DNA of 64,000 nucleotides, taken from Dokdonia sp. 4H-3-7-5. GTDB lineage: Bacteria; Bacteroidota; Bacteroidia; Flavobacteriales; Flavobacteriaceae. Below are positions 1 through 64,000 of the stretch, piece after piece. The stretch is from NCBI RefSeq assembly GCF_000212355.1, contig NC_015496.1:2760001-2824000 (forward strand). The letters run 5' to 3'. The stretch's first letter is position 1; every line of letters begins with the position of its first letter. The notes beneath the pieces are model-generated. The model searched no databases. It was not told where the DNA came from and saw only the letters and a program-made list of their open reading frames with translations. The position numbers were made by a program, and so were the translations under genes.

Positions 1-1
1 A

Positions 2-2191
2 TATGATGACCTTCGTATAGATAAACTAGGAGACCAGTTTGGTATCGACTATGTAATTATTGCCGGTGGTGATGAGTATAAGCGTATCGGAGAAGTTAAG
101 GCGATGAATCGTAAGATGATTCTCCCACTTAAATTTCCAGATGCCTACGATATGGAAAACCCATATGCCGCCGAATATGTAGCGCTTTCTGATATGAAAC
201 ATTGGAATCAAGCACCTACTAATCCTAAGGCATTACAAGATGCAGGCGTGACATTTGCACTTACTACATTCTCACATAAATCTCCAAAAGATTTTAAAGA
301 CCACTTGATGAAGGCAATCAAGTATGGTCTTTCTAAGGAAAGAGCGTTAGAAGCACTCACTACTATTCCAGCAACAATGATTGGAAAGAGCGGTCAGCTA
401 GGAGTTCTTAAAACAGGAGCTTGGGCAAACTTTATGATTACTTCTGGAGAAGTATTTGAAAAAGACACAGAGCTTTATGAGCACTGGATTCAAGGTAACA
501 AAACAGTTATCAAGGATATGAACACAGTTGATATTGACGGTGTTTATACCATGAATATTGATGGAGCAGCATATGAGCTTGAGATTAAAAATTCAACAGA
601 AAAAGCAAAAGCTAGTCTCAAAAAAGAAACAGAAGATGTAAAAAGCGAATTTTCATATAGCGATGAATGGGTAACAGTAACCTTCCCTCAAAGCGAAGGA
701 AAATTTGTACGTCTTGTAGCAAGAGCATCTGCAGATGGTCTAAGAGGTAAAGCAATTCTTGCAGATGGTTCTGAGAAAAACTTTACTTCTACTAAGAAAG
801 CATTAGACGCAAGTAAAGATAAAGACGATAAGAAAGAAGAGGACAAACCTCTTACGGTTATGCCACTTACCTTCCCTAATATGGCTTTTGGTTTTGAAAC
901 AAGACCGACACAGCAAGATATTTTAATCACAAATGCCACTGTGTGGACAAATGAAGCCGAAGGTATTCTAGAAAATACTGATGTCTTAATAAAAGATGGA
1001 AAGATTAGTGCAATAGGTAAAAACCTTTCTGCTCGTGGTGCTATGGTAGTAGATGGTACTGGTAAGCATGTAACTTCTGGTATTATAGATGAGCACTCTC
1101 ACATTGCTGCATTTGCAATCAACGAGTCTGGTCATAACTCTACGGCAGAGGTTCGCATGAGTGATGTAGTTAACCCAGACGATTCTGATATTTACCGCAA
1201 TCTTGCTGGTGGAGTTACAGCTATTCAATTATTACACGGATCTGCAAATCCTATTGGAGGACAGAGTGCAGTAATGAAATTAAAGTGGGGATCACCTATT
1301 GATGAGATGGTGATTTCAGATAAGAAGTTTATCAAATTTGCTTTGGGTGAAAACGTAAAGCAAGCAAACTGGAATAGCTTCTCAAGATTCCCACAAACGA
1401 GAATGGGAGTAGAGCAAGTATTTGTGGACTACTTTACAAGAGGAAAAGAATACGAAGCAAAGAAAAAGAGCGGTCAACCTTATCGCATGGATGAGGAGAT
1501 GGAAACTATTGTAGACATCCTTAATATGGATCGTTTAATTTCTTGTCACTCCTATGTGCAAAGTGAAATTAACATGACCATGAAAGTGGCAGAGCAGTTT
1601 GGTTTTCATATCAATACATTCACACACATACTTGAAGGATATAAAGTTGCAGATAAAATGGCAGAACATGGTGTAGGAGGATCAACATTCTCAGACTGGT
1701 GGGCTTACAAATATGAGGTAAATGACGCTATTCCTTATAATGCAGCAATCATGCATAGAGCAGGAGTAACCGTTGCTATTAACTCAGATGATGGTGAGAT
1801 GTCTAGACGTCTTAATCAAGAAGCTGCAAAAATTCATAAGTACGGTGGTATCTCTGAAGAGGATGCTTGGAAAATGGTAACTCTTAATCCAGCAAAACTA
1901 TTACACATGGATGATCGCGCAGGTAGTTTAAAGCCTGGTAAAGATGGAGATGTTGTCATATGGACGGATCACCCACTTAGTATAAAAGCGAGAGCAGAGA
2001 AAACGATTATAGAAGGAAAAGTATTTTTCGATATGAACAAGGACGAAGAACTTCGTAATACAGTACAACGCGAGAAAGCACAACTTACTGCAATGATGCT
2101 TGCAGAAAAGAATAAAGGCTTACAAACGCAACCTGCCAAAAAGAAAGAAAAACAACGTATGCATTGTGATACAGAACAAACACTTTACTAA
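2..2191 (+). CDS. Amidohydrolase family protein, two-module, 5' end outside window
   Basis: The reading frame is open from the first bases of the window, so the true start lies upstream; 729 residues are visible. The first ~270 residues are the C-terminal part of one amidohydrolase module, ending in the typical SGQLGVLKTGAWANFMIT stretch that closes the composite beta-sandwich. A second, complete module follows from about base 915, with a metal-binding H-S-H at 1094-1102, later histidines (SCHSY, FTHILEG) and the late Asp in INSDDGEM, so this module should be a competent metal-dependent hydrolase. The C-terminus is Lys-rich. One base separates its stop from the next gene, another amidohydrolase, so the two are co-transcribed. 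Substrate is unknown; imidazolonepropionase-like or peptide-like substrates are typical of such Bacteroidota proteins. Confidence 0.85.
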   Translation, partial: YDDLRIDKLGDQFGIDYVIIAGGDEYKRIGEVKAMNRKMILPLKFPDAYDMENPYAAEYVALSDMKHWNQAPTNPKALQDAGVTFALTTFSHKSPKDFKDHLMKAIKYGLSKERALEALTTIPATMIGKSGQLGVLKTGAWANFMITSGEVFEKDTELYEHWIQGNKTVIKDMNTVDIDGVYTMNIDGAAYELEIKNSTEKAKASLKKETEDVKSEFSYSDEWVTVTFPQSEGKFVRLVARASADGLRGKAILADGSEKNFTSTKKALDASKDKDDKKEEDKPLTVMPLTFPNMAFGFETRPTQQDILITNATVWTNEAEGILENTDVLIKDGKISAIGKNLSARGAMVVDGTGKHVTSGIIDEHSHIAAFAINESGHNSTAEVRMSDVVNPDDSDIYRNLAGGVTAIQLLHGSANPIGGQSAVMKLKWGSPIDEMVISDKKFIKFALGENVKQANWNSFSRFPQTRMGVEQVFVDYFTRGKEYEAKKKSGQPYRMDEEMETIVDILNMDRLISCHSYVQSEINMTMKVAEQFGFHINTFTHILEGYKVADKMAEHGVGGSTFSDWWAYKYEVNDAIPYNAAIMHRAGVTVAINSDDGEMSRRLNQEAAKIHKYGGISEEDAWKMVTLNPAKLLHMDDRAGSLKPGKDGDVVIWTDHPLSIKARAEKTIIEGKVFFDMNKDEELRNTVQREKAQLTAMMLAEKNKGLQTQPAKKKEKQRMHCDTEQTLY

Positions 2192-2192
2192 G

Positions 2193-3482
2193 ATGAAGAC
2201 ACTACAACAACTATTAGTAGCCGTTGTTTTCCTTTTAGGAGCAACTGCAAGCGCACAACAAACACCGGCCTCAGCGCAATCTGCTGCCTACACTATTACA
2301 GGAGCAACCGCTCACGTAGGTAACGGAACCGTAGTAGAAAATGCTACGATTGTTTTTGAAAACGGTAAAATAAGCACGATTCAAAGCGGAGGTGCAACCA
2401 CTAAAGGTGAAGTCATTAATGCTACTGGAAAGCATATATACCCTGGTTTTATAGCTACAAACACTACATTAGGTCTTGTAGAAGCAGCGGCCGTGAGGCA
2501 ATCTAATGATGATGATGAGATAGGTGAGTTAATACCGCACGTACGTGGTATTATCGCTTACAATGCAGAATCTAAAGTAGTAGAGAGCATGAGACCAAAC
2601 GGCGTACTTATGGCGCAAATTCGTCCTGTAGGAGGTACTATTTCCGGTTCTTCATCTCTTGTTCAACTTGATGCATGGAACTGGGAAGATGCTGCTTATA
2701 AGACAGACGAAGGTATCTTTATGGACTGGCCTAGTTCTATGCGACGCGGTCGCTGGTGGTTAGGTGAGGAGCCAGGTTATAAACCAAATAAAAATTACAG
2801 TAAAGATGTAAACGAAATCAAAACTTTTTTCAATAATGCTCGTGCTTATGGAAAAGGAAACACATCAAAAAATCTTCCTTTTGAAGCGATGCGTGGTATT
2901 TTTGATGGAACTCAAAATGTATATGTCTCTGCAAATGATCAGAAGCAAATACTTGATGTGATAGCATTTGCAAAGGAGATGAACCTCAAAAATGTAGTTC
3001 TTGTGGGAGGATACCAGTCTTACAAAGTAACTGCAGAACTTGTAGCGGCAAATATGCCAGTAATTTTACAGCGTGTACAAGAACTACCTTCTATGGAGGA
3101 TCACGATTATGATTTACCTTATAAGTTGCCTAAGTTACTTACAGATGCTGGTGTTACTGTAGCGCTAGGATACGACTCAGAGTACTGGCAAGTGCGTAAT
3201 CTTCCTTTTTATGCAGGACAGGTTACTCAATTTGGTATGAGTGATGAAGATGCACTTAAAATGATTACAATGAATCCTGCAAAAATCATGGGAGTTTCAA
3301 ACACTGTTGGGACACTTGAAGTAGGAAAAGATGCAACACTTTTTATAAGTGAAGGAAATGCACTAGACATGAGAGGAAACATTCTTTCGAGAGCATTTAT
3401 CCAAGGGCGTGATATAAGTTTAGAGTCTCACCAGACCAAGCTTGCAAAGCGTTATGCAGAGAAGTATGGACAAAAGGAGTAA
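2193..3482 (+). CDS. Exported amidohydrolase-like protein lacking the HxH metal motif
   Basis: 429 residues starting at ATG 2193, directly after the stop of the preceding amidohydrolase. In-frame codons extend upstream to 2100 but overlap the previous gene; the 2193 start gives a clean signal peptide (MKTLQQLLVAVVFLLGATAS, cleavage near AQQ). The fold signature is amidohydrolase-like: an early N-terminal beta-sandwich (ENATIVFENGKISTI), YPGFIATNT where an active enzyme has an HxH motif, and a C-terminal MNPAKIMGV...LEVGKDATLF closing segment. The HxH and the other metal histidines are missing, although an Asp remains in LGYDSEYW. I infer a non-metal or regulatory partner of the upstream enzyme, probably periplasmic. 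It is followed by a strong hairpin terminator. Confidence 0.8.
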   Translation: MKTLQQLLVAVVFLLGATASAQQTPASAQSAAYTITGATAHVGNGTVVENATIVFENGKISTIQSGGATTKGEVINATGKHIYPGFIATNTTLGLVEAAAVRQSNDDDEIGELIPHVRGIIAYNAESKVVESMRPNGVLMAQIRPVGGTISGSSSLVQLDAWNWEDAAYKTDEGIFMDWPSSMRRGRWWLGEEPGYKPNKNYSKDVNEIKTFFNNARAYGKGNTSKNLPFEAMRGIFDGTQNVYVSANDQKQILDVIAFAKEMNLKNVVLVGGYQSYKVTAELVAANMPVILQRVQELPSMEDHDYDLPYKLPKLLTDAGVTVALGYDSEYWQVRNLPFYAGQVTQFGMSDEDALKMITMNPAKIMGVSNTVGTLEVGKDATLFISEGNALDMRGNILSRAFIQGRDISLESHQTKLAKRYAEKYGQKE

Positions 3483-3509
3483 TCCTTACTCTTAGTTATA
3501 TTAATGAAT

Positions 3510-3535
3510 AAAGCCCGAGCAATTGCTCGGGCTTT
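3510..3535. terminator. Bidirectional intrinsic terminator
   Basis: An 11-base perfect stem (AAAGCCCGAGC / GCTCGGGCTTT) with an AATT loop sits between the convergent amidohydrolase and thrB genes. A/T tracts on both sides let it work in both directions. Confidence 0.9.
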
Positions 3536-3559
3536 TATTTTGCGGTAGATTACTAATGG

Positions 3560-4531
3560 CTATTTAATCACTATACAACCTTTACCAGAAATTCGGCTGG
3601 AGTAGCTGTCTACTTGAAGTCCATTACCTTCATAAAGTGCGGTACTTTCAGATAGGTATTGATCTATATCCGCTTTCGCGAAAGCGAGACAAAACATACT
3701 AGGTCCGCTGCCAGAAATACCAAAGGCTATGCATCCATTTTTTTGAGAAATCGCTTTAATCTCATCAAAATGGGGAATCAATTGCTTGCGATGTGGCTCT
3801 ACAAGTACATCTTTGATGCTTTCCTTAAATAATTGCTTATCCCATTCATAAAGCGAGGCAACAAAGCCTGCCAGATGTTGTGATTGTGCAATGGCATCCT
3901 TGAGAGGCACGTGCGTGGGTAAAATCTCCCTCGCTTCTTTAGTTTTAATAGTAATATGAGGATGTAAAATCCCGACGAAAACCGTATCCATGGGAGGTAA
4001 TGCAATTACTTTAAATGGATTGTAGCCAGTAACGAGCGTGGTACCTCCATAAATGCAAGGAGCCACATTATCTGCATGCTCATTGCCACTTGCTAGTGCT
4101 TCGCCTTTCATGGCGTAGCGCGTGAGTTCAAGATTAGATAATGGCTGTTCTAAAAACTGATTAATACCATACACCGCACCTGCAGCACTTGCACTACTGC
4201 TGCCTATTCCAGAACCGGAGCGTATCTTTTTATGAATTTCTATTTCTACTCCAAAATCTGCATTAACGCCTTCTAGCATTGCATTACCCGCCACACCAGC
4301 CACATTATTATGAGCTTCCATTGGGAGCTTATCACCTGTAATTTCTGTAATCGTAACTCCGCGACCTTCAGTTTTTCTAAAAACCATCTCGTCACCTATA
4401 CCCTCGAGGGCAAATCCTAGCGAATCAAAACCGCAGTTTACATTTGCCACTGTAGCGGGACAAAATACGCGTATCTCAGTAGGATTATCAAGGCTTTGTA
4501 CCGTGGCTTTTTTATGCATTTCTTGAGACAT
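3560..4531 (-). CDS. thrB: Homoserine kinase
   Basis: 323-residue GHMP-family kinase that phosphorylates L-homoserine with ATP, the step before threonine synthase. The N-terminal half has VFCPATVANVNCGFDSLGFAL, cut here as VFCPATVANVNC then GFDSLGFAL, and the family ATP loop SGSGIGSSSASAAGA lies near residues 106-120; GISGSGPSMF is the third GHMP motif. ATG start, seven bases after the thrA stop, so it is co-transcribed with thrA. A copy of the genome-wide palindrome (3671-3686) encodes AFAKA near the C-terminus (CLAFAKADID). The thrC gene does not follow; the operon ends here at a terminator. Confidence 0.95.
   Translation of the reverse strand: MSQEMHKKATVQSLDNPTEIRVFCPATVANVNCGFDSLGFALEGIGDEMVFRKTEGRGVTITEITGDKLPMEAHNNVAGVAGNAMLEGVNADFGVEIEIHKKIRSGSGIGSSSASAAGAVYGINQFLEQPLSNLELTRYAMKGEALASGNEHADNVAPCIYGGTTLVTGYNPFKVIALPPMDTVFVGILHPHITIKTKEAREILPTHVPLKDAIAQSQHLAGFVASLYEWDKQLFKESIKDVLVEPHRKQLIPHFDEIKAISQKNGCIAFGISGSGPSMFCLAFAKADIDQYLSESTALYEGNGLQVDSYSSRISGKGCIVIK
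3671..3686. repeat. Iterated palindrome in thrB
   Basis: Perfect 16-base copy; read AFAKA. Confidence 0.95.
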
Positions 4532-4538
4532 ATAATTA

Positions 4539-6974
4539 TTATCTAAGTCTTATGATATCGCTAAAAAGTCCGCTGGCGGTAACGTCACCACCTGCACCTG
4601 CACCTTTTACTATGAGCGGTTGCTCTGGGTAGCGTGCAGTGTAAAATAATACAATATTATCAGAACCTTCAAGGTTGTAAAACGGACTATCTGCACCTAC
4701 AGATTGTAAGCCTACGCTTGCTTTGCCACTATCTAACTGTGCTACATATTTAAGGCGTTTACCAGCTGCTGTAGCATCGGCAACTAGTTGTTCAAAGTGT
4801 GCGGCGTCTTCTTTAAGTGTTTCAAAAAAGTGAGGAACGTCTGTGCTTTCAAGGTTGTTTGCTGTGAGAAATGGAGTATTTACAATATCTTCTAGCTCTA
4901 ATTCAAGTCCGCTTTCTCTTGCGAGTATTAGGATTTTACGAGCTACATCTACACCACTTAAATCAATACGAGGATCTGGCTCTGTGTAGCCTTCTTCTTT
5001 GGCTTGTTGAACTACATCATAAAAGCTATCACCACTTTTAAAGTTATTAAAAACAAAGTTTAAACTTCCAGAAAGTACTGCTTGTACTTTAGTAATACTA
5101 TCACCAGACGCGATAAGGTTTTGTAAAGTATCTATGATAGGTAAACCAGCGCCTACGTTGGTTTCAAACTTAAAGGGAGCATTATATTTTCTGCTCAATC
5201 GCTTGAGATTTGCATAGTATTCTTGTTTTCCAGCAGCGGCAATTTTATTACAAGCAACTACGGCAATACTATTTCTCAAGTATTTCTCATATGCCATCGC
5301 TACTGGTTCGTTTGCAGTAATATCTACAAAAACTGAGTTGCGCTGGTTGAGTGCAATTACTTTTTCGCGAAAGCGTACAATATCTGCCTTTTCACCTTGA
5401 GCCAGCGCTTCTTCCCAATTATTTAAATCGATAGCTCGTTCTGAGACGAGCATCATTCTACTGTTAGAAAGTCCTAGCACTCTTATGTTAAGGTTAAGGT
5501 GGTCTTTTAGATATTTTTTCTGAGTGTTAATTTGATCTAGAAGTTTTGCTCCCACATTTCCTACACCTGTAATAAAAAGGTTGATTTGCTTTCTGTTTCC
5601 TTCAAAGAAGACTTCGTGCAGGCTGTTAAGCGCTTTCTTTACATCTTTCTCGGCAATTACTGCAGAGATATTTTTCTCACTCGCTCCTTGTGCAATGGCG
5701 CGTATGTTTACGTTGTTTTTGCCAAGTGTAGAAAACATTTTACCAGAAATGCCTTGATGACTTTTCATAGATTCACCAACTAGTGCAATAATTGCAAGCG
5801 AAGTTTCAACAATCACCGGGTCAATCTTTCTTAGCGAAAGCTCGTAAGCAAACTCTGTTTCTATTGCTGTTTTTGCACGCAAGGCATCTGCTTCCATAAC
5901 ACCGATACAAATGCTATGTTCGCTCGAAGCTTGGGTAATGAGTATCACATTAATCTGCTGTAAAGAGAGTACTTCAAAAAGACGTTTTGAAATTCCAGAA
6001 ATACCCACCATTCCCGCGCCTTCTAGCGTGAGTAGCGCAACGTCACTTATATGAGAAATCCCCTTTATAGGGTTTCCATTGCTTCCTTCTTGCTCTCCTA
6101 TACGAGTTCCAGCTTCTTCTGGAGCCATTGTATTTTTGATATAAATAGGGATGTTTTTACTAAGCGCAGGCACAATAGTAGGAGGGTAGAGCACCTTTGC
6201 TCCAAAATGCGATAACTCCATCGCCTCGTGATATGATATGTCCCGTATAGGTTTTGCCTGTTTTACAAGCTTCGGATTTGCAGAGAACATCCCACTTACA
6301 TCTGTCCATATTTCTAGTTGGTCAACTTCTAGCGCAGCTGCAATTATAGCCGCAGTAAAGTCTGAGCCGCCGCGGCCTAGCGTACTTGTTTCTCCCGTAG
6401 CAGTACTTGCAATAAATCCTCCTAGGATGGTGATGTTTTGTGACGCTTTCGCGAAAAATTCCTTGATATTTTCATTAGTGAGATCATACAATACACTGGC
6501 TTTGGTATGAGTGCCATCGGTAATGATAACTTGTCTACTGTCTTTTAATGTAGCTTCAATCCCTTGATGGTTGAAGGCTGCCGTTATGATACGACTACTT
6601 GTAAGTTCGCCAAAAGCAGCGAGCTTGTCTAGTGTTTTAGGAGAAAGCTCGTTGATTAAGAAAATACCCTTAAGTAAGTCGTCTAAGTGCGACATAAGCG
6701 CACCTATATCAGCCATAACTATGGCATCACCTTCGGTAAGTGCTTTTGCAAAAGCTGTGTGTTTTTGGTGTATTTCTAAAAACACATCTTTATAGGTTTC
6801 ATCTTTTTGAGCAGCAAGCGTTCCGGCTTTTAGCAATAAATCTGTAATTCCACCCACTGCCGAAACAACCACAGCTACTGGATGTGAAGCAGCTTGGTTA
6901 TTTACAATGGCAATTACTTTTTCTATGTTTTTAACACTCCCCACAGAAGTGCCTCCAAATTTTAATACGCGCAT
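4539..6974 (-). CDS. thrA: Bifunctional aspartokinase / homoserine dehydrogenase I
   Basis: 811 residues. The N-terminal aspartokinase domain (about 1-285) opens with MRVLKFGGTSVG; tandem ACT domains (about 310-450) are the expected site of threonine feedback; the C-terminal homoserine dehydrogenase begins near residue 460 with the nucleotide-binding GVGNVGAKLL. It catalyses the first and third steps from aspartate to threonine, isoleucine and methionine. I choose ATG at 6974 over an in-frame TTG nine bases upstream (6983). Two palindrome copies fall in the gene: 5363-5372 reads RFREK and 6447-6456 reads FFAKA. Upstream lie a promoter and a Thr/Ile-rich leader peptide, implying attenuation by threonyl/isoleucyl-tRNA supply. 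Confidence 0.95.
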   Translation of the reverse strand: MRVLKFGGTSVGSVKNIEKVIAIVNNQAASHPVAVVVSAVGGITDLLLKAGTLAAQKDETYKDVFLEIHQKHTAFAKALTEGDAIVMADIGALMSHLDDLLKGIFLINELSPKTLDKLAAFGELTSSRIITAAFNHQGIEATLKDSRQVIITDGTHTKASVLYDLTNENIKEFFAKASQNITILGGFIASTATGETSTLGRGGSDFTAAIIAAALEVDQLEIWTDVSGMFSANPKLVKQAKPIRDISYHEAMELSHFGAKVLYPPTIVPALSKNIPIYIKNTMAPEEAGTRIGEQEGSNGNPIKGISHISDVALLTLEGAGMVGISGISKRLFEVLSLQQINVILITQASSEHSICIGVMEADALRAKTAIETEFAYELSLRKIDPVIVETSLAIIALVGESMKSHQGISGKMFSTLGKNNVNIRAIAQGASEKNISAVIAEKDVKKALNSLHEVFFEGNRKQINLFITGVGNVGAKLLDQINTQKKYLKDHLNLNIRVLGLSNSRMMLVSERAIDLNNWEEALAQGEKADIVRFREKVIALNQRNSVFVDITANEPVAMAYEKYLRNSIAVVACNKIAAAGKQEYYANLKRLSRKYNAPFKFETNVGAGLPIIDTLQNLIASGDSITKVQAVLSGSLNFVFNNFKSGDSFYDVVQQAKEEGYTEPDPRIDLSGVDVARKILILARESGLELELEDIVNTPFLTANNLESTDVPHFFETLKEDAAHFEQLVADATAAGKRLKYVAQLDSGKASVGLQSVGADSPFYNLEGSDNIVLFYTARYPEQPLIVKGAGAGGDVTASGLFSDIIRLR
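5363..5372. repeat. Iterated palindrome core in thrA
   Basis: TTTCGCGAAA core; read RFREK. Confidence 0.9.
6447..6456. repeat. Iterated palindrome core in thrA
   Basis: TTTCGCGAAA core with one arm preserved (ACGC); read FFAKA. Confidence 0.9.
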
Positions 6975-6988
6975 AGTATGCAATTTTA

Positions 6989-7010
6989 CATTTTCGCGAA
7001 AGCGAAAATG
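6989..7010 (-). promoter_or_regulatory. Hairpin just upstream of the thrA start, built on a TTTCGCGAAA copy
   Basis: A nine-base stem (CATTTTCGC / GCGAAAATG) with a four-base loop ends 14 bases before the thrA ATG, where the initiating ribosome would bind. No U-tract follows it, so it looks less like a terminator than a structure that could modulate translation of thrA. The core is one of the repeated palindromes. Confidence 0.5.
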
Positions 7011-7087
7011 GTATGAATAAACTAATTAATTTTTGTGTGTGGAAGAGATCCTTGCTCGCGCAAGTAATAGATAGATGATATGTACGA

Positions 7088-7165
7088 CTATAACCCCAAC
7101 GGGGTAATTGTACCAATAGTAATAGTGGTAGTCAAGAAAATCGAAGTGTATTGTGTTGTTCTCAT
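7088..7165 (-). CDS. thrL: Threonine/isoleucine-rich leader peptide of the thr operon
   Basis: A 25-codon frame, ATG at 7165 to TAG at 7088. It begins MRTTQYTSIFL; residues 12-21 read TTTITIGTIT and the end is PLGL. Nine of 25 residues are Thr and four are Ile, the two end products of the pathway that the next gene (thrA) opens. This is the same logic as the E. coli thrL leader. It lies directly below a good promoter and 113 bases above thrA. Two short, mutually exclusive stems overlap its last codons (GGTA/TACC and ACCCC/GGGGT). I see no classical U-tract terminator, so whether control is by termination, pausing or translation is open. The symbol is assigned by analogy. Confidence 0.75.
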   Translation of the reverse strand: MRTTQYTSIFLTTTITIGTITPLGL

Positions 7166-7181
7166 CTTGTTTATGATATGT

Positions 7182-7211
7182 TAAATGTAGTACATTTACC
7201 TAAGGAGGCAA
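7182..7211 (-). promoter_or_regulatory. Bacteroidota-type promoter of the thr leader/thrA
   Basis: On the minus strand a TTG (7209-7211) is followed after exactly 19 bases by TACATTTA (7182-7189), one base off the TAnnTTTG minus-7 consensus. Transcription would begin about 10 bases before the leader ATG. The minus-7 box is half of a perfect 17-base palindrome (TAAATGTA-G-TACATTTA, 7182-7198) that could be an operator. Confidence 0.6.
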
Positions 7212-7366
7212 GATGTAGTTCTGAGTTTTGAGGATATGACAATTCTAGTCTTACATCTAGCACGATACTGATAATGTGATAATTTGACGTTTACTTTCGT
7301 GAATATTTAATGAATTAAAGAACATTTTTCTTCATGAAGATGAAGAAACTACCTAATTATAGCTAA

Positions 7367-8914
7367 ATGAAAATATACAGCGCCAAACAAATTTACGAAG
7401 CAGATAAAGCAACCATTGAAAAAGAAGGGATTCCATCTTATAATCTCATGGAACGTGCCGGTGGGTACGTTTATGAGTGGATGAACCAGCGTTTACAAGG
7501 GCAGCCGGTGCCTATAAAAGTATTTTGTGGTATAGGTAATAATGGTGGTGATGCACTTGTAATAGCGCGTTTACTCCTTAAGAATGGCTATAATGTAGAT
7601 ACTTATATAGTACACTGTAATGATAAGCGATCTCCAGATTTTTTAAAAGCGTATGATGCCCTCAAGAGCGAAGTAAAAAAATGGCCAGAAATCATTAAAA
7701 GTGCCGAAGACTTCCCAGTAATCACTCCACAAGATATTGTGGTAGATGGAATCTTTGGGATAGGCTTAAATAGATGTCCAGATGATTGGGTAAAAGCACT
7801 TTTTGTAAAAATCAACGAGTCTAAGGCTTACACACTTTCTATTGATATTCCATCTGGAATGTACTCAGATAGAGGACCAGCAAAAGAAGACGTAATTGTA
7901 CATGCTACTTTTGTACTTAGTTTTATGTCTCCAAAACTTGCCTTTTTCTTACCAGAAACGGGTAAATATATCAATATGTGGGATACCATTGATATAGGAC
8001 TAGATCCAGAATTTCTTGCAAAAACTCCTACCGACGTTACGCTAATTTCAAAACCTGAACTCCAGCAGATGTATAAGGGAAGATCACAATATTCACATAA
8101 GGGAATGTACGGTCATAGCTTAATTATAGGTGGTAGTTTTGGAAAAATGGGTGCTGTGCAACTTGCTAGTAAAGCTGCTTTAAGAGCGGGTAGCGGTCTG
8201 GTAACTGCTTATGTACCGCAAATAGGCGTTCCTATATTACAAACGGCACTTCCAGAAGTAATGGTGGAGACCGATAATTATAATGGAAAAGTGTTTGAAG
8301 AAATAGATTTTCAAACCGAAGCAAATGCGATTGCAATAGGCCCAGGAATGGGAACCGATGAGAAAACGGTAAGAGCAATGGAGTCTTTTTTAAAGAAGCA
8401 AAAACAACCATTAGTGATAGATGCAGATGCGATTAATATCATCTCAAAACGACCATCACTTATGGAGCAAGTACCTCCATTATCTATTTTTACGCCACAT
8501 CCAGGTGAGCTTGAGCGTTTGATAGGGAAGTGGGATGACGACTTTGATAAGCTAGAGAAAACAGCAAAATTTGCCAAAAATCATAATGTCATTATCGTAA
8601 TTAAAGGTGCTCATACCATTACTGTTTATGATATGAGACTTTATATAAATACTACTGGTAATCCTGGATTATCTACTGCTGGTACTGGAGATGTGCTTAC
8701 AGGAGTTATCACTGGACATATAGCTCAAGGTTACCACCCTATGGAAGCCGCTATGATGGGAGTTTATTTTCACGGACTTGCAGCAGATGTTGCCGTAAAT
8801 CAATATGGAATAGAAGGACTCATAGCAGGTGATGTGACAGAGTTTTTAGGAAGAGCAGTAATGAGTCTCTTTGAAAAACCAGAGCAAGAAGGTGGGGCAG
8901 CACCACAGCAATAA
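7367..8914 (+). CDS. nnr: Bifunctional NAD(P)HX epimerase / ADP- or ATP-dependent NAD(P)HX dehydratase
   Basis: 515 residues. It repairs hydrated NADH and NADPH: the N-terminal YjeF_N epimerase domain (about 1-215; GIGNNGGDALVIARLL, then DGIFGIGLNR) interconverts R and S forms, and the C-terminal ribokinase-like domain (about 225-500; GPGMGTDEKTVRAM and STAGTGDVLTGVITGH) dehydrates the S form with ADP or ATP. Length matches other fused Nnr proteins. ATG at 7367. It is transcribed alone, divergent from the thr operon, and ends at a strong shared terminator. Confidence 0.95.
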   Translation: MKIYSAKQIYEADKATIEKEGIPSYNLMERAGGYVYEWMNQRLQGQPVPIKVFCGIGNNGGDALVIARLLLKNGYNVDTYIVHCNDKRSPDFLKAYDALKSEVKKWPEIIKSAEDFPVITPQDIVVDGIFGIGLNRCPDDWVKALFVKINESKAYTLSIDIPSGMYSDRGPAKEDVIVHATFVLSFMSPKLAFFLPETGKYINMWDTIDIGLDPEFLAKTPTDVTLISKPELQQMYKGRSQYSHKGMYGHSLIIGGSFGKMGAVQLASKAALRAGSGLVTAYVPQIGVPILQTALPEVMVETDNYNGKVFEEIDFQTEANAIAIGPGMGTDEKTVRAMESFLKKQKQPLVIDADAINIISKRPSLMEQVPPLSIFTPHPGELERLIGKWDDDFDKLEKTAKFAKNHNVIIVIKGAHTITVYDMRLYINTTGNPGLSTAGTGDVLTGVITGHIAQGYHPMEAAMMGVYFHGLAADVAVNQYGIEGLIAGDVTEFLGRAVMSLFEKPEQEGGAAPQQ

Positions 8915-8932
8915 TTTATAGATATATCAAAA

Positions 8933-8968
8933 AAAAAATGGATAGCGTGTAAACGCTATCCATTTTTT
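8933..8968. terminator. Bidirectional intrinsic terminator
   Basis: A perfect 16-base stem (AAAAAATGGATAGCGT / ACGCTATCCATTTTTT) with a GTAA loop lies between the convergent nnr gene and the lipoprotein gene at 8986. Confidence 0.92.
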
Positions 8969-8985
8969 TATACATGAAAGTTGTC

Positions 8986-9549
8986 TTATTCTGTAATCGC
9001 TACAGGAAAAGAAACTTGCACATCTGTCTCTCCTCCAGCATTACCTAAAGTTCCATCGTTAGGCTTTGTAGGCTCATGACGTAGTGTGATAGTAAGTGTA
9101 CCAGAACCTGCAGTAGCGCCAGTTGTAAGTGTAACTTGAGTTCCTAGTGGATTACCGTTACCATCAAAATCCTCATAAGTCACAGCAGCGTCAAGGCCTG
9201 TACTAGGAGTATAAAACACTTGGTGCTCGTCAGATTCTTCTACTACTTCTTCGGTGATATCCTCGGCTGGGCTTTCTGTTTCATTCAGAAACTCAATACT
9301 GCCATTGTAGACAGTACTTACATCTAAGTCACCAGATACTGTTACTATAGGTGCATTAGGTCCATCTCCATCAAGATCTTGTGATGTAAGAACGATAGTG
9401 TCAGTACCTGAAGTTAAGGTAAGAGAAACTGTTGTTATAATTTCTTCTTCATTTATAATTTCTGGTATTGTTCCATCATCATCACTAGAACAAGCTGCAA
9501 GGCTAATAGCAGTAAGGGCGATAAGTGTGTAATTTCTAAAGTTTTTCAT
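8986..9549 (-). CDS. Small lipoprotein partnered with a TonB receptor
   Basis: 187 residues from ATG 9549. The in-frame codons upstream to 9618 have no signal sequence and overlap the palindrome and the end of the receptor gene, so I reject them. The N-terminus is a lipoprotein signal with the lipobox LAAC followed by SSDDD, the usual flavobacterial surface-export type. The mature part is Thr/Asp-rich beta-structure (DLDGDGPNAP, DFDGNGNPLG) with a Glu-rich linker around EEVVEESDEHQ and a HEPTKPN motif. Families like this accompany TonB receptors in Bacteroidota. It is the last gene of the receptor operon. The cargo is not evident; a metal is my inference from the neighbours. Confidence 0.7.
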   Translation of the reverse strand: MKNFRNYTLIALTAISLAACSSDDDGTIPEIINEEEIITTVSLTLTSGTDTIVLTSQDLDGDGPNAPIVTVSGDLDVSTVYNGSIEFLNETESPAEDITEEVVEESDEHQVFYTPSTGLDAAVTYEDFDGNGNPLGTQVTLTTGATAGSGTLTITLRHEPTKPNDGTLGNAGGETDVQVSFPVAITE

Positions 9550-9564
9550 TGTTTGTGTGTTGTT

Positions 9565-9582
9565 ACGCTTTCGCGAAAGCGT
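9565..9582. repeat. Iterated palindrome, intergenic copy
   Basis: A perfect 18-base copy, ACGCTTTCGCGAAAGCGT, in the 37-base gap between the TonB receptor stop and the lipoprotein start. Confidence 0.95.
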
Positions 9583-9586
9583 GATA

Positions 9587-11983
9587 TTAATAATTAATTT
9601 TAAGTTGTAATAATACATTTCTACCTAGATCATCTGCAAAGTAGCGCTGGCGATTTAAGTACTCTCTATAAGAGGTGTCAAATAGATTATTTACCATTAA
9701 CCCTACATTTAGTTTACTCTTATTACTGATTGCAAAATCAATGGAGCTTCTAAAGTTGAGTAGATGATAAGCATCGGGAGGTGTACTTATATCTACTAAC
9801 TCTGTAGTGTTTGTTTCTGGTATAAAAACGTCAAAATTTGTATCTGGAAATTCATTTTGACGAAATACATAGTTACTTTCAAGTGACAGCTTTAAGTTAT
9901 TTACCTCTGGAATACGGTATGTAATCGTATTACGAGTACTTGCCGAAGGCATATTAATTAAAGCACGGTCTAAAGTTTTATCCTTCCCTTTTACCAGTGA
10001 AAACTGGTTAGAAAATTCAAAACGATCTGTTACCTGAACGTTGTTATCTATGTCAAAACCTAACAGTCTTGCTTGTGTCTGTCTATACTCCCATACAGGA
10101 AAACTACCTCTTATAGTTTGCTGTACGCCTGTAGGCTCTATAAGGATAAAATCCTCAATAAAGTTTGCAAACGGGGCAATAGTAAAACTCCAAGTATCTG
10201 TAGATCTTGTAAAATTCAATGAAATTTTATTTGCGACTTCTTGATTAAAACTTAGATCACCTAGTTCTATACGGGCAGCACTCTGGTGTAATCCATCAGA
10301 AAATAATTCTGATACATTAGGCGACCGTGAAGCCAGCGCATAGTTTAAGGAAACTGTAGTCGCATCATTTACCTCATAAGAGGCTCCAGCAGTTGCCGAA
10401 AAGTTGTGATACTCAAACTCAGGTTTGACAAAAATTTGATTCTGAAATTCTTCGCGCTCAAACTGAGGGAATTGAACATCATAACCTCGGTCTTCCCATA
10501 AGCTTGTTGCATAAAACTTTTCTGCATTGATGCGGTTATAATCAAATCTAGCACCAGCTTCTAAAGTCCATTTACCAAAGTTTTTAGAACCTAACGCATA
10601 TACACCAAAATCAAAAGCTTGGTAATCTGGGATAAGTCTTCTCACTCCGGTAGACGGATCAGGAAAATGATCTTGATAATTACCAGATACTCCCACTTTT
10701 GCATTGATGGAATTATCTGCCGTATAATCAAAGTCTATTTTCCCTCCAAAAGTTTCTAGTTGTAAATCAATAGAAGGTCTTAAGTCATCACTATCGCGAC
10801 GTATATCAAACTCTAGTCTGTTGTTGCGCTGGTAATCTACTTGAGCGCTCAATTTTCCAAAGTTATCAAAGCGATAGAATGATTTAAGTTTTGCTATCTG
10901 GTGTGTTACTTCTTGTCTAGGGGCCTCAATATCGTATGTAAATGGCTCTACCACAAATGGCTCTTGGCTATTTATTGCAACCGAGAGATCTGAAGCATTA
11001 CCTACGTGTGATGAGCGTAAAATACCAGACTCTTTGTCAAAAATCGAGTAACTACCCTCCACACCGTAACGGTATTTATTAACTCCTAAACGTACAGATA
11101 TATCTTTCTCTGAAAGTGCTGTATTACTCAATACATAATCTGGTGCTTCTGCATCTCCAAAACGTTTTAAAGTCCCGTTTATGCCTCCGTACCAGCCATT
11201 GTTATAAGACTTTATCAATGAAGTTGTAATAGAACCTCCACGACCATTGGTCGCGCCGGTAATAATAGTTCTCCCAAAAATTGTGTCTTTAACAGGTACT
11301 TGCTCAGGTTCTATAATTATAGTACCACCTATAGCATCACCGCCATATTGTAAACCGGCAGCTCCTTTAATAACAGTGACTTCACCAGCTGCATTCACAT
11401 CAATATTTGGCGCATGTTCTACACCCCATTCTTGATCTTGTAAACGCGTACCTTCTGTAATGAGAACAACCCTACTAGAGTGTAGTCCTTGTATTACTGG
11501 TTTTACTACAGAGTTACCTGTGTTTAATGAAGTGACACCGCTTAGACTTTTAAGCGCATCACCTAGTGAGGCTGCACTGTTACTTTCTAGAAAATCATGG
11601 TTTACAATAGCTTCTGTCGCTGTGCGACTTTTACTTTTATGAGCATGTGCTACAACTTCGACATCGCCTAGTGACTCTAGGTGATGTTCCATGTTGATAT
11701 TACGAGTAGTATTGCTGTTTACATCTACTTTTACTATTTGAGTTTTACATGCAGGATGCGACACTTGTAGCGTGTAATTGTTTGTACAAAGTCCTGTAAT
11801 AACATATTTGCCTAGGCTATCAGTCATCACAGCATCTTCAGACCCGGCAACTATAATAGTTGCACCAGATAATACTTCATTATCATGCAGGTCTATAATA
11901 TAACCAGATAGGGTATAGGTACACTCTTGTGCTGTACTCGTAATACTCAGCAAGGCAATGCTAAGCCATAAATAAAATTTCAT
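9587..11983 (-). CDS. TonB-dependent outer-membrane receptor, possibly for a metal
   Basis: 798 residues. A signal peptide (about 1-18) is followed by a carboxypeptidase-regulatory-like beta-sandwich (about 22-98), a plug domain (about 115-225; SLGDALKSLSGVTSLNTG, then GAAGLQYGGDAIGGTIII) and a beta-barrel ending in the aromatic KINY. Length is normal for the family. The order plug with TEATRLQDQEW-like loop and the small His-rich exported protein upstream recall ZnuD-type zinc receptors, but I cannot prove the substrate. VVAHAHKSKS just before the plug adds two histidines. Gene order in the operon is DUF6146 lipoprotein, membrane protein, His-rich peptide, receptor, lipoprotein. Confidence 0.85.
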   Translation of the reverse strand: MKFYLWLSIALLSITSTAQECTYTLSGYIIDLHDNEVLSGATIIVAGSEDAVMTDSLGKYVITGLCTNNYTLQVSHPACKTQIVKVDVNSNTTRNINMEHHLESLGDVEVVAHAHKSKSRTATEAIVNHDFLESNSAASLGDALKSLSGVTSLNTGNSVVKPVIQGLHSSRVVLITEGTRLQDQEWGVEHAPNIDVNAAGEVTVIKGAAGLQYGGDAIGGTIIIEPEQVPVKDTIFGRTIITGATNGRGGSITTSLIKSYNNGWYGGINGTLKRFGDAEAPDYVLSNTALSEKDISVRLGVNKYRYGVEGSYSIFDKESGILRSSHVGNASDLSVAINSQEPFVVEPFTYDIEAPRQEVTHQIAKLKSFYRFDNFGKLSAQVDYQRNNRLEFDIRRDSDDLRPSIDLQLETFGGKIDFDYTADNSINAKVGVSGNYQDHFPDPSTGVRRLIPDYQAFDFGVYALGSKNFGKWTLEAGARFDYNRINAEKFYATSLWEDRGYDVQFPQFEREEFQNQIFVKPEFEYHNFSATAGASYEVNDATTVSLNYALASRSPNVSELFSDGLHQSAARIELGDLSFNQEVANKISLNFTRSTDTWSFTIAPFANFIEDFILIEPTGVQQTIRGSFPVWEYRQTQARLLGFDIDNNVQVTDRFEFSNQFSLVKGKDKTLDRALINMPSASTRNTITYRIPEVNNLKLSLESNYVFRQNEFPDTNFDVFIPETNTTELVDISTPPDAYHLLNFRSSIDFAISNKSKLNVGLMVNNLFDTSYREYLNRQRYFADDLGRNVLLQLKINY

Positions 11984-12022
11984 ATAAAATTGTTTTGCTA
12001 ATTATTGAATGTAATTCAATGC

Positions 12023-12352
12023 TTAACAAAACGGGGGACCACGATCTGAGGAACTTAAGATGGTGGTTGTGTATGATGTCTGTAATAAAACATCTACTTC
12101 TTTTGAGATGTGTATGGTGGGTGATGGGTACGCTTTCGCGAAAGCGTAAACTCCAGCCTTTACAATATGCAAATCACCAAGATCACAATCTAGTTTTGAT
12201 TCGTGAACATGCACATCTCCTGTGAATTTACAGGTATCATAATGTTCATGGTTTGCTGTGCTGTGAGAAAAAGAAACTACAGCAGGCAACAAGAGAACAA
12301 GCATTGTAAGTAATGCTATAAGTCTTATAATAATAGAGTTGTCTTTTTTCAA
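12023..12352 (-). CDS. Small exported His-rich protein, putative metal binder
   Basis: 109 residues. The N-terminus is a hydrophobic signal (IIIRLIALLTMLVLLLPAVV). The mature part has a dense set of possible ligands: HEHYDTC, then DVHVHESKLDC and DLGDLHI. The start is TTG, overlapping the upstream stop as TTGA, which suggests coupled translation; no in-frame ATG fits better. A perfect 20-base palindrome copy (12129-12148) encodes AFAKA in its middle. It sits immediately upstream of the TonB receptor, so I infer that it presents or senses a metal such as Zn or Cu. No family name recognised. Confidence 0.65.
   Translation of the reverse strand: MKKDNSIIIRLIALLTMLVLLLPAVVSFSHSTANHEHYDTCKFTGDVHVHESKLDCDLGDLHIVKAGVYAFAKAYPSPTIHISKEVDVLLQTSYTTTILSSSDRGPPFC
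12129..12148. repeat. Iterated palindrome in the His-rich peptide gene
   Basis: Perfect 20-base copy; read YAFAKAYP. Confidence 0.95.
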
Positions 12353-12864
12353 GCTTTCTTTGAAAATAAAAATCCTAGTCCCATTCTTGAGACCATTTTA
12401 GTAGCGAACGCTTTGAAGAACGCATACTGACCAAATATCCATCCAAATATCACCAAAAGAACTTGATAAATGGGAAAAATTAACAAGATTCTAACAGGCC
12501 AATAAATCCATCCATTTGTAGCGTCTTTTCCTAAACCTATAAGTTCCATTAAGGGGTTTGAAATACGTCCAGCAGTAGATCCAGTAACCGCAAATGCTAA
12601 AAATATAGCGATAAGTTCCCAGCGATACGTCACTCCCCATCGTGAATATAGTTTTTTAAATAGCCAAAGCGTTATCCATATAATTAAGAATGTAATAGGC
12701 AAGCTAAGTAATATAGTGGCTATGGGAACTGATGTTTCATAGGCAGGAATATAAATAGCTCTTGCTATTAAGTATCCTGAGAAAAGAGCGGCAATTAATC
12801 CAAGTACCACATGAATAAACTGCCAATTTTGAGTGATTTCCCAGCGTTTTTTAAAGTCTTTCAT
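12349..12864 (-). CDS. Four-helix membrane protein, DUF6787-like
   Basis: 171 residues with about four hydrophobic segments: WQFIHVVLGLIAALFSGYLI, a second around IATILLSLPITFLIIWITL, a third around ELIAIFLAFAVTG and a fourth around ILLIFPIYQVLLVIFGWIF. The charged start MKDFKKRWEITQNW and the central VTGSTAGRISNPLMELIGL resemble what I remember of DUF6787 proteins of flavobacteria; no biochemical role is known to me. It lies 18 bases after the DUF6146 lipoprotein gene and overlaps the His-rich peptide gene by four bases, placing it in the TonB receptor operon. Confidence 0.65.
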   Translation of the reverse strand: MKDFKKRWEITQNWQFIHVVLGLIAALFSGYLIARAIYIPAYETSVPIATILLSLPITFLIIWITLWLFKKLYSRWGVTYRWELIAIFLAFAVTGSTAGRISNPLMELIGLGKDATNGWIYWPVRILLIFPIYQVLLVIFGWIFGQYAFFKAFATKMVSRMGLGFLFSKKA

Positions 12865-12882
12865 AACGCTGCAAAAATACGA

Positions 12883-13290
12883 TTATCGTAGTTTCTGATT
12901 GTTGCGTTCTTGGAAAAATTCAAACCAATTATATAATAGGTAATTAACTTCATACCCATAATCGGTATTAGAATTGTAATCTATGCGCTGGATGTATAGA
13001 TTAGGGTCGTATTGTGATATGTTATTTACTCTGTTGTTATATTCAGTGACATAAAACCTATTTTTATTTTCTAAGAAAAACTGCCCATAAAACCCTCTAG
13101 GTCTTTGTGTAACTAGCCATGTATTAAACCCTGGTTCTATAATAATAATTTCATATTCTAGGCTGTCATTTGCAATGCGTACTGTGTCTGATGTATTATC
13201 TGCAGTATTGCCTATATCTTTTGTACCACTTGTAGTTGCGCAACCTATTATGGTTGCGGTAAGAATTGCTAAGTAAATTATCTTTTTCAT
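12883..13290 (-). CDS. DUF6146 family lipoprotein
   Basis: 135 residues from ATG 13290; longer in-frame versions (to 13464) would read through a terminator hairpin and lack any signal, so they are rejected. The N-terminus MKKIIYLAILTATIIGCATT is a lipoprotein signal with lipobox IIGC. The mature domain has NDSLEYEIIIIEPGFNTWL, RPRGFYGQFFLENKN and NPNLYIQRIDYN...DYGYEVNYLLYNWF, which match the DUF6146 family as I remember it. Function unknown. First gene of the probable five-gene operon leading into the TonB receptor. Confidence 0.8.
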   Translation of the reverse strand: MKKIIYLAILTATIIGCATTSGTKDIGNTADNTSDTVRIANDSLEYEIIIIEPGFNTWLVTQRPRGFYGQFFLENKNRFYVTEYNNRVNNISQYDPNLYIQRIDYNSNTDYGYEVNYLLYNWFEFFQERNNQKLR

Positions 13291-13443
13291 AATCTTAAAG
13301 TTAAAGATTTTACCTGTGATACAGGTTTGTTTTATCGTAGTATTAACGATAGTACTAATTGTTATACCGTGTAAACTTACTAAGCAGTAACCTTTATTTA
13401 AAGCTATAATGAGTAAAGGAGACCTCTCAATGAGGGAACAAAA

Positions 13444-13469
13444 AAAGAGTGCCTGAAAAGGCACTCTTT
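13444..13469. terminator. Intrinsic terminator after the DUF937 gene
   Basis: An 11-base stem (AAAGAGTGCCT / AGGCACTCTTT) with a GAAA tetraloop, placed 25 bases past the DUF937 stop on the minus strand, with A/T tracts on both sides. Confidence 0.88.
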
Positions 13470-13493
13470 ATATATGAATAAATGTTTAATGGA

Positions 13494-14129
13494 TTATTTT
13501 CCAAAAAGTCCTCCTAGAAGGCCTCCTATACCACCTTGTTTTTTATTGCTTCCTAGTACCATTCCTGCTACGTCATCTAAGATGCTTCCATCTCCATCTG
13601 CATCTAGTAGGGTAGTGATTAAGCTTTGGTTTTCTTGAGGTTGACCACCTAGCATGCTGCCTAGTAGTGCACTCATACCAGTACCATCACTTACGTTATT
13701 TTCTTTAGTTTGCTTTCCCAATACTCCCATAAGTATAGGCGCAGCAACTTTTAATATTTGAGCTACAGACCCGGCATCTACACCAGACTTGCTACTCAAT
13801 GCATTTTCAACAGCAGGTTGTTTGTTTCCTAAAAGGTGTCCTAAAATTCCAGCACCATCATTTACTACGTCATCACTAGGTCCTCCGTTACCCATAAGGT
13901 CTCCAAGTTGGTCTAAAATACCACCACTGTGTTTTCCTGATAAAGCGCCCATTAAACCAGCTGCTCCTTCTGGTGTCTGTACGTTTTTCTTCATAGCTCC
14001 CATAAGTACTGGAAGTGCCATGCTTAAAACCTGTGCAGTTGCACCTTCAGATTGTCCTGACTTTGCACTTGCTCCGCTAATAAGAGATTTTCCTATATCA
14101 CTATTTAATAAATCTAATAATCCTGCCAT
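13494..14129 (-). CDS. DUF937 domain protein
   Basis: 211 residues, Gly/Leu/Met-rich. It contains two related repeats: GATAQVLSMALPVLMGAMKK near residue 30 and SVAQILKVAAPILMGVLGKQ near residue 120, each followed by a LMGALSG/LLGSMLGG segment, which is the DUF937 pattern; the end is GGIGGLLGGLFGK. No signal peptide. DUF937 includes YidB-like proteins of unknown role. Single-gene transcription unit: terminators lie on both sides. Confidence 0.85.
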   Translation of the reverse strand: MAGLLDLLNSDIGKSLISGASAKSGQSEGATAQVLSMALPVLMGAMKKNVQTPEGAAGLMGALSGKHSGGILDQLGDLMGNGGPSDDVVNDGAGILGHLLGNKQPAVENALSSKSGVDAGSVAQILKVAAPILMGVLGKQTKENNVSDGTGMSALLGSMLGGQPQENQSLITTLLDADGDGSILDDVAGMVLGSNKKQGGIGGLLGGLFGK

Positions 14130-14203
14130 CGTTGTTATTTTTTAATGTTTACAAGATTCAAGGTACAAAATATTATAAGTCCTAAAATTACACATATAAA
14201 AAA

Positions 14204-14221
14204 ACCACCCTTACGGATGGT
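14204..14221 (-). terminator. Terminator of the serA operon
   Basis: Seven-base stem (ACCATCC / GGGTGGT on the minus strand, one G-U pair) with a GTAA loop, followed on the minus strand by a run of seven T. It lies about 100 bases beyond the serA stop. Confidence 0.8.
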
Positions 14222-14317
14222 ATTTTTAGAATCTTGTCGATTATAGACAGTTTTAAGTCGATAAACAGTAAATTTTAAATTAAATGTTGGTGCTTACTGC
14301 ATTTAAAAAAGGTGCTG

Positions 14318-15268
14318 TTACTTAAGGATTTCGATGATTTGCTCTGCTAGCTCTGTACCTATACGATCTTGTGCTCCACCAGTTGCTGCTCCAATGTGTG
14401 GAGATAAACTTACTTTAGGATTCATAAGCACTTGTACCGCTGGAGTAGGTTCGTTTTCAAAAACATCTAAACCTGCAAATGAAAGTTTGTTGCTATCTAA
14501 AGCAGCTACAAGTGCTACTTCATCTATAACCCCACCTCTTGCAGCATTTACAAGTGCAGCGCCATCTTTCATAAGATCAAACTCTGCTTTACCTATTACA
14601 TAGTCTTTTTGTGCAGGAACATGAAGTGTTATAAAATCTGCAGATTTTAAAACTTCCTCTTTTGATACAGAAGTAAGATCAAACGCTACTGACTGTCCGT
14701 CAAAAAAAGGAACAGTAACTGTCGCTTTTTCTGTAAACGGATCATGAAAGATAACTTTCATTCCAACTCCCAAAGCAATTTTTGCAGTTTCTTGACCTAT
14801 ACGCCCAAAACCAATTACACCTAGTGTTTTACCACGTAGCTCGGTTCCTTTCGCGTAAGCTTTCTTTAATCCTTTAAATTTTGTGTCACCTTCAAGTGGC
14901 ATATTACGGTTAGAATCAAATAAGAAACGAACTCCGTTAAACAAGTGAGCAAATACGAGCTCTGCCACAGATGCAGACGATGCTGCAGGTGTATTAATTA
15001 CATGGAGTCCCTTATCTCTGGCATATTGCACATCAATATTATCCATTCCTACGCCACCACGTCCTATGATTTTTATGGATGGACAAGCGTCAATAAGTTC
15101 CTTACGTACTGTGGTAGCACTTCTTACTAAAATGACATCAATCTGTTTTTCATTAATGTAGTTTTCCAGTTGGTCCTGAGCAACATTTGTAGTAATTACT
15201 TCAAATCCTCCAGCTGTAAGAGCGTCTACTCCCGTTTGTGATATTCCGTCGTTTGCTAATACTTTCAT
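14318..15268 (-). CDS. serA: D-3-phosphoglycerate dehydrogenase (short form)
   Basis: 316 residues. NAD-dependent oxidation of 3-phosphoglycerate, the entry to serine synthesis. Motifs: GRGGVGMDNIDV, the Rossmann GVIGFGRIGQETAKIALG, NAARGGVIDE with the catalytic Arg, DVFENEPTP with the catalytic Glu, and LSPHIGAATGGAQ with the catalytic His. There is no C-terminal ACT domain, so serine feedback of the E. coli type is not expected. It follows serC by 50 bases in the same operon. A degenerate palindrome (CTTTCGCGTAAGC at 14848-14860) encodes AYAKG. Confidence 0.95.
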   Translation of the reverse strand: MKVLANDGISQTGVDALTAGGFEVITTNVAQDQLENYINEKQIDVILVRSATTVRKELIDACPSIKIIGRGGVGMDNIDVQYARDKGLHVINTPAASSASVAELVFAHLFNGVRFLFDSNRNMPLEGDTKFKGLKKAYAKGTELRGKTLGVIGFGRIGQETAKIALGVGMKVIFHDPFTEKATVTVPFFDGQSVAFDLTSVSKEEVLKSADFITLHVPAQKDYVIGKAEFDLMKDGAALVNAARGGVIDEVALVAALDSNKLSFAGLDVFENEPTPAVQVLMNPKVSLSPHIGAATGGAQDRIGTELAEQIIEILK

Positions 15269-15318
15269 CGTAAATGCTATTATATGCGGTTTAATATTGT
15301 TGTTTTGTCCTTGTGGAT

Positions 15319-16383
15319 CTAAGCTTTTCTTTCTAGTTCGCTCATTACGTCTACTAGTACACCTACACTATCCATAGATAAAGCATTATACATAGAAGCT
15401 CTGTAGCCGCCTACACTTCTGTGACCATTTAAACCATTAATGCCTGCTTCTTTCCACATGGCATCGAAGGCATCTTTAAGATCACCATCTGTAAGTGAGA
15501 ATGTAGCGTTCATGGTAGAACGATCTTCTTTGGCAGCAAATCCTTTAAATAGTGGATTAAGTTCTATCTCACTATAAAGTAATGTCGCTTTTTTATTATT
15601 GATTTCTTCAATCGCTTTTACGCCACCTTGTTCTTTTAACCAGCGCATAGTAAGCATTGAGATATATACTGCATATACAGGAGGCGTATTAAACATACTT
15701 CCTTTACTTATGTGCGTTTGATAATCCAGCATAGATGGAATCTTACGAGTCACTTTACCAAGAATATCTTCTCTTACTACAATAAGTGTAGTTCCTGCTG
15801 GTCCCATATTTTTCTGAGCACCTGCATAGATTAGGTCAAATTGATTAAAATCAATCTCTCTAGAAAAGATATCACTACTCATATCACATATAAGAGGACA
15901 ATCTACCTCTGGGAAGTGCTTAATTTGTGTCCCAAAAATAGTGTTGTTACTTGTGAGGTGTAGATAGTCTAAGTTTTCTGGAAGTATAAATCCTTTAGGG
16001 ATGTAATTGAAATTTGCCTCTTTACTAGATGCAACCTCAGCAACTTCTCCAAAAAGTTTTGCCTCTTTGATAGCCTTATCACTCCAAGTTCCAGTATTTA
16101 TATAACCAGCCTTAGTTTCTAGTAGATTATAAGCGACCATTAAAAATTGCATACTCGCTCCACCTTGTAAAAAAAGTGCTTTATAGCCTTTACCTTCTAA
16201 GCCTAGTAATTCTAACGCTAGATTTCTAGCCTCGTCCATTACATCTACAAAGTCTTTACTTCTATGGGAAATCTCTAGAATAGAAAGTCCAGAATCATTA
16301 AAGTCTAATATAGCCTGTGATGCTTCTTTAAAAACATCCTGAGGTAAAATACAAGGTCCTGCGCTAAAGTTGTGCTTCTTCAT
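15319..16383 (-). CDS. serC: Phosphoserine aminotransferase
   Basis: 354 residues, PLP-dependent class V aminotransferase converting 3-phosphohydroxypyruvate and glutamate to phosphoserine. It begins MKKHNFSAGPCILPQDV, the conserved family start; FLQGGASMQFLMVAYNLL is the cofactor phosphate region; DLIYAGAQKNMGPAG carries the Schiff-base lysine; NGHRSVGGYRASMYNA is the conserved C-terminal signature. ATG at 16383. With serA it makes two of the three serine steps; serB is not in the window. Confidence 0.96.
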   Translation of the reverse strand: MKKHNFSAGPCILPQDVFKEASQAILDFNDSGLSILEISHRSKDFVDVMDEARNLALELLGLEGKGYKALFLQGGASMQFLMVAYNLLETKAGYINTGTWSDKAIKEAKLFGEVAEVASSKEANFNYIPKGFILPENLDYLHLTSNNTIFGTQIKHFPEVDCPLICDMSSDIFSREIDFNQFDLIYAGAQKNMGPAGTTLIVVREDILGKVTRKIPSMLDYQTHISKGSMFNTPPVYAVYISMLTMRWLKEQGGVKAIEEINNKKATLLYSEIELNPLFKGFAAKEDRSTMNATFSLTDGDLKDAFDAMWKEAGINGLNGHRSVGGYRASMYNALSMDSVGVLVDVMSELERKA

Positions 16384-16466
16384 GGTGTGCGTTTTTATGC
16401 GTTTTGTGCTTTACAAAGATGCCCAAATCGTTAGAAAAACCCACAGATAAATTGATAAAATATTGG

Positions 16467-17546
16467 CTATAATGTTGTCAAAAATGTAATAGTATCAACC
16501 CCATCTGCATAATCATAAAGCTCAGGTTTCTGAGTTTTTCCAATAGGAGTGAGTTCTTTAACTTTATCCTCTAGTGTAGTATTACCAACGATGCATTGAA
16601 TACGATCTTTATCTATTTCAAGCTTTTCAACTAGGCTTTCTAGAGACTCATATTTCTCATAAAATAGAGTCGCAATAGGTGAGCCGTAGCTTCCATCTTC
16701 CTTAAGCATTAAGAAACCATTCTCTAAGAGCTCAAAAAGGCTCATTAGATATACCGCCTTGTTGTAATCATAATTATTGGCATATTTTGCACCATTCATA
16801 ATATCGCTCCAGTGATAAATAGCTTTAAAAAAGGCATTAAAATTGTAATCTTGTGGTACATATAATTTTGATACATTACGGCATCCTAAACCGTAATACC
16901 TAAATATATCTTCACCTAGTGCAACAAGCTCATCTTCTGTTTCATTACCAGTAAGTACGGCAACAGAATTTCTGTTTTTACGGATAATGTTAGGCTTTTT
17001 ACCAAAGTAATATTCAAAATACCTAGCCGTGTTATCGCTTCCCGTTGCAATCACTGCATCGTAAGCTGGTAATTTATCTTCAGTGAAGCTTATGGTTTCC
17101 TTAAAAGCAGGTTCTGCATATTCTAGATATTTTGCAAGAAAGGGTAGGAGGTGCTTATCATTAGACGATTGTTTTCCTACAAATTTATGCCCAGCAATTA
17201 ATACGCACATAAAGTCATGAAAGCCTACTAATGGAATATTACCTGCCATGATTACGGCAACGGTTTGTTGTGATTGCGCTTTCGCGAAAGCGGTATCATA
17301 CCCATCAAGCCACTCAGTAAGTTTTTCTTGAGTAAGTGACTGTGCCCAGCCTTCTAAAGCGAAGAGTATATTTTCTTTAGTGAACCAGCCGTTGTTTTCA
17401 CTAGCTAGTTTAAACTGATGCTGCATTCCGTCAAAGAAGAGATCATTGTGTAATACTCCTTCTTTTTGGGCAATTGAGTCACGTGTAAACTGACTTAAAA
17501 ATTTTCCTAGCTCAATAAAAGCGTTAATTCGTAGTTGAAGTGTCAT
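16467..17546 (-). CDS. Acyl-CoA reductase, LuxC-like
   Basis: 359 residues from ATG 17546; a TTG four codons upstream is less likely. LuxC-like aldehyde-dehydrogenase fold: [51 protein letters not shown] and the Cys in [15 protein letters not shown], the probable thioester nucleophile. Bacteroidota carry this gene beside ferredoxin and serC; its physiological substrate is not established to my knowledge. A perfect 16-base palindrome (17277-17292) encodes DTAFAKAQS, a place where homologues would be expected to vary. It heads the operon that continues into serC and serA. Confidence 0.85.
17277..17292. repeat. Iterated palindrome in the acyl-CoA reductase gene
   Basis: Perfect 16-base copy; read AFAKA. 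Confidence 0.95.
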
Positions 17547-17551
17547 AGGTT

Positions 17552-17582
17552 TTGGCAAATCGGTGTCTAGGCGTTATTTTTG
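17552..17582 (+). promoter_or_regulatory. Promoter of the ferredoxin gene
   Basis: Plus strand: TTG (17552-17554), 20 bases, TATTTTTG (17575-17582), a full match to the Bacteroidota consensus, 25 bases before ATG 17608. Confidence 0.7.
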
Positions 17583-17584
17583 TG

Positions 17585-17614
17585 CAAAGTTACCCAAAAA
17601 GAAAACTATGGCAA
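17585..17614 (-). promoter_or_regulatory. Promoter of the acyl-CoA reductase-serC-serA operon
   Basis: Minus strand: TTG (17612-17614), 19 bases, TAACTTTG (17585-17592), a full match to TAnnTTTG. The transcript would start about 30 bases before ATG 17546. It interleaves with the divergent ferredoxin promoter. Confidence 0.7.
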
Positions 17615-17961
17615 TTATCATAACAGACGAATGTATAAACTGTGGAGCTTGCGAGCCTGAGTGTCCTAACACTGCCATTTACGAAGGCGCAGATGACTGG
17701 CGCTATGCAGATGGAACAGACCTAGAAGGAAATGTTGTCTTACCTAACGGAAAAGAAGTAGATGCAAATGAAGCACAACAACCTGTGAGTGATGAGATTT
17801 ACTATATCATTCCAGATAAGTGTACCGAATGTAAAGGTTTTCATGACGAGCCACAATGTGCTGCAGTATGTCCAGTAGATTGCTGTGTACCGGATGATGA
17901 GCATGTAGAAACAGAGGAGGTATTGCTAGCAAAACAATCATTTATGCATAAAGATGCATAA
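17608..17961 (+). CDS. Ferredoxin with two 4Fe-4S clusters
   Basis: 117 residues from ATG 17608; the frame extends upstream but through the promoter. The first cluster motif is [12 protein letters not shown] at residues 10-21; the second is [21 protein letters not shown], given in parts: CTECKGF, eight-residue spacing, QCAAVCP. The longer spacing in the second motif is the YfhL/Allochromatium-type 2[4Fe-4S] arrangement. The protein is acidic, as expected for an electron carrier. It is transcribed divergently from the acyl-CoA reductase operon, from an overlapping promoter pair, suggesting shared control. Confidence 0.93.
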
Positions 17962-17975
17962 GTATCATGCTCTAT

Positions 17976-18016
17976 AAAACAACAAAGCCATCCCGTAAGG
18001 ATGGCTTTGTTGTTTT
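17976..18016. terminator. Strong bidirectional terminator
   Basis: A perfect 18-base stem (AAAACAACAAAGCCATCC and its complement) with a five-base CGTAA loop; the right arm overlaps the last codon of the convergent SulP gene. Confidence 0.93.
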
Positions 18017-20246
18017 AAATAACCGCTAGAAGTTCTCCAGTAATATTATGGATAACTTGCTGTAATCTTCTAGCATAGTCCAGCAACGCTTTAATTTCTT
18101 TAATCGTGGCAGGTCGCTCTTTGTTAAAAATAAGTAGCTGATCTCCTTTTGATTCTATGTGGTAATAAGGATTGCTCTCTAAGAAATGAATAAGCTCATT
18201 AGAAAAGAAACTCTTAATGGCATACTCGTTTTCTCCTAATAAAAAGAATCGATTAGAAAAATCTGTATGGCCATCAATGTTGATGTCATTCCACCCAGTT
18301 ATTGCATAAAACTTTTCTAAAAATCCTTCTTTATCTATTGTAAACGATGGAATAGGAGTAGGCAAGTCTATGGTGATCATAGTTGAGCGTACGGTTCCCT
18401 GTGCTATAAATTCTCCTTCGGAATAGATAATATCAAAAAGATGCAGCACATTATCATCATCCTTAAACTCGTTATATGAGTGATTTATATGTTTTGTCTG
18501 GAAATAAAGGAAATCTGTAAGCTCATGAACATCTTCATTTTTTTCTGGATGATATTCTAGATTATAGCTTTGAGCAAGTTCTTCAAGTGATACTTGGCGT
18601 TTGGTTTTACTCTTTGTAAACATCTTAGGCACTGTTATCATCTTGCGAAGTGCAAAAGGATGAGCAGAGTCTGTATCATGCATGTCTAAACCTACAACCT
18701 CAAAGTGCCCACCTTTTTTACTGAATACTTCTTGAAAGTCGTGAAGATTCTCCATGACTGTGTGATCTACAAAGCTACATTTTGAAAAATCTACTACCAC
18801 ATCCTGGCTCTCAGGAATAGCTTCGAGCTTTTGTTTGAGTTTGTAAAAGTTTAAAAAAGTACAAAAGTGTTTTACACTCACATAATAGTTACTTCCTCCT
18901 TTGTCTCCAGTTTCTTGGAACATCAACACGTTAGGCTTAAACATGTTTCTAAGAAATAGCCCTGTGCTTTTATTTAAAAGAATATGAATGATAAATGTGA
19001 TGACAATACCTGCTAGAATACCAGATATAAGATCTACAAACAAGGTAGTTAGTAATGTAACAAAGAAAATAAGTACTTGTTCTTTTCCTATGGTAAACAT
19101 CTTTCTCACAACTACAGGTGAAGCAAGCTTATATCCTGTATATACAAGAATAGCCATTAAAGCCGGCAATGGAATACGTGTAAGTTGTGTGCTAAATAAT
19201 GCAATAAAAATAACTAAGAATGTAGCGTGGCTAAAGTTGGCACTTCTATTAGTACCTCCATTATTTACATTTACAGAACTTCTAGCAATTACAGTAACCA
19301 CATTAAGTCCACCTAGAAACCCAGAGCCTACAGTCGCAAGACCTAAGGCCTTGAGGTCACGATTAATATTTGATCTACGTTTGAGGGGATCTAGCTTGTC
19401 TACTGCTTTTATACTAAGCAACGATTCTATACTTGCGATGAGGGTAAGTGACAAGACACTTGTCCAGAAGGTAAATGTCCCAACAGACCCAAAATTAGGT
19501 ATAGGTAAATCCTCTACGATATCTCCTAGTGCTGGGATACCACTTATCATATATTCTTGAGCAATAGGATTAGGTAAACCAAGTACAAGCTCATAATAAT
19601 AACTAAAACCTATAGAGAGTAACACGATCCACATAGGTGCAGGGACGAGTTGTAAATATTTGTTTCTGATTTTTCCATAAAAAATCATGATTGCAAGACT
19701 GCCTACGCCAAAAATAGCGGCAAAGATGAGTCCTGTATCTGTATAACTGAAAACGCCAATAATTGAATTTGGGATTTCAAGTAGATAGTCAATGCTCCCG
19801 TCGCGTGTAATTTTATTCCCGAGCATGATGTGGAACTGCTTTCCTAGGATAATAAGACCGATGGCGGCTAACATCCCTTGTATGGCAGAAGAGGGAAAGA
19901 AATCTGCTAGTTTTCCCATACGCAGAAAACCTAACAACATAAGTAGTCCGCCAGAACAAATAATAGCAGCATAGGTGCTTTCTAAGCCTAAAGCTGTAAT
20001 TGCTATGAGTACTACTCCCACAAGACCATTTCCGGGTCCTGTAATGGTCACATTACTACCACCAAGTATGGAGACTAGTATTCCTCCTACAACAGCAGTA
20101 ATAATTCCTGAGATAGGCGGAGCCTCACTAGCCATTGCAAGTCCTAGACCTAATGGTAGTGCAATAAGACTTACCACGAATCCTGAAAAAATATTTCGCG
20201 GAAGCGTTTTAAAAAAATTATTTATGGAATTCTCTTTTGGACTCAT
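18015..20246 (-). CDS. SulP family anion transporter with STAS domain and C-terminal extension
   Basis: 743 residues. The membrane part (about 20-430) has the SulP start LPRNIFSGFVVSLIALPLGLGL, in parts LPRNIFSGF and SLIALPLGLGLAMA, the substrate-site region GGSNVTITGPGNG and the conserved GLNVVTVIARSSVNVNNGG. A STAS domain follows (about 455-550; VVVDFSKCSFVDHTVMENL). About 190 further residues form a soluble tail I cannot assign. Substrate may be bicarbonate, sulfate or another anion. It overlaps the upstream universal stress protein gene by four bases (ATGA), so the two are translated together, and the stress protein is a likely partner. Confidence 0.88.
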   Translation of the reverse strand: MSPKENSINNFFKTLPRNIFSGFVVSLIALPLGLGLAMASEAPPISGIITAVVGGILVSILGGSNVTITGPGNGLVGVVLIAITALGLESTYAAIICSGGLLMLLGFLRMGKLADFFPSSAIQGMLAAIGLIILGKQFHIMLGNKITRDGSIDYLLEIPNSIIGVFSYTDTGLIFAAIFGVGSLAIMIFYGKIRNKYLQLVPAPMWIVLLSIGFSYYYELVLGLPNPIAQEYMISGIPALGDIVEDLPIPNFGSVGTFTFWTSVLSLTLIASIESLLSIKAVDKLDPLKRRSNINRDLKALGLATVGSGFLGGLNVVTVIARSSVNVNNGGTNRSANFSHATFLVIFIALFSTQLTRIPLPALMAILVYTGYKLASPVVVRKMFTIGKEQVLIFFVTLLTTLFVDLISGILAGIVITFIIHILLNKSTGLFLRNMFKPNVLMFQETGDKGGSNYYVSVKHFCTFLNFYKLKQKLEAIPESQDVVVDFSKCSFVDHTVMENLHDFQEVFSKKGGHFEVVGLDMHDTDSAHPFALRKMITVPKMFTKSKTKRQVSLEELAQSYNLEYHPEKNEDVHELTDFLYFQTKHINHSYNEFKDDDNVLHLFDIIYSEGEFIAQGTVRSTMITIDLPTPIPSFTIDKEGFLEKFYAITGWNDINIDGHTDFSNRFFLLGENEYAIKSFFSNELIHFLESNPYYHIESKGDQLLIFNKERPATIKEIKALLDYARRLQQVIHNITGELLAVI

Positions 20247-21091
20247 CGTACAATTAAAACATCTGTAGGGAGTTCTGTGAGAATATGCTCAATATCATGT
20301 GGAAATAAACGATCCAAAAATGATGTTTTTGATGGGGCGTTCATGATTAATAAATCTGCTCTTACGACCTCTGCATAGTGACCGATGGAGTATCCTCGTT
20401 TTCCAAAAATGGCTTGAGACCTTGCATCTACACGTTGCTGTATTTCTTTAGGCACTTTATTTATAATTTGCTGTACTCTGCTTTCCTCTCGTCTACGCAG
20501 TTTTTCTTTAGCAATATTTGCTCGGCGTAGTGAGGTATCATCATCTACATTTACGTGAATTTCGTTCTCAGTAATTTCTTCTACGATGGTCATTTTATCT
20601 GCACTCAGACCGTGAGCAACGTAAAAGGCAGTGGTAATGGTTTGTTCTGTTTTTGGATCTTCAAGCCCATTTACAACTACATGTTTACACGGAATACGTG
20701 TAACAGAGGGATTGATAAGTAAGAGCACAGAGCAAGAGGCACCTCGCGTTATTTTTCTGGCAATAGACCCTAAGTAGTAATTGACAAAATTTTCTCTTTG
20801 AAGGGCACCAACAATGAGTAAATCAATCTTTAAAGTACTGGCAGCTTCTATCATCACTTTAACAGGGTCTCCAGGCTTAAATACTATTTCAGATTTAAGA
20901 CCTTCTTGATGAAAACTAGTGAGTAACTTCTCAAAAGATTGATGTTTCACATCTGTATGATCACCTACGTGAATCACTACTAACGTTGCATTAAAATGAA
21001 TACATAGTCTAGCAGCCTCGTACAAGTTTGCTTTGAGGTTAGGAGAGAAGGTGGCGCCTACGCCTATAATTTTAAAGGGATTGGGACTCAC
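20243..21091 (-). CDS. Universal stress protein family, tandem Usp domains
   Basis: 282 residues. The first UspA fold (about 5-145) has IIGVGATFSPNLKANLYEAARL, here in parts IIGVGATFSP and NLYEAARL, then LLIVGALQRENFVNYYLGSIARKI cut as LLIVGALQREN and YYLGSIARKI, a Usp ATP-binding-like pattern. The second half (about 150-282) ends DLLIMNAPSKTSFLDRLFP and LPTDVLIVR. Start is GTG at 21091; no in-frame ATG lies between it and an upstream stop. Four-base overlap with the SulP gene points to a functional pair, for example stress control of anion transport. Confidence 0.85.
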   Translation of the reverse strand: MSPNPFKIIGVGATFSPNLKANLYEAARLCIHFNATLVVIHVGDHTDVKHQSFEKLLTSFHQEGLKSEIVFKPGDPVKVMIEAASTLKIDLLIVGALQRENFVNYYLGSIARKITRGASCSVLLLINPSVTRIPCKHVVVNGLEDPKTEQTITTAFYVAHGLSADKMTIVEEITENEIHVNVDDDTSLRRANIAKEKLRRREESRVQQIINKVPKEIQQRVDARSQAIFGKRGYSIGHYAEVVRADLLIMNAPSKTSFLDRLFPHDIEHILTELPTDVLIVR

Positions 21092-21194
21092 AGAGTCGTT
21101 TAGTTTTATGAGTGAGTCAAGGTAACATAATTATACATAACAATGATGTATATCCTGACTTTCCAGATATGATGACAACAAGCTGTTGTAAAAC

Positions 21195-21228
21195 ATAACA
21201 TCCAGATGCTTGAACATCTGGATGTTAT
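21195..21228. terminator. Intrinsic terminator
   Basis: A perfect 14-base stem (ATAACATCCAGATG and complement) with a CTTGAA loop, just past the stop of the minus-strand gene ending at 21246. Confidence 0.88.
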
Positions 21229-21245
21229 TATAATGTAGTTTTTAA

Positions 21246-21578
21246 TTACTGTTTTTTGAGACTGCTGTATATAGCATATTGCTCTTTAGTTAAAAACGTT
21301 TGCATATTACCATCTTTACGCTTGGCAAGTTTAGCAAGCTCTTCTTTTTTATCTGCAGCGCTAAGACCTCCAGCTCTAAGTCTATCTTCTGTAGATTTAA
21401 ATGCTTTTATAGTTTTAGAAATATTTGCTACTTGTTCTGAGCTAAGATTGAGTTTCTGTGTAAGCATGTCAATCTCACTTACTTTTTCTTTATTTACAGT
21501 ACTTACGCTAGGGCTTTGTGCTTGAACATTTGATATTCCAACAAAGACAAAGAGTACTAATGCGATAATTATTTTCAT
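21246..21578 (-). CDS. Small exported helical protein
   Basis: 110 residues. Signal peptide of about 20 residues (MKIIIALVLFVFVGISNVQA, cleavage before QSP). The mature protein is helix-rich and charged: MLTQKLNLSSEQVANISKTI, then LRAGGLSAADKKEELAKLAK and FLTKEQYAIYSSLKKQ, with the LNLSSEQ pattern seen in CpxP/Spy-like periplasmic helix-hairpin proteins. I cannot assign it to a named family. It is the last gene of a five-gene operon that begins with the MFS transporter at 24600. Confidence 0.7.
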   Translation of the reverse strand: MKIIIALVLFVFVGISNVQAQSPSVSTVNKEKVSEIDMLTQKLNLSSEQVANISKTIKAFKSTEDRLRAGGLSAADKKEELAKLAKRKDGNMQTFLTKEQYAIYSSLKKQ

Positions 21579-21595
21579 AATATTTATTTTTAAAA

Positions 21596-21943
21596 TTATA
21601 AGCTCAATAGTTTTTCTATATTTTCTAGAGGTCGTCCAATAACGGCCTTTTTTCCGAGAACTACAATGGGACGCTCTATTAATTTAGGATGTTGAGACAT
21701 AGCGGCTACAACATCCGTATCGCTAAGTTCTTTTCCTTTATAGTTTTCCTTCCAGATAGCTTCGCCTTTTCTTACGAGTTCCATAGGAGCTATATCAAGC
21801 ATATCAATAAGAGACGTAAGCGCTGATTCAGAAAGAGGATTATCAAGATATTTTATTACCTCAAATTCTTTTCCGGACTCTTCTAGCAAAGCTAGACCTT
21901 GCCTACTCTTTGAACAGCGAGGATTGTGATATATTTTAATCAT
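21596..21943 (-). CDS. ArsC/Spx-type glutaredoxin-like arsenate reductase family
   Basis: 115 residues, the usual size. The N-terminal IYHNPRCSKSRQGLALL carries the single catalytic Cys of the glutaredoxin-coupled ArsC family, followed by VIKYLDNPLS, MELVRKGEAIWKEN and the ligand-binding RPIVVLGKKAVIGRP. Its ATG overlaps the HAD gene stop by four bases. True arsenate reduction is not proven; no arsenite pump or ArsR lies nearby, and YfgD-like proteins of this type have other or unknown roles. Confidence 0.88.
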   Translation of the reverse strand: MIKIYHNPRCSKSRQGLALLEESGKEFEVIKYLDNPLSESALTSLIDMLDIAPMELVRKGEAIWKENYKGKELSDTDVVAAMSQHPKLIERPIVVLGKKAVIGRPLENIEKLLSL

Positions 21944-22608
21944 ATGTAATAGTTATTTTTTTGTAGTGTTACGTGCACTCCTTTTGATCTAAGTTGGACC
22001 GCAAGTGTTTGTGCATCTGCAAAATGAATACCTGTTATTCCAGCCACTTCACAACCTTGGATATTTTTTAGACTATCATCTATAAATAAAGCTTGAGACG
22101 GTTCAATCTTATAACGATCCAGCATAAGATCATAGATATCTTTATAGGGTTTGCGAGTTCCCTCATCACCAGACACTAGAATTCCCTCAAACCATTGCAA
22201 CCAAGGAAACTTTTTAAGCGCAATAGGGAATGTCTCACCACTCCAGTTAGTAAGTGCAAGCACTCTATAGTCGGGATTATCTATAAGCTGTTTTAGGATG
22301 TTGAGAGTTCCCTCATGAGTAAAACCTAGCATTTCCTCCCATCGGCCATAATACATTTTTATGAGCCTTTCATATTCTGGAAACATTGCTATGCGTTCTT
22401 GTGTAGCTTTTTCTAGAGAATAACCAGCGTCTTGGTTAACATTCCAGTCCCATGCGCAAACGTGATTGAGAAACCAATCCATCTTTGCTCGATCTCCTCT
22501 AAATTCTTTGAGATAAACGTATTCTGGACTCCAGTCTATGAGTACACCGCCTAGATCAAATATTATAGTATTTATATTTTGTTCTTTCACAGCGCTTTTT
22601 TTAGTCAA
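21940..22608 (-). CDS. HAD-superfamily hydrolase
   Basis: 222 residues. Motif I FDLGGVLIDWS with the nucleophile Asp, motif II LALTNWS, motif III lysine in EGTRKPYKDIYDL and motif IV FIDDSLKNIQG are all in order, which indicates a YihX/epoxide-hydrolase-N-terminal-like phosphatase with a helical C1 cap. Substrate unknown. The start is uncertain: TTG at 22608 overlaps the DJ-1 stop and fits coupling; GTG at 22590 is an alternative that would remove six residues. Confidence 0.85.
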   Translation of the reverse strand: MTKKSAVKEQNINTIIFDLGGVLIDWSPEYVYLKEFRGDRAKMDWFLNHVCAWDWNVNQDAGYSLEKATQERIAMFPEYERLIKMYYGRWEEMLGFTHEGTLNILKQLIDNPDYRVLALTNWSGETFPIALKKFPWLQWFEGILVSGDEGTRKPYKDIYDLMLDRYKIEPSQALFIDDSLKNIQGCEVAGITGIHFADAQTLAVQLRSKGVHVTLQKNNYYI

Positions 22609-23359
22609 TAATCGTGTGTGGGACGGTATCTAGATTCCAGTCTATCACTAATCCTCCTGCTAGTGAACGTGCTATTTCTGCACCATATAAGTGTTCTGTA
22701 AGGTAGAGTGCAGCCTCAAAACTTTTGGCACCACCAGCAGAGGTGATGTATTTCCCGTCGTGAACAAATAGGGTTTCTTTTCTAATATCAAGGGCTGGAA
22801 ACTTAGCTCTCATTTTATCTATATCACTCGGGAAAGTAGTAGAAACTTTATCATCGAGAAGTCCTGCCTGTGCAAGCACAAAAGCACCATCACAATGAGA
22901 AGTCATAAAAAGAGCTTCTTTATCTACTTTCTGAACAAAAGAAATCATCGCCTCATCATCTAGATCTGTATCTAGGTGATGCTCTGCGCTAGGGATTACT
23001 AGAATGTCAATCTTAGGCATTTTCTCTTGTGTATAATCAAAATCGGGTAGGAGGTACATACCTTCAAATGTTCTAATAGGATCCAGTGTATTTGCAACTG
23101 TAAACACATTCATCGCTTTAATGCTATCTCTATAGATTGTGTGCTGAAAAATATCAAAAGGCGCAGTGAGTTCCGTATTAAAAGTGCCATCCATAATTAA
23201 GAAAGCTACGTTATACCTAGATGTATCTAATACAGGTTGCGCTTTCGCGAAAGCGTTATTTTCATTTGAAGTTTTTTCTTGTAATGAGTTTTGATTGTCC
23301 TTATTAGTATTGCATGCTTGTACCACAAGGGCACTTAAAATGATAATGATAATTCTCAT
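22601..23359 (-). CDS. DJ-1/PfpI-family lipoprotein
   Basis: 252 residues. The lipoprotein signal MRIIIIILSALVVQAC has the lipobox Cys at residue 16, so the protein should sit on a membrane outside the cytoplasm, unusual for this fold. After a short linker comes a DJ-1/PfpI (class I glutamine amidotransferase-like) domain with the nucleophile-elbow Cys in MTSHCDGAFVLAQAG and a Glu/Asp-rich early loop. A perfect palindrome copy (23240-23255) encodes NNAFAKAQP in the linker directly behind the lipidation site. Reaction unknown. Second gene of the MFS operon. Confidence 0.85.
   Translation of the reverse strand: MRIIIIILSALVVQACNTNKDNQNSLQEKTSNENNAFAKAQPVLDTSRYNVAFLIMDGTFNTELTAPFDIFQHTIYRDSIKAMNVFTVANTLDPIRTFEGMYLLPDFDYTQEKMPKIDILVIPSAEHHLDTDLDDEAMISFVQKVDKEALFMTSHCDGAFVLAQAGLLDDKVSTTFPSDIDKMRAKFPALDIRKETLFVHDGKYITSAGGAKSFEAALYLTEHLYGAEIARSLAGGLVIDWNLDTVPHTIID
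23240..23255. repeat. Iterated palindrome inside the DJ-1 lipoprotein gene
   Basis: Perfect 16-base CGCTTTCGCGAAAGCG, read as AFAKA in the linker after the lipobox. Confidence 0.95.
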
Positions 23360-23364
23360 AAATC

Positions 23365-24600
23365 TTATTTTGAAGTTAAAGATACAGGTTCTGGCGGTGT
23401 TTCATTTGCAAGCATGCGCTTAACAATATATAACAATAGCCAAGCGATAAGGGTGAGTCCTATCAAAAATATCCACGTTGTTTGAAAACCAAATGCTTCT
23501 GTGATTTGCATACCACTATTGTGCCCAAAAATATGCGCTACCGAAAACGACATGCTGTAAACGCCCATGTATGCGCCTTGTCTTCCTAACTTAGAGCGAT
23601 CTAAAGCAAATTTATTACTAAAGGGAAACGAAATCATCTCCCCAAAGGTTGCGATAATCATCCCAATGACTATAATGCCTACCCATGTTTCCCATAGTAG
23701 TAACACAAAACTAGCACCTGTCATGAGTAATCCCAAGATGGTGCTTTGTACGTTAGAGAGGTTTTTCTTTTCCATCCAGGCGATGAGTGGCATTTCAAAA
23801 ACTACAATCAAAATACCGTTAAGAGCAAGAATGAGTCCTATGGCATCCTCACCAAGCTTATATTCATCTTTATAATATAATGGCACTGTCGAAAAGTATT
23901 GCACAAAGACAATCCCAAATAGCGCAAGCGCAACGAGAAACAGTACATAAGGCGTGTCAAGTAAAGGTTTTTTAGGGTTTTCAATCATGACTTCTTTATC
24001 AAGTTCCTTTGTTTTTTTAGGATTTAATACTTGAGTCATCAAGATTGCAGCAAAGAGACACGTCAAGCCGTCTACATAGAATAGTGCATCATAGCCTGCT
24101 GTGGCAATAAGAATTCCTCCCACAGCGGGCCCTACAGAAAAACCTAGATTAATAGCAAGTCGTATGAGGGTAAGCGAGCGTGTTTTATTTTCTGGTTTTG
24201 AGTAGGCACTAAGCGCTACAAAAAATGCAGGACGCCCCATATCTGCTAGTGCCATGAGGATAAAAAATGAGAAGCACATTACCCAGAAAGTCTCTACATG
24301 CATCACCCATAAAAAGTTTATTCCAGTAAAAATTAAACTGACAAGGATGACTTTATAATAACCTATAACATCACATAATTTACCGCCTAGCCATGCTCCT
24401 GCAAAAGACCCAAGACCATAAGATGTCATGATCCATGCAACATCAGGCAGGCTAAAATGAAGATCTTTATTTAAATAAATAGAAAGAAAAGGAATCACCA
24501 TCGCACCCGCTCTGTTTATCAATGTGATGAGCGATAGCCACCAGATTTCTCTAGATAGCCCCTTAAAGGTATTTGTATAGTTGCGTAGTAGTGTTTTCAT
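23365..24600 (-). CDS. Major facilitator superfamily transporter
   Basis: 411 residues with twelve hydrophobic segments predicted by eye. The loop between helices 2 and 3 has GSFAGAWLGGKLCDVIGYYK, the MFS G-x-L-x-D-x-x-G signature, and IRLAINLGFSVGPAVGGIL is the drug-efflux-like helix 5 motif. The family is closest to YdgF/DHA1-like exporters. Substrate unknown. It is the first gene of an operon with DJ-1, HAD and ArsC-like genes spaced by five bases or overlapping, so the pump may export something those enzymes handle. Confidence 0.88.
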   Translation of the reverse strand: MKTLLRNYTNTFKGLSREIWWLSLITLINRAGAMVIPFLSIYLNKDLHFSLPDVAWIMTSYGLGSFAGAWLGGKLCDVIGYYKVILVSLIFTGINFLWVMHVETFWVMCFSFFILMALADMGRPAFFVALSAYSKPENKTRSLTLIRLAINLGFSVGPAVGGILIATAGYDALFYVDGLTCLFAAILMTQVLNPKKTKELDKEVMIENPKKPLLDTPYVLFLVALALFGIVFVQYFSTVPLYYKDEYKLGEDAIGLILALNGILIVVFEMPLIAWMEKKNLSNVQSTILGLLMTGASFVLLLWETWVGIIVIGMIIATFGEMISFPFSNKFALDRSKLGRQGAYMGVYSMSFSVAHIFGHNSGMQITEAFGFQTTWIFLIGLTLIAWLLLYIVKRMLANETPPEPVSLTSK

Positions 24601-24645
24601 AAATGATAGATTAGATGGTAAAGACCTACGCTAGACCATAAAATT

Positions 24646-24675
24646 AAAGAGTCCAGCGTGGTGGCCGGACTCTTT
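24646..24675 (-). terminator. Terminator between the small membrane gene and the MFS operon
   Basis: Nine-base stem (AAAGAGTCC / GGACTCTTT) with a 12-base inner part; on the minus strand a T-rich stretch follows. It would end transcription coming from the gene at 24830-25090. Confidence 0.75.
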
Positions 24676-24702
24676 TATATTGTTACTCTTTATAATCATA
24701 TA

Positions 24703-24761
24703 GTGACAACATATCAAGTCCGGCGCAGCGTTGCGCACGAGATGAATGTATATGTTGTGAC
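24703..24761. other. Long nested hairpin in the gap at 24601-24829
   Basis: An outer 12-base inverted repeat (GTGACAACATAT and ATATGTTGTGAC, one mismatch) encloses a second, G+C-rich hairpin GCGCA-GCGT-TGCGC (24723-24736). It carries no open frame. Possible processed RNA, repeat element or regulatory structure. A one-mismatch copy of the iterated palindrome lies next to it (24806-24825). Confidence 0.45.
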
Positions 24762-24829
24762 TAATATCATACTATGTGTAAAGTTATAAAAATAATTGAG
24801 TTGAATACGCTTTCGCTAAAGCGTAACGT

Positions 24830-25090
24830 TTATACAATCTCTCCTCTTGATTTCAATTCTTTTTTGATAGCCTTTCTTATAATAATCTGCAATGGAACAG
24901 TACCCAAGCAAGAAATGCCAACTACTAGTGTACCTATAAAAGAATTTGAGTCTTCTCTTGTAGTAATCCCGTAAATCGAGATACCAATGAGAAATGATAT
25001 CACGATAAGTAAGGCAATAATAATTACTGTAATCAAGTTAAGATTAGAGCGAAGTTGGGCAGAGGTTTTATTAGAAAGGTCTATTTTCAT
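24830..25090 (-). CDS. Small two-helix membrane protein
   Basis: 86 residues. A charged N-terminus (MKIDLSNKTSAQLRSNLN) precedes two hydrophobic helices (about 19-42, LITVIIIALLIVISFLIGIS; and 52-70, FIGTLVVGISCLGTVPLQII) and a basic tail (RKAIKKELKSRGEIV). Flavobacteria have many such two-helix proteins; I recognise no function. It lies 42 bases after the M14 peptidase gene and probably shares its transcript, then a terminator follows. Confidence 0.65.
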   Translation of the reverse strand: MKIDLSNKTSAQLRSNLNLITVIIIALLIVISFLIGISIYGITTREDSNSFIGTLVVGISCLGTVPLQIIIRKAIKKELKSRGEIV

Positions 25091-25132
25091 ATTGATTGTG
25101 AATATGATTTAAAAACAAATTATAAGTTACGA

Positions 25133-27652
25133 TTACATCTCGCTACCAAAGAAGATAGCGTTCATTAATAATTTATTAGTACCATACCAGAACGCTCTAA
25201 AGTTTGTATTATCTGTAAATAAAATAACCTCTCCACGTCCACTACTTTGGTGTACAAATGGTCTTGTTTCTGGAATTGCTTTTAGGTTAATTTTGGAAAT
25301 ATAACCAGCTTGTAAAGGAGTCTTAGTATACTGGATAGGGTTTTTATAACTGGTAGAGTCGGCTTTAACAAAAATAGTGGTGTTTCTAAATAAGGAAACC
25401 TTATCTCCTGTATATCCAAAGTTAATAGGGTGAGATCTATCTTGCTTTGCTTCAAAGATTGCTCCTCCTATTACTTGCGCACCGCTAAAATCTCTGCGCT
25501 GCTCAAAGCTCACATTCTTAGCAGGATTTTTAGTTTCCTCAAAGGAAATATTCAGCATTTTGTTCCCCTTGAACCAGTTGGCTACATTTTTATATCCTAT
25601 AAGTGTACCACCATCGCGTACCCATTGTTTAAGATCTTCTGTAGTCCCTTTATCTATAGCGCTTCCCCATAGATTAGGTAGAATGATATCTGTGTATTGA
25701 GATAAGTCTGTGCGTCCTAAACTCTTAGTGTCAAGTTTTGTGATACGCATATTATAACGTGTATCGAATAGATGCCAGATTTCTCCTGCATCGTACGGGT
25801 TAATGCCTTCTCCTACAATAATGGCAACTTTTGCAGGCTTGAGCGCTCTAAATTGATTACTACCCAGATCTATTCCTTGTGTAAGTCCGGTGCTTACAGC
25901 TTTGATGGTTATATGAGCGTCTTGAGCTACCTCATTTATAAAGGCATTTAACTCTTGCGGATTCAATGATTGATTTTGCACAGGAATCATAATAGTCCCA
26001 TAGTCATAAGTAGCACCTTCTAGGGTGAATTGCTCCATGCCAACTTTTGCTCTTATTCCTTTATTTAAGATACTGTTAAGTGCCTTAGGAGTATAGTAGT
26101 CATGCCATTCCATTAAGTATGCATAGGTACTTGAAGCTACGGCAGGCGTTGGTTTCATTGATAGTTCTTGAATCTCATTTCCAGCATTATTTAAAGATGC
26201 GTTTTCTGAGAAGTCTACACCAAAAGCTAGTGGGAAAGACCAAGCGCTAATATCATAAAATAAGCTGTCTTGAAATGTAGTTCGTTTTTCAAACATTGCT
26301 TTTATAAGACGGCTTTGTTTTTGGTTTTTTGGAACCATATAGCTCATTCCTTTTTTGAAGTTGCTATTACCTTCGGTAAAATCTTTAGCTACTTCATGCA
26401 CTTTAATTTTATGACGTTTTAGTATTTCGGCAAGGTGATAAGAGCTACTAGCGTCTTTTTCACTTCCAAAAACGTAGGCACCATTCGCTTTTTCGCCTCG
26501 AGCGTTATTAAAGAAATCGCGCTGATAGTCTAGTAATTTTGAACGCATTCCTTGCGCTGCTTCTAATGTGGATAAGATAGCAGTAAACTGATTGCGTATG
26601 GTGAATTTAAATTCTAGTAATCCATTTTCTGTTTCTTGAGCGTGGCCGCGGCTACTTCCTTGTTCAAAAAGAATCCCAATACCTCCATTTATATCTGGAA
26701 ATGTAGATCCTTTTCCATAGTAAAAATCATCAAAGCTTTCTTCTGTGTAGTAGAAGCTACCTATTTTATCTAGTGCTGCTGCGTGGTAATTACCTATTTG
26801 CTTTGTGAGCTCTTGGTTTAAGGCAGGCGTAAGTGGGTGTGTACGTGATTGTATTCCTGGCTGGAAGAAAAAACTACTGTTAGATCCCATCTCGTGGTGA
26901 TCTGTAAGAATATTAGGATACCAGTTATGGAAGGTATTGATGCGAGCACGGGATTCTGGAAGTTGTACAGGAAGCCAGTCGCGGTTCATGTCAAACCAGT
27001 AGTGGTTAGTACGTCCACCAGGCCATACCTCATTATATTCACGATCTTGTGGATCAGGATTGATGTTTATACTCTTATTAGTATTTGCCCAGTATGCAAA
27101 TCGTTGTAAACCATCTGGATTAAATGAGGGATCAAAAAGGATAACTGTGTTCTTAAGTAAATCATCGATTTTAGGGCCTTGTGCAGCGGCAAGATAGTAG
27201 GCAGCTACAAGTCCAGCATTTGCCCCAGAAGGCTCATTACCATGTATAGAAAGGCCTTGATATACTACGATAGGCATACCACTAGTATTTAAAGAACTGT
27301 TTCCGTTTTCTGTAAGTTTTACGTGCTCTGCGCGTATTGCTTCTAGGTTGTTATGATTGCTAGGAGAAGTTATTGTAAGTAAAAGAATAGGGCGACCCTC
27401 AAAAGTTTTACCTCTGTTTTCTATTGTAATTCTATCACTAGCAGCTGCGAGTGTACGCATGTACTCAGAAAGTTTATCATGACTTACGTGCCATTCTCCA
27501 GGCGTATAGCCTATAATGCTTTCTGGTGTAGGAATAGATTGATCATAAGTTACATCTTTAGGAAGATAGTAATCCATATCTACACTGCCAGTTTGAGCAA
27601 GTGTGTTAAGGCAACTTAATAGTAGGGTAGTAAGTGTAAGTAATAAACGCAT
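25133..27652 (-). CDS. M14-family zinc carboxypeptidase, exported
   Basis: 839 residues with a signal peptide (MRLLLTLTTLLLSCLNTLAQ). The peptidase domain (about 45-360) has the zinc ligands in GLSIHGNEPSG (H-x-x-E) and ILTDHHEMGSN, and the catalytic Glu region in GIGILFEQGSSRG. The other 450 residues include a late ThuA/glutamine-amidotransferase-like segment (YTDIILPNLWGSAIDKG, WVRDGGTLIGYKN) and a C-terminal domain. This is a common architecture of large secreted M14 proteins in Bacteroidota. It probably degrades extracellular or periplasmic peptides. Confidence 0.9.
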   Translation of the reverse strand: MRLLLTLTTLLLSCLNTLAQTGSVDMDYYLPKDVTYDQSIPTPESIIGYTPGEWHVSHDKLSEYMRTLAAASDRITIENRGKTFEGRPILLLTITSPSNHNNLEAIRAEHVKLTENGNSSLNTSGMPIVVYQGLSIHGNEPSGANAGLVAAYYLAAAQGPKIDDLLKNTVILFDPSFNPDGLQRFAYWANTNKSININPDPQDREYNEVWPGGRTNHYWFDMNRDWLPVQLPESRARINTFHNWYPNILTDHHEMGSNSSFFFQPGIQSRTHPLTPALNQELTKQIGNYHAAALDKIGSFYYTEESFDDFYYGKGSTFPDINGGIGILFEQGSSRGHAQETENGLLEFKFTIRNQFTAILSTLEAAQGMRSKLLDYQRDFFNNARGEKANGAYVFGSEKDASSSYHLAEILKRHKIKVHEVAKDFTEGNSNFKKGMSYMVPKNQKQSRLIKAMFEKRTTFQDSLFYDISAWSFPLAFGVDFSENASLNNAGNEIQELSMKPTPAVASSTYAYLMEWHDYYTPKALNSILNKGIRAKVGMEQFTLEGATYDYGTIMIPVQNQSLNPQELNAFINEVAQDAHITIKAVSTGLTQGIDLGSNQFRALKPAKVAIIVGEGINPYDAGEIWHLFDTRYNMRITKLDTKSLGRTDLSQYTDIILPNLWGSAIDKGTTEDLKQWVRDGGTLIGYKNVANWFKGNKMLNISFEETKNPAKNVSFEQRRDFSGAQVIGGAIFEAKQDRSHPINFGYTGDKVSLFRNTTIFVKADSTSYKNPIQYTKTPLQAGYISKINLKAIPETRPFVHQSSGRGEVILFTDNTNFRAFWYGTNKLLMNAIFFGSEM

Positions 27653-27762
27653 TCTTTTGGTCGATTTAAAGTTTTTACGCTTTAAAAGTAAACAAAAGAA
27701 ATCGTGCTCGCACGTGAGAAGTGTAAACTCAAATAATAACTACTAGTAAATGAAAATTAATA

Positions 27763-28509
27763 TTATTTACGTTCCATTTTATCAAGATACCCACAAGCTG
27801 CTCCTATAATACCTGCATGATTTTTCGTTTTGGCAGCGACAATAGGGATATCTGTAGTAAGATATTTTTCAAATTCCTCCATGTGTTTGCTTATGCCACC
27901 ACCTATGATGTAGTGGTTAGGAGTACAAATCAACTCTACATTTTTTAAGAAAAAATTAAAACGCTCTGCCCATTCTTTGTAAGTCAAGTCTTCTGCTTTG
28001 CGTACAGAGTTTGCTGCATATTGTTCAATAGGCTTTTTCTTGTATGGTAAACGACCTAATTCAAAATTAGGGATGAGCTGGCCATTATAAAATAATCCAG
28101 AACCTATTCCAGTTCCTACGGTTATTACCGCTACAAGACCTTTTAGATTTTTTCCGGCGCCATATCTTACTTCTGCAAGGCCAGCTGCATCTGCATCATT
28201 TATGGCAGAGCATGGAAGTCCTGTTTTTTCGGTAAAAAGCTCGTCTATTTGAACACCTTGCCAGCTTTTATGCATATTTCCGTAAGCCATGGCTTTACCA
28301 TCAACCACGACTGTAGGAAAACCTACACCTATGGGACCTGTCCAATTAAAATGTTTCACAAGTTCTTGTACACACTTTGCAATAGCTTTGGGTTTTGCTG
28401 GACGCGGTGTTTCTATTCTAAAACGTTCTCCTAGATATTCTTGAGTTTCGAGATCTACGGGAACTCCTTTAATTCCAGTTCCGCCTATGTCTATGCCTAG
28501 TATTTGCAT
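27763..28509 (-). CDS. ppgK: Polyphosphate glucokinase, ROK family
   Basis: 248 residues from ATG 28509; the longer frame to 28563 lacks conservation ahead of the first beta strand. [15 protein letters not shown] is the first phosphate-binding motif; [15 protein letters not shown] and [16 protein letters not shown] are the ROK phosphate-2 and catalytic regions, with the catalytic Asp in NDAD. PpgK phosphorylates glucose with polyphosphate or ATP. The usual ROK zinc cluster CxCGxxGC is missing, as in PpgK proteins. Confidence 0.88.
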
Positions 28510-28578
28510 GTAGTGATGGTTTGCTTTGGGAAGTGAAAGATAGGAATTTTGAATAAAACTCAAAGAATGATCTCTAAG

Positions 28579-28600
28579 TTACGCTTTCGCGAAAGCGTAA
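28579..28600. repeat. Iterated palindrome, the longest copy in the window
   Basis: A 22-base perfect palindrome, the core GCTTTCGCGAAAGC extended by TTAC and GTAA, in the gap between ppgK and the AI-2E-type permease gene. Confidence 0.95.
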
Positions 28601-28619
28601 CCATCCTAATTACAACTTT

Positions 28620-29657
28620 TTAAAGTACTTCGGTTTCTTTATTAGAAATCTCTTTGCCATATTCATGCTTATAAATCTTAACGATAAGTAGAAAAATACT
28701 AACTACAATAGGTCCAAAAATCAAACCGATAAAACCGAAAAGAGGCACACCTACAATCACACCAATAATTGTTACTAACGGATGCACATCTGCAAGTCGT
28801 TTCTGTATCACTAATCTAAATAAATTATCTGTAGATCCCACAACGATAATTCCGTACAACGCAAGGACTATAGATTGCCAAACATCACCAGCCGCATATA
28901 AGATTATACATACTGGAATTACACCTAAGGCGGTCCCGACAAATGGAATCATAGAGCCAACGGTTACTATGGCAAACCAGAAAAAAGGATCTTCTACACC
29001 TAAAATTAAGAAACCTATGAGCGCTACAGCCCCTTGTAAGAGCGCTACTAGCGGTATCCCGATTGCATTAGACTTCACAAGATCTACACTATCTTTTCCT
29101 ATTAACTTTAAGTTTTTATCACTAAGCGGGATATACTCTAATAGGGATTCTCTAAATGTTCTTCTATTAGTGAGCATATAATAAAGCATAAAGTACATGA
29201 TTCCTATAGCGATAAAGATGTTAAACGTACTTCCTACGAGGCCTTGAAGATTATTACTAACCCATTCTGTAATGGAGCTTGTATCTATTGAACTAGCGAG
29301 ATCCATCCCAAAACTAGCCTCTAAAGATGATAATTCCGTTTTTAAGATATCTATAACTTTTCCGCTGTTTTCTACAGCCTTACTTATTTTAGAACTAAGC
29401 ATAAGTACAAGTCCAGCGATAGGGAGAAGGATTACAAGAAAAGAAGCCGTCATTAACAATCCGGCTGCGACACCTGGATTCCACTTACGTTTTTTTACAA
29501 GATGACCTTGCCATTTGCGCATTAGTACAAATAGCGTGATTGCTCCCAATACTCCTGAGAGATAGGTTGCCATTTCTTTAAAAATAAGCCATCCTAATAG
29601 TATAATTAGGAAAATAACAAAGGCTTGTCTAAGTAATCCAGGTTTTATTGATTGCAT
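28620..29657 (-). CDS. AI-2E (PerM/TqsA) family permease
   Basis: 345 residues with about eight hydrophobic segments, including a C-terminal group (GVEDPFFWFAIVTVGSMIPF, then VGVPLFGFIGLIFGPIVVSI) and a soluble central region (about 80-150), matching the AI-2E transporter family. Family members export AI-2 or act as ion antiporters; which applies here is unknown. ATG at 29657, three bases after the VOC gene, so they share an operon. Confidence 0.88.
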   Translation of the reverse strand: MQSIKPGLLRQAFVIFLIILLGWLIFKEMATYLSGVLGAITLFVLMRKWQGHLVKKRKWNPGVAAGLLMTASFLVILLPIAGLVLMLSSKISKAVENSGKVIDILKTELSSLEASFGMDLASSIDTSSITEWVSNNLQGLVGSTFNIFIAIGIMYFMLYYMLTNRRTFRESLLEYIPLSDKNLKLIGKDSVDLVKSNAIGIPLVALLQGAVALIGFLILGVEDPFFWFAIVTVGSMIPFVGTALGVIPVCIILYAAGDVWQSIVLALYGIIVVGSTDNLFRLVIQKRLADVHPLVTIIGVIVGVPLFGFIGLIFGPIVVSIFLLIVKIYKHEYGKEISNKETEVL

Positions 29658-29660
29658 ATA

Positions 29661-30086
29661 TTATGTTGCAAAGATTTGAGAATCATCTTTAAAGGCTTTA
29701 AATTCTAAAGCATTGCCGCAAGGGTCATAAAAAAACATAGTAGACTGTTCTCCTACAAGTCCTTCAAAGCGGGTATATGGAGCTATTACAAAAGTAACGT
29801 GGGGTGCAATTTCCTTAGCAAATTTTTGAAATTGATTCCATTCTAAAACCACTCCAAAATGAGGAACAGGCACAGCTTTACCATCCACCTCATTGCGAAC
29901 TTCATCAACTATTGATTTTTCTTTATAATGAATCACTAGCTGGTGCCCAAAAAAATTAAAATCTACCCAATGGTCACTGCTGCGACCTTCGGGTAGATTT
30001 AAAATATCTCTATAAAAAACTCTTGCTTTCTCTACGTCATCTACGGGGATAGCGAGGTGGAATGGTCGTACTGTCATAGTGGTCAT
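29661..30086 (-). CDS. VOC (glyoxalase/bleomycin-resistance-like) family protein
   Basis: 141 residues, one vicinal-oxygen-chelate domain. FHLAIPVDDVEKARVFYRDIL is given as FHLAIPVDDV and ARVFYRDIL, the typical first beta-alpha unit with a His metal ligand; FFYDPCGNALEFKAF holds the distal Glu ligand. Probably a metal-dependent dioxygenase- or lyase-like enzyme of unknown substrate. Upstream of the permease by three bases. Confidence 0.88.
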   Translation of the reverse strand: MTTMTVRPFHLAIPVDDVEKARVFYRDILNLPEGRSSDHWVDFNFFGHQLVIHYKEKSIVDEVRNEVDGKAVPVPHFGVVLEWNQFQKFAKEIAPHVTFVIAPYTRFEGLVGEQSTMFFYDPCGNALEFKAFKDDSQIFAT

Positions 30087-30122
30087 TTTTTAAGTACTAA
30101 TTTACACCATTTTTTGTTTTGT

Positions 30123-30320
30123 TTATTTTTCAGATGCAATAGTATCAGTATCTTTTCTATGTTTAAGTAATGAGATGCCTGCAAAGAAAAATACTACGCC
30201 AAGTATAGTAAATGCCCATGGACTCATACCAGTACTTAAACTTCCAAATATTCCCATAACGCCCAGCACTAACATTATTGCCCCTGCAACAAGCGCTATT
30301 ACTCCTATAATCTTAATCAT
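30123..30320 (-). CDS. Small two-helix membrane protein
   Basis: 65 residues: helix 1 (about 3-25, IIGVIALVAGAIMLVLGVMG), a short SLSTGMSPWAF loop, helix 2 (about 36-53, TILGVVFFFAGISLL) and a basic/acidic tail HRKDTDTIASEK. It resembles DUF3185-like small proteins, but that is weak. It lies 36 bases ahead of the VOC gene in the same direction. Confidence 0.6.
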   Translation of the reverse strand: MIKIIGVIALVAGAIMLVLGVMGIFGSLSTGMSPWAFTILGVVFFFAGISLLKHRKDTDTIASEK

Positions 30321-30491
30321 AATGTAAAATTTTATGTTTAGAATTTAAAAGTAATTGATATTAAAGATGGTAATGCATTACTTAACACCGCATTATTATA
30401 CATTTAATATGACTTTGTGAATATGAGGTAATAATTGACAGAGTTTGGAAAAGCAGTTTTCATTTTGTGGGGTAGTAGCGGCACTTTTATT

Positions 30492-30499
30492 TAAATTTG
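30492..30499 (+). promoter_or_regulatory. Minus-7 box of hisF
   Basis: TAAATTTG, a full TAnnTTTG match, 33 bases before the hisF start. A TTG lies 24 bases upstream (30465-30467), longer spacing than usual, so strength is uncertain. Confidence 0.5.
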
Positions 30500-30532
30500 C
30501 ATCCTTTAATACTAATCTTTTAGACGTTCCGC

Positions 30533-31288
30533 GTGATTACAAAACGAATTATCCCTTGTCTTGATATTAAAAATGGTAGAACTGTAAAAGGAACTAACTT
30601 TGTAAACTTGCGTGATGCTGGAGATCCAGTAGAGCTTGCAAAGCTATACTCTAATACTGGTGCAGATGAGCTTGTTTTTCTAGATATATCTGCAACAGAA
30701 GAACGTCGTAAGACCCTTGCAGATCTAGTATTGCGAGTAGCATCACAAGTAAATATCCCATTTACAGTAGGCGGAGGAATCTCATCTGTAGAAGATGTAG
30801 ATATCTTACTACAAAACGGAGCAGATAAAGTTTCTATTAATTCTAGTGCTGTAAAAAGACCAGAATTGATAAATGAATTAGTAGCAAAATTTGGTTCTCA
30901 GTGTATCGTCGTAGCTATAGATGCAAAGTTTATAGATGGCGAGTGGATAGTACATTTAGTAGGTGGTAAAGTACCTACAGAGCTAAATCTTTTTGATTGG
31001 GCAAAAGAGGTAGAAGTTCGTGGAGCAGGAGAAATCTTATTTACCTCAATGGATAATGATGGTACAAAAGACGGATTTGCAAATGAAGCACTAGCGAGAC
31101 TTTCTGAAAGTTTAAATATACCGATTATCGCCAGTGGTGGTGCGGGAAATATGCAACACTTTGCAGATACTTTTATAGAAGGTAAGGCAGACGCAGCACT
31201 AGCGGCAAGTGTATTTCACTTTAAAGAAATAGAAATAACAGATTTAAAACAAGAGTTAACTTCGCAAGGAATAGCGATGAGATTATAA
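30533..31288 (+). CDS. hisF: Imidazole glycerol phosphate synthase cyclase subunit
   Basis: 251-residue TIM barrel. The start is GTG at 30533, giving [20 protein letters not shown] with the catalytic Asp in CLD; the second catalytic Asp is in [11 protein letters not shown]; phosphate-binding loops FTVGGGIS and IIASGGAGN are present. It makes IGP and AICAR from PRFAR and ammonia supplied by HisH. hisIE follows by 22 bases, but no other his gene is adjacent, so the pathway genes are split. Confidence 0.95.
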
Positions 31289-31310
31289 CACTCGTTCATA
31301 AAAAAAAGTA

Positions 31311-31910
31311 ATGGAAATAGATTTTAAAAAATACGAGAATGGTCTCGTACCAGCAATCATTCAAGATTCAAGAACTAAGAATGTCTTGATGCTAGGTTTT
31401 ATGAATAATGAGGCTTATGAGAAGACGATTGCTACAAATAAAGTAACATTCTATAGTCGCTCTAAGCAACGTCTATGGACAAAGGGAGAGGAGACTAAGA
31501 ATTACTTATTGCTAGATAACATCAAGAACGATTGTGATAATGATGCACTGCTTATCCAGGTAACACCACAAGGACCTACGTGTCACAAAGGAACAGATAC
31601 TTGCTGGGGAGAGCGCAATAAAAGTAACTTCAGTTTCTTAACTCAACTAGAAGAAATTATAGAAGATCGTTGGAATAATAGGGAAAATGCAGATTCATAT
31701 GTTGCCTCCTTATTTAATAGCGGTATCAATAAGGTAGCCCAAAAAGTAGGAGAAGAAGCAGTAGAGGTTGTAATAGAAGCAAAGGATGATAATGATCACT
31801 TATTCTTAAATGAAAGTGCAGATCTTCTTTTTCACATCATGGTACTATTACAAGCAAAAGGTTTCCATTTACGTGATGTAGAGAAAACTCTTATATCCAG
31901 ACATAAATAA
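31311..31910 (+). CDS. hisIE: Bifunctional phosphoribosyl-AMP cyclohydrolase / phosphoribosyl-ATP pyrophosphatase
   Basis: 199 residues. HisI domain (about 1-105): TFYSRSKQRLWTKGE, DCDNDALLIQV with the metal-binding Asp residues and the paired Cys in PTCHKGTDTCW. HisE domain (about 110-199): SYVASLFNSGINKVAQKVGEEAVEVVIEA, written in parts SYVASLFNSG and KVGEEAVEVVIEA, the MazG-like pyrophosphatase signature. It performs steps 2 and 3 of histidine synthesis. Ends at a convergent hairpin. Confidence 0.95.
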   Translation: MEIDFKKYENGLVPAIIQDSRTKNVLMLGFMNNEAYEKTIATNKVTFYSRSKQRLWTKGEETKNYLLLDNIKNDCDNDALLIQVTPQGPTCHKGTDTCWGERNKSNFSFLTQLEEIIEDRWNNRENADSYVASLFNSGINKVAQKVGEEAVEVVIEAKDDNDHLFLNESADLLFHIMVLLQAKGFHLRDVEKTLISRHK

Positions 31911-31918
31911 AAAATCAA

Positions 31919-31948
31919 TGGAGAAGTAGCAATAATACTACTTCTCCA
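31919..31948. terminator. Hairpin between convergent hisIE and S41 peptidase genes
   Basis: An 11-base perfect stem (TGGAGAAGTAG / CTACTTCTCCA) with an eight-base loop; the flanking A-tract favours termination in the minus direction, while the T-tract in the plus direction is weak. Confidence 0.65.
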
Positions 31949-31970
31949 GTTGACCAGCTATCACACTTAA

Positions 31971-33212
31971 TTAGTTGTTATTTGCTATAATTTCTAAGGT
32001 TTGAGTAATCCAGTCCCTGTCAAAACTTAATTTGATTTCTGGTTGTACACCTACATATTCATAATTGATAAATTTATGAAAATTCATATCTGTAGGGTAT
32101 ATTGCAAAATGACCAGATGGTGATTCAATTAGATTTCCATAATTAGAACCATAAGCAAGAGCTCCGTAAGTTCTCTGTCCTAAATGTTTTGCATTTTTTA
32201 ATCCTCTCAATTTGAGAGTAAATTGCTCACCATTACTTCCACACCAGAAGTTTGTAATGACATAAACATTCATTTTGTTCTTTTTAAATATTTTATAAAA
32301 TGGATCTGAATATTTAGAATTACCTCCAGAATTATCACGTAGATCAACAATAATATTTTTTGCAGTAAACTTATCTTTTGTTTCTTCATAAAATTTCTTG
32401 TAAGCACTTACTTTTTCTTCGTTATTAGAAAAAGCACCCATATATACATACTGCGTGTCTGGCGTAAGTTGTTTAAATTCCCAATCTATTTGGTCTTGCT
32501 TTACCTCAGAAATCATATTTGTTGCTTCTTTTTTAAGATGCCATAAGCGTCCGTTAGAATGTAATAAACCTCTCACATATCTTAACTTACCGCCTGGAAT
32601 ATCGCTTGTAAGTACATCATACATATTTTCGCCATTTGGAGTAATTCTGTAAGCGATTTGTCCAGGAATCCAGCCTTTATTACTAGAGGTAAGTACAACT
32701 CCTTCATAAGCATCACCTTTCTTAATAACGCCTACGGTCATAGAATCTTTTCTTTCATAAATACCTTCTAGACTTTCAAAAGACTTCTCAGATAATGTTG
32801 CTATAAGCTCTTCAATACTCGTACTGGTCTTAGGATGATTCTTAAATAGTTCGCTTTCGCGAAAACGGTTCAAAGCTACATTCTCATCTACCATTTCGGA
32901 GGTGATTACAGGCTTTATATGGCGTATGTGAGCATGTTTGTCCTTTACAACAGATAGTAGCGTGTTGAGCTTAGAAAAGCAATCTGTCACATTCATTTGT
33001 TCAGTTACTTCTCGCTCTAATTTTTTTAAGGTGGTTGTGTATTCTGAGAGTTTATCTCCTTTCATTTGTTTCTTAAATGAAGTCATTTCTTTTATTTGTT
33101 CATTAATAAAAGAGAGTTCCTCTACGCAGTTGCACGTTTGAGTAGATTGTGCTTTCGCGAAAGCGGAAAAAAGAAAAAAAACGGCTATTGAAAGTGTGAT
33201 AAGTGTTTTCAT
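31971..33212 (-). CDS. S41 (C-terminal-processing-like) peptidase, exported
   Basis: 413 residues. The signal peptide MKTLITLSIAVFFLFSAFAK ends with AKA-Q, and that AxA site is encoded by a palindrome copy (33151-33164). The N-terminal region is helical with CNCVEEL. The catalytic region has IVDLRDNSGGNSKYSDPFY and the nucleophile region FWCGSNGEQFTLKLR, in which Ser of GSNGE replaces the usual SAGE. A second palindrome (32855-32864) reads RFRES. No PDZ domain is obvious. Likely a periplasmic or surface protease. Confidence 0.85.
   Translation of the reverse strand: MKTLITLSIAVFFLFSAFAKAQSTQTCNCVEELSFINEQIKEMTSFKKQMKGDKLSEYTTTLKKLEREVTEQMNVTDCFSKLNTLLSVVKDKHAHIRHIKPVITSEMVDENVALNRFRESELFKNHPKTSTSIEELIATLSEKSFESLEGIYERKDSMTVGVIKKGDAYEGVVLTSSNKGWIPGQIAYRITPNGENMYDVLTSDIPGGKLRYVRGLLHSNGRLWHLKKEATNMISEVKQDQIDWEFKQLTPDTQYVYMGAFSNNEEKVSAYKKFYEETKDKFTAKNIIVDLRDNSGGNSKYSDPFYKIFKKNKMNVYVITNFWCGSNGEQFTLKLRGLKNAKHLGQRTYGALAYGSNYGNLIESPSGHFAIYPTDMNFHKFINYEYVGVQPEIKLSFDRDWITQTLEIIANNN
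32855..32864. repeat. Iterated palindrome core in the S41 peptidase gene
   Basis: TTTCGCGAAA core with near-complete arms; read RFRES. Confidence 0.9.
33151..33164. repeat. Iterated palindrome at the S41 signal-peptide cleavage site
   Basis: Perfect 14-base copy; read AFAKA, giving the AKA cleavage motif. Confidence 0.95.
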
Positions 33213-33314
33213 AATAGATGATTTTAAAGATTAATTCTAAAAACTTGATGAGACAAATCTAGAATTACAAAACCAACAAACTCAATAAATACAGTGCTTT
33301 GGGGTGAGATGTCC

Positions 33315-34109
33315 TTAGTTTGTGGTAAAATCTAAGGCTTCTTTTGTGCTAAGTGTAAAAGTTTTAGACACGGGTATAAAGATTTCATGCGAGAGAACGA
33401 GGCCTAACTTACCAACTTCTGTTTTGTAGGATAAAAAATGCGAAGGATTTATTAAATAAGAGCGATGCGTTCTCATCATACTAGGCAGTGATTTTTCTAG
33501 GTGAGATAATCGAGCTCTAATTAATTGTTTTCTATAGGAGCCATTGTCTTGAAAATGAATTTCTACATAATTATCTGACGCTTCTAATGCTATTAAATCT
33601 GATAAGAATAACCTGATTCCTTCATAATTACCATCACCTTTTATTTCTATTTTTTGCTCTTCAATCTGCTTTTGTTTATACTTCCCAAATCCAAAACGCC
33701 CTATGAGAACTATAGGGGAAATGGTAAGAACTGCAGGAAGAAAAATAGAAGTTAGATAGTAGTAAAGAGAGTATGGGTTAGGTTCGTCACGTACTACTAC
33801 GTACATGTAAAAACTACGCATTACGACAAATGACCAAATAACAAACAGAAGAAAAAAGCTAATCTCGTTAATAAGTAACCATTGGTTTTTAGTTTTTTTA
33901 AATAACCAATATTGAAATGGTAGTATGGTAACATAGCAAAGTGCGCCCAGAAGACCGTAAAGTGATAAGATAAATAGACGTTCACTATCATGTAGCTGAG
34001 AAACATCAAGTGGCTCTGTAAAATATAGAAATGTAAAAATCCACAAAGCCATGCCTAAACCTATAATAAGGTGATGTTTTACGGAAGGATCGAAAGGGTA
34101 TTTTTTCAA
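33315..34109 (-). CDS. LytTR DNA-binding regulator with membrane sensor part
   Basis: 264 residues. About four hydrophobic helices (residues 12-140, for example HHLIIGLGMALWIFTFLYF) are followed by a LytTR domain (about 165-260): LIALEASDNYVEIHFQDNG, HLEKSLPSMMRTHRSYLINP, a standard LytTR signature. Such fusions act as membrane-anchored response regulators without a receiver domain. Start is TTG at 34109; no in-frame ATG. Targets unknown; the S41 peptidase gene 102 bases downstream is a candidate. Confidence 0.85.
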   Translation of the reverse strand: MKKYPFDPSVKHHLIIGLGMALWIFTFLYFTEPLDVSQLHDSERLFILSLYGLLGALCYVTILPFQYWLFKKTKNQWLLINEISFFLLFVIWSFVVMRSFYMYVVVRDEPNPYSLYYYLTSIFLPAVLTISPIVLIGRFGFGKYKQKQIEEQKIEIKGDGNYEGIRLFLSDLIALEASDNYVEIHFQDNGSYRKQLIRARLSHLEKSLPSMMRTHRSYLINPSHFLSYKTEVGKLGLVLSHEIFIPVSKTFTLSTKEALDFTTN

Positions 34110-34229
34110 TATGAATTATTTTAATTTCAAATTATAAAAATTCACTTCTCTAGTAACTATAATATATACTGAAAGGTAATCGCTATAAAATGCCTAAGAA
34201 GAATTTCTTAAACTTAAGAATTAGGAGTT

Positions 34230-35033
34230 TTACCACCAAACTACAAAGCATTTTTCTAGTACATTATTATCCTTTTTGATCCATAATAGCGGTGCTCTCT
34301 TGTTGATATGCTTATCAGCTATGAGTTTAAGTACATTTTTGTGGTTTATATAATCTCTCTCTAGATGGGGCTCGTGAAGCCACTCATTTTTGAGTGTAAT
34401 ATAGAAGGAGTGTGGCTTAAAATCACTGCTGTCGAAATTTTCCATACGTATCCAATATCCAACGATGCACTGCCCGTCAAGTGGCTCAATAATAGTTGAT
34501 AACTGGCCATAAGGTTTAAAAACCTGCGCTAGAAAATAGGTTTGTTGCTCTAATTCCTCAGGGTTAATATTAAATGCCGAGAGGGTAGCACGTCCTTCTG
34601 GAGTAAAAACAAGAGGTAACTGTTTATCTCTCGTTTTTTCCATTTTGGTAAAAAAACTGTCTTTTCTATTGGGTCCTATAAGTCTATGTATAGGATCTTT
34701 AATCGTGTCATCCAGAATGTAGAATTTGTAGGTAAGTTCAATGTGGATTTTCTTGTTTTCGCGAAAGCGGTCTTCAACTATAAAATCTAATTCTCCAATA
34801 GTGTTCTTACCTCTCAAAATCTGAATATTGTGTGCCAGCACCGCGTATCGCTCTGTATGGTCTAAGAGTTGTTTGAATATAAATTCAATTTGATGGCCTA
34901 ATCTAAGTTTAGAAGGAATAGGCTGCGCAATGAACGTTGAAAGATTAATGCTAGGCATTTCAAACTGGGAAAGGCCAAATGCTGATTGCGACCAAAGTGA
35001 TGGCGTAGCTAAAAATCCATTGATATGCTTCAT
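34230..35033 (-). CDS. DUF1853 family protein
   Basis: 267 residues, no signal peptide. LRLGHQIEFIFKQLLDH, GELDFIV and KKIHIELTYKFYIL, with D-x-F and E-x-K spaced as in PD-(D/E)XK nuclease-like folds, and the RLIGPNRKD segment match DUF1853. A palindrome (34757-34766) reads DRFREN between the two motif strands. Function unknown; a nuclease-like fold is my inference from the E-LDFIV...IELTYKF pattern. Confidence 0.75.
   Translation of the reverse strand: MKHINGFLATPSLWSQSAFGLSQFEMPSINLSTFIAQPIPSKLRLGHQIEFIFKQLLDHTERYAVLAHNIQILRGKNTIGELDFIVEDRFRENKKIHIELTYKFYILDDTIKDPIHRLIGPNRKDSFFTKMEKTRDKQLPLVFTPEGRATLSAFNINPEELEQQTYFLAQVFKPYGQLSTIIEPLDGQCIVGYWIRMENFDSSDFKPHSFYITLKNEWLHEPHLERDYINHKNVLKLIADKHINKRAPLLWIKKDNNVLEKCFVVWW
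34757..34766. repeat. Iterated palindrome core in the DUF1853 gene
   Basis: TTTCGCGAAA core; read RFREN. Confidence 0.9.
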
Positions 35034-35070
35034 ATGTTAAAAATACTCATTATGAATCCATAACAAACAA

Positions 35071-35103
35071 AAAGAGCTACCGCATTAATTGTGATAGCTC
35101 TTT
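35071..35103 (-). terminator. Terminator after the four-helix membrane protein gene
   Basis: Nine-base stem (AAAGAGCTA / TAGCTCTTT) with a 15-base loop, 20 bases past the stop at 35123 on the minus strand. Confidence 0.7.
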
Positions 35104-35122
35104 AAGTGATTTGCGTGGAGAC

Positions 35123-35557
35123 TTACTTGAGCCATCCTTTTGATGCGCTATAATGACTCCACCAGTATTCAAAAAGTGCAAGTACAATAATGACGAGTGG
35201 AAATATGAGTCCTTCTCCCACACCAAAAAGTTCCATAGCGCCTGCAAAACCTATATTATATACTGTATGTATAATTACAGCTATAAGAGATATAGCATAT
35301 ACTTGAACAGCTTTTGTTTTTCTAGTAATCAATAATATAGCTGCAATGAGACCGCCTATTGTTGAAATACCGTATAATATTTTTGACCATATAGGTGTTG
35401 CATTTATAGCAGCCATTTGTTCCTCATTATAAGTGCCAGCGAGTGCATCGGTAAAGAAGTTGTCTACTATAAAAGCACTTGCTCCCATAAAATTCCATAG
35501 AAGCAATACAAATGCTATTACCCAAAATAGCGTAGAAGGTTTTTGTGAAGTTGTCAT
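35123..35557 (-). CDS. Four-helix membrane protein of unknown function
   Basis: 144 residues with four hydrophobic segments: LFWVIAFVLLLWNFMGASAF (about 9-30), ILYGISTIGGLIAAILLI (about 60-78), VYAISLIAVIIHTVYNIGF (about 87-105) and FPLVIIVLALFEYWW (about 117-133). A soluble loop TEEQMAAINATP-like (TYNEEQMAAINATPIW) lies between helices 1 and 2. Related proteins in databases are sometimes called sugar transporters without evidence. ATG at 35557, divergent from truA. Confidence 0.65.
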   Translation of the reverse strand: MTTSQKPSTLFWVIAFVLLLWNFMGASAFIVDNFFTDALAGTYNEEQMAAINATPIWSKILYGISTIGGLIAAILLITRKTKAVQVYAISLIAVIIHTVYNIGFAGAMELFGVGEGLIFPLVIIVLALFEYWWSHYSASKGWLK

Positions 35558-35647
35558 AGAGATTGGTTTTTGATTAGTTGTGTTTTAATTTACAATTATT
35601 TTTTAATTATCAAACTTTAATTGGTGTAAGGCAATTACTTTTGAAGA

Positions 35648-36427
35648 ATGTTTGATAAGCGCTTTTATTACCTTCTTAAAATTCAATATCTAGGATTTCG
35701 TTATCATGGCTGGCAGAAACAGCCAGATGTTCTCACTGTAGAACGTATGATGGAACGTACTTTTTCATATGTATTAGATCGTAAAAACTTTAAACTGCTC
35801 GCTTCTGGAAGAACAGATGCAAAGGTTTCGGCAAATGTGGCTTATGTTGAGTTATTTTTAAATGATAGTCCGCTCCCTGAAGAGGGATTTCTCAAGCTTC
35901 TTAATAATAATTTACCTCAAGATATAAGATGCCTTGAGATAACTCAAGTAGATAAGAAATTTAATGTGATGGATGCTCCTATAGCTAAGGAGTATGTGTA
36001 TCTATTTTCTTATGGAGAAAAAAATCATCCATTTGCTGCTCCATACATGATTAATATTGCTGGATCACTTGATATTGAGTTGATGAAGGAGGCTGCGCGA
36101 TTATTTGAAGGAGAACATGATTTTAGGTCTTATGCTTATAAGCCCAACCCAGAGACAAAGACTATAGGTAATATATCTTCTTCTCTTATAGAGCCAAACG
36201 AACTATACACAGCAAATTTTTTTCCCAAGGAAAGTTTTGCCTTTCGCGTAAGCGGTAAAGGTTTTAAGAGGCATCAAATAAGGTTAATGATGGGGATGCT
36301 GTTTGATATAGGCGAGGGTAAGGTAGACTTAGATTTTTTCAAGAAAACATTAGACGCTAGCAATGATATTAAACTGTCTAGAATTGCTCAAGCCAGCGGA
36401 CTACTTCTTCAAAATGTCCAGATTTAA
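35648..36427 (+). CDS. truA: tRNA pseudouridine(38-40) synthase
   Basis: 259 residues. MFDKRFYYLLKIQYLGFRYHGWQKQP, cut as YLLKIQYLGF and YHGWQKQP, is the N-terminal motif; ASGRTDAKVSA carries the catalytic Asp; KGFKRHQIRLMMGML is the C-terminal conserved region, where FRVSGKGF is partly encoded by a degenerate palindrome (36241-36255). It modifies the tRNA anticodon stem. Slightly divergent from proteobacterial TruA, as usual for Bacteroidota. Confidence 0.9.
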   Translation: MFDKRFYYLLKIQYLGFRYHGWQKQPDVLTVERMMERTFSYVLDRKNFKLLASGRTDAKVSANVAYVELFLNDSPLPEEGFLKLLNNNLPQDIRCLEITQVDKKFNVMDAPIAKEYVYLFSYGEKNHPFAAPYMINIAGSLDIELMKEAARLFEGEHDFRSYAYKPNPETKTIGNISSSLIEPNELYTANFFPKESFAFRVSGKGFKRHQIRLMMGMLFDIGEGKVDLDFFKKTLDASNDIKLSRIAQASGLLLQNVQI

Positions 36428-36522
36428 CAATCTTAACAAATAAATCATTGCATTAATAAAGGTTTAACCCAAAGTTCGGTATTGTTATATTCTCTTTAAC
36501 GGCTACAGCTTTAGTGTCCTAG

Positions 36523-36530
36523 TATCTTTG
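36523..36530 (+). promoter_or_regulatory. Minus-7 box of the PfpI gene
   Basis: TATCTTTG, a full TAnnTTTG match, 39 bases before ATG 36569; I see no TTG at the ideal upstream distance. Confidence 0.4.
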
Positions 36531-36568
36531 TATTATAATTAATTGTATAACCAAAAGATAGAAAGATT

Positions 36569-37117
36569 ATGAATAAGAGAATAGCAATATTAGCAACAGA
36601 CGGATTTGAAGAAAGTGAGTTAAAATCACCTATGGAGGCTATGAAAGCTGAAGGATTCACTGTAGATATAATAAGTGAGAAAACTGGGACTATAAAAGGA
36701 TGGGCAGATGGAAATTGGTCTAATTCTTATGATGTAACAGATACATTAGATAATGTAAGTGCAAAAGATTATAATGCACTAATGTTACCAGGAGGAGTTA
36801 TTAATCCTGATAAATTAAGACGTAATGATGATGCGCTCATCTTCATTAGAGACTTCTTTAAGCAAAGTAAGCCAGTAGCAGCTATATGCCACGCGCCACA
36901 ATTATTAATTGAGGCAGATGTGGTAAAAGGAAGAACAATGACTTCATTTAATAGTATTAAAACTGACTTAGAAAACGCAGGAGCTCTGTGGGTAGATAAA
37001 GAAGTTGTAGTTGATGAAGCTTTAGTAACAAGTAGAAATCCAGATGATTTACCAGCATTTAACGCAAAGTTGATTGAGGAAATTAAAGAGGGAAAGCATG
37101 ATTTACAACATGCATAA
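36569..37117 (+). CDS. PfpI/DJ-1 family protein (deglycase-like)
   Basis: 182 residues, full length. MNKRIAILATDGFEESEL has the conserved Glu; AICHAPQLLIEADVVKGR has the Cys-His nucleophile elbow; VDEALVTSRNPDDLPAF is the C-terminal motif of the YhbO/PfpI branch. Expected cytoplasmic role in stress resistance or glycation repair; the exact reaction is debated for the family. Single-gene unit ending in a strong terminator. Confidence 0.9.
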   Translation: MNKRIAILATDGFEESELKSPMEAMKAEGFTVDIISEKTGTIKGWADGNWSNSYDVTDTLDNVSAKDYNALMLPGGVINPDKLRRNDDALIFIRDFFKQSKPVAAICHAPQLLIEADVVKGRTMTSFNSIKTDLENAGALWVDKEVVVDEALVTSRNPDDLPAFNAKLIEEIKEGKHDLQHA

Positions 37118-37140
37118 TTTATTGTCACATCAATAATTTT

Positions 37141-37170
37141 AAAAACCATCACACTCATGTGATGGTTTTT
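37141..37170 (+). terminator. Terminator of the PfpI gene
   Basis: A perfect 13-base stem (AAAAACCATCACA and complement) with a CTCA loop followed by T residues. Confidence 0.9.
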
Positions 37171-37267
37171 TAATGCCATTACATTAGATAATGTATACCT
37201 TACCTAAGGTAAAGGATTGCTACTCTAATGCTAGATAACTAATTTAGCAACTCAGCAAAAACAAAAT

Positions 37268-37951
37268 ATGACTACTTCGATACCTCAGTCTACTTTATCA
37301 TTTTTGGAATCTCTACGTGAGAATAATACACGTGAGTGGATGACAGAGCACAAGAAAGATTACCAAGCTAGTGAGAAAGACTTAAAGCAAGTTTATGCAT
37401 CTATAGTAGATGGACTTAATGAAACTGACGAAATTGAAAAACTCAAGGTATTTCGTATAAATAGGGATGTTAGATTTAGTAATGACAAAACTCCATATAA
37501 CGTACATCGTTCTGCAAGTTTTAGTAGAGTAGGAGCACATCGCCGAGGTGGATATTATTTGAGAATTGAGCCCGGTAATAAATCTGCAATTGCAGGCGGG
37601 TTTTTCAATCCAGAACCAGCAGATTTAAAACGTATACGTACAGAATTTCAAATGGATGCTAGTGAGATACGTGAGATTCTTTCTGATACCGCTTTCGCGA
37701 AAGCGTTCGGAGGTTCCTTTGATGCATGGAATCCTGTCAAGACAGCACCTAGGGGCTTTGACGTAAATGATCCGAATATTGATCTCATAAGACTCAAAAA
37801 CTTTGTAGTTAGAAAGAATTTCACAGATAAAGAAATCACATCTCCAGACTTCACAAAAATTGCCTTGAGTCACTTTAGATTATTGAGACCCTTTTTTGAT
37901 TATATGAGTGATGTATTGACTACAGACCTCAATGGTGAATCATTACTCTAG
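37268..37951 (+). CDS. DUF2461 family protein
   Basis: 227 residues. SLRENNTREWMTEHKKDYQ, KVFRINRDVRFSNDKTPYNVH and GGYYLRIEPGNKSAIAGGFF are typical of DUF2461 (TIGR02453), given in parts here. No signal peptide. A perfect palindrome (37690-37705) encodes DTAFAKAFGG in the middle. Function unknown. Its stop overlaps the end of the small convergent gene below by four bases. Confidence 0.88.
   Translation: MTTSIPQSTLSFLESLRENNTREWMTEHKKDYQASEKDLKQVYASIVDGLNETDEIEKLKVFRINRDVRFSNDKTPYNVHRSASFSRVGAHRRGGYYLRIEPGNKSAIAGGFFNPEPADLKRIRTEFQMDASEIREILSDTAFAKAFGGSFDAWNPVKTAPRGFDVNDPNIDLIRLKNFVVRKNFTDKEITSPDFTKIALSHFRLLRPFFDYMSDVLTTDLNGESLL
37690..37705. repeat. Iterated palindrome in the DUF2461 gene
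   Basis: Perfect 16-base copy; read AFAKA. Confidence 0.95.
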
Positions 37952-38112
37952 TTCTCTTTCTGCTTGTTTTTATTTTTGACCCTTTTTCTGTTTACGAAGT
38001 AAACAATAATCAAAAGGACTGGTAGTACTATAAATATTAATAGCTCTATAGGTGATGAAGGATCTATAGGGCTATTATTTTGCGGTTTAGGTACTTCTGT
38101 TGGTATTTGCAT
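37948..38112 (-). CDS. 54-residue single-helix membrane protein
   Basis: ATG 38112 to TAG 37948. A Pro/Asn-rich start (MQIPTEVPKPQNNSPIDPSS) precedes one hydrophobic helix (ELLIFIVLPVLLIIVYFV, about 23-40) and a highly basic tail (NRKRVKNKNKQKEN). It begins two bases after the stop of the 139-residue gene, so translation is probably coupled. Similar short proteins in flavobacteria are often missed or misnamed. No function known. Confidence 0.7.
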   Translation of the reverse strand: MQIPTEVPKPQNNSPIDPSSPIELLIFIVLPVLLIIVYFVNRKRVKNKNKQKEN

Positions 38113-38114
38113 AA

Positions 38115-38534
38115 TTATATGGTATGTACTGTTTCTATAGGTTTATCAAAGAGTTGAACTTGACTTATGAGGCGTTCCCTTATTAAGTTGGCGATACGTT
38201 TATTGTACGCCGAGGAATCTATATTATATAGCAGATACTCATCTACAGTAAAGTGGCCTACAATCATACCTCTCACGCTATTACGAAATTTCATATCCTT
38301 ATTTACTGCATTCTCGATATATAATAATCGTTTTTCTAAGCTCAGATTATGAAAGACATTCTTTCTCTTTATAATATATGATTTAAATACCTCAATAAGA
38401 AGCGGGTTTTGCAGCTTAACTATAGGTCTAAGAGTAGTATTTTGAAACCGCTCTTCATCACTCATCTGGTCGTGTATTTTTGCCTTAGGTACTTCTGGTC
38501 TAATTCTTTTAATATCGTTAGGTCTATCATTCAT
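38115..38534 (-). CDS. Conserved hypothetical protein, 139 residues
   Basis: Charged soluble protein without signal peptide: IRPEVPKAKIHDQMSDEERF, FQNTTLRPIVKLQNPLLIEV, then a helical region FKSYIIKRKNVFHNLSLEKR and IGH-type segment RGMIVGHFTVDEYLLY. I recall homologues in flavobacteria annotated glyoxalase, but no VOC motifs are visible. It is followed after two bases by a small membrane protein gene, and the pair probably forms an operon. Confidence 0.7.
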   Translation of the reverse strand: MNDRPNDIKRIRPEVPKAKIHDQMSDEERFQNTTLRPIVKLQNPLLIEVFKSYIIKRKNVFHNLSLEKRLLYIENAVNKDMKFRNSVRGMIVGHFTVDEYLLYNIDSSAYNKRIANLIRERLISQVQLFDKPIETVHTI

Positions 38535-38622
38535 AACACTTTGTTTTTATTTAAAGTTAAGCAATGATTAGGCGCTTAGCAATTGATATACCATAACTTC
38601 TCAATACTTTATTAACGAGCAA

Positions 38623-38644
38623 AGCCCCCGATAAATCGGAGGCT
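38623..38644 (-). terminator. Terminator of the OmpA-like gene
   Basis: Ten-base stem (AGCCTCCGAT / ATCGGGGGCT on the minus strand, one G-U pair), about 30 bases past the stop, followed by a T-containing stretch. Confidence 0.75.
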
Positions 38645-38674
38645 CTGCAATTAACACTTAAAATAATCTTACGA

Positions 38675-39964
38675 CTAGTTAAGTTTAAAAGTAACTCTAC
38701 GTACTAATTGACGTGCAGGAGCAGAAGCTTTGTCTACAGAAGCATCTTCACCATTTCCAGTAACAGAAAGACGGTCAGCAGATATACCTGCAGCAACCAT
38801 AATATCTTTTACCATTTGAGCTCTCTTCTCAGAAAGACGTTGGTTTGAAGAAGCATTTCCAATTTCGTCAGCATATCCTACTAATTGAGCAGAAGCACCT
38901 GAGTTTTCAGTCATATATTTAATAAGGTAGTTAATAGACTCTAAACTGTAAGTTTCAGGCTTAGTGCTATTAAACTGGAAGTATACGTTTACGTATCCAT
39001 CCTCGATTAATTTCTTGATTACGTCGTCTCCAGAAGAGATTGATGGAGCGTTAACTTCACCTTTCTTAGCGTAACGTGCATCTAAAGAAGATTCTAATTC
39101 GTCAGGAACTCCGTTTCCATTTTTGTCTACAGCGATACCTTTAGTATCTACAGCAACACCAGAAACAGTATTAGGCTCACGATCTAAGTAGTCAGCAACG
39201 CCATCTTGGTCAGTATCAATAAGATCAGTCTCTACTTTAGAAAGACGATCTTGTAAGTCTGCAATTTGCTCTTGAGCTACATTTTCTCTAGAGTAAAAAT
39301 CTGCATGTTTTTCAGCTTTACCTAAGTATATGTTTATACCTGCAGTTGCGTTTACATAAAAACCATCAAATCCTTTAGTTCCTCCAGCTTGAGCACCGTT
39401 AAAAGTTAAGTCTTGACGTACATTACCTACAGCAGTAAGATCTGCAACAAGTGCGATTCTGTTTGAAAGTTTAATTTGTGGAGTAACACCAACCATAAAA
39501 CTTAACATTTGATCTGCATCACCGAAATCTCTTTCAACAGCAGGAGCGTCAGTCGTAAGGGCAGAATATCCCATACCTCCATGTACAAGTACATTAAAAG
39601 TATCTGTCCACTCTCTAAAACCAAGAATGTTACCAGCGTTTACAACACCTTCTAAAGAGAAGTTGTAAAGTGCAGTGTCAAATTCGCGGCTTTCATCATC
39701 ATTTTTGAAGCTGTTGTAAGCAACACCTCCTTTAAGTCCAAATTTTTCGTTGAACATGTATCTCGCTCCACCAGTTACAGTGTAAAGAGAAGGCGTGTTA
39801 GAGAAAGATCCAGAAGATAATGGTCTTACAGGTTTGTTTACACCACCAGTAAGCTCTACAGACCACTTATTAAAGTCGTTTGTAGGAGTATCAAGTGTTT
39901 CTTGTGCATTTGATGCTAATTGCATTCCGACAAGGGCAACTATAGCAAGTGAAATTTTTTTCAT
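38675..39964 (-). CDS. OmpA-family outer-membrane protein
   Basis: 429 residues. Signal peptide (MKKISLAIVALVGMQLASNA); an N-terminal eight-strand-like beta-barrel (about 30-225); a coiled segment EQIADLQDRLSKVETDL; thrombospondin-type-3-like Asp repeats (DTDQDGVADYLDREP, VDKNGNGVPDELE) that bind calcium; and a C-terminal OmpA peptidoglycan-binding domain (about 315-429; VNVYFQFNSTKPE, LSEKRAQMVKDIMVAAG). It anchors the outer membrane to peptidoglycan. Good promoter and terminator suggest high expression. Confidence 0.93.
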   Translation of the reverse strand: MKKISLAIVALVGMQLASNAQETLDTPTNDFNKWSVELTGGVNKPVRPLSSGSFSNTPSLYTVTGGARYMFNEKFGLKGGVAYNSFKNDDESREFDTALYNFSLEGVVNAGNILGFREWTDTFNVLVHGGMGYSALTTDAPAVERDFGDADQMLSFMVGVTPQIKLSNRIALVADLTAVGNVRQDLTFNGAQAGGTKGFDGFYVNATAGINIYLGKAEKHADFYSRENVAQEQIADLQDRLSKVETDLIDTDQDGVADYLDREPNTVSGVAVDTKGIAVDKNGNGVPDELESSLDARYAKKGEVNAPSISSGDDVIKKLIEDGYVNVYFQFNSTKPETYSLESINYLIKYMTENSGASAQLVGYADEIGNASSNQRLSEKRAQMVKDIMVAAGISADRLSVTGNGEDASVDKASAPARQLVRRVTFKLN

Positions 39965-39996
39965 AATAAAGTATTTGTTTTGAAATATTCAAGATG

Positions 39997-40026
39997 CAAA
40001 AATACCAATATTTACATCTTAGTCAA
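39997..40026 (-). promoter_or_regulatory. Promoter of the OmpA-like gene
   Basis: Minus strand: TTG (40024-40026), 19 bases, TATTTTTG (39997-40004), a perfect Bacteroidota promoter, 33 bases ahead of ATG 39964. Confidence 0.75.
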
Positions 40027-40240
40027 GATATTTGGTATTTATTAACGGCTTATTGTCAAAAGCTTAACACAAAGGTCTTCTTGATAGATTAGTAATAAAA
40101 TTTCATACATTTTTTTTCATTTTTACGAGTAAAACTCTTAAATAATAGCTATGTTAAAATTTTATTTAAGTAATTGTTAATTATTATTAAATAGACAAGG
40201 TATATTTAGTTGTACAAATATTTTTATAAAAAAAAATAAA

Positions 40241-40837
40241 ATGAAAAAAGCAAATACTGATTTTGAAATACTTCCAATATTAGCAAGTAGATGGAGCCCA
40301 AGGGTTTTTACTAATGACGTTATTAAAGAGGAAGAGCTAAGAACTATGTTTGAGGCGGGTAGATGGGCAGCTAGCTCTAATAATTTGCAACCTTGGTTAA
40401 TTATATGGGGCATTAAAGGAACTTCTGCTTTTGATAGAATTTTTGACTGTCTTGATGAGTTTAATCAATCTTGGGCAAAGAATGCTCAAGCACTTTTTTT
40501 AGGTGGCTATAAAAAAACTAATGATGACGGCAAGGAAAGTTTTCATGCCTTACACGATTTAGGGTTATTTATGGGTAACGTTTCAGCACAAGCACAACAT
40601 ATGGATATTGCACTACACCAAATGGCTGGGGTAGATTATAAAAAAGCAATGTCAGAATTTAATGTACCAGATAATTATCACATTGCCACTGGTATTGCTG
40701 TTGGATATTATGGGGGAGATATTGAAAAGCTTCCTGAAGATTTACAAGAAGAGGAAACAAAAACTCGCTCTAGAAAAAATCAAAATTCGTTCACTTTTAA
40801 CGGAGACTTTAATGAAAATATTTTCAAAGGAGAATAA
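40241..40837 (+). CDS. Nitroreductase family protein
   Basis: 198 residues. LASRWSPRVFTNDVIKEEEL with the FMN-binding SxR, MFEAGRWAASSNNLQPWLII, and IATGIAVGYYGG near the end are the nitroreductase family pattern. It should bind FMN and use NAD(P)H; substrate unknown. Upstream sequence is very A/T-rich. It ends at an unusual 54-base perfect palindrome. Confidence 0.9.
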   Translation: MKKANTDFEILPILASRWSPRVFTNDVIKEEELRTMFEAGRWAASSNNLQPWLIIWGIKGTSAFDRIFDCLDEFNQSWAKNAQALFLGGYKKTNDDGKESFHALHDLGLFMGNVSAQAQHMDIALHQMAGVDYKKAMSEFNVPDNYHIATGIAVGYYGGDIEKLPEDLQEEETKTRSRKNQNSFTFNGDFNENIFKGE

Positions 40838-40850
40838 TTTAAACTTTACT

Positions 40851-40904
40851 ACAAGAAATGAAAAGAGCCACATATTATAATATGTGGCTCTTTTCATTTC
40901 TTGT
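40851..40904. terminator. 54-base perfect palindrome, bidirectional terminator
   Basis: Two 27-base arms with no loop and no mismatch (ACAAGAAATGAAAAGAGCCA onward), lying 13 bases after the nitroreductase stop and 8 bases from the convergent gene end at 40913. A/T-rich arms with a GAGCCAC centre region make a strong hairpin in either direction. Confidence 0.85.
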
Positions 40905-40912
40905 ATAAACAA

Positions 40913-41377
40913 TTAATCTACTTGATGTTCATTATCAGTGTTAGATGAAATTTCAGGACTATCACCTACGTTGTGTTTTTCAAGCCCAGCAGAATCTACG
41001 TCTATAAATTTCATTGCCTGCGACGGAGAGGTTATTTGCTTTGCCCGCTTGCCTTGTATCAAAATAGGGTTTTGAATAGCATTTGGGTTATTCTGTATAA
41101 ACTTAATCCAGTGATCATCACTCATTGTTGCATCTTTAACAAAGTCGTCAACATCTGGGTGATCTTTAGATACTAATTCATCTATACTCGCACCTAGTAA
41201 ATCTGCCACTTCGGTCCACTGCGTACCTGTAAGTCCCGCATCCGATATATTAATCAGATTTAGTTTTGCATCACTACTTTTTGCATAACCAAGTGTTTGT
41301 TTTCCAATACTCGATTCTGAAGAATAGATTACTATTAATTCATTATTATCTGTTGCTAGTGTCATATCGGTTGGCAT
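40913..41377 (-). CDS. ArsC/Spx-fold protein without cysteine
   Basis: 154 residues. The thioredoxin-like pattern of ArsC proteins is visible: LIVIYSSESSIGKQTLGYAK, INISDAGLTGTQWTEVADLL, NPILIQGKRAKQITSPSQAM. The catalytic Cys position is occupied by Ser (SSESS) and there is no Cys in the protein, so it cannot be a redox arsenate reductase. The Asp/Asn-rich tail after residue 130 is extra. ATG 41377 or the ATG four codons later (41365). Operon: MscS, HPF, then this gene. Confidence 0.75.
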   Translation of the reverse strand: MPTDMTLATDNNELIVIYSSESSIGKQTLGYAKSSDAKLNLINISDAGLTGTQWTEVADLLGASIDELVSKDHPDVDDFVKDATMSDDHWIKFIQNNPNAIQNPILIQGKRAKQITSPSQAMKFIDVDSAGLEKHNVGDSPEISSNTDNEHQVD

Positions 41378-41388
41378 GGTGATTTAGA

Positions 41389-41694
41389 TTAATGGTGAGA
41401 CTGCATTTTTTCCTTCTTTTTTCTAAGTTGGCGATCAACCTCATTTATAGCTTCTTTTAGTGAAGGATAAAAATCGTCAGAGCTATGTTCTGCAAATAAT
41501 CTTGGACCAGGCATACTTATTTGTACCCCTGCTATTTTTCCTGTTTGATCACTTGAGGTATTTTCTACTTTAAAAAATACATCTGCTCTATGTGCAAATT
41601 GATACTTATCGCTCAATTTTTTTAATTCCGCTTTCGCGAAAGCTTCTAATTCTGCACTTGCAGTTACATCGTGGTATTCAAATATTACTTCCAT
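41389..41694 (-). CDS. hpf: HPF/RaiA-family ribosome hibernation factor
   Basis: 101 residues, the short HPF/RaiA type. MEVIFEYHDVTASAELEAF, FFKVENTSSDQTGKIAGVQI and DDFYPSLKEAINEVDRQLRK match the family, which sits in the ribosome decoding region during stationary phase. A palindrome copy (41630-41643) encodes EAFAKAELK in helix 1. Context with MscS suggests a stress-response cassette. Confidence 0.88.
   Translation of the reverse strand: MEVIFEYHDVTASAELEAFAKAELKKLSDKYQFAHRADVFFKVENTSSDQTGKIAGVQISMPGPRLFAEHSSDDFYPSLKEAINEVDRQLRKKKEKMQSHH
41630..41643. repeat. Iterated palindrome in hpf
   Basis: Perfect 14-base copy; read AFAKA. Confidence 0.95.
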
Positions 41695-41721
41695 AGAATT
41701 TATTTTTAATTAAGATAGTTA

Positions 41722-42621
41722 TTATTTGTCAGCTAGCTGACGAAGGCTAAGTGGAAATTCTTTCACACCGCCATAAAGTTTAATTTCTTGTATATCTGCT
41801 GGCATATAATATCCAGCATCTTCTAAAGCTTCTTTTACATTACGGACTACATTTCCTTTTGTAATCAAAGCTTGTTTTCTAAAATCTTTAGTATCTACCC
41901 AAAAATAGACTTTCAGATTTACTGTACTTGTTGCAAGTTCATCTTCAATAACAAAGTTCTCATGGATATTGTCATTAATTACATTTGGTTCTTGTTGCAA
42001 TGCTTTGAGTACTGTTTCCTTCGCTCCTTCTATATTGTCCTCGTATGCTATACCAATGATAAAATCCCATCTAAAGAAGCCATCCTCTGTATAATTTGTA
42101 ACAGGTTCAGTGAGTACATCACTATTAGGTATGTAGACGTCTTTACCATCAAAGGTTTTTAACTTCGTGTATCTGAGATCTAAAGTTTTGACTTTGCCAA
42201 AATTAGACCCTATTTCAACAGTGTCATCTACATCAAAGGGTCTGTTGAACGCTAGTATAATCCCTGCAATAAAATTTTCACCAATATCTTTAAATGCAAA
42301 TCCTAAAACTACTGCACTCGCTCCAGCTGCTGTCAATATTCCTGCAGCAATACCGCCTAAGCCTGCAGCTCTCAATGCAAGCATAATTGCTATGATAATA
42401 AATGTATATCTAATAGCAGTGCCTAAAAACTTACTCATTAATGGATCTTCTGTTCTGGCAGAAATTCTTCTTCTAGCAAATCTGCCTATCCACCCAGCTA
42501 TTAAAATTCCCAAGACAACAATAAGAATACCCATTGCTATTTGTGGTAGCTGATCGATAAAATTGCTTACAGAGTTTTGAAATGCTTCTGTAATAGACGT
42601 TTTTGTATTTTGTAAAGACAT
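41722..42621 (-). CDS. MscS-family mechanosensitive channel
   Basis: 299 residues. Three or four membrane helices, including the pore helix region IAAGILTAAGASAVVLGFAF, then the conserved GENFIAGIILAFNRPFDVDDTVEIG (in parts GENFIAGIILAF and RPFDVDD) and a cytoplasmic beta domain. It releases solutes on hypo-osmotic shock. Small-conductance type. ATG 42621; first gene of the operon with HPF. Confidence 0.92.
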   Translation of the reverse strand: MSLQNTKTSITEAFQNSVSNFIDQLPQIAMGILIVVLGILIAGWIGRFARRRISARTEDPLMSKFLGTAIRYTFIIIAIMLALRAAGLGGIAAGILTAAGASAVVLGFAFKDIGENFIAGIILAFNRPFDVDDTVEIGSNFGKVKTLDLRYTKLKTFDGKDVYIPNSDVLTEPVTNYTEDGFFRWDFIIGIAYEDNIEGAKETVLKALQQEPNVINDNIHENFVIEDELATSTVNLKVYFWVDTKDFRKQALITKGNVVRNVKEALEDAGYYMPADIQEIKLYGGVKEFPLSLRQLADK

Positions 42622-42783
42622 AATTCTGATTGGTTCATTAAAAATACTGCTCCTACCTGCATTTATTCTTAAAACCTTATCAATTCACATTTTGTTAAGA
42701 CCTTTTAGAACAAGGGCGTTAAAATGCTCTTAACCTTTCTCATTTACCACTAGGCACGTATTAACTTTATAAAAAAATGACTT

Positions 42784-44139
42784 ATGAATATAGTATCTAC
42801 AAATCCGTACAACGGAACAGAAGTAGCCAAAATAAAAGCACTCAACTTAGAAGAGATAGAAGATAAAATTGAAAATGCACAACAAACGTTTCTTTCTTGG
42901 CGCAATACCACTTTTGCAGAGCGCTCACAACACCTTAATAATGTAGCCAAAGAATTAAGAGATAATGCAAGAGAGTACGCAGAAACAATGACTAAGGAAA
43001 TGGGTAAGCCCATCACACAAGCCATTGCCGAAGTAGAAAAATGCGCTTGGGTGTGTGAATATTACGCAGAAAATGCTCCATCACAACTAGCACCTAAGGA
43101 GATAAAAACAGATGCTTCAAAAAGTTATGTACGTTATGAACCTTTAGGCGTTGTGCTTGCGGTAATGCCATGGAATTACCCATTTTGGCAAGTATTTAGA
43201 TTCATTGCTCCAGCGCTTATGGCAGGTAATATAGGTGTGTTGAAACATGCAAGTAATGTAATGCAAAGTGCAGAAAATATTCAAAAAGTATTTGAACGTG
43301 CAGGACTTCCTAAGGGGTGTTTTCAAAACATGGCGATAGGTAGTGAGCGTATTGAAAATATCGTTCGAGATTCTCGTATTAAGGCAATAACACTTACTGG
43401 TAGTAAGCCAGCAGGAGCAGCTGTAGCAAGTACAGCAGCAAGCGAAATTAAAAAATCAGTCCTTGAGCTTGGAGGTAGTAATGCACTCGTAGTTTTTGAC
43501 GATTGTAATTTTGAGGAAACGGTACAAACGTGTGTGCAAGCGCGCTTTCAAAATACAGGGCAGAGTTGTATCGCTGGAAAGAGACTTATAATTCATGAAA
43601 AAATTCAAGAGAAGTTTTTAGAAGCTTTCGCGAAAGCGGTGACAGAATTAAAATCTGGTGACCCCATGGATGAGGATACGTACATAGGAGTGATGGCACG
43701 TGAAGACCTCGCCGAAGAATTAGAAGATCAACTCAAAAAATCTATTGCCGAAGGTGCAAAAGTGCTTATAGGTGGTCATAGACAGAAAGCTTATTTTGAG
43801 CCAACAATTGTCACGGGAGTAACACCAGAGATGACAATATTTAAAGAAGAAACCTTTGGGCCTGTAATAGGAGTTACTACATTTAAATCTGACGAGGAAG
43901 CACTAAATCTCGTAAACCAATCTGATTTTGGCCTAGGAGTATCCATTTTTACAGAGAGTGAAGAACGTATGGAAACATTGATTCCGAAGTTTGAGGATGG
44001 CGCTGTATTTGTAAATGATATGGTGAAGAGTAATCCTAATCTTCCTTTTGGAGGAACAAAAATTTCAGGATACGGTCGCGAACTCTCTATAGACGGTATA
44101 CAGGAGTTTGTAAATAAAAAGACAGTTTATATTAAATAG
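42784..44139 (+). CDS. NAD(P)-dependent succinate-semialdehyde dehydrogenase
   Basis: 451 residues, aldehyde dehydrogenase superfamily. PWNYPFWQVFRFIAPALMAG is the NAD-binding start, ELGGSNALVVF has the catalytic Glu, FQNTGQSCIAGKRLIIHE the catalytic Cys, and EETFGPVIGV the conserved late motif. It is close to SSADH of the Sad/GabD type that oxidises succinate semialdehyde. A palindrome copy (43624-43637) encodes EAFAKAVTE. Ends at a shared terminator. Confidence 0.9.
   Translation: MNIVSTNPYNGTEVAKIKALNLEEIEDKIENAQQTFLSWRNTTFAERSQHLNNVAKELRDNAREYAETMTKEMGKPITQAIAEVEKCAWVCEYYAENAPSQLAPKEIKTDASKSYVRYEPLGVVLAVMPWNYPFWQVFRFIAPALMAGNIGVLKHASNVMQSAENIQKVFERAGLPKGCFQNMAIGSERIENIVRDSRIKAITLTGSKPAGAAVASTAASEIKKSVLELGGSNALVVFDDCNFEETVQTCVQARFQNTGQSCIAGKRLIIHEKIQEKFLEAFAKAVTELKSGDPMDEDTYIGVMAREDLAEELEDQLKKSIAEGAKVLIGGHRQKAYFEPTIVTGVTPEMTIFKEETFGPVIGVTTFKSDEEALNLVNQSDFGLGVSIFTESEERMETLIPKFEDGAVFVNDMVKSNPNLPFGGTKISGYGRELSIDGIQEFVNKKTVYIK
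43624..43637. repeat. Iterated palindrome in the SSADH gene
   Basis: Perfect 14-base copy; read AFAKA. Confidence 0.95.
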
Positions 44140-44168
44140 TAGGACGCTTTTGCGAAAGCGCATTTAAA

Positions 44169-44206
44169 AAAACAGCCGATTCATAATCCTATGAATCGGC
44201 TGTTTT
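44169..44206. terminator. Terminator of the SSADH gene
   Basis: A 17-base perfect stem (AAAACAGCCGATTCATA and complement) with a four-base loop; a T-rich stretch follows. A one-mismatch palindrome copy (44145-44160) lies between the stop and the hairpin. Confidence 0.9.
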
Positions 44207-44307
44207 GTTGATTATATAAATAACACTGTTTACAACAAGAGCCATATCTCGATGTCTCCTTTCCAATTCCATCAGTAACCTTATCTTAGCTACACAAAAT
44301 AGAGTTT

Positions 44308-45210
44308 ATGAAATTTGGCGTAGTAGAGCAACCAGAGTTAATTGATTTTACACTACCTCCTGATCATCCAGATACTAAGGGTGTGATTGAGCATGCTTTC
44401 GCGAAAGCGGAAAACAAAGAGTTACAAGTCTTCGTAGGTTGTGCAAAATGGAATAAAGCAGAGCTCAAAGGCTTCTACCCAAAAGGTACAAAAGATGAGC
44501 TAGGGTATTATGCAAGTCAGTTTAACAGTATAGAGCTTAACGCTACTTTCTATAGATTATTTCCTAAGGAGCAGTTTCAAAAGTGGTATGATAAAGTTCC
44601 AGAGGGTTTTAAATTCTTTCCTAAAATTACAAATATGATAAGCCATCGCAAGCGGCTTATAGATTCTCAAGATTTTATTCCGGAGTATGTTGAACACGCA
44701 ACAATCCTCAAGGAAAAACTTGGTACTGTGTTCTTGCAGATGCACAACAATTTCCAGCCTAAGGATTTTGACCGAGTAGATAATTTTGTAAATCACTGGC
44801 CAGAAGATTTATCTATTGCCTTAGAGTTTCGTCATACCGATTGGTTTAACAATCCCGACGTGGCGGAGCGTCTTTATCTTTTACTTGAAGAGCACAACAT
44901 GGCAAATGTGCTCGTAGATACTGCTGGGCGTCGCGATATTATGCATATGCGTCTTACTAATGGAGAAGCTTTTATACGATATGTAGGAGCAAATCATCCT
45001 AGTGATTATGCTCGGCTAGATGCATGGGTAGAGCGCTTGAAGTATTGGGTAAGTCTAGGATTGCGTAAAATTCACTTTTTTATCCATCAAAATGTCGAGG
45101 TCGAGTCTACATTACTATCTGCATATTTTATAGATAAGCTCAATCCAGCATTAAACATTAATCTGCACATTCCTCATAGTGCGAGCGGTGGAGTAAATAC
45201 CTTATTTTAA
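44308..45210 (+). CDS. DUF72 family protein
   Basis: 300 residues, TIM-barrel-like DUF72 (YecE) domain: VGCAKWNKAELKGFYP, YYASQFNSIELNATFYRLFP, FPKITNMISHRKRL and EFRHTDWFN. Function unknown in the family. A palindrome (44395-44408) encodes EHAFAKAENK near the N-terminus, ahead of the conserved core. Its stop overlaps the gntK start by one base. Confidence 0.9.
   Translation: MKFGVVEQPELIDFTLPPDHPDTKGVIEHAFAKAENKELQVFVGCAKWNKAELKGFYPKGTKDELGYYASQFNSIELNATFYRLFPKEQFQKWYDKVPEGFKFFPKITNMISHRKRLIDSQDFIPEYVEHATILKEKLGTVFLQMHNNFQPKDFDRVDNFVNHWPEDLSIALEFRHTDWFNNPDVAERLYLLLEEHNMANVLVDTAGRRDIMHMRLTNGEAFIRYVGANHPSDYARLDAWVERLKYWVSLGLRKIHFFIHQNVEVESTLLSAYFIDKLNPALNINLHIPHSASGGVNTLF
44395..44408. repeat. 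Iterated palindrome in the DUF72 gene
   Basis: Perfect 14-base copy; read AFAKA. Confidence 0.95.
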
Positions 45211-45710
45211 TGAAGAATGTTTACATAGTTATGGGCGTTTCCGGTTGCGGAAAAAGTACCATAGGTAAGATGTTATCAAAGCAATTACAAGTTCCTTTTT
45301 ACGATGCAGATGATTTTCATCCCCAAGTTAATGTAGATAAAATGGCATCTGGTACACCATTGCAAGATGAGGATCGATGGCCGTGGCTCGATAGCCTAGC
45401 TCTAGAGATACAGCAGTGGTCAAATGATAAAGGGGCGGTACTTGCTTGCTCTGCACTTAAGGAGAGTTATAGAGAGCGTTTATTTTCTGATTCCGCTTTC
45501 GCGAAAGCAAAACAAAACTTTATCTATCTTGATGCAAATTTTGAAGCATTAAGAAAACGGCTAGCTTTTAGAAAGAATCATTTCTTTGATCCTTCATTAT
45601 TGCAATCGCAGTTTGATACACTAGAAGTACCCAATTATGGTGTTCATGTAGAAGCGACTCTAGCAAAAGAAGACATCATTAGAAGAATACAACAAATTAT
45701 AGAACAATAG
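45210..45710 (+). CDS. gntK: Gluconokinase
   Basis: 166 residues, the usual length. VMGVSGCGKSTIGKMLSKQL is the P-loop; PFYDADDFHPQVNVDKMASG, LACSALKESYRERLF and FDPSLLQSQFDTLEVP are the GntK motifs (YDADDFHP, RKNHFFDPSLL). It phosphorylates gluconate to 6-phosphogluconate. A palindrome (45495-45508) encodes DSAFAKAKQN. Followed after four bases by the gluconate transporter. Confidence 0.95.
   Translation: MKNVYIVMGVSGCGKSTIGKMLSKQLQVPFYDADDFHPQVNVDKMASGTPLQDEDRWPWLDSLALEIQQWSNDKGAVLACSALKESYRERLFSDSAFAKAKQNFIYLDANFEALRKRLAFRKNHFFDPSLLQSQFDTLEVPNYGVHVEATLAKEDIIRRIQQIIEQ
45495..45508. repeat. Iterated palindrome in gntK
   Basis: Perfect 14-base copy; read AFAKA. Confidence 0.95.
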
Positions 45711-45714
45711 GTTT

Positions 45715-47061
45715 ATGGATTATCAACTACTTCTGGCAGTAATTGTTGGGATTTCGGTCTTACTTTTTTTAATCCTTAGGCTCAAAATTCAGGCATTTCT
45801 AGCACTGCTTATTACTTGTATTGTTGTAGGTGTAATTGCTGGTATGGAACCGAAATCTATTCTCGATTCTGTAAAGAATGGAATGGGAGGGACCTTAGGT
45901 TTTGTAGCAACGGTAGTGGGGCTCGGAGCTTTATTTGGCGCTATTTTAGAACGATCAGGTGGAGCACAGCGACTAGCAGAATCCTTATTAAAAAAGTTTG
46001 GGATAGATAAATCTCCTTGGGCAATCATGCTCACTGGATTTTTTGTGGCTATTCCCGTATTTTTTGATGTAGCATTTATCATTTTAATACCTATCGTTTA
46101 CGCATTACAGAAGAAAACGGGAAAATCCTTACTGCTCTATGCTATTCCGCTGCTTGCGGGTCTAGCAATCACGCATACTTTTATACCACCCACACCAGGA
46201 CCTATTGCTGTAGCCGAAATTTTAGGAGCCGATCTTGGCTATGTCATAATATTTGGATTTTTAGCTGGATTACCTGCGGCTGTTATTGCTGGGCCATTGC
46301 TTGCACGATATTTATCAAAAAAGATGCATATCACATCTCCAGAAGATATGGTGACAGAAATGGAAGTGCCAGCAAATGCACCAAGTGCCGGAACAATTCT
46401 CTTAATAATCGCAATTCCTATTTTCTTAATAGTGTGCAATACCGTGTTAAACAGTCCGCTATTTGAGGAAGGAACTTTACCTAGTTGGCTGATTTTTGGA
46501 GCAGATTTATTAGGTCATCCATTTGTTGCACTTATCATTGCAAATGTTGTTGCGTGGTATTTCTTAGGAATCAAAAAAGGATTTACTAAAGACGAACTTC
46601 TTGATATTTCTACAAAATCTCTCTATCCTGCAGGAGTTATTATTTTATTAACCGGTGCCGGTGGAGCTTTTAAACAAATACTAATAGATACTGGCGCAGG
46701 AACAATGATTGCAGAAAGTTTGAGCGGTGATTTTTTTCCTCCTGTGGTTTTCGGCTTCCTTGTTGCGGCTATTGTAAGAGTATTGCAAGGAAGTGCAACG
46801 GTGGCTATGATTACCGCCGCTGGAATAACAGCTCCGTTGTTAGGACTAACAGAAACTAGCGCGCCACAGCTCGCAGTATTGGTAATTGCAATAGCTTCAG
46901 GTGCTAGTATATTTTCTCATGTAAATGACAGTGGTTTCTGGCTTGTAAAGCAATACCTAGGTCTAACAGAAAAAGATACATTTAAGTCATGGACAGTCAT
47001 GACTTCACTCATTGCAATCGTAGGACTTATTGTCTCTACAATACTTTGGTTTATAGTATAG
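45715..47061 (+). CDS. gntP: Gluconate:H+ symporter, GntP family
   Basis: 448 residues with about 12-14 membrane segments. GFFVAIPVFFDVAFIILIPI, HTFIPPTPGPIAVAEILGADL (given in part, TFIPPTPGPIAVAE) and GASIFSHVNDSGFWLVKQYL are diagnostic of GntP/GntT proteins. It imports gluconate for the kinase upstream. Co-transcribed with gntK and DUF72. Confidence 0.93.
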   Translation: MDYQLLLAVIVGISVLLFLILRLKIQAFLALLITCIVVGVIAGMEPKSILDSVKNGMGGTLGFVATVVGLGALFGAILERSGGAQRLAESLLKKFGIDKSPWAIMLTGFFVAIPVFFDVAFIILIPIVYALQKKTGKSLLLYAIPLLAGLAITHTFIPPTPGPIAVAEILGADLGYVIIFGFLAGLPAAVIAGPLLARYLSKKMHITSPEDMVTEMEVPANAPSAGTILLIIAIPIFLIVCNTVLNSPLFEEGTLPSWLIFGADLLGHPFVALIIANVVAWYFLGIKKGFTKDELLDISTKSLYPAGVIILLTGAGGAFKQILIDTGAGTMIAESLSGDFFPPVVFGFLVAAIVRVLQGSATVAMITAAGITAPLLGLTETSAPQLAVLVIAIASGASIFSHVNDSGFWLVKQYLGLTEKDTFKSWTVMTSLIAIVGLIVSTILWFIV

Positions 47062-47088
47062 TTGAGATCTTCCTAATACATCAAAAAA

Positions 47089-47119
47089 AAAAGGGATAAG
47101 CATTGTGCTTATCCCTTTT
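47089..47119. terminator. Bidirectional terminator between gntP and purB
   Basis: A 14-base perfect stem (AAAAGGGATAAGCA and complement) with a TTG loop, flanked by A and T tracts. Confidence 0.9.
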
Positions 47120-47131
47120 GTAATTTTATAA

Positions 47132-47147
47132 CGCTTTCGCGAAAGCG
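47132..47147. repeat. Iterated palindrome, intergenic copy after gntP/purB terminator
   Basis: Perfect 16-base copy CGCTTTCGCGAAAGCG, 12 bases beyond the hairpin and five bases before the purB stop codon. Confidence 0.95.
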
Positions 47148-47152
47148 AACTA

Positions 47153-48496
47153 CTATATCCCTGTATAATTTTGAGGAGTAATTGCTTTTAATTCTTTCTT
47201 AATTGCCGTGCTTACCTCAAGTGTATCTACAAACTCAGCCATAGACTTTTTTGTGATTTTACTATTTACTCTAGTAAGTGCTTTAAGCGCTTCATAAGGA
47301 TTAGGATATCCTTCTCTTCTTAGAATAGTCTGGATAGCCTCTGCTACTACAGCCCAGTTATTCTCTAAGTCGGCAGCGATTTTTTCTTCATTTATTAATA
47401 ATTTGTTCAATCCTTTTACGGTAGATCGTAATCCTATTAATGTATGTCCTAATGGAACACCTATGTTTCTTAATACCGTGCTATCCGTAAGATCTCTTTG
47501 TAATCTTGAGATAGGAAGCTTTGCAGAAAGGTGCTCAAAAATAGCGTTTGCAATACCTAAGTTTCCTTCACTGTTTTCAAAATCAATAGGATTTACTTTA
47601 TGTGGCATTGCACTAGAACCTACTTCTCCAGCTTTAATTTTCTGCTTGAAGTAATCCATCGATACATAGGTCCAGAAATCACGATCAAGATCTATTAAAA
47701 TTGTATTTATACGCTTTAATCCATCAAATAATGCAGCCATGTGATCATAGTGCTCTATTTGTGTAGTAGGGAAGGAGTGGTGCATTTTAAGCGTATCATG
47801 TACAAATGACTTACCAAATGCTCTCCAATCTATAGATGGGTATGCTACTTTATGTGCGTTGAAGTTTCCTGTAGCACCACCAAACTTTGCAGCACTAGGA
47901 ATATCATTTAATAAATTAAGTTGCTCCTCTATACGAACTACAAAAACCTCAATCTCTTTTCCTAAACGAGTAGGAGAAGCTGGCTGTCCGTGTGTACGAG
48001 CTAATAAAGGAATGTTTGCCCACTCGTCTACAAGCTGCTTCAGGTGATCTACAACCTCCAATAGTTCTGGAATATATACTTGATTCATCGCGTCTTTAAG
48101 GGACATCGGGATCGCAGTATTATTAATGTCTTGAGACGTTAATCCAAAGTGGATAAACTCCTTGTAAGATGCAAGGTCAAGTGCATCAAATTTTTCTTTG
48201 ATAAAGTATTCAACCGCTTTTACATCGTGGTTTGTTACTTTCTCTATGTCTTTTATTGCTTGTGCATCTTCTGTAGTGAAGTCTTGGTAAATTTCGCGCA
48301 AAGCGGTAAAAACACTTTTATCTACACCTTCAAGTTGCGGAAGTGGTAGCTCACACAAGGCGATAAAATATTCTACTTCTACTTTTACTCTGTATTTGAT
48401 AAGTGCGGCTTCAGAAAAGAAAGGAACTAAAGTTTCTGTTTTTGAGGCGTAACGACCATCAATAGGTGAGATGGCTTGAAGTGGTGACAACGACAT
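47153..48496 (-). CDS. purB: Adenylosuccinate lyase
   Basis: 447 residues. SPIDGRYASKTETLVPFFSE start, FGLTSQDINNTAIP, the catalytic His/Thr in RTHGQPASPTRLGKE, and the fumarase-family signature GEVGSSAMPHKVNPIDFENS. It splits SAICAR and adenylosuccinate in purine synthesis. A TAnnTTTG box (TATATTTG) lies at 48520-48527 on the minus strand. Length and motifs normal. Confidence 0.96.
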   Translation of the reverse strand: MSLSPLQAISPIDGRYASKTETLVPFFSEAALIKYRVKVEVEYFIALCELPLPQLEGVDKSVFTALREIYQDFTTEDAQAIKDIEKVTNHDVKAVEYFIKEKFDALDLASYKEFIHFGLTSQDINNTAIPMSLKDAMNQVYIPELLEVVDHLKQLVDEWANIPLLARTHGQPASPTRLGKEIEVFVVRIEEQLNLLNDIPSAAKFGGATGNFNAHKVAYPSIDWRAFGKSFVHDTLKMHHSFPTTQIEHYDHMAALFDGLKRINTILIDLDRDFWTYVSMDYFKQKIKAGEVGSSAMPHKVNPIDFENSEGNLGIANAIFEHLSAKLPISRLQRDLTDSTVLRNIGVPLGHTLIGLRSTVKGLNKLLINEEKIAADLENNWAVVAEAIQTILRREGYPNPYEALKALTRVNSKITKKSMAEFVDTLEVSTAIKKELKAITPQNYTGI

Positions 48497-48519
48497 TTGT
48501 TGTGATTTTAGTTAAGGGA

Positions 48520-48527
48520 CAAATATA
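48520..48527 (-). promoter_or_regulatory. Minus-7 box of purB
   Basis: TATATTTG on the minus strand, 23 bases ahead of the purB ATG; no clear TTG upstream. Confidence 0.4.
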
Positions 48528-48573
48528 TATAGAAGACTTCGTCTATCCGAATTCTAATGCAAAAATCGACAGA

Positions 48574-49914
48574 TTATAATAGGCCTCTTGCTTTAATTTC
48601 TAGATATTTATTAATAGTACTTACCGTGAGATCATCTGGCTTGGTTAATATGGTTTGAATACCGTATTGTTCAAGTCGAGCAACCATTACTTTTTTATCA
48701 AGATCTGCTTTTTGGGCAATCGTTTTATGATACACCTCGGGAAGTGTTTCGGCAGGTGCTGCAATAAGCTGATCGAGTTCTGTGTTTTGGAAAAAGATAA
48801 CCACCAAGACATGTTTTCGCGAAAGCGCTTTTAAATAAGGCAACTGTCTTTCAAGCGCAGTTATGTGCTCAAAATTTGTGTACAATAGTAGTAAGCTGCG
48901 CTGTGTGATTTTACGTTTTACTTGGTTGTACAACGCACCATAATCACTGTCCAAAAACTTAGTGTCAATATTGTAAAGCACCTCTAAAATGGTCTGTAAG
49001 TGTGTTTTCTTACTACTCGCAGGAAGGTGATTTTTAATAGTCTCTGCAAAGGTGAGCATGCCTACTTTGTCTTTTTTCTTTAAAGCAATATTAGAAAATG
49101 CCAGCGTACTGTTAATCGCATAATCTAATAGCGTCAGGCCTTTAAAAGGCATCTTCATCACACGGCTAGCATCTATGAGTGCATATACAGGTTGTGACTT
49201 CTCATCTTGAAACTGATTTACCATCAGGCTTGCACGTTTCGCAGTTGCTTTCCAGTTAACGGTACGTGCATCATCACCAGGGACGTAATCTTTAATTTGC
49301 TCAAACTCCATCGTGTGTCCCAGGCGGCGTATTTTTTTCATGCCGTGCATAGTAAGTCTATTATCTAGGGCAAGAAATGCATACTTTTTCATCTGGATAA
49401 AAGATGGGTACACCTTTACCATCTGATCTTTCTCAAAGCGGTAGCGACGTTTTACAAGTTTAAGCTTCGTACTCACATACACATTGAGATGCCCAAAGGT
49501 GTACTCACCACGCTCTGTAGGACGCAAGGAATATACAAATGATCTTGTTTCTCGTGCTGGGATCTCAATTACTTTACTAAAATCACGTTTTTGAAACTGC
49601 TCTGGTATTTCATCAATGATATCAAGTGTTACTGCAAATGGATATTTATTCTCGAGGGTGACAGGAAGCTCGTTTGCATCACTGTTTGAGAATTTTTCTG
49701 GTAGCTCTCTCACACCTTTTATTTTTCCGCTTGCGCGAAAAAGAACTAAGGCATCCACAAAAAATGCGAGCACCAGTAAAAGCAATAAGATATTAGTAAT
49801 TCCAAACAGGCTATGAAACCAGTAGGAAATCAAATAAAGCACACCGATAACTCCCAGCGCATAAAACAGGCGCTGGTGAACAAAAAAACTTTTTATAAAT
49901 CTTATAATAGCCAA
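48574..49914 (-). CDS. DUF58 protein of a MoxR-type cluster
   Basis: 446 residues. Two N-terminal helices (ALGVIGVLYLISYWFHSLFG, then ITNILLLLLVLAFFVDALVL) and the DUF58 core (PGDDARTVNWKATAKRASLM, a vWA-like fold with VYALIDASRVMKMP). Start is TTG at 49914, three bases after the MoxR stop. A palindrome (48815-48824) reads ALSRKH, the only copy in the third frame. Usually partners MoxR in chaperone-like assembly of membrane or secreted complexes. Confidence 0.88.
   Translation of the reverse strand: MAIIRFIKSFFVHQRLFYALGVIGVLYLISYWFHSLFGITNILLLLLVLAFFVDALVLFRASGKIKGVRELPEKFSNSDANELPVTLENKYPFAVTLDIIDEIPEQFQKRDFSKVIEIPARETRSFVYSLRPTERGEYTFGHLNVYVSTKLKLVKRRYRFEKDQMVKVYPSFIQMKKYAFLALDNRLTMHGMKKIRRLGHTMEFEQIKDYVPGDDARTVNWKATAKRASLMVNQFQDEKSQPVYALIDASRVMKMPFKGLTLLDYAINSTLAFSNIALKKKDKVGMLTFAETIKNHLPASSKKTHLQTILEVLYNIDTKFLDSDYGALYNQVKRKITQRSLLLLYTNFEHITALERQLPYLKALSRKHVLVVIFFQNTELDQLIAAPAETLPEVYHKTIAQKADLDKKVMVARLEQYGIQTILTKPDDLTVSTINKYLEIKARGLL
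48815..48824. repeat. Iterated palindrome core in the DUF58 gene
   Basis: TTTCGCGAAA core; read ALSRK, the third frame. Confidence 0.9.
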
Positions 49915-49916
49915 TA

Positions 49917-50984
49917 TTATCTTGGTATTTCTACAGATTGAACAATCATATCGATAACTTGTTCTGTGGTCATTCCTTCCATTTCACGCTCCGGAGAGAG
50001 TATTAAACGGTGACGCATTACTGGTATGACTGCACGTTTTACATCTTCTGGAATCACAAAGTCTCTACCTGCAATGGCAGCAAATGCTTTTGAAGCATTC
50101 ATGATTGCTAGTGATGCACGAGGAGAACCTCCAAGGTATAAATGTGGGTGCGTTCTAGATTTTACAACAATCTCTGCGACATAATTTAAAATCTTTTCTT
50201 CTATAAGCACCTCTTGTGTTTGCTTTCTAAAATCTGCAAGCTTAGCTGGATTAAGTACGGCTTCAATACCTTTTTGTGGAGCGCCACCTTTACGATCGTG
50301 ATGACTCTGCAGTATAGCAACTTCTTGTTCTAGCGTAGGGTAATCTACTTTAATCTTAAATAGAAAACGGTCTAGTTGTGCTTCTGGAAGTGCGTATGTT
50401 CCTTCTTGCTCTACTGGGTTTTGAGTTGCAAGCACCATAAAAGGAGGTTCCATGGTATATTTTGTGCCATCTATAGTAATCTGGCGTTCTTCCATAGATT
50501 CAAAAAGTGCAGCTTGTGTTTTAGCAGGTGCACGGTTAATCTCATCAATAAGGACGATGTTTGAAAATATAGGACCTTTCTTGAATTCGAATTCGCTAGT
50601 TTTCATATTAAGAATCGAAGTTCCTAATACGTCACTTGGCATCAAATCCGGTGTAAACTGTATACGTCCAAACTGTGTGTCTAGAGTCCTTGCAAATAAC
50701 TTTGCCGTTACTGTTTTTGCAATACCAGGAACTCCTTCTATGAGTACGTGACCATCAGAAAGTAAAGCAACAATGAGGAGCTCTATAAATTCGTGTTGCC
50801 CAATAATAATTTTACCAAGCTCTGCTCGTATTGCTTCGGCAGCATTGCGTAGTTCTTCTAATGGGATTCTATTAGTAAACGCGATTCCTTCATCTGCTTG
50901 ATTTACATCTTGCGATGGAGTAGGAGTAGCATTAGTGATTCCATCTGTTGTATTTTCTGGATCTTGTGGTGTGATATCGTCCAT
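49917..50984 (-). CDS. MoxR-family AAA ATPase
   Basis: 355 residues. An acidic/Thr-rich tail of about 40 residues precedes the AAA_3 core: Walker A GVPGIAKTVTAKLFA, Walker B FSNIVLIDEINRAPAKTQ, sensor 1 MVLATQNPVEQEGTY and sensor 2 ASPRASLAIMNASKA (GGSPRASLA). MoxR ATPases act with DUF58 and vWA proteins in metal-insertion or complex assembly. Overlaps the DUF4350 gene stop by one base. Confidence 0.93.
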   Translation of the reverse strand: MDDITPQDPENTTDGITNATPTPSQDVNQADEGIAFTNRIPLEELRNAAEAIRAELGKIIIGQHEFIELLIVALLSDGHVLIEGVPGIAKTVTAKLFARTLDTQFGRIQFTPDLMPSDVLGTSILNMKTSEFEFKKGPIFSNIVLIDEINRAPAKTQAALFESMEERQITIDGTKYTMEPPFMVLATQNPVEQEGTYALPEAQLDRFLFKIKVDYPTLEQEVAILQSHHDRKGGAPQKGIEAVLNPAKLADFRKQTQEVLIEEKILNYVAEIVVKSRTHPHLYLGGSPRASLAIMNASKAFAAIAGRDFVIPEDVKRAVIPVMRHRLILSPEREMEGMTTEQVIDMIVQSVEIPR

Positions 50985-52201
50985 TATTTTTGATTTTTAA
51001 ATGCTTCTATGCGTTTATTAAGTTCTAATAATTCTTCCTGATTTATGATCTGTTTAGCTCTTAGAGCCACCATATAATTAATCAGTAATTTAGTTTGCTC
51101 TAGTGTGTTGCCACTTTTAGATGCTAGCTTATTGATAAAACCTTCACTTATTACATTAGTGTCTAGAGCATAATTACTGCGTATAAATTCTAGAAAATGA
51201 CTTATTTGATGGCTTACGATGCTCTTGTGATCTTTCTTGTCAAGATACATTCCCGCAATAGTCTTTGTAAATGTGAGCGTCTGGTTAGGTAGTGGTTTTA
51301 TGATTGGGATAGCTCGCTGCTTGCGTCTTCCTTCAAAAACTACCCACAAAAAGGCACCTATGAGCAAGATGTAATAAGCCCACTTCAAATATCTATTCTG
51401 AAAGAATATATACAGCGGACTCGTATAAATGGTTTTACCGTTTTTATAGTGATTATCCCAGTAAAGGACTTCATTCTGATCTAGATAGGAGAGTACATTT
51501 TTTGTATACGTATAGTTATCCTCTCTCAGTATAAAATAGTTAGTAAATGTCTCAGGCATAAGATGGATGATAATCTCACCTTTGCCAAAATCTTGTTTTA
51601 TAAAATTTATTCTAGGCTCTGCGACGGTTATGGTGTCTTTGTCAACCATGAGGCCAAACTCCCCTAAAGCAAGGGTATTTATAGTGTCGACCTCTTCAAA
51701 AAAACCAGCGGTGGTCTCTACGTCATGATAATAAGGAGTTTCTCTACGTAAGCTTGGGTTTACGAGATTTACAAGCGGCTTGCGCTCAAAATTATCATAA
51801 TCATAATATAGATCAGTTTCTAGTGATAAGGTATCTAGTATCGTCTCTCCAATACCTCTTGCTGCAATAAATAGCGTGTTACCCTCACTAACCCACGATA
51901 ACAGTTTGAGTGATTCATCTTCACTAAAAAGGATGTAATCATTTACAAATAAGTAAGTACCACGTGCATCTGTACTATCTGACATAAACTCATAAGGAGG
52001 TATGCGCACTTCCTTAAACTTATCCTTTTGCCAGTTGTTTTCTAGTAGATCGTGTAACACATACGTTCCGTATGGAATTTTATCTGTCTTCGTATAGCTA
52101 GGATACCAGTTTATATCTTCCTTAGTACTTGACTCCATATAAATAACGAGTGCAAGAGCAAGTAGCAGCACACCGGCAATTACTTTAAATTTATTGCTCA
52201 T
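50984..52201 (-). CDS. DUF4350 family membrane protein
   Basis: 405 residues. An N-terminal helix (KVIAGVLLLALALVIYMES) precedes a GATase-like extracytoplasmic domain (YGTYVLHDLLENNW, LLSWVSEGNTLFIAARGIGE), then a second helix (WAYYILLIGAFLWVVFEGRR) and a cytoplasmic tail. This is the DUF4350 architecture of MoxR clusters. Overlaps the next upstream stop by four bases. No known activity. Confidence 0.85.
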   Translation of the reverse strand: MSNKFKVIAGVLLLALALVIYMESSTKEDINWYPSYTKTDKIPYGTYVLHDLLENNWQKDKFKEVRIPPYEFMSDSTDARGTYLFVNDYILFSEDESLKLLSWVSEGNTLFIAARGIGETILDTLSLETDLYYDYDNFERKPLVNLVNPSLRRETPYYHDVETTAGFFEEVDTINTLALGEFGLMVDKDTITVAEPRINFIKQDFGKGEIIIHLMPETFTNYFILREDNYTYTKNVLSYLDQNEVLYWDNHYKNGKTIYTSPLYIFFQNRYLKWAYYILLIGAFLWVVFEGRRKQRAIPIIKPLPNQTLTFTKTIAGMYLDKKDHKSIVSHQISHFLEFIRSNYALDTNVISEGFINKLASKSGNTLEQTKLLINYMVALRAKQIINQEELLELNKRIEAFKNQK

Positions 52202-53004
52202 AGCTGATTATTTATTTGGGTGAAAGATGTTTTTGCTTTCGCGAAAGCGGTCTCATCGACCTCAAAATTACCATACCAGATATAGTCGTAAATATCTGTC
52301 ACTTTTCTGAACTGGTTTCTTAAGTTTAGGTCTTCTATTTCGAATAAATAGTCATGATTTGTTTTCTGTACTTGCCAATCTATAAGATCGTGCTCACTCA
52401 TTTTCTGAAGTACACGTAGATAATAAAAACGGACAGCTAGTCTGTAATTACCAGCAGCAATAGCCTGTTCTATTAATTGGTCAAGGTCTTGTCTCTGTAT
52501 GAGCTCCTCATCATCTGAGAGTAACGTTTCAGGAGCTTTTATTTTTTCCATTAATAAGGAACCGCTATCTATTTTCATAAATAGCCATACAAAGAATACT
52601 AGTAAACCTACAATTAATAAGTAGGGTAGTAGTTCTACTATGACTGCCCAGACACCTGTTGCTTCGTTACCACCAGTAAGCCAGCGTATGAAAGCGTTAT
52701 ATAAGTCATCAATTTTTCTTTTGAAACGTGACCACCAGGTATCTTCTGGAGTCGCTTCTCTATAATTAAATTCGTCGTCTTGTTTGTACTCATCAAGACT
52801 ATTTTCAGAGATGGGAAGCGGTATTACTGTTCCCTCATCATAAGAAACAATACCACGAGGATCATGATAGGTGTTTTCGGGATAGATTACTTTCTCTTCA
52901 ACGATTTCCTCAGTAGTAGTTTCTTCTTGAGTTTTTTGTATAGCGGTAGCTTTCGCGCAAAGCGAACATAGAAACAGCATACATAGCAACCACAGTTTAT
53001 GCAT
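52198..53004 (-). CDS. DUF4129-like membrane protein
   Basis: 268 residues. A signal peptide (MHKLWLLCMLFLCSLCAKAT), an acidic Pro/Thr linker, one membrane helix (VELLPYLLIVGLLVFFVWLF, about 127-146) and a helical cytoplasmic domain (LDQLIEQAIAAGNYRLAVRF). Two palindrome-related sites: a degenerate copy in the signal peptide (encoding CAKA, 52949-52965) and a perfect one at the C-terminus (52235-52248, ETAFAKAKTS). Third gene of the MoxR cluster in reading order. Confidence 0.75.
   Translation of the reverse strand: MHKLWLLCMLFLCSLCAKATAIQKTQEETTTEEIVEEKVIYPENTYHDPRGIVSYDEGTVIPLPISENSLDEYKQDDEFNYREATPEDTWWSRFKRKIDDLYNAFIRWLTGGNEATGVWAVIVELLPYLLIVGLLVFFVWLFMKIDSGSLLMEKIKAPETLLSDDEELIQRQDLDQLIEQAIAAGNYRLAVRFYYLRVLQKMSEHDLIDWQVQKTNHDYLFEIEDLNLRNQFRKVTDIYDYIWYGNFEVDETAFAKAKTSFTQINNQL
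52235..52248. repeat. Iterated palindrome in the DUF4129-like gene
   Basis: Perfect 14-base copy; read AFAKA. Confidence 0.95.
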
Positions 53005-53938
53005 TAGTGCTGCCTATATTGTTTATCTGACCAAGACTTCCCGTTTGATTTTTACGCTCGTTAAGGTTAAAATAAATGAAGTTTGTAGAGATAGCGAGTA
53101 TAGTGTATAAGATATAGTTCATTGCAGATGCAAGAACCTGCAACACAAGATAAACGTTATCAAAAAGTGCTGCTGGATCACCCATAGAACCAGATTGTAC
53201 ACTAGTTATGGTCTTAATAAGCGTATAAATAACCACGGGAACTTGAAAAACAAAACCTATTACACCTATTAAAAAACCAATGATGATAAGTGTTATAAAC
53301 GTCATCCACCATTCATTTTTAATCAAGCTTGAACTTTCTTTTATAGCTTCCTTTATGCTAAGTTTCTTGTCTATAAGTGCAGGAAAGATGACACTTAGCT
53401 TTACATACACATAAAGTAATGGAAAGATAGCTAGTATGACAACCAAGACACCTACCGCCTCAGATCCCGTAGCAAATATGGCGCCACCTAATACAACTGG
53501 AACTAACGCTACTACTAGCACAATTAATAAGTTTGTAAAACCTAATCCTAAAAAAGTGCCAGTCTTGGATTTAATGGTATCTACCACTGCAGTAGTGTCT
53601 GGAATGTCACCTCCAGCGATGTATGCTTTAATATATTCAGAAACACTTCCATAAAGCATTGAGTTGTAAATAATACCTACAATGGCAAGACATACAACCG
53701 ATATAAAGAAACTACTCATATCTGATCCGTCACCAAAACTTGTTAAGAAGTTTGCGCCTGCCGTAGCGTTGGTATAGAATCCTACAGCAACTATGAGGAG
53801 AATAAAAGGGATAGCACACGTGCGCACAAGTACACTAAGAAGTGGTTTTGCATTACGGCGTAAAAAGGTGAATGTATCACTTATTATCTGGCCAAGTTCA
53901 CGCTGTTTTCTAAATTCCACTAGTTTAGTTAAGGTCAT
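52997..53938 (-). CDS. Six-helix membrane protein of the MoxR cluster
   Basis: 313 residues. A basic start (MTLTKLVEFRKQRELGQIIS) leads into about six hydrophobic segments: PLLSVLVRTCAIPFILLIVA, FISVVCLAIVGIIYNSML, FTNLLIVLVVALVPVVLGGA, AVGVLVVILAIFPLLYVYV, FITLIIIGFLIGVIGFVFQ and an end LQVLASAMNYILYTILAIS. Related to glycerophosphoryl-type membrane families of unknown role. Three bases after the SpoIIM-like gene and overlapping the next by eight. Confidence 0.75.
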   Translation of the reverse strand: MTLTKLVEFRKQRELGQIISDTFTFLRRNAKPLLSVLVRTCAIPFILLIVAVGFYTNATAGANFLTSFGDGSDMSSFFISVVCLAIVGIIYNSMLYGSVSEYIKAYIAGGDIPDTTAVVDTIKSKTGTFLGLGFTNLLIVLVVALVPVVLGGAIFATGSEAVGVLVVILAIFPLLYVYVKLSVIFPALIDKKLSIKEAIKESSSLIKNEWWMTFITLIIIGFLIGVIGFVFQVPVVIYTLIKTITSVQSGSMGDPAALFDNVYLVLQVLASAMNYILYTILAISTNFIYFNLNERKNQTGSLGQINNIGSTNA

Positions 53939-53941
53939 TAA

Positions 53942-54934
53942 TTATAGATTTTCAAGATTAGGAACAAGCGCTAGTCTAGCAGCTTCTTCTTTATGTTTTT
54001 TAATAGGGTAGTACACGTAATAAAATATGATTAAAGCGAGGGAGCTAGCAATAATTACTATAGCAAGCCAGTCTGGCATTTCTGTGTGTCGTGTTACAAA
54101 CCCTTCTAGAAAGCCTGCTATTACAAAAAGAGGTATGGTGCTTACAACGATTTTGAGACCATTTTTCATTCCTCTTTTAAAAGATTCTAGGCGTGTGTAT
54201 GTTTGAGGAAATAAAATAGAATTACCTAGCACCATGCCTGCGCATCCTGCTATGATTATGACTGAGATTTCTATAGTACCATGTATCCATATAGTACGCA
54301 CAGATTCCCAACCTACGCCTTGCTCAAAAAAGAAGTATTGAAAACTGCCCAGCATGATAGCGTTGCGCATAATGATATATAAAGAGCCTATAGTTAAGAA
54401 GATCCCGTAGACAAAAGCCATCAACGCAACTTTTATATTGTTAATGGTAATTCCTAAAAACATATTGAGCTCTCCTTGTTTTTTATAAACACCCATTGGG
54501 TCGCCTTTCTCAATATTACTAAGAGTCATATTGACATAACCATCACCCATAATGCCCCTTACAAAAGAGCCATCATTTGCAGCGCTGTAAGCACCTATAA
54601 TACTAAACAGTAAAAAAGTTAAGAAAGCTATAAGCAATTGTCGCTGGTAGCGATACATAATAAGTGGGAACTCCTCGGTAAAGAATGTTATAAAGCGCTT
54701 GCTTGACTCCCGCTTTGTCTTATAAATGATTTGATGAGACTGAGAGGCGAGGTGATTTAAATACTCTAGCGTCTTACTTTGAGGATAAAATGTTTGTGCA
54801 TAACTAAGGTGATCTGTCACTTCCATGTAAAGATTAGATAGCTCATCTGGATGAATCTGATCTTTGTTGACCAGAACACTTTCAAATGTTAACCATTTAT
54901 CCTTATTTTGCTTGACAAAAGCAGCCTCACGCAT
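53942..54934 (-). CDS. Stage II sporulation protein M-like membrane protein (SpoIIM family)
   Basis: 330 residues from ATG 54934 (MREAAFVKQNKDKWLTFESV); the frame extends 39 codons further but into the divergent RDD gene. The C-terminal half has five or six membrane helices in the SpoIIM/DUF95 pattern: FLGITINNIKVALMAFVYGI, WESVRTIWIHGTIEISVII and LVIAGFLEGFVTRHTEMP. Not sporulation-related here; such genes occur in MoxR clusters across phyla. First gene of the operon. Confidence 0.85.
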   Translation of the reverse strand: MREAAFVKQNKDKWLTFESVLVNKDQIHPDELSNLYMEVTDHLSYAQTFYPQSKTLEYLNHLASQSHQIIYKTKRESSKRFITFFTEEFPLIMYRYQRQLLIAFLTFLLFSIIGAYSAANDGSFVRGIMGDGYVNMTLSNIEKGDPMGVYKKQGELNMFLGITINNIKVALMAFVYGIFLTIGSLYIIMRNAIMLGSFQYFFFEQGVGWESVRTIWIHGTIEISVIIIAGCAGMVLGNSILFPQTYTRLESFKRGMKNGLKIVVSTIPLFVIAGFLEGFVTRHTEMPDWLAIVIIASSLALIIFYYVYYPIKKHKEEAARLALVPNLENL

Positions 54935-54969
54935 ATACCCTATGTTATAGAGGTAAAGAAAAAGAATAT

Positions 54970-55695
54970 ATGGATAACTTTCAAATAGAAACCGCTCAAA
55001 ATGTAAGTATTTATCAGAATGTTGCGAGCATAGGCGATCGCATTCTTGCATATCTAATTGATGGATTGATTTTGATAGCTTATTGGATTCTTTCTTTGTT
55101 TTTGATTGCGCAATTTGGTTTAGACTCGCAGTCTATGGGTGATATATGGGTGTACTATATGGTATTAGGATTGCCCATTTTCTTATATTTTATTCTTTTT
55201 GAAACATTTTGGGATGGTAAAACACCAGGGAAAGCAGCAATGAAACTAAGAGTGGTAAAACTAGATGGTTCAAAACCAGGTTTTGGAAGCTATTTTGTGC
55301 GATGGATTATGCGCATTATTGATATCGCGGGTTCCTCTGGAGGAATTGCCGTTGTAAGTATCTTAATAAGTGAGAAAGGACAGCGCTTAGGAGATATGGC
55401 AGCTGGAACTACCGTAATAACAGAAAAGAAACGCGTGCGTCTTTCTGATAGTCTCATAGTAGATATTCCTGTAGATTATATACCTACCTATCCTCAAGTA
55501 ACGGTATTTAATGACAAAGATGTGCAGCTTATTAAGACGCTATTCTTAAATGCTAAGCGTAATGGTAATCACAATGTTATTGTAAAACTAGCAGATAGAC
55601 TCAGGGAGAAAATGGATGTAACTACTCCAGACGAGAATAATATTCAATTTGTAGAGCGCGTCCTCGCAGATTATAATTACTACACACAGCAATAA
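54970..55695 (+). CDS. RDD-family membrane protein
   Basis: 241 residues. RDD domain (about 16-150) with helices ILAYLIDGLILIAYWILSLF and YYMVLGLPIFLYFILFETFW, and the signature DGKTPGKAAMKLRVV. A soluble tail with helical KDVQLIKTLFLNAKRNGNHN. Some RDD proteins are Na+/H+ antiporters. Divergent from the SpoIIM operon with only 35 bases between starts. One-base overlap with the next gene. Confidence 0.85.
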   Translation: MDNFQIETAQNVSIYQNVASIGDRILAYLIDGLILIAYWILSLFLIAQFGLDSQSMGDIWVYYMVLGLPIFLYFILFETFWDGKTPGKAAMKLRVVKLDGSKPGFGSYFVRWIMRIIDIAGSSGGIAVVSILISEKGQRLGDMAAGTTVITEKKRVRLSDSLIVDIPVDYIPTYPQVTVFNDKDVQLIKTLFLNAKRNGNHNVIVKLADRLREKMDVTTPDENNIQFVERVLADYNYYTQQ

Positions 55696-56303
55696 TGGAG
55701 ATTACTACAATTATTGATATTCTAGGTACTATCTCCTTTGCAATATCTGGTGCGCTTACGGCTATGCGTAAAAAAATGGATGTTTTTGGGATTCTTATTA
55801 TTGCGCTTGTCACCTCTGTAGGTGGTGGTACCCTAAGAGATATACTTATAGGTAAAACGCCTGTAAGCTGGATGCTAAATATGACGTTTGTTTATGTGAT
55901 ATTTATAGCAACAATCATCGCTATTATTTTTAGAAGTCAGCTTAAGTATGTGAGGCGTTCTCTATTCTTGTTTGATACGATAGGTATTGCTTTATACACC
56001 ATTGCAGGAGCTCAAATAGCAAGTGCGGCAGGGCTGCATCCTGTAATATGTATTGTGCTAGGTACTATTTCTGCCTGTTTTGGAGGTGTGCTACGCGATA
56101 TATTATGTAATGAAATTCCTGTGATTTTTCATAAGGAGATATATGCAACCGTATGTATACTAGGAGGAAGTATTTATTTGTCACTTGAAACTTCTGGCTT
56201 ACCTAAAGTATATGCGATGCTTATTGCAGGCAGTATTACTATTCTTATAAGAACACTTGCAGTAGTAAAGAAATGGAGCTTACCTAGTGTTTATAGAAAA
56301 TAG
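55695..56303 (+). CDS. TRIC-type (UPF0126/YicG) membrane protein
   Basis: 202 residues, two repeats of three helices: FAISGALTAMRKKMDVFGIL, VTSVGGGTLRDILIGKTPV and again LGTISACFGGVLRDILCNEI. The GGxxRD motifs are the trimeric intracellular cation channel signature; the E. coli relatives are called YicG/YadS. Starts on the RDD stop (TAATG). Ion selectivity not deducible. Confidence 0.9.
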   Translation: MEITTIIDILGTISFAISGALTAMRKKMDVFGILIIALVTSVGGGTLRDILIGKTPVSWMLNMTFVYVIFIATIIAIIFRSQLKYVRRSLFLFDTIGIALYTIAGAQIASAAGLHPVICIVLGTISACFGGVLRDILCNEIPVIFHKEIYATVCILGGSIYLSLETSGLPKVYAMLIAGSITILIRTLAVVKKWSLPSVYRK

Positions 56304-56314
56304 CAAGCATAAAA

Positions 56315-56344
56315 AAAAGGTTTCTGCGCTAGCAAAAACCTTTT
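56315..56344 (+). terminator. Terminator of the RDD-TRIC operon
   Basis: AAAAGGTTT / AAACCTTTT stem with a 12-base inner part containing GCGCTAGC; a T-tract follows. Confidence 0.75.
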
Positions 56345-56551
56345 AAAACCTAATAGACTCTTTAGAAAACAGGTTTAAAATATTTTAAAGGCTAATTCAA
56401 ATAATTTATAAAACCAAATGTTAGTTCCAGTATTGAGACTACAGTATATACACATAGACGAGAAAAAGTGAGCAAAGTTTCAAGACAAGGATTGAATTAA
56501 CAATTTTTTAACCTCGGAAGGCTCATTTGGCCTGAATAATGTCCAAAAATA

Positions 56552-56580
56552 AAATCCCGAGACTCGAGTTCTCGGGATTT
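56552..56580. terminator. Orphan terminator
   Basis: An 11-base perfect stem (AAATCCCGAGA and complement) with loop CTCGAGT and flanking A/T tracts, 208 bases beyond the TRIC terminator and 136 bases before the next start. It is either a back-up terminator or the end of an unrecognised small RNA. Confidence 0.75.
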
Positions 56581-56716
56581 CTTTGCTAGGTATCGTTTTT
56601 AATAAACACTAACCATCAAAACGAATTAAAAACGTTCCTAACAAATAAGTTAACTTATTCTATAGACGGTTTAATTGAGTTAACGTTACACCATAATTAT
56701 TATTTAACTTTACCTT

Positions 56717-57100
56717 ATGTTAAAAGCAACCATGGTTATAGGCGCTTCATTGAAGCCTCAGAGATATTCGCACAGCGCTATTATACGTTTAGACGCTCTA
56801 GACATTCCGGTAATTGCCGTAGGGTTGAGAGAAGGAAGAGTAGGCACTACAGATATTGTAACATTTGACACTGCAGTGGCACAATTAAACACCTTCAAAG
56901 AAGATACAGACACGGTAACTTTATATCTGAATCCACAGCGTCAAGAGGAGTATTATGATTTTATCATAGACCTCAACCCGAGGCGTGTGATTTTTAATCC
57001 AGGAACAGATAATCCTTTATTTGCTGCCAAATTACAATCAAAAGGTATTCTCACAGAATCTGCTTGTACCCTTGTAATGCTCGCTACTGGTCAATATTGA
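56717..57100 (+). CDS. CoA-binding domain protein
   Basis: 127 residues, single Rossmann CoA-binding domain (YccU-like): MVIGASLKPQRYSHSAII, VIAVGLREGRVGT, TVTLYLNPQRQEEYYDFII, RRVIFNPGTDNPLFAA, and SACTLVMLATGQY at the end. No catalytic partner domain. Role in CoA sensing or protein acylation is unproven. Single gene; an 18-base palindrome lies just past its stop. Confidence 0.88.
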   Translation: MLKATMVIGASLKPQRYSHSAIIRLDALDIPVIAVGLREGRVGTTDIVTFDTAVAQLNTFKEDTDTVTLYLNPQRQEEYYDFIIDLNPRRVIFNPGTDNPLFAAKLQSKGILTESACTLVMLATGQY

Positions 57101-57119
57101 GACTAGGCTTTTTTTAATC

Positions 57120-57137
57120 ACGCTTTCGCGAAAGCGT
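57120..57137. repeat. Iterated palindrome, intergenic copy
   Basis: Perfect 18-base ACGCTTTCGCGAAAGCGT between the convergent CoA-binding and symporter genes. Confidence 0.95.
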
Positions 57138-57142
57138 ACCTA

Positions 57143-58576
57143 TTATTTTTTAATAATAAGCAGTCCTAAGAACGTTAAGGCACCATTCAAGATCAAAATA
57201 AAGAAGCCAAATTCAAACCCAACCGTTGAAGCAAAAGCGCTTATAAAGTAGGCTAGAATAGGCGAAGCTATCGCAACGACAGGGACATACTTGTCGTTTA
57301 CATTCCACTTTGTAAATAAGCCGAAGGCATAAAGTCCTAATAGCGGACCGTAAGTATATCCGGCAAAGGTGAAGAGTTTTGCAATTACCGTAGCATCTGC
57401 AATTACATATTTAAATATGATGATTACAAGTATAAGCACTATAGACATAGCGATGTGTATGCGCTTGCGTATGGCAACTTGTTTGATGGCGTCGTATTTC
57501 TTTTCAATCTCTAATATGTCTATACTAAAAGAAGTAGTAAGTGATGTAAGGGCGCTGTCTGCACTAGAATATGCTGCAGCAATTAGTCCTAGTAAGAAAA
57601 CAATTGCAAGCCCTATTCCTAAACCGCTATTTACGGCAATAGTAGGAAAGAGTTCATCTTTATGTGCATCGATGCCATTTTGAGAAGCATATACTGTAAG
57701 TAGTAAACCTAAAGCAAGAAAAACGAGATTTACAATAGTAAGCACGATGGTAAACCAGAACATATTTTTTTGTGCGTCTCCTAGGTTTCTACAGGTAAGA
57801 TTTTTTTGCATCATATCTTGATCAAGTCCTGTCATTACAATAGAAATGAAAGCCCCAGATAAGAATTGCTTTACAAAGAAGTCGCCGCTTTTCCAATCGT
57901 CAAAAAAGAAAATCTGACTCATGTCACTTTCAGAGATCAGGTTCACTACGGCACTAGCATTCAATCCCATCTCGTCACTTACAAAGTAAATAGCAACACC
58001 TACCGCGATGAGCATAAAGAGTGTCTGTAAGGTATCTGTCCATACAATTGTTTTGATACCTGCTTTAAAGGTGTATAGCCAAATTAGAAGTATAGTAATC
58101 GTTACGGTTACAAAAAACGGAACACCCATCTCATCAAAAACAAGTAATTGCAATACGTTTGCTACTAAGTATAGTCTAAAACTCGCGCCTATAATTCTGC
58201 TTAATAAGAAAAAAGAAGCTCCCGTTTTATAAGAGTACATACCAAATCTTCCTTCAAGATAAGTATAAATGGAGGTAAGGTTTAGTTTATAGTATAGTGG
58301 TAGTAATACAAGACTTATCACAGCATAACCCACAGTGTACCCAAGTACGACTTGAAAATAACTAAAATTAGAAGCTTCAATCCATCCAGGTACAGAAATA
58401 AAGGTAACTCCAGATAGTGAGGCACCTATCATCCCAAAAGCGACAAGGTACCAAGGGGATTGCTTTCCTGCTTTAAAAAAATCTGTGTTAGAATCTCCTC
58501 TACTTGTAAGGAAACTTATAAGCATTAAGATACCGAAGTATCCTCCAATGAGAAATAAAATATGAATGGGTTGCAT
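57143..58576 (-). CDS. Sodium:solute symporter
   Basis: 477 residues, about 13 membrane helices. MIGASLSGVTFISVPGWIEA, LLPLYYKLNLTSIYTYLEGR, GLDQDMMQKNLTCRN and AAAYSSADSALTSLTTSFSI are typical of the SSS family (the Na+ site Ser/Thr residues lie in the last). Substrate may be a sugar, proline or pantothenate; not decided. Minus-strand gene by itself, stop six bases from a palindrome copy. Confidence 0.9.
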   Translation of the reverse strand: MQPIHILFLIGGYFGILMLISFLTSRGDSNTDFFKAGKQSPWYLVAFGMIGASLSGVTFISVPGWIEASNFSYFQVVLGYTVGYAVISLVLLPLYYKLNLTSIYTYLEGRFGMYSYKTGASFFLLSRIIGASFRLYLVANVLQLLVFDEMGVPFFVTVTITILLIWLYTFKAGIKTIVWTDTLQTLFMLIAVGVAIYFVSDEMGLNASAVVNLISESDMSQIFFFDDWKSGDFFVKQFLSGAFISIVMTGLDQDMMQKNLTCRNLGDAQKNMFWFTIVLTIVNLVFLALGLLLTVYASQNGIDAHKDELFPTIAVNSGLGIGLAIVFLLGLIAAAYSSADSALTSLTTSFSIDILEIEKKYDAIKQVAIRKRIHIAMSIVLILVIIIFKYVIADATVIAKLFTFAGYTYGPLLGLYAFGLFTKWNVNDKYVPVVAIASPILAYFISAFASTVGFEFGFFILILNGALTFLGLLIIKK

Positions 58577-58663
58577 ACATGAATCGTTAGGTCATACGAA
58601 TATAGCCTTTTGATAAATAATTGCAGATTGTAAGAATAAAATTATCTAGATAATTACTACGCA

Positions 58664-59899
58664 CTACTCATAGCGCAATGACTCTACTGGATCGAGTTTA
58701 GCAGCTTTTATAGCAGGAAATAATCCAGATAGAATTGCAATCACAAAAGTGATAATAGTAGCCGCAATGATTGCTCCCCAGGGAGTTGTAAATACAAAAC
58801 CGGCAACAGAGGCTATTAGTGCTCCTATACTTATACCAAGTATGATTCCTAGAAGTCCGCCTAGTTGCCCTACGATAATCGCTTCATAAAGAAATTGTGC
58901 AGCAATTACAGATTTTTTTGCGCCTAGCGCTTTCCTTACACCTATCTCACGTGTACGCTCTGTTACAGAAACTAGCATAATATTCATAAGGGCAATACAT
59001 GAACCAAAAATGGTGATAATACTAATTACCCAGGCTGCAACACCTAATACACCAGTAATCTCACTAATCTGATTAATCAGGTCATCACTACGTCCTATAC
59101 CAAAGTTATTTTCTTCTACAGGGGAGAGACCGCGTATGTTTCTAAAGGTTAAGATCGCTTCTTCCTCAGCACTATCTATATACTCGGCATCTTCTACCAT
59201 TACACTCACATTGTAATTGATATTAGCTTGTGTAAACATGGTTCTTGCTACTTGTATCGGGATAAGTACTCGTAAATCTTGATTATTCCCAAAGGTGGCA
59301 CCCTTTTCCTCAAGCATCCCAATCACGTTAAATTTAGTACCCCGTATACTTATCGTTTTTCCTATAGGGTTATCATTCTTAAAGATATTTTTATAAAAAT
59401 CACTTCCTAGTATACACACTCGGGTATTATTGTCTACGTCAAAAGAAGTGAAGTTTCTTCCTTTTTCTAGCTTGAGCCCAGAGTTGTTTAAAAAGTTCTC
59501 ATTAACACCAACTACGCTTGCTTCTGGATCTGTTTTATCATTTTCATACTTCACCTCAGCACTTCGTGTTCCTTGAAAAGAGATAGCCGTAAGCGCAGTA
59601 GGATAATTGTATTGTTCTGTAAATTCCTTTACTTGACGATAGCCTATAATCGGGTTTATGACTTGCTTTTCATCAGAGCGCCTAGAGGTAAACTCATAAC
59701 GTTGTAAGTTAAATGTATTACTTCCCATACTTGCAAAATCTGAGCTTATTGTATTCTCAAGCGCCTTTACAAGGCTAAGTATACCTACTAAAGCCGTAAT
59801 TCCTATCGCAATAATAAAAACGGTTAAGACAGTTCTAAGAAGCTGACTTTTGATACTATCAAAGGCAATACGAAGATTCTCGCGGAAGAGTGAAAACAT
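58664..59899 (-). CDS. ABC transporter permease, MacB/FtsX type
   Basis: 411 residues. One N-terminal helix (LLRTVLTVFIIAIGITALVG), a periplasmic MacB-like domain (about 45-260), and three C-terminal helices with the FtsX signature MLVSVTERTREIGVRKALGA and the late AAKLDPVESLRYE. It usually works with an ATPase and a membrane-fusion protein, which are not next to it in the window. Exported cargo unknown. Confidence 0.9.
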   Translation of the reverse strand: MFSLFRENLRIAFDSIKSQLLRTVLTVFIIAIGITALVGILSLVKALENTISSDFASMGSNTFNLQRYEFTSRRSDEKQVINPIIGYRQVKEFTEQYNYPTALTAISFQGTRSAEVKYENDKTDPEASVVGVNENFLNNSGLKLEKGRNFTSFDVDNNTRVCILGSDFYKNIFKNDNPIGKTISIRGTKFNVIGMLEEKGATFGNNQDLRVLIPIQVARTMFTQANINYNVSVMVEDAEYIDSAEEEAILTFRNIRGLSPVEENNFGIGRSDDLINQISEITGVLGVAAWVISIITIFGSCIALMNIMLVSVTERTREIGVRKALGAKKSVIAAQFLYEAIIVGQLGGLLGIILGISIGALIASVAGFVFTTPWGAIIAATIITFVIAILSGLFPAIKAAKLDPVESLRYE

Positions 59900-60024
59900 A
59901 TTTTTAGATCAGAATTGGTTGGAACAATTTACAATAAGACTATCAAGTGGTCAAAACGTTACCATTATTTCTAGATTCTTTTTTGTTTTAGCTTTTAGGA
60001 GCGTATTAAGTTCTGTGTATTTGC

Positions 60025-60108
60025 TAGCGTTTCCTCCCGCTTTCCGTTGCAATTCCTCAGCATGGCCACGCCATTGCTTGCGGGATTTACACTACAATCG
60101 GGGCTATA
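60025..60108 (-). repeat. Folded intergenic repeat of a type common in flavobacteria
   Basis: Read on the minus strand it begins ATAGCCCCGATTGTAG and contains ATCCCGC ... AAAGCGGGAGG. CCCGC/GCGGG (60036-60040 with 60080-60084) and GCAAT/ATTGC (60049-60053 with 60073-60077) form nested stems. From memory, intergenic elements with a TAGCCCCGAT start and an AGCGGGA end are abundant in Flavobacteriaceae. Identity is memory-based; the folding is visible. Confidence 0.6.
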
Positions 60109-60323
60109 GAGCATTGTTTTTGCGTAGCGACTCACATGAGTAAAAGAGAATGAAATAAGAAGTCTTGTCAAAGTTTCAAAATCTTGCTCGCAACCCCTCA
60201 TTTTTTAAGATATTTGTGCAATGCCGTTTGCTACCGTTGCTATTGAGCTTACAGTAATTTTTCTGTAAACAACACCTCGGTAATTATTTATATCAAATAG
60301 CTTTTGGTGAGTGTTTATCACGT

Positions 60324-60333
60324 TTTCGCGAAA
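60324..60333. repeat. Iterated palindrome core upstream of hisS
   Basis: TTTCGCGAAA core with diverged arms, intergenic. Confidence 0.85.
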
Positions 60334-60505
60334 GTGTAAAACAGATACTTATCTCTAAAAATCTATTTCTTTGATGAGAGAGTCATGAAAATGGAAGCAA
60401 GAGTAATTACCTCTAGCATAATTAAAATTTAAGGTGATATTCTAAAAGAATCAATTGCCAGATTACCAAAATAAAAACGTAAAGGATTAACGTCTAACAT
60501 ATAAT

Positions 60506-62179
60506 ATGAGTACAAAACCTTCTATACCTAAAGGAACCAGAGATTTTTCACCAGAAGAAGTTGCAAAGCGCAGCTATATTATGAACACCATACGCACGCA
60601 GTTTCAGCGTTTTGGTTTTCAGCCTATCGAGACGCCTAGTTTTGAAAACAGCAGCACATTGATGGGTAAGTATGGAGAAGAAGGTGACCGCTTGATATTT
60701 AAGATTCTTAATAGTGGAGACTATTTGAAAAGTTTCAACACCTCTCTTATTGAGCTAATAAAAAAAGCATTGTTCGATTTCCAAAAATTTTTAAGGAACT
60801 CGGAGGGTGATTTACAACTCGAAAATTTCGAAGAGTATTTCACAAAAGTTTTACCTCAAATCATTAAATCTTCTAGAGAAATAAAATTAGAAGAAGGCAA
60901 AACCAATTTTACGAGGCTAACGAACGATTTATGGTATTTTATTAAATCAACTATAATTAAAGAAGATAAGCTAGAGATTTTAAAAAATGCGAATAATGAA
61001 GTCCTAACCGACCTAACTCTAGTTATTTATGGAAATTATTATTTTAATTTAAAAGAAACTCATCTAGGAGGATATATCTCAGAAAAAGCACTTCGTTACG
61101 ATCTTACCGTGCCTTTTGCGAGATACGTAGTACAACATCAGAATGATATAGTATTCCCGTTTAAGCGTTTCCAGATGCAACCTGTATGGAGAGCAGACCG
61201 CCCACAGAAAGGACGTTTCCGCGAATTCTATCAGTGTGATGCAGATGTGGTAGGAAGTGATTCTCTATGGCAAGAAGTAGAGTTTGTACAGTTATACGAT
61301 GCTGTTTTTAGCGCATTAAAGTTAGAAGGAGTGACTATCAAGATGAACAACCGCAAGGTTCTCTCAGGTATTGCAGAGGTGATAGGCGCAAGTGATAAAC
61401 TCATAGATTTTACCGTAGCGCTAGATAAGCTTGATAAAATAGGAGAAGAGGGCGTGACTAAAGAAATGCTTGCCAAAGGCATTACTCAAGAGGCGATAGA
61501 TAAGGTAGCACCGTTGTTTACATTATCTGGAACGTTTGGTGATCAGCTAGCAACACTTAAAACCTTGCTTGCAGATTCTGAGACGGGAATGGAAGGAATT
61601 AACGAACTGCTATTTATCAATGACGCCATTGAGAACTTAGGTTTACAAACAGCAACATTACAACTAGACGTAACCCTAGCCCGCGGACTCAATTATTACA
61701 CGGGAGCTATTTTTGAAGTAAGTGCTCCAGAAGGTGTAAAAATGGGAAGTATAGGTGGCGGTGGTCGCTATGCAGATCTTACAGGTATTTTTGGGCTTAA
61801 AGATATGAGTGGCGTTGGGATCTCTTTTGGTCTAGATCGTATTTACCTCGTGATAGAAGAGCTAGGCTTATTTCCAGAAGAGACGACAGAAGGTGTAAAA
61901 GTGTTTTTTGTAAACTTTGGTGATCAAGAAGCGGGTTATGCAATGAAAGCGATAAGCAAGCTACGCCAATCAGGAATCTCAGCCGAGTTATATCCAGATG
62001 CCGTGACGAGCAATAAGCAAATGAAAAAGCAAATGACCTACGCAAACCGACGTAATATTCCGTTTTTAGTACTTGCAGGAAAAGAAGAGATGGAAGCAAA
62101 ACAATACACGCTCAAAAATATGGTAGAAGGCTCACAAGAAACTGTAAGTATAGATGAGCTAGTAGCCGCTTTGAAATAA
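60506..62179 (+). CDS. hisS: Histidyl-tRNA synthetase with a large insertion
   Basis: 557 residues; I expect about 455 for the Bacteroidota family. [17 protein letters not shown] is the start of motif 1 region; motif 2 is [20 protein letters not shown]; the histidine-A motif is [14 protein letters not shown]; motif 3 is [14 protein letters not shown]; the anticodon-binding domain is C-terminal ([20 protein letters not shown]). Residues about 75-190 (60728-61075), between GDYLK and [11 protein letters not shown], replace a short loop with about 116 helical, A/T-rich residues of no recognised family. The frame is intact, so the enzyme should be made. Attaches histidine to its tRNA. Confidence 0.92.
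60728..61075 (+). other. Insertion domain in HisRS
   Basis: About 116 codons, visibly richer in A and T than the flanking hisS code. Charged helical sequence: [58 protein letters not shown]. No intein splice residues (no Cys/Ser at entry, no HN at exit). Confidence 0.7.
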
Positions 62180-62246
62180 AATTTAAACAGAGCCAACCTT
62201 GAAGAACGGAAAGGCTCCGCCACTAACGACTATTGACTTAACACCT

Positions 62247-64000
62247 ATGAACATCGATTTTAAAAAATTCCTTCCGCATATTCTAGTTGTACTTGGCTTT
62301 ATAGTCGTGGCGCTGGTTTACTTCAATCCGGTGTTATCTGGAAAGCGCATTTATCAAAATGATATCAAGCTCTATGAAGGGATGGCAAAGCAACATCGAG
62401 ATTTTAGAGCAGAGACGGGTGAGGAGACTTACTGGACTAATAGTGCCTTTGGAGGGATGCCTACTTATCAGATGGGAGCGAGGTTTGAGTATGATATGAT
62501 GGATAAGTTGGACCGTGTGATTCGCTTTTTACCACGCCCGGCAGATTATCTTTTTCTATATTTTATATCCTTTTATGCATTAATGCTTGTGATGCGCGTC
62601 CCTTGGAAGCTCGCCGTAGTTGGCGCACTTGCCTTTGGTCTGTCTACGTATCTCATTATTATTATAGGCGTAGGGCATAATTCAAAGGTGCACGCCATCG
62701 GGTATTTCCCGCTTGTTCTTGCGGGTATTATACTTACGTATCAAAAAAGATATCTCTGGGGATTTTTACTCACTGCCGTTGCAATGGGACTAGAAATACA
62801 GGCTAATCACTACCAGATGACCTATTATCTAGGGTTGCTTTGTGTGATTTTAGGGATTGCATACCTCATAGATGCTATCAAGAAAAAACAACTTCCACAT
62901 TTCTTCAAAGCTTCGGGAATACTAGTAATTGCTGTATTATTAGGTCTCGCTACAAACGCAACCACCTTACTTGCTACTGCAGAGTATGCAGAGACAAGTA
63001 TACGTGGCGAGCAATTATTAAAAGATGACCTTGCCAAAGACGCCGTAGAAGACGGTCTTGGTTTTGATTATATCACACAGTGGAGCTACGGTAAGCTAGA
63101 GTCTCTCAATCTCATCGCATCAGATTTTATGGGAACTGGTACCGCTGCCGATTTGGGTCGTGATTCCGCTTTCGCGAAAAAATTAAGCACATTAGGAGTT
63201 CCTGCAAACGAAGTAAGTTATTATGCTCAAGGAACGAGATTATACTGGGGAGAACAGCCATTTGTAGAAGCTCCTCCATACCTTGGAGTAACTGTTTTTG
63301 CACTTGCATTATTAGGACTGTTTCTAGTAAATGGAAGATTGCGCTGGTGGTTACTTGCAGGTATGATCGTTTCCCTAATATTAAGTTGGGGAAAGAACGT
63401 AGAAGGAATTACACGTTTCTTTATTGACTATGTGCCGTTGTACAATAAGTTTAGAGCGGTTACGAGTATACAGGTAATTTTAGAGTTGTTATTACCTATT
63501 GCAGCAATGGTAGGCTTGCACAGATTCTTTTATGACCGCGTAGATCAAGCCGAAAAGCAAAAGAAGTTACTTATCGCTATAGGTTCGCTAGCAGGGCTTT
63601 TTGTGGTACTCTACCTTTTTAGCGGAAGCTTATTTAACCTACGCTCTGCCGCCGAAGGACAGATGGCCATCGAGCAACCAGAAATATTAAATGCCATAAA
63701 AGAAGATCGACTTGCTGTATTGAAAAGTGATGTGTTGAGGTCTTTATTATTTGTGTTTTTTATAGGTGTAGCCTTGTGGTTAACACTCAAGAAAAAGATT
63801 TCAGAAAATATCGCAATAATCACCATTGGTGCGCTCATAGTTTTTGACCTTGTAGGTGTAGATAGACGTTCTGTAAATGAAGAAAACTTCATCACCCAGC
63901 GACAGTATGATCAGAACTTCCAGATTACTCCTATCGATGAAGAAATCAAAAAGGATGATAGCTACTTTCGTGTGATTGATCTTGCGAGAGGATTTAATAA
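62247..64000 (+). CDS. YfhO-family membrane protein, 3' end outside window
   Basis: 584 codons visible, running off the window. About a dozen membrane helices: HILVVLGFIVVALVYFNPVL, YLFLYFISFYALMLVMRVPW, AVVGALAFGLSTYLIIIIGV and so on, with large luminal loops (TGEETYWTNSAFGGMPTYQM) of the YfhO/GT-C glycosyltransferase-like type. Members help glycosylate teichoic or surface polymers. A palindrome (63170-63179) reads DSAFAKKLS. ATG 62247, 67 bases after hisS. Confidence 0.85.
   Translation, partial: MNIDFKKFLPHILVVLGFIVVALVYFNPVLSGKRIYQNDIKLYEGMAKQHRDFRAETGEETYWTNSAFGGMPTYQMGARFEYDMMDKLDRVIRFLPRPADYLFLYFISFYALMLVMRVPWKLAVVGALAFGLSTYLIIIIGVGHNSKVHAIGYFPLVLAGIILTYQKRYLWGFLLTAVAMGLEIQANHYQMTYYLGLLCVILGIAYLIDAIKKKQLPHFFKASGILVIAVLLGLATNATTLLATAEYAETSIRGEQLLKDDLAKDAVEDGLGFDYITQWSYGKLESLNLIASDFMGTGTAADLGRDSAFAKKLSTLGVPANEVSYYAQGTRLYWGEQPFVEAPPYLGVTVFALALLGLFLVNGRLRWWLLAGMIVSLILSWGKNVEGITRFFIDYVPLYNKFRAVTSIQVILELLLPIAAMVGLHRFFYDRVDQAEKQKKLLIAIGSLAGLFVVLYLFSGSLFNLRSAAEGQMAIEQPEILNAIKEDRLAVLKSDVLRSLLFVFFIGVALWLTLKKKISENIAIITIGALIVFDLVGVDRRSVNEENFITQRQYDQNFQITPIDEEIKKDDSYFRVIDLARGFN
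63170..63179. repeat. Iterated palindrome core in the YfhO gene
   Basis: GCTTTCGCGAAAA; left arm intact, right arm diverged; read AFAKK. Confidence 0.9.

Follow-up and report, generated by a model that had tools for sequence, protein, structure and literature searches.

A highly iterated palindrome in Dokdonia and other marine Flavobacteriaceae, a possible address of self-DNA

The chromosomes of marine flavobacteria in three genera are marked by about 1,000 evenly spaced and strongly conserved copies of one palindromic word. At a probability of about 0.45, it is best read as a self-DNA address that a symmetric, dimeric DNA-binding reader recognises. No description of the palindrome was found in the open-access literature searched.

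Copy number and structure of the palindrome

The window, meaning the whole 64-kb stretch of the Dokdonia sp. 4H-3-7-5 chromosome that was analysed, contained 23 exact copies of TTTCGCGAAA, the first at 3674 and the last ending at 63179. This number, given in an initial annotation of the sequence, was borne out by exact counting and lies far above the 0.03-0.07 copies expected: dinucleotide-preserving shuffles of the window gave a mean of 0.03, with 0 of 100 reaching 23, and Markov models of order 1-3 gave about 0.07. All 23 occurrences of the 8-mer TTCGCGAA were found within the 10-mer. The counts also agreed with the annotation in that 15 of the 23 copies extend to the longer GCTTTCGCGAAAGC and that 17 places are coding and 6 intergenic when read against the ORF list, while the G+C content, put at roughly 40%, was measured at 37.1%. 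The two near-perfect variants that had been noticed do exist and are listed as decayed sites below. The palindrome has no orientation and strand is accordingly given as a dot; labels such as G007 denote genomes of relatives.

Site 1: 3674..3683, strand., coding, ORF 3560-4531 (-)
Site 2: 5363..5372, strand., coding, aspartokinase-homoserine dehydrogenase ORF 4539-6983 (-); kept in G007, same position occupied in G011 and G230 (genus g210)
Site 3: 6447..6456, strand., coding, aspartokinase-homoserine dehydrogenase ORF 4539-6983 (-); present in G008 and G007, missing in G011 and G230
Site 4: 6992..7001, strand., intergenic; G007 copy with one core mismatch
Site 5: 9569..9578, strand., coding
Site 6: 12134..12143, strand., coding
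Site 7: 17280..17289, strand., coding, LuxC-like ORF
Site 8: 23243..23252, strand., coding
Decayed site CGCTTTCGCTAAAGCG: 24808..24823, strand., core with one mismatch; G008 and G007 have the exact word
Site 9: 28585..28594, strand., intergenic; complete 22-bp consensus
Site 10: 32855..32864, strand., coding, S41 peptidase ORF
Site 11: 33153..33162, strand., coding, same S41 peptidase ORF as site 10
Site 12: 34757..34766, strand., coding
Site 13: 37693..37702, strand., coding; not retained in G004
Site 14: 41632..41641, strand., coding; absent from G004
Site 15: 43626..43635, strand., coding, aldehyde dehydrogenase ORF; conserved in G008, G007, G016, G003 and G004
Decayed site CGCTTTTGCGAAAGCG: 44145..44160, strand., core with one mismatch; G008, G007 and G016 have the exact word
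Site 16: 44397..44406, strand., coding; G008 copy with two core mismatches, G016 and G003 retain the site
Site 17: 45497..45506, strand., coding; G007 copy with three core differences, G008, G016 and G003 retain the site
Site 18: 47135..47144, strand., intergenic, convergent genes either side
Site 19: 48815..48824, strand., coding
Site 20: 52237..52246, strand., coding, ORF 52198-53004 (-)
Site 21: 57124..57133, strand., intergenic, convergent genes either side
Site 22: 60324..60333, strand., intergenic
Site 23: 63170..63179, strand., intergenic

The excess is genome-wide, and the outcome that the annotation had named as refuting did not occur. The single contig of 3,389,993 bp contained 1,012 copies of TTTCGCGAAA against 10 of the reversed control, and 757 copies of the 14-mer against 0. 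In a 464-kb sample, 138 perfect cores were counted where 0.5 were expected, approximately 260-fold above base composition. The annotation had recognised the palindromic nature of the site and underestimated its size: the recognised unit is TTACGCTTTCGCGAAAGCGTAA, a palindrome of 22 bp whose 10-bp core hardly varies, flanked by arms poor in G that extend about 26 bp either side of the centre, ending near +21. These arms were similar in coding and intergenic copies, and in both sense and antisense orientation.

Imperfect copies were rare. The same sample held 34 one-off cores (16.3 expected from base composition) against the 138 perfect ones, the two outermost core positions accounting for 1 of the 34, and only 11 one-off against 114 perfect cores remained when at most one flank mismatch was allowed. 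From perfect to one-off copies the over-representation drops by about 238-fold. Agreement between mirror positions of the flanks was no higher than expected at 17 of 24, the largest excess being found at +21 (109 versus 91). The half-sites thus vary independently, which argues for a protein on duplex DNA and not a hairpin; a hairpin or RNA structure was rejected on this general lack of covariation.

Spacing, conservation and distribution among relatives

Twenty stretches sampled around the chromosome, whose origin was not located, displayed 2 to 8 copies per 20 kb and no large-scale trend; among the three lowest (2, 3 and 3 copies) only the first two were adjacent. This lack of a trend speaks against a role in nucleoid occlusion or segregation (Noc, parS or MatP type), which the initial annotation had raised. 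The consensus sequences of parS and of the Noc site show the TTTC...GAAA layout that is seen here too, but the half-site spacing is off by 2 bp from parS. Moreover, exactly one ParB_N gene was present in 18 of 20 genomes, two being found in one carrier (G010) and one non-carrier (G184), and 12 of 13 carriers had a single match. ParB/Noc was rejected as the shared cause, and we consider a site of this type hardly credible.

Gaps shorter than 1 kb numbered 10 of 117, compared with a null mean of 33.9 and a minimum of 21 over 1,000 null runs. In the 464-kb sample 88 of the 138 copies were coding and 50 intergenic, and as intergenic DNA makes up 8.7% of bases this is an approximately fourfold enrichment between genes; the evenness of spacing exceeds what that enrichment explains. 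With most copies coding and no hairpin-like covariation seen, a REP/REPIN hairpin element confined to intergenic DNA was dismissed. The intergenic copies were distributed over tandem (18 and 17), divergent (10) and convergent (5) gaps totalling 10.8, 14.0, 9.7 and 4.1 kb, respectively. Given the absence of a strong preference and of orientation, a terminator or promoter role was rejected as well.

Among 397 genomes of the family, representing 237 genera, more than 34 copies were found in three genera only, and all 22 genomes examined within these, 18 of g1 (the genus of the Dokdonia genome), 3 of g11 and 1 of g210, hold 481-1,195 copies. Comparison of orthologous loci between relatives revealed that sites are kept in place well above control 10-mers. 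In five congeners 19/20, 18/20, 11/11, 8/8 and 2/4 sites were kept, against 58, 32, 14, 16 and 7% of the controls, the third of these comparisons (11/11 versus 14%) being made at 78% identity. Some turnover was evident, as G008, G007, G016 and G003 carry 2, 2, 2 and 1 sites that are missing from the window.

Across genera, 3 of 8 coding positions were common with genus g210 and 0 of 18 with genus g11. The latter figure hints at independent accumulation of the word in g11, which these limited data suggest, although the contrast is partly confounded in that most site-bearing g11 pairs are merely 47-63% identical; restricted to pairs of at least 60% identity, it was 0 of 4 for g11 and 3 of 7 for g210. 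The two gene trees conflict over which of g1 and the site-free genus g164 lies closer to g210. Most sites in cross-genus coding comparisons aligned without gaps, with 5 of 18 (g11) and 1 of 8 (g210) at alignment gaps, and an insertion element is therefore not favoured, the copies also being mostly coding.

The apparent accumulation at other positions in g11 is what a one-enzyme process would produce, and could thus reflect a neutral by-product, in which biased mutation or conversion makes the word although the cell gains nothing from it. Such a process should, however, leave many one-step intermediates, and those observed are rare. It would not account either for sites that override protein sequence, R-F-R-E being found in place of the G-F-H-E or G-F-x-x of non-carriers, and we regard it as unlikely.

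Word-bearing islands were observed in two non-carrier genomes, with 85-88% identity to the Dokdonia genome over kilobases, and a third non-carrier genome displayed one such island at 78-80% identity. The word may therefore serve as a tracer of DNA transfer.

Some phage contigs contained sites within terminase, portal/minor-head and head-protease-like genes, with the same G-poor arms. At each of the 7 phage places compared, one or more related contigs of 69-98% identity had the same core. The isolated flavobacterial phages examined had 0 sites in 4 of 4, two of these coming from a Nonlabens-type host that may not itself be a carrier.

Candidate readers and alternative explanations

The reader gene was not found in searches of PF00145, PF01555, PF02086, PF00437, ParB_N and the AddB PDDEXK domain. 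Among 15 carriers, PF00145 (C5 methyltransferase) was absent from 9, PF01555 (N6/N4) was not over the cut-off in 13 and PF02086 (D12) was absent from 6; these three families made up the methyltransferase search. None of the three was over the cut-off in the Dokdonia genome (G000), G008 and G281. As shared cause the C5, N6/N4 and D12 methyltransferases were rejected, not being universal among the carriers. A HIP1-like origin, in which an orphan DNA methyltransferase and methyl-directed mismatch repair ratchet the sequence towards the site, is weakened by the same result, by the scarcity of one-off forms and by a unit of 22 bp plus arms, the usual methylase target being far shorter. Cyanobacterial HIP1 and the alternate HIPs do accompany matching methyltransferases according to Elhai 2015 (PMC4390886), where the model was put forward, but for the present palindrome it seems rather improbable.

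PF00437 (PilB/PilT-type, T4P/T2SS ATPase), the one family covered by the uptake-machine search, exceeded the cut-off in 5 of the 15 carriers, the Dokdonia genome not among them, as well as in 3 of 10 non-carriers, so that type IV pilus uptake is not supported as the shared cause. The dedicated reader suggested by the initial annotation thus stands as a binding protein, our best inference, and is not supported as a shared methylase of the three families searched (no match over the cut-off in any of them in 3 of 15 carriers, Dokdonia included) or a shared type IV pilus uptake system.

The pilus ATPase result also counts against a DNA uptake sequence of the kind seen in Haemophilus and Neisseria, in which the palindrome is favoured by a competence receptor and its copies build up across the genome by molecular drive. 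Phage structural genes carry the sites, and the site is fully palindromic, which to our knowledge no uptake sequence is. Uptake would fit the density of copies, their enrichment between genes and their even spacing, as well as the combination of hard core and soft flanks and the on/off phylogeny; Mora 2020 (PMC7811141) describes evenness of spacing as a result to be expected of uptake drive. The fall to one-off copies is steeper here than the 92-fold of Haemophilus and the 82-fold of Neisseria (PMC1939737). Uptake is in our view doubtful as the explanation.

An AddB-type gene was detected in all 17 genomes tested, 9 of them carriers; in two g11 genomes a second, AddA-type match was not obtained. 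The AddB PDDEXK nuclease domain was rejected as shared cause. The presence of the gene in all 17 genomes would fit a Chi-like role, where the site turns AddAB from destroyer into recombinase loader and is readable both ways as a palindrome. The C-poor 5' flank of each strand would then yield a GT-rich single strand suiting RecA loading, and phages would gain from such a site. The AddB tree of the 17 genomes did not unite the carriers, however: AddB of g11 was distant from that of g1 and g210, and that of the site-free g164 clustered with g210. The same 22-bp specificity would consequently need two origins, and known Chi words are asymmetric and at most about 8 nt long, which makes this role decidedly unlikely.

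A KilA-N/APSES-type reader was also considered, since yeast Swi4 sites read CGCGAAA.

Proposed function and comparison with known systems

The preferred explanation, a self-DNA address read by a symmetric dimer, may be depicted as follows. The dimeric reader would contact double-stranded DNA across about 50 bp, the two half-sites joining in TTTCGCGAAA, each with GCG-TAA and a G-poor arm as its extension. If roughly one site per few kilobases is required, a further site closer than about 1 kb would add little, and even spacing would follow. The sites would act on intracellular DNA, the chromosome as well as some phages, as a short-range address, most likely used for organising or protecting every few-kilobase stretch. 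Conservation and evenness are equally expected from a strong uptake drive, and this counts against the proposal, as do the failure to find a reader gene, the four site-free phage isolates and the turnover of sites.

The word occupies different places in two separate lineages of flavobacteria, and the reader gene may for this reason be accessory and transferable. More tentatively still, one might envisage a transferable genome-addressing system, an accessory binder acquired at least twice in Flavobacteriaceae whose symmetric address of about 50 bp is placed on every few kilobases, overriding protein sequence where needed, and is carried by some phages too. Such a system would represent self-marking in plain sequence, without involvement of DNA modification. 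The contrasts of presence and absence are sharp, a close genus being site-free and a distant genus having the same word, and together with the strong selection and the long, well-defined motif they imply that the reader should be findable. Once found, it would make the function of iterated words directly testable.

The parS, Noc-binding and matS sites are likewise palindromic protein-binding sites; they are few or domain-limited, whereas about 1,000 copies are uniformly spread here, with just one ParB_N gene in 12 of the 13 carriers tested. The uptake sequences of Pasteurellaceae and Neisseriaceae share the hard core, soft flanks, approximately 10^3 copies, evenness, intergenic enrichment and clade specificity, and differ in that the present word is palindromic, most tested carriers lack the pilus ATPase family, one-off loss is steeper and phage structural genes are involved. 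Chi (GCTGGTGG) of Escherichia coli is similarly spread across the whole chromosome, with 1,008 copies in K12 against 1,012 here; it is, however, short, asymmetric and about 7-fold over expectation (151 expected; Bakkali 2007, PMC1939737, Table 6), compared with about 260-fold for the symmetric Dokdonia word.

The initial annotation's likening of the word to HIP1 (GCGATCGC) and uptake sequences held for number, evenness and on/off phylogeny. According to PMC4390886, HIP1 is also a genome-wide iterated palindrome, on or off among related genomes and with palindromic extensions in some; it comprises 8 bp plus short extensions, is linked to methyltransferases and in many cyanobacteria is accompanied by common one-offs. 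The present unit measures about 22 bp plus arms, its one-offs are rare and none of the tested methyltransferase families is common to all carriers tested. The palindrome behaves like cyanobacterial HIP1 and differs from it in design, and it separates the phenomenon of iterated words from the methyltransferase families tested.

Abundance and maintenance of the word

An exact count in the window gave the 23 copies of the 10-mer TTTCGCGAAA claimed in the initial annotation, and its 15 copies of the 14-mer GCTTTCGCGAAAGC, 17 coding and 6 intergenic places and two near-perfect variants were likewise recovered. The claimed excess over chance also held: Markov models of order 1 to 3 predicted about 0.07 copies for the window, and dinucleotide shuffles had a mean of 0.03, with no shuffle near 23. 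The excess persisted in the whole genome, a single contig of 3,389,993 bp of which the window is positions 2,760,001-2,824,000; there the 10-mer occurred 1,012 times against 10 for its reversed form and the 14-mer 757 times against 0 for the control.

A 464-kb sample of the genome, made up of twenty 20-kb stretches and the window, contained 138 perfect cores, whereas about 0.5 were expected (0.53 by base composition). Places with one core mismatch numbered 34, against 16.3 expected by base composition, a drop in over-representation of approximately 238-fold; when limited to at most one flank mismatch, the counts were 114 perfect and 11 one-off. The main rival reading, which we consider improbable, is that the word is a DNA uptake signal. 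According to Bakkali 2007 (PMC1939737), the fall by the same formula is 92-fold for the Haemophilus uptake word and 82-fold for that of Neisseria, the Actinobacillus uptake word has 438 perfect and 947 one-off copies, and the extended HIP1 has 5,648 and 1,830. A T2SS/T4P ATPase scored above cut-off in 5/15 genomes rich in the word (carriers) and in 3/10 site-free genomes (non-carriers).

In alignments of at least 400 bases with five congeners, the 10-mer was kept at 19/20, 18/20, 11/11, 8/8 and 2/4 places, compared with 58, 32, 14, 16 and 7% of control 10-mers, respectively. Sites present in relatives but missing from the window numbered two each in G008, G007 and G016 and one in G003, all congeners; most corresponded to two decayed window copies, and at 38570 the window sequence was quite different. 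Base-level conservation was elevated within about 7 bp on either side of the centre and no farther. In the aspartokinase-homoserine dehydrogenase gene, the site encodes Arg-Phe-Arg-Glu in carriers of two genera, whereas non-carriers have Gly-Phe-His-Glu or similar at the same position. The sites are shown to be real and maintained.

Intergenic copies made up 50 of the 138, though intergenic bases were 8.7% of the 464 kb by our own ORF calls. The 88 coding copies favoured one frame (49, against 21 and 18 in the others), in which 48 of the 49 encoded Ala-Phe-Ala-Lys; 56 of the 88 lay in the 5′ half of genes. No large-scale trend was seen around the chromosome, with 2 to 8 copies per 20 kb and three low stretches of 2, 3 and 3. 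Spacing was even: the first 100 genome sites had a CV of 0.63 (random 0.99) and 4 gaps below 1 kb (random 23.7), and 10 of 117 gaps were below 1 kb where a null model that allowed for the intergenic enrichment gave 33.9, the lowest of its 1,000 runs being 21. The congener G016, a second species, gave a CV of 0.67 against 0.99 (67 sites). Tandem repeats were also noticed, one of a 96-bp period and about 50 copies in our genome (L004 3036-7932, about 613,036-618,000) and one of a 219-bp period and about 30 copies in G215 (L313 9979-16768).

Shape of the repeated unit

For the motif, 314 distinct contexts in carriers (628 half-sites) were combined, with duplicates and sites near stretch ends left out. 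Read outward, the half-site runs GAAA-G(92%)C(94%)G(80%)T(55%)A(63%)A(60%) in consensus, giving the 22-bp palindrome TTACGCTTTCGCGAAAGCGTAA. The arms are poor in G (3-12% at every position from +6 to +21, 23% at +22, 12-13% at +23 and +24), alike for coding and intergenic sites and for sense and antisense sides. The core holds about 20 bits, by construction, and each side adds 7.8 bits; by our own arithmetic, about 11.7 bits are enough to place 1,012 sites. GCG stood in both halves at 169 sites, in one at 128 and in neither at 17, and the two halves vary independently of each other. Same-letter counts at mirror positions of the flanks were under expectation at 17/24 (largest excess at +21, 109 against 91), which disfavours a hairpin; with the independence of the halves, this favours a protein on duplex DNA.

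Distribution among genomes and phages

More than 34 copies were found in 6 of 397 family genomes (237 genera), two belonging to the genus of the window (g1), three to g11 and one to g210. All 18 genomes of a wider g1 sample held 481-1,195 copies, and across the phylum the 14-mer occurred 0 to 6 times in 394 genomes besides our own. Of the site-free genera identified, g164 (34 and 24 copies, control 21 and 18) was the nearest; it was sister to g1 and g210 in one gene tree (support 91/89) and grouped with g210 in a second (94/97), where the g210 genome G230 had a long branch and g11 fell outside all others under midpoint rooting.

Genus g11 has the same word and the same arms. Orthologous coding positions were shared with g210 at 3/8 sites (21 gene pairs, mean identity 68%) and with g11 at 0/18 (53 pairs, 67%), which suggests that g11 accumulated the word independently; most site-bearing g11 pairs were just 47-63% identical, and at 60% identity or more the counts were 3/7 and 0/4. 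A transferable trans-acting reader, a protein recognising the word, is likewise suggested, not proven. Because independence in g11 has that same standing, a transferable genome-addressing system, whose sites would be read by an accessory DNA-binding protein, is offered only tentatively.

Word-bearing islands occurred in the non-carriers G200 (L344, L345), G029 (L347, L348) and G141 (L352), matching positions 1,290,001-1,310,000 of our genome (L008) over kilobases, with best pieces at 85-88% in G200 and G029 and 78-80% in G141. They apparently represent DNA exchanged with a carrier lineage, and the sites could act as a tracer of DNA transfer. Three 10-mers in the non-carrier G183 (L346 10220, 14603 and 16200), in one repeated context TTTCGCGAAAGACAGACA, appear to be a local repeat with no relation to the word.

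Other words were seen in flavobacteria. TTC[CG]GAA was over-represented in G318 of genus g83 (L320-L323, with L220 and L226 listed alongside), with 68 copies in 80 kb, whereas seven other genome samples of that size had 0-10, and CTTCSGAAG occurred 20 times where about 1 was expected. The flanks of TTC[CG]GAA are asymmetric and its spacing uneven, and it may be an iterated word in its own right, with half-sites of GAA. A 21-kb stretch of Flavobacterium selenitireducens (L196) held CGAATTCG 14 times and TCGAATTCGA 7 times, a candidate for another iterated palindrome.

When 2.9 million viral contigs were scanned with a 16-mer, 41 stretches on 30 contigs were returned. At least two 10-mers were counted in the examined stretches of 19 contigs, several being near copies of one another; their sites had arms poor in G (7% at +7 to +12), whereas the 11 single-hit contigs as a group did not (33%). 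Phage copies lay within terminase, portal/minor-head and head-protease-like genes, and at 7/7 places compared the same core stood in at least one related viral contig. Against this pattern, none of four isolated flavobacterial phages checked had the word.

Proposed reading and known systems

C5 methyltransferases (PF00145) were found in 6/15 carriers, PF01555 above cut-off in 2/15 and PF02086 in 9/15, with none of the three above cut-off in our genome, G008 or G281. ParB_N was single in 12/13 carriers tested; an AddB-type nuclease domain was present in all 17 genomes tested, and the AddB tree did not unite the carriers. The sites are very likely read in trans. In the reading that we prefer, with a probability of roughly 0.45, a dimeric DNA-binding protein would need, at short range, one site per few kilobases, and we infer that the sites may give DNA inside the cell a self-DNA address. 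No earlier description of the word was found in the open-access papers searched. Compared with HIP-type palindromes, it lacks the common one-off forms, and the HIP-type methyltransferase link is unproven for it, but like them it works as a genome-wide iterated palindrome.
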